The notes beneath the pieces were generated by a model. The model saw only the letters and a list, made by a program, of their open reading frames with translations. It did no database searches and was not told the origin of the DNA. A DNA stretch of 36,751 nucleotides from Deltaproteobacteria bacterium (GTDB taxonomy: Bacteria > Desulfobacterota_D > UBA1144 > Nemesobacterales > CSP1-2): contig JACPIY010000023.1 of the NCBI GenBank assembly GCA_016187835.1, positions 1 to 36,751 on the forward strand, in the 5' to 3' direction. Shown here in pieces: positions 1 through 36,751 of this stretch. Position 1 is the stretch's first letter. The number at the start of each line of letters is the position of its first letter. Position numbers and translations under genes: made by a program.

Positions 1-267
1 AAGGTGCATTTTCTTGAGTCTTTCACGGCGGCTATCGGGTATGATTTTGTGGACTCTATCAATGAGGTCTATTCCTGAGGCTTCCCTAATCGCTTTTGAA
101 TAGTAAATCGGGACCCTTTTTTCTCTCATGTATTCGATCGCCTTTCTGACTGAAGGTATAATTGCTCTATAAGGCTTTATATTGAAACCAAATTGATCGA
201 ATGAGCCTCCTATGCCGCAAAAGCCATTTTGCATGTCTACTACTAGCAGTATTGGATTAATTTCCAT
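1..267 (-). CDS. Isochorismatase-family cysteine hydrolase, N-terminal part (runs off left edge)
   Basis: Reverse-strand translation MEINPILLVVDMQNGFCGIGGSFDQFGFNIKPYRAIIPSVRKAIEYMREKRVPIYYSKAIREASG... with the VVDMQNGF motif; open to the window edge. Confidence 0.8.
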   Translation of the reverse strand, partial: MEINPILLVVDMQNGFCGIGGSFDQFGFNIKPYRAIIPSVRKAIEYMREKRVPIYYSKAIREASGIDLIDRVHKIIPDSRRERLKKMHL

Positions 268-268
268 A

Positions 269-520
269 TCAGTTTCCCTTCTCTATAAAAATCTTTTGGA
301 CGCCATGACTCAAATCTTCCACTTGTAGTGGTTGCGAAAATCTCGTTTGGTGATTTAAACTCCCCAATGCTTCTTTTCTGGTTCTGAGTATAAATGGTAT
401 GAACGAGGAAAATTGATCGATATTTATAAAATCCCCCGGATTCTCTTCCAGCTCTTGAATAGTGCCTTTTATCAAGCTATATAACTTTAGAGTAACTTTG
501 GTCTGCTGGATATAGCTCAT
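269..520 (-). CDS. Hypothetical small protein (~83 aa)
   Basis: ORF 269..640; the internal ATG at 518-520 (MSYIQQTKV...) has an AGGAG-like RBS upstream and abuts the hydrolase start. Confidence 0.5.
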   Translation of the reverse strand: MSYIQQTKVTLKLYSLIKGTIQELEENPGDFINIDQFSSFIPFILRTRKEALGSLNHQTRFSQPLQVEDLSHGVQKIFIEKGN

Positions 521-658
521 AACAGCTCCTTTCTTTGAAGAAAACAATGTTCTTCCACAATAGCTTTGTGAAAGTACTGACAAAAGATAATTATGAATAA
601 AATGTGTATTTATAGGAAATATTTCCAGTGGTCTCAACATTATCTCTTGTTGTTATTA

Positions 659-1918
659 CTATTCCCACATAGAAAATCTCTCTATAAGGTATGGCCTGTT
701 CTTTTCAAATACCTCAGCTTGTTTTTGTACAACGGCCTCTGCTTCATCACTACCCATGTTAATGACCTGCTCACAGTAACTTTTAGTACGACCGAAGTAA
801 AGTGGAGTAATAATATTTACCAGTTGACGTCTGTTTCTCTGCCATAGTTGATATACCACAGAAAAGTCGTAGAGAATCTTACTCCACAGGTCAGCATCCA
901 ATTCTTCTTCCTTACCCGATTCCCAGTTACGGTGGATACTTTCAAGCCTGGACATGTTCTCCGGACTCAGGATGTGGTTGTACATGGGCTTGAAATGATT
1001 AAATCCATCTATGAACTCGGCCTGTAATTTTTTTAAATTTACATTTATAGGCTCCAATTGAGGAATTTCTTCTTTATTGTTAATAATCGGCATGGGTTTT
1101 AGCGAAATATCTTGACGCCATTTGTTTTCATACTTACCCATAAGGTAAAAGAGAGTGCTAATAACCTGATGGAACATGGGGCCGAGGTCATTACCCGGGT
1201 CCTTGGCTCCATGGATCTTTGTTCCCAGATAGGATTGAACCACATTATAACCCTCATTTATGGCTGAGGTTGACATCCAAATATCAATTCCAAATTTGGC
1301 TACATCAGTATCCCAGACATCTTCTCTCATATAAAACTCGGCGAGTTCGGGCGAAAATCCAAAATCGCCTCCTATGGGTTGGCGTAAATCCACTCCATAA
1401 AGGGCTCGGGTCATGGGATAGACGATGTGATTGGTTATAGTACCGTCAAATTTATGCCTACGGTAAAAGGGTGCCACGAATCCAGCTGATTGGTTAAGTA
1501 TAGGTTCTACCATAAGCTTCACCCATTCTGGTGTAATACTTCGTAAGTCTGAGTCGAACATGGCAATAGCCTTAGCATTCAGTAGAATAGCCACTTCAAA
1601 CACTGCACGAAGCGATGTGCCCTTTCCTGGCAATCCGCGGTATATGGTAACGCGTCTTTCAACATTACTAGGAATTGAAGCTTGGTATGCATTTTCTCGT
1701 GTATCGTCCAGAGACCCCCCGTCACTGATGAACACGGCACATTTATGGTCGGGAAAGTATTTTGCTAATCCTTGGGCTGCCTGTTCTACCACGTAGCCTA
1801 TGCTATCTTCGCAGTTGTAACACGGTATACTCACAAGAATGTCCACGCTTTTTATCTTGTTCACCCACATATGCACATTTTCCCTTAATGCTGAAGAATA
1901 TTTTCTCAGAGTTGTCAT
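659..1918 (-). CDS. GT-A family glycosyltransferase, GpgS / mannosylglycerate synthase-like
   Basis: VDILVSIPCYNCEDSIGYVVEQAAQ, FDSDLRSITPEW (DxD-like), FGIDIWMSTSAINEGYNV; near the GpgS/MPGP genes. Confidence 0.7.
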   Translation of the reverse strand: MTTLRKYSSALRENVHMWVNKIKSVDILVSIPCYNCEDSIGYVVEQAAQGLAKYFPDHKCAVFISDGGSLDDTRENAYQASIPSNVERRVTIYRGLPGKGTSLRAVFEVAILLNAKAIAMFDSDLRSITPEWVKLMVEPILNQSAGFVAPFYRRHKFDGTITNHIVYPMTRALYGVDLRQPIGGDFGFSPELAEFYMREDVWDTDVAKFGIDIWMSTSAINEGYNVVQSYLGTKIHGAKDPGNDLGPMFHQVISTLFYLMGKYENKWRQDISLKPMPIINNKEEIPQLEPINVNLKKLQAEFIDGFNHFKPMYNHILSPENMSRLESIHRNWESGKEEELDADLWSKILYDFSVVYQLWQRNRRQLVNIITPLYFGRTKSYCEQVINMGSDEAEAVVQKQAEVFEKNRPYLIERFSMWE

Positions 1919-2021
1919 GATGTGTTACCTCCTTCTCTATGGTTTTGGTCATTTTAAAACATTTATTCGCCCATAGCCCTTGAATAGATTTATTAAAAAC
2001 GAAAAGAACGCTAGATTACGA

Positions 2022-3035
2022 TTACATAGCTCTATTATTTAAAACCTCTGCCTTTATCAAATTAGTTTTTCCTGAAACACCCACAGGTATACCCGCAGTG
2101 ATTACCACTTTTTCCCCATTATGTACTAATCCAGAATTTAAAGCGTCTGTGATTATCCTCTCAATCATCTCGTCGGTGCCTGTCACACTTTTACTGATGA
2201 TAGGTGTTACGCCCCAAATGAGTGCAAGGCGACGGTATGTGTGCTCCAGTGGGGTTGCTGCTAGAATATCGCTTCGGGGTCTGTATTTTGAGACCAATCG
2301 GGCGGTTGTCCCTGACTGTGTAAAGGTAATTATTGATTCTGCATTTATATGCTCTGCCAGGTTGCAGGCAGCTAAGCTGACAGCCTCGGGTAAGGATTTT
2401 ACATCCCTGGATACAAATCGCTGCGCCCAAACATCGAAAGGAAAACCCGACTCAGCATCTTCAGTGATCCTAGACATCATCTTTACGGACTGGACTGGAT
2501 AATTCCCTATTGCCGTTTCTTCTGCAAACATAACGGCATCTGTACCATCCAAAACGGCGTTAGCCACATCTGTTACCTCAGCCCGGGTAGGTCTGGGGCT
2601 ATCTACCATTGAGCGGAGCATCTGAGTGGCTGTGATAACAGGTTTTCCCACCCTGTTTGATTTTTCGATGAGCACTTTCTGGACCATAGGTATTTTTTGG
2701 AGCGGTATCTCAACCCCCAAATCACCGCGTGCCACCATGAGACCATCTACTACTTGGATAATTTCATCGATATTTTTTAATGCTTCATGTTTCTCAATCT
2801 TGGCGATTATAAGTGTGTTGCCGCTTCCTAGCTCCCTCATGAATTGCTTTACGTCCCGTATGTCATTAGCATTTCTTACGAACGATAAAGCAACATAATC
2901 AACCTCCTGTTCGGATTTCACACCATGAGAAAAATTTAGCCGTGCCACATTCATACCTGTCTGGAGTAGTTGCTCCAGAATCTGAGGTGACCTGGAAGCA
3001 GGACCTATTGTACATACGATTTTAGTCCTTGGCAT
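2022..3035 (-). CDS. pyk: Pyruvate kinase with large in-frame internal deletion (B domain absent)
   Basis: MPRTKIVCTIGPASRSPQILEQLLQTGMNVARLNFSHG then directly VDYVALSFVRN...AKIEKHEAL...GLMVARGDLGVE...TQMLRSM...PTRAEVTDVANAVLDGTDAVM; about 130 residues shorter than a standard Pyk. Confidence 0.85.
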   Translation of the reverse strand: MPRTKIVCTIGPASRSPQILEQLLQTGMNVARLNFSHGVKSEQEVDYVALSFVRNANDIRDVKQFMRELGSGNTLIIAKIEKHEALKNIDEIIQVVDGLMVARGDLGVEIPLQKIPMVQKVLIEKSNRVGKPVITATQMLRSMVDSPRPTRAEVTDVANAVLDGTDAVMFAEETAIGNYPVQSVKMMSRITEDAESGFPFDVWAQRFVSRDVKSLPEAVSLAACNLAEHINAESIITFTQSGTTARLVSKYRPRSDILAATPLEHTYRRLALIWGVTPIISKSVTGTDEMIERIITDALNSGLVHNGEKVVITAGIPVGVSGKTNLIKAEVLNNRAM

Positions 3036-3067
3036 AATTAATCCCAAATTATCGGTGCATCAAATTC

Positions 3068-3787
3068 TTAGGAAATCAATATCAAACGCAGGTCCATTAC
3101 ATTTGTACGGGTCGGTCCAGTTATGAGCAGATCTCCGAGCTTTTGAAAAAATGATGGGAATCGTTTTCATTGAGATAATCTTGCTAATCGTCCGCCCTTG
3201 ACTTGAGAGATATGCTTTCTTAAAGCGTTAATCTCGTGAATATTTGCCCCACTCTCCAAGAGGACTTTGGTCACTTGTTGTTTATCTTCAAGAGTCAACC
3301 CCTCCAATGGAGAAGGCATAAGTGCTGAGCCACCTCCAGAGATTAAACAAAAGACCAGATCTTTTTCTCTCGTTTGCTGAAGCAGATCGATGATCTGTTT
3401 GGTTCCGCGTAAGCCTGCATCATCAGGCACAGGATGTCCAGCTTCATTAACTTTGATTATCTTTAGCGGAGCTGCGTAACCGTACTTAACATTGATAATT
3501 CCGTTTTCCAACCGCTCGCCAAAGAGTTCTTCGATAGCTTGAGCCATTGACGCTGAGGCTTTGCCCATGCCGATTACATAGACATTCTCATAATCAGAAA
3601 GATTATAAGTTTGTCCTTTGATTTCTAGTCTGTTGTCTCGGTAATTAAGATGCCGCTTGACCGCAACTACTGGATCTACAGCTTTAAGACCAGCGTGGAA
3701 TATAGCGATAGCATCTCTCCGTAGTTTCGCTAATTCCATAGTTAAAAAAGTATAACAAATCTGCAGGTCCGTAACAAATTTTCTCAA
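3068..3787 (-). pseudogene. Glycerate 2-kinase (GckA/TtuD, MOFRL family) remnant: N-terminal ~200 aa joined to the last ~30 aa
   Basis: ORF 3167..3787 has VIGMGKASASMAQAIEE, GHPVPDDAG and LISGGGSALMPSP, and stops (TGA) after KGGRLARLSQ. The next ~100 nt encode the family C-terminus FFQKLGDLLITGPTRTNVMDLRLILIS* in the same frame. Confidence 0.82.
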
Positions 3788-3996
3788 TCTTTATGTAGGT
3801 TATAAGTGTATAGAACTGCAAAACTAGGTACGCCTTTTTAGCCATATACTTCTTGGGAATTATTATTTTAAGTTATATAGTTGAGTCAGTTTGAACTTGA
3901 CTATGGAGTTAAATGAAAATATTAGTAACATCCATCCATAACCTAAATTTTTAGTTCTTTCATTTGCTTTAATTCACTCACTTCGTAGCTGGTTAG

Positions 3997-4824
3997 TCAC
4001 AAAATTTTTTCAAACAAATTTAAAATAGCGTTATTCCATCCCTCCGGTCCTATTCCTTCCGCAAACACCAAATTATCAAGTTTTATGCGTGAATCGTATT
4101 GACCGTCAGGCTTCTGAACCAATATTGGTATGTCTACGGCTTCAAGCATAGGAAGATCGTTCAGGCTGTCCCCTATTGCTATGGTCTTTAAGTTTGAGAA
4201 TTTTTGTTTGAAAAGGTTTGTTAGAATCTTTACCGCTTTTCCTTTATCATTGTCACCCATGATGTGGTGAAATATTCCGCCCTCTGTGTGCTTGAATCCT
4301 CTTCGAGTTATCTCATTCTTTTTACGCTCTTTATCGTTTTCGTCTCCATATATGATGAACGGTTCATCATACTCGCGCATAATTGCTAATTCAGCAATTT
4401 CTCGACTGAGACCGGAGACCTCAGAAAGCTCTTCAATTGTCATTTCAGAAAAGCCCTTGACTTTCAAGCTTGCGTCTTTTTTTATGGAATTTAATACTTC
4501 TATTAATCTTTTATGAGGAGTTCCGAGTTCGATTACCTTATAGCTATCTACTTGCCTATCATAGTTGAAGTTATGAGAAAAGTAGGCACTTGGAATAAAA
4601 ATCCCGCCGCCGTTTTCTGAAATAAAAGGCTCGTTATTGTTAAGGAGTTTTCTGTAAAGCTCTATCTCCGCTCTAGTTTTACTCGTGCAGATTACAATAG
4701 GAATGTTTTTAGAGCTTATAAACTCCAGTCCTGATGAAGCGGCCTCGAAAGAATAGGATTCGTAATCAAGGAGCGTCCCATCTAAATCTGTGAATATCAC
4801 AAATTCACTAGGCATTGTCCTCAT
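3997..4824 (-). CDS. HAD-IIB phosphatase, mannosyl-/glucosyl-3-phosphoglycerate phosphatase family
   Basis: FVIFTDLDGTLLDYESYSFEAA, ICTSKTRAEIELYR, FISENGGGIFIP, AIGDSLNDLPML; overlaps the GpgS-like gene by about 17 nt. Confidence 0.85.
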   Translation of the reverse strand: MRTMPSEFVIFTDLDGTLLDYESYSFEAASSGLEFISSKNIPIVICTSKTRAEIELYRKLLNNNEPFISENGGGIFIPSAYFSHNFNYDRQVDSYKVIELGTPHKRLIEVLNSIKKDASLKVKGFSEMTIEELSEVSGLSREIAELAIMREYDEPFIIYGDENDKERKKNEITRRGFKHTEGGIFHHIMGDNDKGKAVKILTNLFKQKFSNLKTIAIGDSLNDLPMLEAVDIPILVQKPDGQYDSRIKLDNLVFAEGIGPEGWNNAILNLFEKIL

Positions 4825-6016
4825 CTACCACTTGCTTTAATTGATCGAGAAAATCCGGTATCGCCGAGGTCACTCTATTCCAGTTGGGAATGAGCGGGGC
4901 GCCAAGCGGGTCTTCAAGAAAACTTTTACTGGCAATCCTTATCCCTTTTACAAATGTCTCGACAGCAAGTGACTCTTCGTGCCTGTCAAAAAACAAGCTG
5001 TTTATTGCTGCATCGTCATTGTATACCTTTATCGTATCCTGAGCGGTTCTGAGATAAGTTGCAATAAGCGTATTAAAAAATCCTTCCGAAAATACTATTC
5101 CTTCAGCGGCGAGCATTCTAAAGAGCACCTTTGAAATATCCACACACATTTTAAGAAGTCCTCCTTCAGGATTATCCGCAGACAAATCTTGGTGTTTATG
5201 TTCGTAGTTATCGCAGAGATCCACCTGACAGATTCTCCTTGGGGCAACATTTCTAAAAACCTCAGCGAGAACTCCCACTTCTAATCCCCAGTCGGAGGGA
5301 ATACGATTTACCCTTGCCAGATCCGCCTTCATTGAAAATTCGCCGGCAAGTGGATATCTGAAGCTGTCAAAATAAACAAGAAAAGGAAGGTAGCCTACAA
5401 TCTTTTTTAATGCCCTTATTATAGGCGTGATAAAAAGTCTCATTACCCGACCGTACATACGGTCAGTCACCCTTGAATAGTAGCCTTTACAGAACTCATA
5501 CTCTAAATTTGGATTCGCGACGGGGTAACATAATCTCGTTAGTAGTTCTCTACTGTAAGTAACAATATCACAGTCATGTAGGACAATAACCTCGCTAGTT
5601 TCTTCCGACAGAACATAGCCGTAAGCGATCCATGCCGCTCTTCCCTTCCCCGGACCGCCGGTTTCAAGCCCGTTTTCTTCCAAGAGCTTAAAAAGGGAAG
5701 CGATTCTTTCACCATCATCCCATATGATTTTCAACCTCTGAGGAAGGACGGAGAAGAATTCTTTCGCGTGTTTAAATTCATAGGCATTTGCTCTTCCCAG
5801 AGTCACCACTATTTCATGTAAGTAACCTACTTTCTTTATTTCTTGGACAATGTTTGTTAAAGCCTCCCTTTTTAACTCCGAGTAAAGACAGGGAAGAACA
5901 AGAGCTATCGGACGGTGTTCGGTGTGCTCTATCAGGTCCTCTTCTAATTTATCAACATTGTCCTTTCTCAACCTGTGTAAAGTAGAAATAAGCTCGGTCT
6001 GGTGAAAATCACCCAT
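4808..6016 (-). CDS. gpgS: Glucosyl-3-phosphoglycerate synthase-like glycosyltransferase
   Basis: RPIALVLPCLYSELKREALTNIV, GPGKGRAAWIAYGYVL, VIVLHDCDIVTYSRELL, PLAGEFSMKADLARVNRIPSDWGLEVGVL, NYEHKHQDLS; adjacent MPGP/GPGP phosphatase. Confidence 0.82.
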   Translation of the reverse strand: MGDFHQTELISTLHRLRKDNVDKLEEDLIEHTEHRPIALVLPCLYSELKREALTNIVQEIKKVGYLHEIVVTLGRANAYEFKHAKEFFSVLPQRLKIIWDDGERIASLFKLLEENGLETGGPGKGRAAWIAYGYVLSEETSEVIVLHDCDIVTYSRELLTRLCYPVANPNLEYEFCKGYYSRVTDRMYGRVMRLFITPIIRALKKIVGYLPFLVYFDSFRYPLAGEFSMKADLARVNRIPSDWGLEVGVLAEVFRNVAPRRICQVDLCDNYEHKHQDLSADNPEGGLLKMCVDISKVLFRMLAAEGIVFSEGFFNTLIATYLRTAQDTIKVYNDDAAINSLFFDRHEESLAVETFVKGIRIASKSFLEDPLGAPLIPNWNRVTSAIPDFLDQLKQVVDEDNA

Positions 6017-6156
6017 TTTGTTTTCTCCTTATTGTCAGTTACTGTGAGGAAAATAACTTTCCTCGGAAAAAACATCAGCTCAGAGGGATTAGGAAGTCGA
6101 AATAAAACTATTCCATTTATTATTATAAACGACATAATTAGGGGTCTCAACATCTG

Positions 6157-6182
6157 GCAGGGACAGGTCACCCCGTCCCTGC
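6157..6182. repeat. Short intergenic hairpin GCAGGGAC...GTCCCTGC
   Basis: 8-bp perfect arms plus partial extension; follows AGGGGTCTCAA at about 6139-6149. Confidence 0.6.
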
Positions 6183-6221
6183 TAATATTCCAGAAATAGT
6201 TTTATTAGTATTTTAAGGCTC

Positions 6222-7184
6222 TCATTCCTCTACCGAAGGGTTGTTTGGTATTGGACTGATTTCTTCCGTTTTTCGCGGCATAATAGTAGAGGCTATCATA
6301 GATATTGTAAGCACTCCTACGATCACGCCGAGGGCAATTTCAACGGGCACTTCGTAGAATTTGGATATAAGCATTTTTACTCCCACGAAGACGAGGATAA
6401 AAGAGAGCCCGTAATGAAGATAGTGAAATAGCTGCATAATCCCTGACAATGCAAAAAAGATTGCCCGTAATCCTAGGATGGCAAATACATTTGAGGTATA
6501 AACAATAAATGGATCCGTGGTAATAGCGATAATTGCAGGAATCGAATCCAAAGCGAACATAACGTCTGTTGTTTCAACAACCAAAAGCACGATGAAAAGC
6601 GGTGTGGCAAAGTATCTTTTATCTCGCTTTAAAAAAAACTTGCCTTCCTTGTACTTCCTCAAAACCGGCATAAATCTACGGAAGAGTTTAATCACCGGGT
6701 TCTTTTCGGGATGAATCTCTTTGTCCTTTTCCAAAGCCAGTTTGATGCCGCTAAAAATTAGGAACCCCCCGAAGATATATATGATCCAGTGAAACTTCTG
6801 TATTAGCGTTATACCGGCGGCAATGAAAATCGCGCGCATGATGACCGCGCCGAGAATGCCCCAAAAGAGGACCCTATGCTGGTACTTGGATGGAACACGA
6901 AAGTACGAAAATATCAGCAAAAAGACAAATAGGTTGTCCACGCTTAGAGAAAGCTCGATTAGATAGCCGGTGAGAAATTGTATTGCTATCTTATGGCCGC
7001 TCCATATGTAGATCCCAAGATTAAAGAGAAGAGCCAGGCTGATCCAGATAGCACACCACACGAGTGATTCTTTGAACTTGATTATATGTGACTTACGGTG
7101 GAAAACGCCCAGGTCTAAAACCAGCATCGTAATTACAAAGATGTTAAAAGCAACCCAGAATATGACTTGTTGCGACATTATCAA
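6222..7184 (-). CDS. TerC family integral membrane protein
   Basis: ELSLSVDNLFVFLLIFSYFRVP, VVETTDVMFALDSIPAIIAITTDPFIVYTSNVFAILGLRA: the classic TerC signature. Confidence 0.92.
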   Translation of the reverse strand: MIMSQQVIFWVAFNIFVITMLVLDLGVFHRKSHIIKFKESLVWCAIWISLALLFNLGIYIWSGHKIAIQFLTGYLIELSLSVDNLFVFLLIFSYFRVPSKYQHRVLFWGILGAVIMRAIFIAAGITLIQKFHWIIYIFGGFLIFSGIKLALEKDKEIHPEKNPVIKLFRRFMPVLRKYKEGKFFLKRDKRYFATPLFIVLLVVETTDVMFALDSIPAIIAITTDPFIVYTSNVFAILGLRAIFFALSGIMQLFHYLHYGLSFILVFVGVKMLISKFYEVPVEIALGVIVGVLTISMIASTIMPRKTEEISPIPNNPSVEE

Positions 7185-7453
7185 CTCCTTTTATATAAGA
7201 AGGCTGTTTGGGGGTGATGCGATTTTCCCTATAACCCTTTTCTTGATGGCCAAGCTGTTTTCTAAATGACAGCAGATTTCAGTGAATGAATATTCAATCA
7301 AAGTTTTCTCTTCGTGGGTTTGAAACATATTGCTTAAAACAAAATATTCTACCTTACTTCTCCTGACTATAAAGGAATTTTTCTAGTCATTTTTTAGGCC
7401 GTCTAATTTTACACTTGATTTCCTTGTATAATTTGCTAACTTGATAGCATATT

Positions 7454-8101
7454 ATGTTGAAGAGGTTCGAGATGATCATGTTTAAAAACTTTTTATTATT
7501 TTTGACAATGGTTCTTTTTGCCACTACGGCTTATTTGAATGAGCTGGACACCAAAGATAACACTTCTCCTCTTGGATTTAAATTTGGAATTTCAAAAAAA
7601 CAGGCGGAGCAGATCATAAAATCCAAGGGTAAAAAGATCGTGGAGAAAACAGTTGACTCCAAGGAAATTAAAACAATTATGATAGAGGGAACAATCGTAA
7701 AGCTGCCATTGGGACATAGTTATTCGGACCTACAAACACGGCTTGAATTCTATGATGATGAACTCATGTCTTCTTCGCTCATCTTTAAATCCGATGACTC
7801 ATCAAAAAAAGAAGAACTCGAAGCAGAGCTTTCCAGTTTTCTAGGCGATCTGTATGGGCAGCCTGCGGAGGTGGAAGATGTACTGGATTTTACCACATTG
7901 ACCTGGCACATACCTGATCTTAAGGTAGTTCTTAGTACAAATCCAAATAATAATGTAACAAAGGTTCAGTATATTTATGAGCCCGTTAATCAAAGCAGGG
8001 TGGACAAAGAAATTCAACTAAAACAAAAGGGCAAGCCTGAGGATCCAGCCAAGAAGATGTTTATAGATGGGAATTACAGCGCACCCAATAGACCTTTTTA
8101 A
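7454..8101 (+). CDS. Hypothetical exported protein
   Basis: Hydrophobic N-terminus MFKNFLLFLTMVLFATTAY then a soluble domain; start may be an internal ATG. Confidence 0.6.
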   Translation: MLKRFEMIMFKNFLLFLTMVLFATTAYLNELDTKDNTSPLGFKFGISKKQAEQIIKSKGKKIVEKTVDSKEIKTIMIEGTIVKLPLGHSYSDLQTRLEFYDDELMSSSLIFKSDDSSKKEELEAELSSFLGDLYGQPAEVEDVLDFTTLTWHIPDLKVVLSTNPNNNVTKVQYIYEPVNQSRVDKEIQLKQKGKPEDPAKKMFIDGNYSAPNRPF

Positions 8102-8116
8102 TATAGTTTATTCTGC

Positions 8117-8617
8117 TTAATACTTAGTGCACCGTTTTAACTCATCAAGATTTGAATCATCCGGTTTGAGAAATCTGTATGCGTGCGCCCATTCGTGCTT
8201 GAGAAGCGGCAAAGTTCTTTCTCTATTAAAAGCCCTATAGGTAACGATTATAAGCTCATTTCTTGAATCGTATTCACCGTTGCATCTTCCCCCGTGGTAC
8301 TTACATTCAAAAGTGCCGTTTACAACCGATATTAAATTGGTTCTGGCTTTAGAGCCCTTATCCCTTATATTCATGCATCTACTAAATTCTGTGAACTGAC
8401 TGTCCACTTCCCTGATGATTTTTCCACTTTTATCTGACAGAGATTTAACGGTGGTTACTTTAAACTTATAAAGTGGAGTAGTTACTTGAGGAAGACTTTT
8501 TAAATCCTCTTTTTCCACATCTTTGGGATCTATTACGCTGGATACCCTTCCCACATTAGCGCATGAGGTAATCATAGGAAGAAAGAGTAAGAACACCAGG
8601 ACTACTTTTCTCATCAT
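8117..8617 (-). CDS. Putative lipoprotein with an HExxH (HEWAH) motif
   Basis: Lipobox-like N-terminus VVLVFLLFLPMITSCAN; C-terminal LLKHEWAHAYRF. Confidence 0.6.
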   Translation of the reverse strand: MMRKVVLVFLLFLPMITSCANVGRVSSVIDPKDVEKEDLKSLPQVTTPLYKFKVTTVKSLSDKSGKIIREVDSQFTEFSRCMNIRDKGSKARTNLISVVNGTFECKYHGGRCNGEYDSRNELIIVTYRAFNRERTLPLLKHEWAHAYRFLKPDDSNLDELKRCTKY

Positions 8618-8634
8618 TGTTTTTCCTTTCTGTT

Positions 8635-9816
8635 TTATTCCGAAATCATTACAAGCACACCTGTATAGGTAAAGAGATGATTTGTTTTCCTAAGAGGGGC
8701 AAACTCCGAGTTCCCGAAGAACCCTATGATTGGAATATCTCCGAAGGCTTGAGTGATATAAGCTGTATCAATTCCCTGATGTCCGTAAAGTGACGACCCC
8801 CTTGCGCAACAGTTAAAGTAAAAACCGAACTTAAAGGGTTTGCTATACTCCCTTGAAGATACCAAACGCTCAAGCATCTGTTTTAAGTCTTCGCGTGCCA
8901 TAGTTGGATGACGTACTGTAAACCTTATAATCTGACCTTCCTTTACGTTCTCGGCTACTCCTATTATTTCGGTGTCAGGATTAACCCCTATTAAATTTCT
9001 TACGAGATAATCTCCGCCAACTATCTCTGTCTCATTTGGGTCAGGAGTAAGGCCTACGAACAAAAGACGCATCATATCCCTCGGATTTTCGATTATTCTT
9101 TTGGGAACCTGCTTCTTTAAAACCTGAAAAGCAGGTTCACCATCCAGTTCAAATATAATGTTTCTTTCGGCTTTTGTTATAATACAGGGTACCCCGACGG
9201 GTTGACACCCCTGGGTAATTCCGATTCTATGTTGAAAATTCCCATACAATGCAAGCCCTGAGACAGCTCCGGTTAAAATTCTATCTCCACAGAACTCGTA
9301 GGTTGTGTTCATACCGGGATGCTCGGATGCTGCTGCGCCAACTATCTGTATTTCCCCAAGTTGAGATTCAACTCCTCTAAAGAGAAGCTCTGGATGGATT
9401 AGATAGGGATCGGGAAAGAGTGTAAGAAATGAGTTTTCACCCTCAATTGAAATTAACTGTTCCCCAATCTCAACTCCTGCTTTTAGACCACCGTCTCCAT
9501 AGTCCTGAATGAGGAAGGGAGTAATCCGGATAGTATCTGAAGAAACAGCTAGCACTACGACTCCCGGCTCTGCTTCTATTTCTCCGAGATTGGTGAGAAC
9601 TCCGATGGCACTACATCCTGTAACATCTGTAGTTTGAATAACTTCGCAAACGGACTTTAATATCTCTTTGTAGCTAGACCTGTGGGGGAATGTGCAAAAT
9701 ACGAGTCCCCAATCGGCTTTGGTTAATTCCCCTCCCGCCATTGCCTGCAATGCTGCTTCTCTAGCAGCTAGCTTACTGTTTTCCTTCAGAGAAAATCCAA
9801 CTCCAGCCTTTATCAT
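8635..9816 (-). CDS. FIST N-/C-domain sensory protein
   Basis: AAREAALQAMAGG...DWGLVFCTFPHR...VTGCSAIGVLT; C-terminal FNCCARGSSLYGHQGIDTAYITQAFGDIPIIGFFGNSEFAP. Confidence 0.85.
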   Translation of the reverse strand: MIKAGVGFSLKENSKLAAREAALQAMAGGELTKADWGLVFCTFPHRSSYKEILKSVCEVIQTTDVTGCSAIGVLTNLGEIEAEPGVVVLAVSSDTIRITPFLIQDYGDGGLKAGVEIGEQLISIEGENSFLTLFPDPYLIHPELLFRGVESQLGEIQIVGAAASEHPGMNTTYEFCGDRILTGAVSGLALYGNFQHRIGITQGCQPVGVPCIITKAERNIIFELDGEPAFQVLKKQVPKRIIENPRDMMRLLFVGLTPDPNETEIVGGDYLVRNLIGVNPDTEIIGVAENVKEGQIIRFTVRHPTMAREDLKQMLERLVSSREYSKPFKFGFYFNCCARGSSLYGHQGIDTAYITQAFGDIPIIGFFGNSEFAPLRKTNHLFTYTGVLVMISE

Positions 9817-9940
9817 TATCTTGTTTACTTGATTAGGTTAGAAAATATCAATTCGAGGAACTAATTTTTTACGGATTATACCATATATAATCTTTGTCGA
9901 AATTATAGTTAAAGGAGGAATGAAAAATTCCACCTATCTA

Positions 9941-9965
9941 TAGGGGCGGGGTCACCCCGCCCCTA
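9941..9965. repeat. Palindrome TAGGGGCGGGGT-C-ACCCCGCCCCTA
   Basis: 12-bp perfect complementary arms with a one-base centre. Confidence 0.8.
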
Positions 9966-9980
9966 CTATAATTGAGACCC

Positions 9981-10412
9981 CTAGATAGCTCTCCAGAATA
10001 ATATTCGATCAGGAATTACCTTAATTACAGGAAGATTTAAAGTGGAAAGATTCATATCCACATACTGAGTATATTTTTCACATAAAAGTCTTAGTGATCT
10101 CTGATATTCTTCTCCGCTCTCCATAAGCTCGGCTCTCCCGTGAATAATCACATAGGTGAGTTTATTCCACTCCTCATAGTAATCGTCAATCACAATTGAA
10201 ATTTTTGGATTTTCCAGGATATTTCTTATCCTCTTTAGCTCTCTTACGGACACCCGCTTGGGCTTTTTGTCAATTGGAGTATACAAATTCTTGCCGTCAA
10301 AAACGTAGCATATTGGAACGACGAGGGGCCTTCCCAGTTTGTCCGCTGTTGCCATTCTTGCGACTCTGTGTGAAAGAATAAATTGCTTTTGTCTATCCAT
10401 TGGAATATCCAT
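9981..10412 (-). CDS. Pyridoxamine 5'-phosphate oxidase-like (PPOX) split-barrel protein, possibly F420-linked
   Basis: SHRVARMATADKLGRPLVVPICYVFDGKNLYTPIDKKPKR...RIRNILENPKISIVIDDYYEEWNKLTYVIIHGRAEL resembles the Rv0121-like PPOX subgroup. Confidence 0.72.
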   Translation of the reverse strand: MDIPMDRQKQFILSHRVARMATADKLGRPLVVPICYVFDGKNLYTPIDKKPKRVSVRELKRIRNILENPKISIVIDDYYEEWNKLTYVIIHGRAELMESGEEYQRSLRLLCEKYTQYVDMNLSTLNLPVIKVIPDRILFWRAI

Positions 10413-10486
10413 CTGACGACCTTTTCTGTACTTAAGCTTACATACAAAAAAAGTTACATTAGACGGGACATTTCTGCCCTGCTGCA

Positions 10487-10515
10487 GTAGGGGCAGACTA
10501 CAGTGTGCCCCCTAC
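10487..10515. repeat. Imperfect palindrome GTAGGGGCAGACTACAGTGTGCCCCCTAC
   Basis: GTAG/CTAC ends with an imperfect GC-rich stem; between PPOX and prs. Confidence 0.65.
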
Positions 10516-10595
10516 TTGAATTCTTCTTTAGTTATTCTATAATAATTCACTTACGAGATAAAGGCTGACAGCATTTTTCATTTCAGTGAAATCAA

Positions 10596-11537
10596 ATGGA
10601 AGCCATAAAAATATTCAGTGGAACATCAAATGTTCCTCTTAGTGAAGCGGTGTGCAGGTACCTGGGTGTTTCCACATGCATAGCTGAGATCAAAAGGTTC
10701 AGTGATGGCGAGGTATTCGTGGAAATTTCAGAAAGCGTGCGTGGAACACATGTTTTTGTCATCCAGTCAACTTGTCCTCCGGTAAACGAACATATAATGG
10801 AACTTCTTATTATTACAGATGCGCTGAAAAGAGCCTCTGCAGGAGCAATTACCGCAGTTATTCCTTATTACGGCTATGCAAGACAGGATAGAAAAGTTCA
10901 GCCGAGAGCCCCTATTACTGCAAAACTCGTTGCCGATATTCTTGCTAGAGCGGGGGTAAAAAGAGTCGTCACCATGGACTTACATGCGGGACAAATTCAG
11001 GGTTTCTTTGATGTTCCAGTTGACCATCTCTACGCAGCACCAATTCTTATCAAGTACCTCAAAAAGAAGTTCAATAAAGATGAACTAGTCGTTGTCTCTC
11101 CCGATGCAGGCGGAATGGAGAGAGCAAGGGTATTCGCAAAAAGACTCGATGTTGGACTCGCTATGACAGATAAAAGGCGTCCGGCTCCAAATGAAGCCGA
11201 GATAATGAATGTTATCGGAGACGTTGTAGGGAAAACGGCTATTATAGTTGATGATCTTGTAGACACCGCAGGAACGGCGGCCCAGGCCGCTCAAGCTCTG
11301 ATAAAAGAAGGTGCAAAGCGTGTAACACTCTGTTGTACACATGGAGTACTTTCAGGCAACGCTGTCAAAAGGATTGATGATTCACTTGTCGAAGAGGTAA
11401 TAATCACGGATACGATTCCACAGAGACAAGAAACCCAAAATTGTAAAAAGATAAAAATTCTCAGCATCTCTGATCTCCTAGGTGAAGCAATAAGAAGAAT
11501 AGCTATAGGAGAGTCAATAAGTACTTTATTTACCTAA
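10596..11537 (+). CDS. prs: Ribose-phosphate pyrophosphokinase
   Basis: IKIFSGTSNVPLSEAV, FSDGEVFVEISESVRG, YYGYARQDRKVQPRAPITAKLVAD, VVSPDAGG, IIVDDLVDTAGT. Confidence 0.97.
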   Translation: MEAIKIFSGTSNVPLSEAVCRYLGVSTCIAEIKRFSDGEVFVEISESVRGTHVFVIQSTCPPVNEHIMELLIITDALKRASAGAITAVIPYYGYARQDRKVQPRAPITAKLVADILARAGVKRVVTMDLHAGQIQGFFDVPVDHLYAAPILIKYLKKKFNKDELVVVSPDAGGMERARVFAKRLDVGLAMTDKRRPAPNEAEIMNVIGDVVGKTAIIVDDLVDTAGTAAQAAQALIKEGAKRVTLCCTHGVLSGNAVKRIDDSLVEEVIITDTIPQRQETQNCKKIKILSISDLLGEAIRRIAIGESISTLFT

Positions 11538-11572
11538 TTTGCCAAAAAATATGAAACGTTAGGAGTTAAACT

Positions 11573-12235
11573 ATGGCACAGAGCACTTTATTTGTAAAAA
11601 TAAGAGAAGGGGTAGGGAAGAGCGCAGCAAAAAAGGTCAGAAAAGAAGGAGCCATACCTGCTATACTCTATGGAAAGGAAACAGGCCCCATTCCAATAGC
11701 AGTAAACCTGGTTGACTTTAAAAAAGCCCTCTCTACCGAGGCGGGGGAGAATACTTTGCTCGAGCTTCATATAAAGCGAGACACAGAAGAAATTACAAAA
11801 TTGGCTCTGCTACGTGATATTCAATTTGATTACCTTACAAGCCGCCCCATACACTTTGATTTTCAAGAAGTTCTAATGAAAGAGAAACTGACAGTGAAAG
11901 TTCCGGTAAAAATCGTTGGAAAAGCTTACGGAGTCAAGGACGAGCATGGAATCCTTGAAGAGATCCTTCGAGAGATTGAGATTGAGTGTCTTCCTTCCGA
12001 TATTCCTAATTCGTTTGAAGTTGATGTAACTCAACTCGGAATAGGAGATTCAATACATGTTAGTGATCTAGCGGTTTCCGAAAATATTACAATCCTTCAC
12101 GACCCGGATGAGACTATTATAACAATTATTTCTCCCACGGTTGAGAAGGTTGAGGAAGCTCAAGTGCCTGCCGAAGCCGAAATTGGAGCAGCCGGTGCTG
12201 AGGCTCAGGGGAAAGAGGAAGGGGATAAGGAATAA
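11573..12235 (+). CDS. rplY: 50S ribosomal protein L25/general stress protein Ctc
   Basis: VGKSAAKKVRKEGAIPAILYGKE; RPIHFDFQEV; C-terminal TL5-like domain. Confidence 0.93.
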   Translation: MAQSTLFVKIREGVGKSAAKKVRKEGAIPAILYGKETGPIPIAVNLVDFKKALSTEAGENTLLELHIKRDTEEITKLALLRDIQFDYLTSRPIHFDFQEVLMKEKLTVKVPVKIVGKAYGVKDEHGILEEILREIEIECLPSDIPNSFEVDVTQLGIGDSIHVSDLAVSENITILHDPDETIITIISPTVEKVEEAQVPAEAEIGAAGAEAQGKEEGDKE

Positions 12236-12243
12236 ATCAAACT

Positions 12244-12822
12244 ATGATTTTAGTAGTTGGCTTAGGAAATCCGGGAAAGGAATACTCTTTATCAAAGCAC
12301 AATATTGGTTTTATGGTAGTGGATGAGCTTGCAAATAGACTTGGAGTGAGTCTTAATAAGATTGGCTTTACGAGTGGTTACGGGGAAGCGCTAGTTGAAG
12401 AGAAAAAAATAATATTCCTCAAACCTCGGACATATATGAACCGAAGCGGTAAAGCAGTATCCGGGTTCGTGGATTTTTTTAAAATCCTGCCTGGAGATCT
12501 AATATTGGTCTATGATGAAATGGACCTACCATTAGGAAATCTGAAAATCAAGGTGGGCGGCGGAAGCGCCGGACATAAAGGTATTGAATCCATAATAACG
12601 TCCCTTGGCGATGATAGTTTTATAAGAGTGAGGGTAGGAATTGGAAAGCCAGGTCAAAAGTCTGAAACCGTAAACCACGTGTTATCAAAGTTTAAGAAAG
12701 ACGAAAAAAAGATAGTTGAAGACGCCTTGGTGAGAGCCGCGGATGCAGTTCTAGAAATCGTTGCCCGGGGTGTGGAAAGCGCGATGAACAAATTTAACAG
12801 AAAGCCTGATAATTTGAATTAA
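12244..12822 (+). CDS. pth: Peptidyl-tRNA hydrolase
   Basis: MILVVGLGNPGKEYSLSKHNIGFMVVDEL; FLKPRTYMNRSGKAV; GSAGHKGIESII. Confidence 0.97.
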   Translation: MILVVGLGNPGKEYSLSKHNIGFMVVDELANRLGVSLNKIGFTSGYGEALVEEKKIIFLKPRTYMNRSGKAVSGFVDFFKILPGDLILVYDEMDLPLGNLKIKVGGGSAGHKGIESIITSLGDDSFIRVRVGIGKPGQKSETVNHVLSKFKKDEKKIVEDALVRAADAVLEIVARGVESAMNKFNRKPDNLN

Positions 12823-12879
12823 TTAGTAATGTAAATTCTCGATAACAACCAGACATCCAAAAAAGGAGGAGATATTGAC

Positions 12880-14931
12880 ATGAATGAGCTAATTGCGGCC
12901 CTTTTTGGTCCCATTGTTGCTATTGTAGTCTTAGGCTATGCCTACATAACGTATAGAGAGATAAAATCGCTTCCAGACGGAACCGATAAGATGAGAGAGA
13001 TCTCTTCTGCTATCTCTGAGGGAGCTATGGTTTTTTTAAAGAGGGAATACAGAATAATTGCGATTTTCGCGATTGTTTTGTTTATTCTCCTTTCGATTTT
13101 CATTGGTATTTGGACTGGAGTTGCATACATTGGAGGTGCAGTTTGCTCAATGACAGCAGGTTTTTTCGGAATGAAGGCGGCTACAAAGGCAAACGTAAGA
13201 ACCACTCAGGCAGCAGCGACGGAGGGTCAGGGAAGAGCGCTCATTGTTGCATTTAAAGGCGGAAGCGTTATGGGTCTTTCTGTCGCCGGTCTTGGTCTTC
13301 TGGGGCTTGCCATAGCTTATGCAATTGGCATAGGACTTCCCGATAATCCTATCGAACCTAAAGCGCTCACCACGTTTGTACGGAACTTCGCCGGTATAAT
13401 CGGCGGATTCGGAATGGGTGCAAGCTCGGTCGCATTATTTGCCAGGGTCGGAGGCGGGATTTTCACCAAGGGAGCGGATGTTGGAGCAGACCTGGTAGGA
13501 AAAGTCGAAGCCGGAATTCCGGAAGACGATCCCAGAAACCCTGCGACTATTGCCGATAACGTTGGAGACAATGTAGGTGACGTTGCCGGAATGGGAGCAG
13601 ACCTATTTGAATCCTACGTTGCCGGTGTAATAGCTACAATCGTCATTGCGGCTGGAATGGACAGCCATCAAATAGCTCTTATGTCAATTCCAATAGTCCT
13701 TATAGTTATTGGTACCGCTGCCTCGGCCATAGGTGGAAAAAGCGTTGAGTGGTTCAAGGATCTCGATCCTCAACTAATCCTCCGACGCGCCACTTTTTAT
13801 ACCGGTGGAATTTATCTCGCGGCCTCACTTCTTGTTATTATAATAGCAGCCCTTGTCGATAAACTCCCATTCGGACAGGCAATGGGAATTTACGGAGCTG
13901 CAGTCCTTGGGCTTGTCGCAGGAATCGCCATAGGTCTTTTTACAGAGTACTACACATCCGGTTCTCCCATAAAGAAAATAGCCGAAGCATCTAAGACGGG
14001 CGTGGCAACAAACATAATTGAAGGGCTTGCCGTGGGAATGATCAGTACTACCCTCCCTGTAATCACAATCGCAATCGCAATCGGATTCTCCTATGCGTTT
14101 GCCGGTCTTTACGGAATTGGAATTGCCTCAGTGAGCATGCTCGCAACGATAGGGATTACAATGTCCGTAGATGCCTATGGACCCGTTGCCGATAACGCTG
14201 GAGGAATTTCGGAGATGTCTGGGCTGGGGCACGACGTGAGAAAAATCACAGATAAACTAGACTCTCTTGGGAACACAACCGCTGCAATCGGAAAAGGTTT
14301 TGCAATCGGCTCAGCCGCACTTGCTGCGCTAGCCCTTTTCGCCGCATATACAAAGGCGGTAGGACTCAGTGTAATAGACCTTACTAGTAGCAAGGTTGTC
14401 GCAGGGATGCTTATTGGAGGTACAGTTCCTTTTCTTCTTGGCGCACTGACAATGGGGGCAGTAGGAAGAACCGCACAAAAGATGGTTGAAGAAGTAAGAA
14501 GACAATTCAAAGAGATCGCGGGTCTTCTCGAAGGCAAAGGAGATGCAAAACCGGATTATGCATCTTGCGTGGGAATTAGCACTGATGCCGCACTCAAGGA
14601 AATGATAGTTCCGGGGCTCATAGCTATTATCAGCCCTCTTGTAATTGGTTTTATTTTGGGGCGGGAAGCTCTTGGAGGATTTTTAGCTGGTGCGGTTGTA
14701 ACTGGGGTCATGCTTGCTCTCATGATGGCCAATTCGGGTGGTGCATGGGATAATGCAAAGAAATATATAGAGGAGGGAAATCTCGGTGGAAAGGGGTCTG
14801 ACGCTCACAAAGCCGCGGTTGTGGGGGACACGGTTGGAGATCCATTTAAAGACACATCGGGACCCGCAATGAATATTTTGATTAAGCTTATGTCAATTGT
14901 CTCGCTCGTAATTGCACCACTATTAATATAG
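12880..14931 (+). CDS. hppA: Membrane-bound ion-translocating pyrophosphatase (K+-dependent type by motif)
   Basis: [96 protein letters not shown]. Confidence 0.96.
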
Positions 14932-14966
14932 ATAGTTGCGGAATTTAAAAAAGTCGGAAGATGGGT

Positions 14967-14996
14967 TTTGTTAGGAACTTATAAAAGCCTAACAAA
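14967..14996 (+). terminator. Stem-loop downstream of hppA
   Basis: TTTGTTAGG / CCTAACAAA, 9-bp perfect arms, 12-nt loop, 36 nt after the stop; no clear U-tract. Confidence 0.4.
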
Positions 14997-15145
14997 TCTC
15001 ATCAGAGTTTTAGGCAATGAAGCAGATTATCAAATTCAACATAAAGATATGGTATATTTCAAGTCTTAAATTCCAATCCGTTACTCTTAGCTTAAAATGA
15101 AATTTGGAGCTTTGGGTCGGAAGTCCAAAACGGGAGGTAAGTTAA

Positions 15146-15502
15146 ATGTCTAAGTTAAACTATTATGAAACACTCTACCTTACTAGGCCAGACCTCACGG
15201 ATGATGAACTAAACAAGGTGCAGGGAAGGCTCAAGGAGTCAATAGTAAGCCATGAGGGAGAGATTTATAAATCGGATAAATGGGCCGAGAGAGACCTTGC
15301 TTACAGAATTAGCAATTATTCCAAGGGGGTCTACTATATATTGGTCTACAAAGCGCTTCCAAGCGTTGTGGCCGAGATAGAAAAAAACCTGAAATTTCTT
15401 AACACTGAAGTACTCAGGTTTATGACAGTAAAGATAGAAGAAACATCAGCTTTAAAACATAAATCCGTTTCAGAAACACAGGCTGATCAGGGAGGCATAT
15501 AA
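15146..15502 (+). CDS. rpsF: 30S ribosomal protein S6
   Basis: YYETLYLTRPDLTDDELNKV...DKWAERDLAYRISNYSKGVYYILVY; followed by S18 and L9. Confidence 0.95.
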   Translation: MSKLNYYETLYLTRPDLTDDELNKVQGRLKESIVSHEGEIYKSDKWAERDLAYRISNYSKGVYYILVYKALPSVVAEIEKNLKFLNTEVLRFMTVKIEETSALKHKSVSETQADQGGI

Positions 15503-15505
15503 GCA

Positions 15506-15742
15506 ATGGAGAATCCAAAGGAAAAGAAGTTTTTTACAAGAAAAAAAATTTGTAAATTCTGTTCGGAAGCATTGGGGATAGACTATAAGAACTTTGATCT
15601 TCTTTCACAGTTTATAACCGAAAGGAAAAAGATAGTGCCGAGAAGAAGCACCGGACTTTGCGCATACCATCAAAGAGAGCTTGCTTCAGCAATAAAGCGA
15701 GGGCGAATTATGGCTCTTCTTCCCTTTACAGTGCTTCATTAA
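15506..15742 (+). CDS. rpsR: 30S ribosomal protein S18
   Basis: [62 protein letters not shown]. Confidence 0.96.
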
Positions 15743-15811
15743 ATGTCTTTAGCTGTTAGTCGCTGGCTTAAAAATCAAAGACGACCGTGCGAACATTAGG
15801 AGGGATCATAC

Positions 15812-16261
15812 ATGAAGGTTATTCTATTAGATGATGTGGAACTGTTTGGCAAAAGGGGGGAAATAAAGGAGGTAAAGAAAGGCCTTGCTAGAAATTACCT
15901 GCTCCCACGAAAAATGGCTATTGAAGCGACACCTGGGAACCTAAAAATCTGGGAGCAGCAAAAGCGGGCTTTAACTAAAAAAGAAGAGAAATTGAAAGCG
16001 GAGGCCCAAGGCCTGGCAGCAGAGCTGGAGGGGGTTTCCTGTACCATTCCTGTGAAAGTGGGAGAGGAGGAAAAACTATATGGTTCCGTGACTTCTCAAA
16101 ATATATCGGATGCTCTTTCCAAGCAGGGATTTGAAATTTCAAGAAAGGATATTGAATTGGATGCGCCGATTAAAACTCTCGGAACCCATGAAGTGAAGGT
16201 AAGGCTTTATACTAATGTCGCTGTAAATATAAATGTCGAAGTAGTAAAAGAAGGATTATAG
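15812..16261 (+). CDS. rplI: 50S ribosomal protein L9
   Basis: [55 protein letters not shown]. Confidence 0.96.
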
Positions 16262-16284
16262 TTTCCCCAAGTCATTTTGTTTTT

Positions 16285-16310
16285 TAGGGGTTCAAAATTT
16301 TGAACCCCTA
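16285..16310. repeat. 26-bp perfect palindrome TAGGGGTTCAAAATTTTGAACCCCTA
   Basis: Self-complementary; identical 26-mer at 34634..34659. Lies between convergent rplI (+) and 16315..17157 (-). Confidence 0.9.
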
Positions 16311-16314
16311 CCTT

Positions 16315-17157
16315 TTATTTGCTCGGTTGCATTATTTCCTGAAGAGTGACTTTCTTATATCCAGTCGGAGGCTCAAATTCGCTATCCGATATATCAGCCT
16401 TGTTGACCTTTACTATTTCTTCAATATAAACCTTGCCGCCTGAAGAATAATCTACAGACCTTGTGGGAAACCCCGATTCGTATATCTCTTTAAAAATCTT
16501 TTGCTCTTCGTCCCAATTAGATTCACCTGCTCCTGCTTTCTCGCTTATTTTTTTTATCTCACTCATATAATTTGCCATCTTTTTCATATCAAGCTCATTG
16601 CCAAACCCCATATCATCGCTGATCCAGATTTCTTCGCTGAGTTTGCCCTCCTCGTAAATTTCGTATTTGTTAGACTTATATCCAGCAATAGCTTCAGTTA
16701 CATGGGTCTTTTTTAAAGTCACATTCTTGGGTTTTTTCTCCTGACCTGGAACTGTAATTCCCTGAGATTTCATCATCTCTTCAGCCTGAGCTCTTTGTTC
16801 AGGAGGAAGCTGTGATAATTGATTTTCTAACTCGGTCTTCATCTTATTGGTAATATCCTGGATAAATTGAAAATAGTCACCTGGGCTTGCAACAACATAT
16901 CTTTTTCCCGCGTTATCTATTTGAATCATCTCGCCCGTGTTTAAATCGAATATGGCTACTCCCTGTCCATTCTGTTCCTCAACGAATTTGATTCTATTGT
17001 TCTTAACAAAAATTTCCCCTTTTTTCTTTGTGGAATCTCCTTTTTGATAACTAACTTGCTCAATTATAAACCCCGCAAATGCTTTTTCTGAAAGACTAAT
17101 TGCAACCAAGGTTATGATAAGTAAAAAAACAAAAGCAAACTTTACAAAGCTGCTCAT
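16315..17157 (-). CDS. Exported hypothetical protein (DUF4412-like)
   Basis: Signal-like N-terminus; KGEIFVKNNRIKFVEEQNGQGVAIFDLNTGEMIQIDNAGKRYV, VTEAIAGYKSNKYEIYEEGKLSEEIWISDD pattern. Confidence 0.55.
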   Translation of the reverse strand: MSSFVKFAFVFLLIITLVAISLSEKAFAGFIIEQVSYQKGDSTKKKGEIFVKNNRIKFVEEQNGQGVAIFDLNTGEMIQIDNAGKRYVVASPGDYFQFIQDITNKMKTELENQLSQLPPEQRAQAEEMMKSQGITVPGQEKKPKNVTLKKTHVTEAIAGYKSNKYEIYEEGKLSEEIWISDDMGFGNELDMKKMANYMSEIKKISEKAGAGESNWDEEQKIFKEIYESGFPTRSVDYSSGGKVYIEEIVKVNKADISDSEFEPPTGYKKVTLQEIMQPSK

Positions 17158-17375
17158 TCTGCTTTCCTCCTGAAAATCTATTTAGTTTCTCCTGAATTAA
17201 GACATATTACACTAACCTATAAATCCCTAACTGCCTAGGGTTTTTTCAGCACATTTGGAAAGATGAATTGTGAATTGCAAGATGAGTATTGGTGTGAGAT
17301 AGCTATTGACGCTCAACTTATTTATGATAGATTAACTCTTGTAAGATAGTTTTTTAAAGGGAGGTAGTTCTAATT

Positions 17376-18185
17376 ATGGCGGAGAAGAAAGGGCTTTTTG
17401 CACCAGTGGGGGAAAAAGAGGTCACAAGAGCAATCCTCGAAGAGTACACAAAGGAGTTTCACGAATACGTTGAAAGCGATGTGATAGTTGTAGGAAGCGG
17501 TCCAAGCGGGCTTGTAGCAGCAAAAGACATTGCAAAAAAGAGATATAAAGTTTTGCTTGTCGAAAGGATGAATTACCTTGGCGGTGGATTCTGGATTGGT
17601 GGATACCTTATGAATAAGGTTACGGTAAGAGATCCCGGACAAAAAGTACTTGATGAAATAGAAGTTCCTTACAAGGAAGTATCTGATGGACTCTACGTAG
17701 CTGATGGTCCTTATGCGTGTTCGAAATTAATAGCAACCGCATGTGAAGCGGGTGTAAAGGTTGCAAATATGACTATGTTTGATGACCTTGTCTTCAGGGA
17801 AAACGCACGCGTAGCGGGAGTGGTTGTAAACTGGACTCCTATATCAAATATGCCGAAGGAAATAACCTGTCTTGATCCGATTGCGCTTGAGGCAAAACTC
17901 GTGATAGATGCAACGGGTCATGATGCCTACCTGGTTTCAAGGCTGGCTCAACAAGGGCTTTTTAAGAAGCTACCCGGACACGGTTCTATGTGGGTAGAAA
18001 AAGCCGAGGATGCTCTGGTTGAATATACTGGAGAAGTTCATCCGGGCTTAATTGCCTGCGGAATGTCAGTAAGCAGCACGTATGGGCTTCCTAGAATGGG
18101 GCCGACCTTTGGCGGGATGCTTCTTTCTGGTAAAAAGGCTGCAGAGGTTGCAATAAGCATACTTCAGGAACAGGCGAGGGCTTAG
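17376..18185 (+). CDS. thi4: Sulfide-type / THI4-family thiamine thiazole synthase
   Basis: [108 protein letters not shown]. Confidence 0.92.
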
Positions 18186-18330
18186 AAAAATATTCAGCAA
18201 TAGCTTGAAAGTCATAGAGTACTAAGACTGAAATAGTTCTAGAATCATAGTATTCGACAAATCTTTTCTTATTTCTTTAAGACCTTTTCCACTTTGAGAT
18301 GCGCGCGGGCGATTTGTTATATCTCTAGAC

Positions 18331-18360
18331 AGCAGGCTGGAGCAGACACTCCAGCCTGCT
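18331..18360. repeat. Hairpin AGCAGGCTGGAG-CAGACA-CTCCAGCCTGCT
   Basis: 12-bp perfect arms, 6-nt loop, downstream of thi4. Confidence 0.8.
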
Positions 18361-18463
18361 GGGTATAGGAAGCAGTTTTCTCTTAAAAGATGCAGTTGCG
18401 GGAGACATCGCCATTATTGACGCTCACGCTCGATCCCGGAACGAGGACAGGCATAGATGAATT

Positions 18464-18976
18464 TCATGGGAATGCCACAAAGTTGGCACCAGCTGCATAA
18501 AATTCGAATTCATGACTCATCATCTCTACCCCCGCATTAACTCTGACTGAAATGCCCAGAGCTCGATTGATCTGCCATTTTTGACCTAGGTTTAGTTGCA
18601 CATCTTTGGAGCCCGACCAGTTTCCTGTAAGCGTTTTAAATTTGATATTACCGTCATAAACGTCGATTTGTGACACCCAAGCGTCAGCGCTACCCGTCTT
18701 GAATTTGAGCCTTATGTATTGAACCCCCTTGGAGCCACCCCCAAGAGTTGGAATAGAAAAATGTACCCAATTAGAACTCCCAGCGCTAAGATCAAAATCC
18801 AACCCCCAACCATAGTAAAATGGGTAATTCGCGACTAAACCCTCGTCTTGTATATGTCCACTTTGACCATGGGCATAATACCATGTTGCGTAGGCCGGGC
18901 TAGATAATGTGAGCATAATCCCCAGCAATAGGCATGTGAGCAGTGGTACCCGAATATTATGTGATAGCTTTTTCAT
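18464..18976 (-). CDS. Small secreted protein (possibly DUF6623-like)
   Basis: Signal peptide MKKLSHNIRVPLLTCLLLGIMLTLSSPAYA; WVHFSIPT...YIRLKFKTGSADAWVSQIDVYDGN. Confidence 0.55.
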   Translation of the reverse strand: MKKLSHNIRVPLLTCLLLGIMLTLSSPAYATWYYAHGQSGHIQDEGLVANYPFYYGWGLDFDLSAGSSNWVHFSIPTLGGGSKGVQYIRLKFKTGSADAWVSQIDVYDGNIKFKTLTGNWSGSKDVQLNLGQKWQINRALGISVRVNAGVEMMSHEFEFYAAGANFVAFP

Positions 18977-19078
18977 GATACTTTACCTCCTTCAATAAAA
19001 TGTTTTGGTTTATCTTTAGTTGTTTTACTAAAAAATCACCCCCTTCTTAATATTTTTTATAGAACAATTGAAAAGGAC

Positions 19079-19098
19079 AATAATGCAAATGCATTATT
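19079..19098. promoter_or_regulatory. Operator-like palindrome AATAATGCA-AA-TGCATTATT
   Basis: 9-bp perfect arms with 2-nt spacer, about 100 bp upstream of the secreted protein gene; related ATGATGCATATGATGA nearby. Confidence 0.4.
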
Positions 19099-19160
19099 TT
19101 TCTTCATCATATGCATCATTTTTATAGGTACATGCGTTTTTAAAAGAGAGGTGGATAAAC

Positions 19161-19841
19161 TTAAATCAACTTATTCTTAATAGCATAGATAACTGCCTGT
19201 AGTTTGGTATGAAGCCCAAGCTTAGTGAGGATATTTTGTATGTGTTTTCGGACAGTAGCCCAGCTTATGTAAAGCTCCTTGGCTATAGCATTGGTACTGG
19301 CCCCTTCGGCAAGAAGCCTTAGTACCTGACGCTCACGACGGTTTAGACTAGGTTTGGGTTGGTTCTTTAAAGGGCTGATCTTAGCAAATGGAGTGTTGTT
19401 TTCAGCCCGGTTGGTTAGTTTTATAGTGGAAATAAGCTCTTGGATTAACTCCTCGCTTCCCTTTTTCCTAGTTATATCCCGAAATATATGTACAACTGCG
19501 TTAAGCTCTTTTTGCCTTGCAGGAACGGCAACAATACTTACATTAATCCATACAGGATCTCCAGCCTTAGAATGGGTAAGCATATCGTAATTCTCAACCA
19601 TTTCCCTTCTTTGAATGAGATTCAAGACATGACAGCTTCTGGAACATACAGGCTTATCACTCTTATCCCTTCCGGCAATTACTTCGTAACAATACCTTCC
19701 CAATACTTCTTTTGCCTTGAATCCAAGAATGTTTTGGGCGGCTTTATTCCAGAAGATAATTTTGCGTTCACCGTCTACAACGAAGACACCATCGGCTGTA
19801 TTTACGAAGATCTCAAGTATGTCTTTAGCATTTAGTTTCAC
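19161..19841 (-). CDS. PAS domain - LuxR-type HTH transcriptional regulator
   Basis: GVFVVDGERKIIFWNKAAQNILGFKAKEVLGR (PAS); LNRRERQVLRLLAEGASTNAIAKELYISWATVRKHIQNILTKLGLHTKLQAV (LuxR HTH). Confidence 0.88.
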   Translation of the reverse strand: MKLNAKDILEIFVNTADGVFVVDGERKIIFWNKAAQNILGFKAKEVLGRYCYEVIAGRDKSDKPVCSRSCHVLNLIQRREMVENYDMLTHSKAGDPVWINVSIVAVPARQKELNAVVHIFRDITRKKGSEELIQELISTIKLTNRAENNTPFAKISPLKNQPKPSLNRRERQVLRLLAEGASTNAIAKELYISWATVRKHIQNILTKLGLHTKLQAVIYAIKNKLI

Positions 19842-20093
19842 AATGCATATTATACCACTTGCTATTTTCTACTTTCAAAGACTCTTAGATTCGTATAATA
19901 GACATTATCAAAAATTAAGATATAAAGCCATCATACTTTCTAGGTTATGGTTTTAGACATATCTACATTCTGCTCTGAAGCTACGTAATCCACACGCAAT
20001 TCCCACCGCTAATCATCATAATTCCCTTGTGATTTATAAGAATGGGATGCCCCTTTTTTCTACCAACTTGATATATTATCTGAGGAAATCTTT

Positions 20094-20906
20094 TTATAAT
20101 CTATGTTCCTCACAGAGCTTTCCTTCAAGCTGAGTTTTTAGAACCTCCTCTTGCCAGTGTGAGTTAAAAAGACAGCAGGTCGGATTAACGCAAAAAGGAT
20201 CCCCGGTAAGCTCATAAAAAATGGCTTGAAGTGCATAGGCTCTTAGAATCTCAGTAATTCTCTCATCGTCGTATTCGATGAATTTCCCTTTATACATAAT
20301 ATCAAGTTCTCTGATGTCTTTTCCGCTCCTGATAAAACCTGCTTTTACCCAGTAGTACTCTTTTGGCTTTGCAGGAGCCTCCACTATTCCCGAAGTCGAA
20401 ATTAAAGAAGGAAGCCCAGTAAGTACTACCCTCGCATGGTATCTTCTCTTTTCAAATGTTACGAAAAGCCTGCTAGTAAAAATTATGTGGATAAATCCGC
20501 TCCTGAAGTTATTAGGAAACTTCTCTGCCATAATTTTATAAAGAACCCTCTGGAGCCATAGGCCATCATAGAGTACTCCAATGGAGCTTGCTTTTCCTCT
20601 AAGCCTTTCTAGTTCTACATTAATTTCTCCAAAAAATGGCGCACGGATTTCGTCAATCGGTTCGGATATATCCAGAACCCGCATCCCCCCGATTCTACTT
20701 GCCAACTCTAAGGTCTCTTCTTTAGTTGGATCCAAAAATTCCAAGAAATTTCCCCGGTCATGAGCGTTGAGTCCATAATCTTTGAGGTAATCAATTATCT
20801 TTTGAATTGACAAGGATCTTGATGGAAAGTCTGAATAAATAAAGATTTCTTTAATTTGAGGCATGACTAAGATGGGACGACTATATAACTGTAATTGCGA
20901 GCACAT
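20094..20906 (-). CDS. Conserved hypothetical protein, DUF6775-like (putative metallopeptidase family)
   Basis: C-terminal DPFCVNPTCCLFNSHWQEEVLKTQLEGKLCEEH Cys/His pattern; start may be the internal MPQIKEIFIYSDF. Confidence 0.5.
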   Translation of the reverse strand: MCSQLQLYSRPILVMPQIKEIFIYSDFPSRSLSIQKIIDYLKDYGLNAHDRGNFLEFLDPTKEETLELASRIGGMRVLDISEPIDEIRAPFFGEINVELERLRGKASSIGVLYDGLWLQRVLYKIMAEKFPNNFRSGFIHIIFTSRLFVTFEKRRYHARVVLTGLPSLISTSGIVEAPAKPKEYYWVKAGFIRSGKDIRELDIMYKGKFIEYDDERITEILRAYALQAIFYELTGDPFCVNPTCCLFNSHWQEEVLKTQLEGKLCEEHRL

Positions 20907-20945
20907 TCACTTCGCTCGGTCTAAACTCCGCGAAGCAATCTGATA

Positions 20946-20974
20946 TGTCGTTCTGAACGTAGTGAAGAATCTCA
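20946..20974. repeat. Copy of a TCGTTCTGAACGTAGTGAAGAATCTC-type dispersed repeat
   Basis: TGTCGTTCTGAACGTAGTGAAGAATCTCA resembles the GTCATTCTGAGCGAAGCGAAGAATCTC repeat seen across many bacterial genomes. Confidence 0.5.
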
Positions 20975-21051
20975 ATGTCAAGGGATTGCTTAGTCGTTTC
21001 GCTCCTCGCATTTACACATTGTTTAATTAGCAATTTGGGTCGATTCAATTT

Positions 21052-21543
21052 TCACGAAGAAATCTCGGCAATAACTTCTATCTCCACTGGAGCACCGAGT
21101 GGGAGTTCATAAACTCCTACTGCAGCACGGGCGTGTCTGCCCATCTCTCCGAATATTTTGTAAAAAAAGTCTGATGCACCATTTATTACCATTGCCTGCA
21201 TATCAAAACCGGGAGCACTGGAAACGTATCCAGTAACTTTTACTATTCTTGTAATTCTATTTAAAGCACCAAGCTCATTCTTTAATATTGAAACCGAGTT
21301 TATTGCAGCAATTCTTGCCGCTTCCATTCCATCTTCGATCGAGACTTCCGCTCCGACTTTTCCCTTGAATAAAAGCCTCCCTTCTTTTATAGGGAGCTGC
21401 CCTGAGACAAAAATAAGATTTCCGGAAATCACAGCAGCCCTGTAAGAACCCAAAGGTGCCGTGACTTTGGGGATCTCAATTCCCAGCTCTTTCAGCTTTT
21501 TCTCAACCTTTATCGTTTTCTCCTTCGATTTTGAGGGCAACAT
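21052..21543 (-). CDS. RidA family protein
   Basis: KKLKELGIEIPKVTAPLGSYRAAVISGNLIFVSGQLPIKEG; GRHARAAVGVYELPLGAPVEIEVIAEI. Confidence 0.9.
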   Translation of the reverse strand: MLPSKSKEKTIKVEKKLKELGIEIPKVTAPLGSYRAAVISGNLIFVSGQLPIKEGRLLFKGKVGAEVSIEDGMEAARIAAINSVSILKNELGALNRITRIVKVTGYVSSAPGFDMQAMVINGASDFFYKIFGEMGRHARAAVGVYELPLGAPVEIEVIAEISS

Positions 21544-22942
21544 ACACTGTGTTTTTATCTCTTTTTACGAGCAAAAGAGCGCTCTCTCCCCTCTTTGTTG
21601 AATCTATTGCTTTTCTGTATTCATCAAGGTTGGCTATTTGCTTCCTGTTTACCTCAAGAATAATATCTCCCCTACGAAGTCCGGCATCCCAAGCAATGCT
21701 TCCCGGCTGTACGTTTGTTATTATAACCCCCTTGGAATTTTCAAGCTGAAGACGCCTCTGTATTTGAGGATTTATCTCCTGGACGACGAGTCCCATGTTG
21801 CGCTCAATTTCCTGTCCTGAGCCAACGGAAGCTCTGGCAACTTCTTCAGGAAGCTCCCCGAGTTTTATTACTACGGTCTTTTCGTTCCCGTTACTTATGA
21901 ATTTCACTCTCGATTGTGTTCCAGGGGGTGTAATTGCTACCAGCTTTGGAAGCTCAGCCATATCCTTGATCTTATTTGCATTGAATTCAACTATAACATC
22001 TCCCCTTTTTATGCCAGCTTTATCTGCCGGTCCGCCCGGTGTTACGTCTGCCACTAATGCCCCTGTAGGCTCTTTGAATTTCATGCTTTCAGCAATCTCC
22101 GGGGTGATTTGCTGTACCAAAACCCCTAGCCATCCGCGAACGACTTTTCCACTGTTTTTAAGCTGTTCTATGACATTGTTTGTCATGCTGGACGGTATTG
22201 CAAATCCTATCCCCTGACCTCCGGCTATGATTGCGGTATTGACACCTACTACCTCGCCCTTGAGGTTAAAAAGAGGGCCACCGCTGTTTCCTGGATTTAT
22301 AGCGGCGTCTGTCTGGATGAAATCATCATAGGCGCCGAGTCCAAGAGACCTGCCCTTTGCGCTAACGATTCCTGCCGTAACTGTATGTCCTAGTCCAAAT
22401 GGATTTCCTATTGCAACTACCCAGTCTCCTATTTCAAGTGTATCTGAATTCCCAAATGCAATAGCCGGTAGCTTGGTTTTAGGTTCTATCTTGAGAAGCG
22501 CAAGGTCGGTTTTGGCGTCTTTTCCTATAATCTTTGCATTATATTTCTCTCCGTCTTCAAGAATTACGTCAATATCATTGGCTTTCTCGACTACGTGGTT
22601 ATTAGTTATAATGAAGCCGTCTTCGCTTATAATAAATCCCGAACCGAGTCCTCTTTGTCTGAACTCTCCTTGTGGAACGTCTCCGAAAAACCTCTTAAAG
22701 AATTCTTCAAATGGGTCGTTCTCCCCACCTCCAAACGGGGATTCAAAGGGTGCCCCAAAAGGGGAAGTGCTCTTCACGACACTGGTGGTGCTAACATTTA
22801 CTACAGACGGTTTTAGTCTTTTGACAAGCTCAGCTAAGGATGTAAGGTTGTTTGTCTGCGCTGTTCCCTTGCTCGAAAACGTCGAAATAGCGACAAATAA
22901 TCCTAAAAATATAGGAATAAAACTCTTTGTCAGTTTATTCAT
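21503..22942 (-). CDS. degP: DegP/HtrA-type periplasmic serine endoprotease with two PDZ domains
   Basis: GSGFIISEDGFIITNNHVVEKA; DAKTDLALLKIE; TDAAINPGNSGGPLFNLKGEVVGVNTAI; two PDZ domains. Confidence 0.95.
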   Translation of the reverse strand: MNKLTKSFIPIFLGLFVAISTFSSKGTAQTNNLTSLAELVKRLKPSVVNVSTTSVVKSTSPFGAPFESPFGGGENDPFEEFFKRFFGDVPQGEFRQRGLGSGFIISEDGFIITNNHVVEKANDIDVILEDGEKYNAKIIGKDAKTDLALLKIEPKTKLPAIAFGNSDTLEIGDWVVAIGNPFGLGHTVTAGIVSAKGRSLGLGAYDDFIQTDAAINPGNSGGPLFNLKGEVVGVNTAIIAGGQGIGFAIPSSMTNNVIEQLKNSGKVVRGWLGVLVQQITPEIAESMKFKEPTGALVADVTPGGPADKAGIKRGDVIVEFNANKIKDMAELPKLVAITPPGTQSRVKFISNGNEKTVVIKLGELPEEVARASVGSGQEIERNMGLVVQEINPQIQRRLQLENSKGVIITNVQPGSIAWDAGLRRGDIILEVNRKQIANLDEYRKAIDSTKRGESALLLVKRDKNTVYVALKIEGENDKG

Positions 22943-23343
22943 AATATACGGCCTCCTATTAGAAAAATATGATATTGTTAGAACTACCCGATGTCAAGGA
23001 AATACAGAGATGCTGCGAGTACCGCTATAGATCAAAATAAACTGTTACCGAAATGAATGTCATTTTTTAGGGCTGCCGAATCGCTTTTGCACATCATAAA
23101 CCTTTGTAAGCCGTCTATCAATTTCTTGTAGAGGCCTTCTTTAGCCAAGAGAAAATAAGAAGCACATTTAAGATTTTTGGGGCTGGACCGAGTTTTCTAA
23201 ACTCTCCATCTTCGAGACTGGAGGAAATCCTCACTAGAGCGATTTCGGGTGAAACAATCGGTAGAGAAGATGCTCTTTTCCTTGCCGACATAGAAAATAA
23301 CCAGCTCCCGTTTTTACTTGTTGCCGCATCTAAAATCAGGGAA

Positions 23344-24363
23344 ATGGAAAAAGGCAATACAATCACGTTTTCAAAAAACGTATTTATTCCCCTTACACGT
23401 CTCTGCCGCGACCACTGCGGTTATTGCACGTTTAAAATCGAACCTGGAGAAGGAGAGCTTTTTATACCGCCAGAGGAAGTGATAAATACAGCAAGGAATG
23501 GGGCGAGTCTCGGTTGTACCGAGCTGCTTTTTGTAACGGGCGATAAACCTGAACTCAAATACCCAATCTACAGAGATGGCCTCTCAAAGCTTGGTTACGG
23601 TACCACAGCAGAATACCTTACTGCGATGTCCGAAGCCGGGCTTCGGGAAAATATATTTCCCCATACAAATATGGGCGTTGCAAAGTGCGAAGAGCTCGCC
23701 GCGCTGAGGGAAACAAACGCCAGCATGGGGCTTATGCTTGAGACCATAAGTGAAAGACTTCTGAGGAAGGGAGAAGCTCACTACCGCTCTCCCGATAAGG
23801 TGCCAAAACTGAGATTAAGAACAACTGAGTATGCCGGGGAGCTTAGAATTGCTTGGACTTCGGGAATTCTCGTAGGCATAGGAGAAACATTGGAGGAGAG
23901 AATAGATTCCCTTTTTGCCATAAAGAGGCTCTCGGATAAATACGGGCATATTCAAGAGATAATAATTCAAAACTTTAACCCAAAGCAGGGGATAATCATG
24001 GAAAAGCACCTGCCTGCGGGTTTTCTCGATATGATTAAAACCGTAAGCGTTGCTAGGCTTATATTTGGGAAAAGAATGAACATTCAAATTCCACCCAATC
24101 TAAACTCAAAGACCTTTCCTCTTTTCATCTTAGCGGGGGCAAATGACCTTGGGGGGGTCTCTCCAATCACGATTGACTATGTTAATCCTGAGGCTCCCTG
24201 GCCACAGGTGGAGAGGATGGAAAGGTCGCTTGGCGAGCTTGGCTTCACCTTGAAAGAAAGACTCCCCATATATCCTGAATTTATTGGAGAAGAATTTTTG
24301 AGCAACAAGGTTTTGGAACGCGTAAAGGGTTTTGTTGACAGTTCAGGCTATGTGGCGACTTAA
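23344..24363 (+). CDS. cofG: FO synthase subunit CofG (radical SAM)
   Basis: NVFIPLTRLCRDHCGYCTFKIEPG (CxxxCxxC); SMGLMLETISERL; QNFNPKQGIIM; AGANDLGGVSPIT. Start uncertain; homologous-looking frame continues upstream. Confidence 0.9.
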   Translation: MEKGNTITFSKNVFIPLTRLCRDHCGYCTFKIEPGEGELFIPPEEVINTARNGASLGCTELLFVTGDKPELKYPIYRDGLSKLGYGTTAEYLTAMSEAGLRENIFPHTNMGVAKCEELAALRETNASMGLMLETISERLLRKGEAHYRSPDKVPKLRLRTTEYAGELRIAWTSGILVGIGETLEERIDSLFAIKRLSDKYGHIQEIIIQNFNPKQGIIMEKHLPAGFLDMIKTVSVARLIFGKRMNIQIPPNLNSKTFPLFILAGANDLGGVSPITIDYVNPEAPWPQVERMERSLGELGFTLKERLPIYPEFIGEEFLSNKVLERVKGFVDSSGYVAT

Positions 24364-24375
24364 GGAGGTTAAAAG

Positions 24376-25578
24376 ATGGAAGAGTTAAAGGAGATAGTGG
24401 AGAGAATAGAAGAGAATCGAAATCTCGGTCTTGATAAATTGCTTTCAAAAGTAAATGGGAGAACAGCTCAAATAATTAATAATGCTCTCATAGGAGAAGA
24501 GGTTTCCGTAGAGGAAGGAGAACATCTTTTTTATATAAATGACACCGATGAAATATCTCTGCTTGCCATTGCTGCAGACGAGTTAAGAAAGGAAGATGTA
24601 GGAGATGTTATAACTTATGTGATAAACAGAAATATTAATTTTACCAATATCTGTAATACCTGGTGTGGCTTCTGCAATTTCATGGCTCCGGAGGGAGACG
24701 AAAGGGCGTATTTTCTCACTATGGAGGAGATTGCACAAAAGACAATAGAAGCCAGGGAAAACGGTGCTACGGAAGTCTGTATGCAGGGCGGAATGCATCC
24801 CGATATTGACGGCAGATTCTACGTAGAGCTTATAAAGACCGTAAAGAAAGCCGTCCCGGACATGCACACACACTGCTTCTCCCCCTTTGAGATTTACTAC
24901 GGCGCTCATACACTAGACATTAGCGAAGAGGATTTCATCGAGATGCTGAAGGACGCGGGACATAATACCTTCCCAGGCACAGCCGCCGAAGTTCTCGACG
25001 AGGAGGTAAGGAAGGTAATCGCCCCAAGAAAGATTACGACTGATGACTGGATTAGAATTGTTAAAAAAGCCCATAGAGCCGGGATGAGGACAACTTCAAC
25101 CATAATGTACGGTCATGTGGACAAACCCTATCACTGGGCTAGGCATATTGGAGTGCTTAGAGATATCCAGAAGGAGACGGGAGGGTTTACGGAGTTTGTT
25201 CCCCTAAGGTTTATTCCGTGGAATACGAGGCTTTTTAAAAAGTCTAAGGGTAGAGTAATGGCTGGTCCTACGGACCTCGATCAGTTAAAGATGTACGGTG
25301 TATCAAGGCTTATGCTTCGCGGATGGATTAACAATATTCAGGTTTCATGGGTAAAGCAGGGGCCTGAGTTTGCTCAGTTTTCTCTCACCGCTGGGGCAAA
25401 CGATTTTGGCGGAACATTGATGGAAGAGCATATCTCCCGTGCCGCGGGGGCAAATCACGGTCAATATTTCCCACCGGAGGAATTTCGACGCCTTACGAGG
25501 GAGATCGGACGGATATCTGCTGAGAGAACTACTACCTACGGCATAGTTAAGATGTTTGATAAAAATGGAGAGGATTAA
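24376..25578 (+). CDS. cofH: FO synthase subunit CofH (radical SAM)
   Basis: NINFTNICNTWCGFCNFMAPEGDERAYFLTMEEI; ATEVCMQGGMHPDI; HTHCFSPFEIYYGAHTLDIS; strong AAGGAGG RBS. Confidence 0.9.
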   Translation: MEELKEIVERIEENRNLGLDKLLSKVNGRTAQIINNALIGEEVSVEEGEHLFYINDTDEISLLAIAADELRKEDVGDVITYVINRNINFTNICNTWCGFCNFMAPEGDERAYFLTMEEIAQKTIEARENGATEVCMQGGMHPDIDGRFYVELIKTVKKAVPDMHTHCFSPFEIYYGAHTLDISEEDFIEMLKDAGHNTFPGTAAEVLDEEVRKVIAPRKITTDDWIRIVKKAHRAGMRTTSTIMYGHVDKPYHWARHIGVLRDIQKETGGFTEFVPLRFIPWNTRLFKKSKGRVMAGPTDLDQLKMYGVSRLMLRGWINNIQVSWVKQGPEFAQFSLTAGANDFGGTLMEEHISRAAGANHGQYFPPEEFRRLTREIGRISAERTTTYGIVKMFDKNGED

Positions 25579-25815
25579 AATCGTAGGGGTATAAAATTGT
25601 GCGCCTCTATTTCATCTTTTGGCATGAGAAAATACATATAGCCAAAATCTAAAAATTTTTATCTCATAGAAATTCCTTAGAATAATATCGAAGATTTATT
25701 TAGAGCTGAAATCCCAAATCTAATGGGATTTAGAATAAGGGTGCTTAGTTGTAGCGTAATCCTTCAGGATTCCATTTTTTGGAGGCTTATCGTTTTTAAA
25801 ATATAAATTTTGTAA

Positions 25816-25842
25816 TAGCGGGACAGGAATGTCCCGCCTATC
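25816..25842 (+). repeat. Hairpin repeat, copy 1 (TAGCGGGACAGGAATGTCCCGCCTATC)
   Basis: Internal 8-bp stem GCGGGACA/TGTCCCGC; inverted relative to copy 2 at 25862..25888. Confidence 0.8.
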
Positions 25843-25861
25843 CAAGATCCTGAATATAAGC

Positions 25862-25888
25862 GATAGGCGGGATTTTCTAATCCCGCTA
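25862..25888 (-). repeat. Hairpin repeat, copy 2 (GATAGGCGGGATTTTCTAATCCCGCTA)
   Basis: Reverse complement of copy 1 with about 5 mismatches in 27 nt; own stem GCGGGATT/AATCCCGC. Confidence 0.8.
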
Positions 25889-25990
25889 ATTTTAATTAGT
25901 TCCCTTCTCTTGAAAACTTTTAGCCAACTCAAGTTATTAGGCATAGTGAGGTTTTCACTACGCAGTTATACTGAATTAAGTCAACAAACT

Positions 25991-28888
25991 ATGCCTAATG
26001 ATTATTTGTATCGAGACCTCGAAGCTTTTCTCAAAACACAAATAAGCGGGGAGGTTCGCTTTGATACTTTCAGTCGGATTCTTTACAGCACCGACGCCAG
26101 TAATTATCAGATCGAGCCCATTGGTGTGGTTATTCCTCGCATAGTCGAAGATGTATTACGAACCGTAGAAACTGCAGCGCAGTACGGTGTTGCCATTCTT
26201 CCTCGCGGCGGAGGAACAAGCCTTGCCGGTCAAGCTGTAGGTCATGCTTTGGTAATTGATTTTTCTAAATACTTGAACCAAGTTCTGGAATTAAATCTAG
26301 AGGCTCACACAGTTCGAGTTCAACCCGGTATCTACCTGGAACAACTGAATCGCTATCTGAACCCCCACAACTTGATGTTTGGTCCCGACCCGGCTACTGC
26401 CAGAGTGGCAACTGTTGGCGGTGTGATAGGAAACAACGCCACCGGTACGCACTCAATCCTATACGGAATGGCAGGTGATAATCTAAAAGCCGCTCAGGTT
26501 GTCCTTTCAGATAGCAGCTCGATTGAGCTCAGTACCATAGATGAAGCCGACTTTTCCAAGAAAGCTGGTTCAGATTCCGCCGAAGGGAGGCTCTATAAAA
26601 ATCTTCATGAATTGCGTAACTGCTATGCCGAAGCCATTCGTAGAGATTTCCCCAAGAACTGGCGGCGGGCTTCCGGCTATAGCTTGCCATACCTTCTCAA
26701 TAGTCCGTTTAATCCGGCGCAAGTTCTGGCAAGTTCTGAGGGTACGCTGGCAGTGGCAACGGAGTTCACACTTAATTTGGTGCCCCGGCCCTCTCACACC
26801 GGACTGGTTCTTCTCCAGTTTGATGATTTAGTTTCCGCCATGGAAACGGTGCCGATAATTCTAGAACGAAACCCCTCAGCGGTGGAATTAATTGATAGAA
26901 TGCTAATCAATCTTACAAGAGAACATCACGGCTATGCTCCAATGCTCTCATTCGTAGAAGGAAACCCTGCGGCTATTTTAGCCGTTGAATTTTACGGAGA
27001 AATTGAAAAAGAAGTGGAACAAAAGACCCGTGATCTGGTTGTTTATCTCAGTGTACGACAAATCCGATGTTCTACATCCTATGCTCTTTCGCCAGAGTCT
27101 CAGGCGAATGTCTGGGGAGTGCGGAGAGCCGGATTGGGTCTGCTTATGAGCAAGCGTGATGATTACAAACCCATTCCCTGCATTGAGGATGTTTCTGTTC
27201 CGGTGGGCAATCTTTCAAAGTATGTGCGGGATATATTGGATGTAATTAAGCGACTCGGCACTCAGGCCGCTTTTTACGGTCATGCCAGCGCTGGCTGCCT
27301 TCACATTCGACCTCTTGTTAATATGAAGACGGCCCAGGGTGTGACACTTATGCAGGAGCTAACAGAGGAGTCTTTCAAGCTGGCTATAGACTATGGCGGT
27401 GTAATGAGCGGAGAGCATGGAGACGGTTTACAACGCAGTTATATGAATGAAAAGCTCTTTGGCCCTACCCTTTACCAGGCCATGCGTGAGTTGAAATCGG
27501 CCTTTGATCCGAATGGAAGACTTAATCCTGGTAAAGTCGTAGATGCACCTGCACCTGATCAAAACCTACGTTACAACACAAACTACAAACCAATAGAAAT
27601 TACTACATATTTAGATTGGTCAGCAGACAGGGGATTTGCACAAGCGGTGGAAATGTGCAATGGTCAAGGCCTATGCCGAAAACTCGGCGAAGGCATCATG
27701 TGTCCTTCATATATAGCAACCCACGACGAAATGGACACAACCAGGGCCCGAGCCAATGCGCTTCGTGCAGTTCTTTCAGGGAGGTTGCCCAAAGAAGCAT
27801 TAACAAGTGATGAAATGTATAAGGTATATGACCTTTGTCTTGCGTGTAAAGGCTGTAAAAGAGAATGTCCTTCCAGCGTTGACGTAGCTAAGATGAAGAT
27901 AGAGTTTTTGGCTCATTATCACGCAGCTCACGGAATAACTATGCGCGATCGGATGTTCGGCTTTATTCACGAGATTAGCCGTATCTCCTCTACTGTTGCA
28001 CCTTTTGCCAACTTCTTGCTCGATAACACAGTATCACGCTGGTTTCTGGGCAAGATGAGAATTCATCCAAACCGCTCTTTACCTAGTTTTGCTCACAAAA
28101 CTTTCACCGACTGGTTTTACAATCGCCAACCAACCAATCGCAAAACTCTAAGTGATAAAAAAGTGGTTTATTTCCATGACACATGGACAACCTTTTATTA
28201 TCCTGAAGTCGGGCAAGCCGCCGTGAAGTTGCTTGAGACAGCCGGATTTGAAGTAATATTAGTCTCCAATCGTGTGTGCTGCGGTCGTCCGATGCTTAGT
28301 AAAGGAATAGCAGATTCTGCCCGTTCTCGTGCCATTAGAAACGTAACTTTACTTGCACAGTATGCTCGCCGTGGGATACCGGTTATTGGAACTGAGCCAA
28401 GTTGTATTCTAGCTTTTCGCGATGAATATCAAGACCTTTTGCCGGGTAATGCCGATGCCAAAATTGTAGCCGAGAACTCATTTTTATTAGAAGAGTTTCT
28501 TCTCAAGTTGCAGAAAACAGGGAAACTAAACATCGCTTGGCAATCTTTTGGTACTCAAGTTCTTTTCCACGGTCACTGCCATCAAAGAGTTATTGTTGGG
28601 AATGAACCTTCTGTCGAAATTCTTCGTCTATCAGGCTGTTTCGTTAAAGAGAGTGGCGCCGGCTGTTGTGGGATGGCGGGGAGTTTTGGATATGAAGCGG
28701 AGCATTATGAAATCTCAAAGGCTATTGGTGAGGATCGTCTTTTCCCTTCGGTAAGGCAAGCATCACCGGAAACAGTAATTGCTGTATCAGGGGTTTCCTG
28801 TCGTCAACAGATCGAGCACTTCACAGGCAGACGAACAAAGCACATAGCTGAAGTGCTTGCGGGTCAAATTAGTGAGGATGTCCAGTAA
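25991..28888 (+). CDS. FAD-linked oxidase / 4Fe-4S / CCG-domain fusion dehydrogenase (GlcD-GlcF or YdiJ type)
   Basis: ILPRGGGTSLAGQAVG, GGVIGNNATGTHSILYG (FAD_binding_4); SGEHGDGLQRS; CLACKGCKRECPSSVDVAKMK; CCGRPMLSKG and GAGCCGMAGSFGYE (CCG). ATG at 25991 preferred over 25829. Confidence 0.9.
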   Translation: MPNDYLYRDLEAFLKTQISGEVRFDTFSRILYSTDASNYQIEPIGVVIPRIVEDVLRTVETAAQYGVAILPRGGGTSLAGQAVGHALVIDFSKYLNQVLELNLEAHTVRVQPGIYLEQLNRYLNPHNLMFGPDPATARVATVGGVIGNNATGTHSILYGMAGDNLKAAQVVLSDSSSIELSTIDEADFSKKAGSDSAEGRLYKNLHELRNCYAEAIRRDFPKNWRRASGYSLPYLLNSPFNPAQVLASSEGTLAVATEFTLNLVPRPSHTGLVLLQFDDLVSAMETVPIILERNPSAVELIDRMLINLTREHHGYAPMLSFVEGNPAAILAVEFYGEIEKEVEQKTRDLVVYLSVRQIRCSTSYALSPESQANVWGVRRAGLGLLMSKRDDYKPIPCIEDVSVPVGNLSKYVRDILDVIKRLGTQAAFYGHASAGCLHIRPLVNMKTAQGVTLMQELTEESFKLAIDYGGVMSGEHGDGLQRSYMNEKLFGPTLYQAMRELKSAFDPNGRLNPGKVVDAPAPDQNLRYNTNYKPIEITTYLDWSADRGFAQAVEMCNGQGLCRKLGEGIMCPSYIATHDEMDTTRARANALRAVLSGRLPKEALTSDEMYKVYDLCLACKGCKRECPSSVDVAKMKIEFLAHYHAAHGITMRDRMFGFIHEISRISSTVAPFANFLLDNTVSRWFLGKMRIHPNRSLPSFAHKTFTDWFYNRQPTNRKTLSDKKVVYFHDTWTTFYYPEVGQAAVKLLETAGFEVILVSNRVCCGRPMLSKGIADSARSRAIRNVTLLAQYARRGIPVIGTEPSCILAFRDEYQDLLPGNADAKIVAENSFLLEEFLLKLQKTGKLNIAWQSFGTQVLFHGHCHQRVIVGNEPSVEILRLSGCFVKESGAGCCGMAGSFGYEAEHYEISKAIGEDRLFPSVRQASPETVIAVSGVSCRQQIEHFTGRRTKHIAEVLAGQISEDVQ

Positions 28889-28943
28889 AATAACAAAGCT
28901 ATTAACTTATAAATGTTGCACAGCTTCAACCCTTTTATTACAG

Positions 28944-29021
28944 AACAGATAAGAATGTCTGTTTTATAAATATTGAGATAACAAAAATCATAACTAGGTG
29001 GGTCAGACATTCCTGTCTGCC
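28944..29021. repeat. Pair of related hairpins downstream of the FAD/Fe-S gene
   Basis: AACAGATAAGAATGTCTGTT and CAGACATTCCTGTCTG; the second carries the GACAGGAATGTC core (other strand) also present at 25822-25833. Confidence 0.6.
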
Positions 29022-29050
29022 TTATGAAATTTATTTCTTAAAGCGATATT

Positions 29051-29234
29051 ACTGGAACGAAATTAAAACCCAACTGAGTAAAAGAGCCGGCGAAGGAGCA
29101 GATTTAGATTACTAAAATCGGTCTATTTAAGGGTAGAAAATTTTCTTGTCTTGACATATCTATTCTGAATATTCTAGAATGGAACTAAGACCCAAGCGAG
29201 TAAAAGAGTTCCCAAAGGTGCAATTTTAGTCTAC
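29051..29234 (+). repeat. Imperfect direct repeat, two units about 127 bp apart
   Basis: ACTGGAACGAAATTAAAACCCAACTGAGTAAAAGAG... at 29051 and AATGGAACTAAGACCCAAGCGAGTAAAAGAG... at 29178. Confidence 0.6.
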
Positions 29235-29831
29235 AAATTAATGTTTCTATCCTAATGGAAAAAGTCTTTTCTATCGCTTCTTCCCACACCAAGAGAGATA
29301 AATATTAATAAAGCGGATGTGAGAAAGCGGGTCTAAAAAAAGCTCAGGAGACTGGGTAGAATGCAATGTCAGAGTTGTGGGTTTGAAAATCCGGAGGGGA
29401 TGAATTTTTGTGGCAAGTGCGCCAGCCCACTCAGTCTTCGCTGCCTGCAGTGCGGCTTTGAAAATCTACACGGGTTTGCTTTCTGCGGCAAGTGTGCTGC
29501 TCCTCTAATAGGGCAAACTCTGGTTCCCAAACCCATTCAGACAGATAGGCAGTTGGATAAGCAAGAAGATAAAATTGCGCCCGAGGCCGAGCGCCGCCAG
29601 TTAACGGTAATGTTTTGTGATTTGGTGGGCTCGACAGATCTCTTAGAGCAACTCGATCCCGAAGAGCTTCGAGATGTAGTGCGTGCCTATCAAGAGGTCT
29701 GTGCAAAAGTAATTGACCGCTTTGAGGGATATATTGCACAGTATCTGGGCGACGGTTTGCTGGTCTACTTTGGTTATCCCATTGCTCACGAAGACGATGC
29801 CCAGAGGGCGGTGAGAGCTGGGCTGGAAATT

Positions 29832-29859
29832 GTAGGGGCAGTTCATGAACTGCCCCTAA
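29832..29859. repeat. GTAGGGGCAGTTCATGAACTGCCCCTAA palindrome inside the cyclase frame
   Basis: 26-bp perfect palindrome TAGGGGCAGTTCATGAACTGCCCCTA (29833..29858); encodes GAVHELPL. Confidence 0.9.
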
Positions 29860-30488
29860 TAAAAAGGCGATTACAGCAACCTCTACAGGTTCGCGTAGGG
29901 ATTCACACAGGTCTTGTAGTAGTGGGAGAGATGGGAGGAGGAGAAAAGCGCGAACGGCTTGCCTTAGGCGATACGCTAAACATTGCTTCTCGGGTACAGA
30001 ACCTAGCCAAACCAAACACGGTGGTGATCAGCTCCGCCACCTATTGGCTTGTAGAGGGATTGTTCGAATGCCGTGATCTCGGTCTGCACACATTGAAGGG
30101 AGTTTCGACTCCGTTAGAAGTATATCGGGTTCTTCTGGAGAGTGATGTCTGGAGCCGATTCGAGGTTGCGGTCGGTAAAGGTTTAACACCACTGGTAGGA
30201 AAAGAACAGGAGGTAGGGCTTTTGCTGGAGCGCTGGGATCAGGTCAAGGAAGGGATGGGACAGGTAGTATTGATTCGCGGGGAGGCTGGCATAGGCAAAT
30301 CGCGCCTTGTACAGGTGATGAAAGAGCAAGTAGCTGGAGAGACACATACGAGGATAGAGAGCCGCTGTTCACCCTATTATCAGAACAGTTCCCTATATCC
30401 GGTGATTGATCATTTGCAGCGGCTGCTGTTTAGGAAGGAAGATTCTCTCGAAGAGAAGCTGGAAAAGCTTGAGAGAGCACTGGTAAAT

Positions 30489-30544
30489 GTAGGGGCAGAC
30501 CCCCGTGTCTGCCCTAAAGAGGGCGAACACATAGGTTCGCCCCT
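30489..30544. repeat. Tandem hairpin module GTAGGGGCAGAC...GTCTGCCC / GGGCGAAC...GTTCGCCC
   Basis: Arms 30493-30500/30507-30514 and 30521-30528/30535-30542; translated in frame as GADPRVCPKEGEHIGS. Confidence 0.9.
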
Positions 30545-31520
30545 TCAGGAGATGGTGCCTCTTTTTGCCTCTCTGCTATCTCTACCGCTTCTTGACCGCT
30601 ACCCACCTCTCAATCTAACTCCCCAGAGGCAGAAACAGAAGACTCTTGAGGCTTTGCTGGTTTTGCTGCTTAAAGGAGGCGGAGAAGCAGCCGGTACTGC
30701 GTATAGTGGAAGACCTGCACTGGGGGTGGATTCCTCAACTCTTGAATACCTAAGTCTTCTTATGGAGCAGGTGCCTACGGCCCGTATCTTCACTCTGCTT
30801 ACCTTTCGTCCGGATTTTAGCCCACCTTGGACTGGCCGTGCGCACCTGACCCAGATCACGCTTAATCGCTTAACTCGAAAACAAGTAGAGGTGATGGTGG
30901 GCAGGATAACGGGAGGTAAATCTCTTCCGAATGAGGTGGTACAGCAGGTTGTGACTAAAACCGATGGGATACCACTTTTTGTATAAGAGTTAACTAAAAT
31001 GGTTTTGGAGTCAGGATTGCTAAGAGAGCAAGAGGGTCACTTTGGGCTTACGGGTCCGTTACCCCCGCTTGCTCTTGCTCAAAGGCTATCTCACCCCTAT
31101 AGCACATGGGTTTCGCCCTGCGCTCTGTTGTTGTAGTCCATCAGTTCCGCTTCGAGAGGCAAGCAGTTCAGGAGTGGGCAGAGAAGTTGATTGCGCTCTC
31201 TAACGAGCAAGGATTTGCGTACTGGTTGGCATGGGGAACTATCTTGAGGGGTTGGGCAATTGCAAAGCAGGGAGGAGGGGAGGAGGAAATCGCTCAGATA
31301 CGCCAGGGCTTGGCCGCCCACCGGGCCACGGAGGCAGAACTGGCGCAGCCGTATTTTCTTGCCCTGCTGGCAGAGGCGTATGGAGGAATAGGAAAAGCCG
31401 AAGAGGGGCTTACTGTGTGGCCGAGGCACTGGATGTAGTGAACAAAAATGGGGAGCGTTTCTTTCTACGAAGCGGAGTTGTATCGGCTCAAGGGGGAGTT
31501 ACTGCTGAGACAGGGTACAG

Positions 31521-31548
31521 GTAGTGGCGGTTCGCGAACCGCCACTAC
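31521..31548. repeat. 28-bp perfect palindrome GTAGTGGCGGTTCGCGAACCGCCACTAC
   Basis: Self-complementary 14+14; within the C-terminal part of the cyclase pseudogene (SGGSRTATT). Confidence 0.9.
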
Positions 31549-31820
31549 GGAGGAGGCTGAAGCCTGTTTTTGCCAGGCTATTGAGATTGCCAATCCCCAG
31601 AGTGCAAAGTCTTTGGAGCTGCGGGCGGTGATGAGCTTGAGTCGTCTCTTGCAGAAACAGGGCAAGAGAGAAGAAGCCCGAAATATGCTGGCAGAGACTT
31701 ACGGCTGGTTTACAGAGGGATTTGAGACTAAGGACTTAAAAGAGGCGAAGACACTGCTTGAGGAGTTATCGAGGGATTAGACACGAATATGAACGCGGAT
31801 TTACATGAATAAAGTGATAC

Positions 31821-31898
31821 AGGATACAGGATGCACTATGCATGATCCATGAAATTTTACGTGTACCTTGTATTTCCCTATCTTGCATCCTGCATCCT
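31821..31898. repeat. Inverted repeat AGGATACAGGATGCA / TGCATCCTGCATCCT
   Basis: Arms 31821..31835 and 31884..31898, 14/15 matched, 48-nt spacer. Confidence 0.7.
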
Positions 31899-31959
31899 TC
31901 TTATTTCCCAATGGTTGCTTGTACTTTTTATCACATTATCAATATTATACGTGTTGAAC

Positions 31960-32208
31960 ATGTGTAAAGGAGGGTTTATATGTAGAAAAAAACTGATTAT
32001 TACTATAGACGAAAAAGTTTACGAAGGATTATATCGAGTTATTGGTCATAGAAATATCAGTCAATTTATAGAGTCTTTGGTTAGACCTCACGTTGTATCT
32101 CAAGATTTAGAAGCTGCTTACAGGGAAATGGCGCAGGACGAAGCCCGTGGAGCTGAGGCGTAGGAATGGTCGGAAGCTACGATTGGAGATGTTAGCGATG
32201 AACCGCGG
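31960..32208 (+). pseudogene. MazE/VapB-like antitoxin remnant
   Basis: KKLIITIDEKVYEGLYRVIGHRNISQFIESLVRPHVVSQDLEAAYREMAQDEARGAEA, then in-frame TAG (32161-32163), then EWSEATIGDVSDEPR and TGA in the same frame. Confidence 0.7.
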
Positions 32209-32251
32209 TGAGGTGTGGTGGGTAAACTTTGAGTCAGATGCCGGCTTTTAG
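32198..32251 (+). pseudogene. MazF/PemK-like toxin remnant (first 17 codons)
   Basis: ATG overlapping the antitoxin end: MNRGEVWWVNFESDAGF* matches the start of MazF/PemK toxins (MNRGEVWWVNFEP...), then stops. Confidence 0.7.
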
Positions 32252-32355
32252 GCAACTTTAGTAATAGGGGGCAATATAAATATGGATGGAAAAAGCACCT
32301 TAGCGAATTATCAGATGCGATTTGTAGCCGCGAGGCGGTTCAGGAGGGAAATAAG

Positions 32356-33144
32356 ATGCCCTTAGAAGAGAATAAAGTTACTGTTGTAATAGGAGCGAGC
32401 AGAGGGATTGGCCGCTGCTCTGCCCTTGGCCTGGCCCAGGCAGGCGCTGATGTGGTGGTAGCTGCCCGCACTGAGCCTGACATAAAGTCGCTGGCCAAAG
32501 AGATTGAGGATATGGGGCGAAGGTCTTTGGCTGTGAAAGTCGACGTTAAGCAAAAAGCGAATATTGAGAATCTGGTGCAGCAGACCGTGGATAGGTTTGG
32601 CAAGATAGACATTTTGGTTTACTCCTCAGGTGTGCTCTATTTGGAAAGGACGCTGGCCGAATCCAAAGATGAGAACTTTGAGGAGATGATGGCTGTGAAT
32701 GTCAGGGGGCCCTACTGGGCTATGCGGGAGGTTCTTAACTTGGGGGGAATGTTAGAGCGCAAAAGTGGCCGCATTATTGTCATTGCCTCTGACTCAGCTA
32801 AGAGGGGCGAAGCCGGTTTAGCCGTGTACGATGCCTCAAAACATGCCGTGTTAGGCTTGGTGCGCGGTCTGGCCATGGAGGTAGGGGCGATGGGAATCAT
32901 CGTTAATGCGGTGTGTCCGGGATTCGTGTGGACAAAGATGGCGCAAGACGTGGCCCCTCAATTAGCTGAGATATATGGAATTCCGACTGAGGGGATGGAT
33001 GAATTTCTTAGGAGCATCGATCCGCTCAAGCGGATTGCCACACCCGAGGAGGTGGCCGATGTGGTGGTTTTCCTTGCCATGACTCCTGGCGGTGGGGCCA
33101 TGACCGGACAAGGGCTCTGTATGGCTACCACGATATTGTCTTAA
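32356..33144 (+). CDS. SDR family NAD(P)-dependent oxidoreductase
   Basis: VVIGASRGIGRCSALGLAQAGADVVVAAR; YDASKHAVLGLVRGLAMEVG (YxxxK); VCPGFVWTKM. Confidence 0.92.
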   Translation: MPLEENKVTVVIGASRGIGRCSALGLAQAGADVVVAARTEPDIKSLAKEIEDMGRRSLAVKVDVKQKANIENLVQQTVDRFGKIDILVYSSGVLYLERTLAESKDENFEEMMAVNVRGPYWAMREVLNLGGMLERKSGRIIVIASDSAKRGEAGLAVYDASKHAVLGLVRGLAMEVGAMGIIVNAVCPGFVWTKMAQDVAPQLAEIYGIPTEGMDEFLRSIDPLKRIATPEEVADVVVFLAMTPGGGAMTGQGLCMATTILS

Positions 33145-33282
33145 GGTAATTGACTAGCGCTAAAAACATCAATATTTTCAAAGCATTAGATTTTTCAGAG
33201 GCGCCCTCAAACCGCCTTTTTGGTCTTCGCGCCAGGGATAGAGACTCTGTAACTATTTGATTTATATAGGTCGGTTACATAA

Positions 33283-33477
33283 TATAGAATAAAGAAAGCA
33301 TACATAGCAGCAAAGAAGCTCAAGGCTGGGACACTTTGGATTAACACTTATCATGCTTTTGATGTGGGTTCACCTTGGGGTGGATATAAGATGAGCGGAT
33401 TCGGAAGGGAGTTGGGAATGCAGGCTCTAGACCTCTATACCCAGGTAAAAAGTGTATTTGTGGACCTGAATATGTAG
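33283..33477 (+). pseudogene. Aldehyde dehydrogenase C-terminal fragment
   Basis: IKKAYIAAKKLKAGTLWINTYHAFDVGSPWGGYKMSGFGRELGMQALDLYTQVKSVFVDLNM*: the ALDH C-terminus, with no upstream body. Confidence 0.85.
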
Positions 33478-33843
33478 ATCAGGACTTAACCAGTTGATAG
33501 CATTATAAATAGAAACAGTCAGAGGTACTAACATCTTTAAAGTAGGTGACAGCTATGAACTAAGGATTACATTATCCATCACTTATAAGTTCTTGGAAGT
33601 AAGTTTTTTAGGGGAACAAAAAGTGTTTTCGTACAATATGCCTTACAACAGCATTGGGAGATTCCACGAAAACATTATGTCCAAGTACTAGAGAGTCCAG
33701 TAGGTAGAATTATCAATAATGTTTCATAGCTGTTAGAGTTTGAACAAAGATTTGTCTTTAATCTGACCAGAGTAGATTTTTCTTTCCCTAAAGTTCCGTT
33801 ATATTAATTCAGGAGAAATAGTTATTTCCTTAGAAAACATACT

Positions 33844-34620
33844 ATGAGTTTCCATCCAAAAACTATCTCAATAATACCAATCATCGGAATTCCTGAAATA
33901 AAGCCCGGTGATGACCTTGTAAGGTTAGTAACCGAAGCTGCATTTAAACAAGACATCTCAATTACTAATGGAGACCTAGTTGTCTTTGCTCAAAAGATAA
34001 TTTCAAAAGCGGAGGGTAGGGTAGTTAAGCTGAGTGATGTATCTCCTTCTCCCTTTGCAGTTCAAATAGCCAGCGAACTGAACAAAGACCCGCAGTTCGT
34101 AGAAGTAATACTCGGTGAAACGAAAAGAATAGTAAAGATGGACAGAAAGTTGGATAGGGGAATGTTAATTGTGGAATCAAAACAAGGGATTATCTGTGCC
34201 AATGCTGGGATTGACGCATCAAACGTTTCGGGTGGGGAAATGGTAACCCTTCTTCCAATTGATCCTGACGAATCGGCCAAAAAACTAGCTGAAGGATTTA
34301 AGGAGAAATTGGGAGTAGAGGTCCTGGTCATAATCACGGATACCGTAGGAAGACCTTGGCGTGAGGGGCTTACAGAAATTGCCATAGGATGTTGGGGAAT
34401 GAAACCGCTTAAAGATTATAGGGGACATTCGGATTCAAAGGGTTATAAGTTAAGTGCAACTCTCCTTGCCGTAGCCGATGAGATTGCAGGAGCGGCAGGA
34501 CTGGTTATGGGGAAAAACGATTCCGTTCCCGTAGTTATTGTAAGAGGCTATACATACGAACCGGGAGGCGTGGGTGCTAGGGAACTCATAAGAAAACCGG
34601 AGGACGACCTGTTTCGTTGA
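33844..34620 (+). CDS. cofE: Coenzyme F420-0:L-glutamate ligase
   Basis: GIPEIKPGDDLVRLV; GDLVVFAQKIISKAEGRVVKL; GIICANAGIDASNV; VLVIITDTVGRPWREGLTEIAIGCWGMKPLKDYRG. Confidence 0.92.
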   Translation: MSFHPKTISIIPIIGIPEIKPGDDLVRLVTEAAFKQDISITNGDLVVFAQKIISKAEGRVVKLSDVSPSPFAVQIASELNKDPQFVEVILGETKRIVKMDRKLDRGMLIVESKQGIICANAGIDASNVSGGEMVTLLPIDPDESAKKLAEGFKEKLGVEVLVIITDTVGRPWREGLTEIAIGCWGMKPLKDYRGHSDSKGYKLSATLLAVADEIAGAAGLVMGKNDSVPVVIVRGYTYEPGGVGARELIRKPEDDLFR

Positions 34621-34632
34621 ATGAGAATATTT

Positions 34633-34660
34633 GTAGGGGTTCAAAATTTTGAACCCCTAC
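34633..34660. repeat. 28-bp perfect palindrome GTAGGGGTTCAAAATTTTGAACCCCTAC
   Basis: Self-complementary; inner 26 bp identical to 16285..16310. Between convergent cofE (+) and ubiA-like (-). Confidence 0.95.
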
Positions 34661-34674
34661 TGAATGTTTAATCC

Positions 34675-35568
34675 TTATCTAAGAAATCGCAGAATATCTT
34701 GTAGATGGATGATTATAGCCGTAACTACTACCCAGAGAAATACACATATAAACAGTCCTCTATCTTTAAGAAGGGCTTCTGTCGGTTCTCCGTTTGAATT
34801 GGTTTGTACGAGGTACACATAGCGAAGAACGCCGTAGCATACGAAAGGAACTGTTATAAAAAGCCCTTTTACGCCTCTCTCCACTACATATATCGAGTAA
34901 GTTACAATCGCGGTTGTTGAAAAAATACCTAATGTGCTATCGAGGAAATTAACCGTGTATTTGGCAAGGACCTTTCTGTGAGAGGTTGAATTATCGAAGG
35001 ATGAAAGTTCAAAACGCCTCTTGCCAAAGGCAAGGAGAAGTGAAAGTAGAAAAGTTACTATAAAAAGCCATGTTGAGACCCGTATTCTTGAAGCTATTCC
35101 TCCGGCTTCAATTCTAAAAACGAAACCGAGAGCGATACAAAAAGCATCCAGTATTAATACATGTTGGAGAGAAAACGAATATACAACATCGAGTAAAAGA
35201 TAGAGAAATATTATTAATATGAATTCCTTGCCGAATCTAAGGGAAAGTCCTATTGATACTGCGAGGGTCAACAAAATCAGAAGGACTGCTTGGACTGTGT
35301 TTATCCTGCCCGATGCGATGGGCCGGAGTTTCTTTTTTGGGTGATGTCTGTCAGCCTCCTTATCATACAAGTCGTTTATTATGTATCCTGCCGAAGACGC
35401 AAATGAAAAAGCAAAAAAGGCCTGAACCATTTTTAAAAACACCTCGGTGTGATTGAAGAGCACGCCGCCGAACAGGGGAGGGGCAAAAATTAGCAGGTTT
35501 TTTACCCAGTGAGGGGGCCTGAGGAGGTAGATAAAATCTTTAAGGGGAATTTTCATTTGGGTTATCAT
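34675..35568 (-). CDS. UbiA-family decaprenyl-phosphate phosphoribosyltransferase-like protein
   Basis: LLRPPHWVKNLLIFAPPLFGG; GYIINDLYDKEADRHHPKKKLRPIASGRI; multiple TM segments; DPPR-synthase-like. Confidence 0.85.
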   Translation of the reverse strand: MITQMKIPLKDFIYLLRPPHWVKNLLIFAPPLFGGVLFNHTEVFLKMVQAFFAFSFASSAGYIINDLYDKEADRHHPKKKLRPIASGRINTVQAVLLILLTLAVSIGLSLRFGKEFILIIFLYLLLDVVYSFSLQHVLILDAFCIALGFVFRIEAGGIASRIRVSTWLFIVTFLLSLLLAFGKRRFELSSFDNSTSHRKVLAKYTVNFLDSTLGIFSTTAIVTYSIYVVERGVKGLFITVPFVCYGVLRYVYLVQTNSNGEPTEALLKDRGLFICVFLWVVVTAIIIHLQDILRFLR

Positions 35569-35694
35569 TCTACAGTCTCTAAAACATATTGCAATGAGTT
35601 TAGTCAGGTCTCAGGTATTATTATAGTCAATCACGTGGCTTTCCGTAGAGTCGTTGGGATATACCTTTGGTGTTTATTCCTCAGTTTGGGAGAA

Positions 35695-36495
35695 ATGGCA
35701 ATAAAAACATGGCGCAGCGGAATAGTGCATATCAAAATAACAGGCGGATGTTTTGTCTCTTTCTTCTTCGTGATGTCTCTAATTTATGGATTGTCCGGGG
35801 GATGTAGCAATATGAAAGATACGGAAAAACGACATTTCTATAAGATTGCTCATCGTGGAGCAAGTGCCTATGAGCCTGAAAATACATTGCGGTCCTTCAA
35901 GCGCGCAATAGAAATCGGGGCTGAGATGATGGAGTTTGACGTGAGGTTTTCTCAGGATGGTCATCTTGTGATCATTCACGATAAAAAGGTAGACAGAACA
36001 ACAAACGGACACGGTTTGGTAAGGGAAATGACACTTAGTGAGCTTAAAAAGCTCGATGCGGGGAAAGGAGAGAAAATTCCTACCCTGGAAGAGGTATTTG
36101 ATTTTGGGAAAGGAACAATAAAATTTGTGGTTGAGTTAAAAGATAGAGGAACCGAGGAAAAGGTTATAAACCTGGTAAGGGATAAAGGTTTAATTGATGA
36201 TGTATTTCTTGTGTCCTTTCATTGCGATCTGATAAAAAGGGCAAAGAGTTTAGAGCCGAGGATAAGGACAGGACTAATTATGCTTTTTTCTTTTGACACG
36301 GTGGGAAAAGGAAAAGAATGCCGAGCAGATGCAGTTGCTCCATCTCAATATTTTATTACTAGAGGCATGGTAGAGAAAGTTAATAAAAACGGTATGTTTT
36401 TGTTTGCCTGGACTGTTGATGATCCCAAGAAAGCTAAAAAACTTAAGGAAATAGGAGTGGACGGCATAGTTACCAATAAACCGGATTTATTATAA
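35695..36495 (+). CDS. Glycerophosphodiester phosphodiesterase, probable lipoprotein
   Basis: YKIAHRGASAYEPENTLRSFKRAIEIGAEMMEFDVRFSQDGHLVIIHDKKVDRTTNG; lipobox-like SLIYGLSGGCSN. Internal ATG 35695 preferred over the ORF start 35509. Confidence 0.88.
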   Translation: MAIKTWRSGIVHIKITGGCFVSFFFVMSLIYGLSGGCSNMKDTEKRHFYKIAHRGASAYEPENTLRSFKRAIEIGAEMMEFDVRFSQDGHLVIIHDKKVDRTTNGHGLVREMTLSELKKLDAGKGEKIPTLEEVFDFGKGTIKFVVELKDRGTEEKVINLVRDKGLIDDVFLVSFHCDLIKRAKSLEPRIRTGLIMLFSFDTVGKGKECRADAVAPSQYFITRGMVEKVNKNGMFLFAWTVDDPKKAKKLKEIGVDGIVTNKPDLL

Positions 36496-36523
36496 GTAGA
36501 GACGCATTGCTATGCGTCTCTAC
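36496..36523. repeat. Palindrome GTAGAGACGCAT-TGCT-ATGCGTCTCTAC
   Basis: 12-bp perfect arms, 4-nt loop, GTAG/CTAC ends; directly after the GDPD stop codon. Confidence 0.9.
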
Positions 36524-36566
36524 AGTATCTTTGTTTTTTATTTTTTAGGGGTTAGAATACTAAATC

Positions 36567-36751
36567 ATGGGAATTTTTGATGAGGTTAAGTCAGATTTTA
36601 ACGCTGTATTTGAAAGGGACCCTGCTGCAAGGAGCACCCTTGAAGTGATATTTGCTTATCCCGGATTTCATGCAATATTCCTTCACCGCATATCCAATTG
36701 GTTATGGAATAATCACCTTGAGCTTCTGGCAAGGGGGCTTTCACACATTTC
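36567..36751 (+). CDS. cysE: Serine O-acetyltransferase, N-terminus (runs off right edge)
   Basis: Translation MGIFDEVKSDFNAVFERDPAARSTLEVIFAYPGFHAIFLHRISNWLWNNHLELLARGLSHI: the CysE N-terminal domain. Confidence 0.9.
   Translation, partial: MGIFDEVKSDFNAVFERDPAARSTLEVIFAYPGFHAIFLHRISNWLWNNHLELLARGLSHI

Follow-up and report, generated by a model that had tools for sequence, protein, structure and literature searches.

The GTAG...CTAC palindromes dispersed over the window (the whole 36,751-nucleotide stretch of DNA that was analysed) are, with a probability of about 90%, non-autonomous REP elements spread by RAYT HUH/tyrosine nucleases of TnpAREP subclass 2.4 (RAYT group 4) whose genes lie elsewhere in this genome. 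The occurrence of the palindromes, the RAYT genes, the in-frame embedding of palindromes in these genes, the matching of dispersed to embedded stems and the co-occurrence of both across genomes were observed directly. These findings support the initial annotation, which had proposed REP elements mobilised by a RAYT; the cutting and movement of the elements and the rule by which they are recognised are inferred.

Palindromes in the window and in the genome

The layout described for eight sites was borne out when the sequence was read again (Table 1). The set comprises six elements of about 28 bp of the double-foot type, in which a 5' GT[AG]G foot is paired with a 3' C[TC]AC foot across a long stem, one imperfect palindrome and one two-hairpin REPIN. 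The copies at 31521, 34633 and 36496 are exact GTAG...CTAC palindromes; those at 9941 (ATAG...CTAC), 16285 (TTAG...CTAC) and 29832 (GTAG...CTAA) are perfect palindromes with one mutated foot each. The tandem module at 30489 was present as described and forms a single unit of 58 bp, but is a REPIN of another sub-type. The reported variation of the interiors held in so far as several stem families coexist, but the stems do not all differ, since 16285 and 34633 share one, of which more copies are found elsewhere in the genome. The element at 29832 codes for VGAVHELPLI inside the cyclase region.

Table 1. Features of the window
Feature	Position	Strand	Description
REP	9941..9966	.	double-foot; stem GGGGCGGGGT (TAGGGGCGGGGTCACCCCGCCCCTAC); flanked by two minus-strand ORFs
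Palindrome	10487..10515	.	imperfect GTAG...CTAC (GTAGGGGCAGACTACAGTGTGCCCCCTAC); divergent ORFs either side
REP	16285..16311	.	double-foot; stem GGGGTTCAAAATTT; convergent ORFs either side
Adenylate cyclase-AAA-TPR gene	29361..31780	+	broken into several frames; hosts the elements at 29832, 30489 and 31521
REP	29832..29859	.	GTAGGGGCAGTTCATGAACTGCCCCTAA; in frame within ORF 29361-30986
REPIN	30489..30546	+	two different hairpins; bounds GTAGGGGC...GCCCCTTC; in frame (VGADPRVCPKEGEHIGSPL)
REP	31521..31548	.	double-foot; stem GTGGCGGTTCGCG; in decayed TPR part of the 29361-31780 gene
REP	34633..34660	.	double-foot; stem identical to 16285; convergent ORFs either side
REP	36496..36523	.	double-foot GTAGAGACGCATTGCTATGCGTCTCTAC; immediately 3' of the stop codon of ORF 35509-36495

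With arms of at least 11 and loops of at most 6, the window holds seven perfect palindromes compared with a mean of 0.12 per shuffle. A 401 kb genome sample contains 26 such palindromes, mostly tagged with GTAG...CTAC, and its shuffles contain 0-2, none of them tagged. In the whole genome of 2.86 Mb, TAGGGG...CCCCTA occurs in 61 copies (2 for the reversed control), TAGAGAC...GTCTCTA in 54 (control 0) and a looser palindrome pattern in 142 (control 13). The initial annotation would have abandoned the REP reading had a genome-wide count not exceeded shuffled sequence; the counts lie far above shuffles and controls, so this objection falls away, and the repeats are dispersed and of high copy number as GTAG REPs are.

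A second hairpin family (GACAGGAATGTC / GACATTCCTGTC) is present at window positions 25816-25888 and 28946-29019. Three in-frame hairpins of this second family lie within another RAYT-like gene (L006, 1-1128), and two of the three pair between GTAGG and CCTAC.

RAYT genes and their embedded stems

As the initial annotation said, the window itself contains no RAYT gene. The mobiliser, which the initial annotation had left open, has candidates elsewhere in the genome, and its REP/RAYT reading is thereby supported. The RAYT/Y1 search that it had suggested returned several RAYT genes: the genome has 14 Y1_Tnp matches, and one RAYT group is represented at seven or more loci. Three of the best, all complete (C84, C90 and C67), have a GTAG palindrome nearby and another in frame just past the HUH motif. 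In C84 the 20-bp core of the in-gene palindrome recurs upstream and downstream of the gene, and in C90 a two-hairpin REPIN of the type found at window 30489 lies within the gene and in both flanks. A profile built from these three genes retrieved further copies (C103, C105, C57 and C70) and partial ones, with embedded stems GGGGCGTTCAATT (C105), GGGGTTTGATTA (C57) and AGACGCAAAATT (C70). In the genome's own genes L011, L012 and L014 the in-frame REP lies between the HUH and Y motifs.

The RAYT genes possess the HUH, WQ and YIxNNP motifs, with little or no variation in PNHxHG and REYIxNNP; they score above the Pfam cut-off for Y1_Tnp and have HUH and a single catalytic Tyr in the Y1 domain. REP_Tyr_transpos was the best NCBIfam model for all three group-4 genes at 61-69 bits, below the equivalog cut-off of 80 that other RAYT-like genes of the same genome exceed. 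The best solved-structure match by sequence and by fold (E 2.9e-7) was the E. coli RAYT bound to REP (4ER8), the nearest solved fold to the predicted structure of L014 (mean pLDDT 87). In this model the palindrome-encoded segment links the HUH strand to the helix that follows it; confidence there is low, and the segment is probably disordered. The HUH/tyrosine fold is shared with TnpA of IS200/IS605 elements (IS608, ISDra2), the fold matches of which ranked below 4ER8; unlike these, the RAYT genes have REPs and not IS ends next to them, and REP_Tyr_transpos outscores the IS200 model. The group matches the published description of TnpAREP subclass 2.4 / RAYT group 4, an assignment based on the shared unique feature of an in-frame REP. 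In two other Y1 transposase genes (L003 and L004), the C-terminal region matches DnaA models.

A search of named genomes yielded 80 RAYT relatives from Bacteroidota, Chloroflexota, Cyanobacteriota, Nitrospirota, Planctomycetota, Pseudomonadota, candidate phyla and others, and with the family copies 94 genes were analysable. In 81 of the 94 a palindrome (tagged in 77) follows HUH and precedes WQxxFYDH, a motif that itself lies before the catalytic Tyr; this is the in-frame REP between HUH and Y motifs that distinguishes subclass 2.4 / group 4. Palindrome density amounts to 4.71 per kb in this segment and 0.22 in the remainder of the gene. The embedded palindromes measure 28 bp (61 cases), 29 bp (22) or other lengths (three), and the first base of their GTAG falls on codon position 1 (64) or 2 (22) but never on 3, where a TAG stop would arise. 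Importance of the embedded palindrome as a peptide was rejected as a general explanation, since an identical stem is read in frames 0 and 1 (L091 and L099 versus L098); the low confidence and probable disorder of the modelled segment would also count against it. The core sequences of the RAYTs L107 and L108, which come from a Spirochaetia and a Bacteroidota genome, share about 85% identity, and both genes have the same stem, a likeness pointing to a recent transfer between phyla.

Among 41 genomes of the order, the RAYT group was found in six, all in the family of the window. Their palindrome counts relative to control were 142/13, 123/18, 69/8, 61/12, 15/8 and 16/15, four of the six being clearly palindrome-rich, and the remaining 35 genomes fell below control with the exception of two (11/6 and 10/4). 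RAYT presence and palindrome enrichment were associated over the 41 genomes (Mann-Whitney p=9e-5). There are exceptions on either side: in G054 RAYT genes are present without an excess of the pattern (16 vs 15), and in G084 a small excess (10 vs 4) occurs without these RAYTs. Of 49 genomes reached via RAYT loci, 41 contain the pattern, in up to 123 copies with controls of 0-2.

The dispersed stems were matched to the embedded ones. Among 100 listed dispersed elements of this genome, at least three of which are themselves in-gene copies, 82 have a ten-base arm with at most one mismatch from a RAYT-embedded arm; the matched arms stem from this genome (13), same-family genomes (41) and other phyla (28). 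The single-arm count was 78; shuffles gave 27 on average and at most 38. For the 70 genes parsed in the flank test, which was computed on a cut made before minus-strand loci were corrected, mean identity of the in-gene core was 0.79 to the gene's own ±1 kb flanks and 0.61 to the flanks of other genes (p<2e-4), and own-flank identity reached at least 85% in 31 of the 70 where 1.2 were expected. The stem of 16285 and 34633 recurs in RAYT genes L146 (from the same-family genome G054) and L129. A hairpin pair nearly identical to that of 30489 lies within the RAYT gene G052:C8:16101-16679 (L155), and the stem family of 36496 appears in the Patescibacteria RAYT gene L067. For 9941, 10487 and 31521 no cognate RAYT was found in the set of genes compared. 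The interiors thus vary because several stem families coexist, most of which match stems embedded in RAYT genes.

Sites in related genomes and alternative explanations

The nearest relatives belong to other genera and are about 65-79% identical at these sites. The cyclase gene is multi-copy in related genomes, and its homologue in G052, an open frame of 1130 aa with about 78% identity, is without the REPIN that adds VGADPRVCPKEGEHIGSPL in frame in the window. At the site of 31521, the same loop is occupied by another GTAG element in the homologues of G052 and G055. Different GTAG elements in this one loop across genera (window 31521; L193 3965-4011; L194 about 4755-4801) suggest repeated insertion at one site or replacement of the stem within it. 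The site matching 16285 has a decayed palindrome in G050 and none in the alignments of G052, G053 and G054. The palindrome of 36496 is absent from the matching site in G050, and that of 10487 is missing from the matching region in four same-family genomes. In G055 the intergenic region matching 36496 (L177, about 10260-10340) contains two other GTAG palindromes close together. The empty-site comparison that had been proposed found relatives without most elements, a result consistent with insertion; as a comparison between genera it is only partly informative and captured neither an insertion nor an excision event.

RAYT activity may have ceased in this genome, leaving copies that are only inherited and decay. 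The decayed counterpart of 16285 at the same site in G050 and the internal stops in several RAYT copies of relatives would fit such relics, but many copies in the genome are perfect palindromes that share a stem across separate loci, and several RAYT frames are intact, which makes this rather unlikely. The palindromes could also have nothing to do with transposition and be intergenic terminators of the ordinary kind, retained to end transcription in both directions. The elements at 16285 and 34633 do lie between convergent genes, 36496 directly follows a stop codon, and both 16285 and 36496 passed a terminator scan. However, these were the only two of eight sites that did so, and scan hits for a stem with a T-tract did not exceed the frequency in shuffles overall; an open frame contains 29832 and 30489, and the decayed remainder of the same gene contains 31521. 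Most elements are moreover missing from matching sites in relatives, and palindrome abundance tracks the RAYT genes. We regard terminators as a very improbable general explanation, and some elements may have a secondary role of this kind. Least credible are operators, binding sites maintained for dimeric regulators: the perfect dyad symmetry and partly intergenic placement are offset by dozens of different stems, by copies that lie within genes or at their ends and by the occurrence of identical stems in RAYT genes of unrelated phyla, and the operator reading was rejected.

Recognition and relation to known REP systems

Under the RAYT reading, the enzyme would most likely recognise the hairpin in single-stranded DNA by its GTAG foot together with a few adjoining base pairs, cut it and join it elsewhere, and either strand could be used because both ends take the form GTAG...CTAC. 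The inner stem would mainly need self-complementarity and would therefore drift, giving rise to many stem families. RAYTs would usually keep a copy of their own stem in a tolerant loop of their own gene, and often alongside it, so that horizontal transfer would carry enzyme and substrate as a pair, and the lineage could have accumulated a number of these pairs. A plasmid search gave four weak carriers, and plasmids as the vehicle were unsupported.

The distance between RAYT cores correlated with the distance between stems (r=0.34; permutation maximum 0.13). For the four bases after GTAG the correlation was 0.46, and for the inner six 0.10, inside the permutation range. Head classes required 5 changes on the RAYT tree compared with 31.6 when shuffled. 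The bases just inside GTAG thus track the RAYT tree and the inner stem does not, the outer-stem signal resting largely on one deep split of the tree. The E. coli RAYT residues W94 and Q95 are described as lying in the GTAG-contacting region (PMC6006769). The residue pair after WQ corresponded to the head in 72 of 77 genes (RN with GGG, xR with AGA or GGAC, KS with GGAA), a rule fitted on the same data, confounded by the deep split and contradicted by L086 and L154. Beside the foot, the target-site preference was limited to a weak T (54%).

Tentatively, and with the odds somewhat against it, we propose from these sequence correlations that group-4 RAYTs might read only GTAG and the next three or four base pairs by a short WQ-adjacent code (WQRN/GGG, WQxR/AGA or GGAC, KS/GGAA) and leave the inner stem free, the embedded copy serving as a heritable label by which an enzyme would stay matched to its substrate when transferred from one phylum to another. 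This model predicts that single-stranded hairpins of GTAGAGAC and GTAGGGGC would be told apart by their outer bases, irrespective of the inner stem.

The central feature is already known. TnpAREP subclass 2.4, which corresponds to RAYT group 4 of Bertels 2017, is described as combining double-foot GTAG...CTAC REPs with in-frame REPs inside the tnpAREP gene (Quentin et al. 2018; PMC6006769). The elements presented here resemble that description in the GTAG...CTAC at both ends, the long perfect hairpin and the scattered occurrence over many phyla. The additions are quantitative; relative to the main text of that paper, they consist of the cross-genome matching of dispersed to embedded stems, the usage of two frames and outer-stem classes that, unlike the inner stem, follow the RAYT tree.

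GTAG REPs with unpaired GTAG, intragenic copies and repeat-specific REPtrons were reported by Di Nocera et al. 2013 (PMC3733652). Common to both are a GTAG end, palindromes of 20-40 bp, several families per genome, in-frame intragenic copies and repeat-specific REPtrons; unlike those REPs, in which GTAG is unpaired and at one end only, GTAG is paired with CTAC in most copies here. The 30489 module resembles REPINs and BIMEs in its two hairpins, GTAG-type bounds and length of about 58 bp, but the stems of its hairpins differ from each other and its outer 3' foot is degenerate (CTTC).

Recognition in vitro has been demonstrated for groups 2 and 3 (Corneloup 2021; PMC8266576). In the literature examined, the choice of REP was addressed for these two groups and no such study of group 4 was found. 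The outer-stem bases set against the two residues beside the GTAG-contacting WQ would provide a concrete, testable rule for how a RAYT chooses its REP. Each palindrome type here is usually traceable to a transposase gene with the same palindrome inside its own frame. Palindromes that look unrelated thereby become a readable record, in which the transposase lineage behind a copy can often be told from its stem, even in genomes without the gene.
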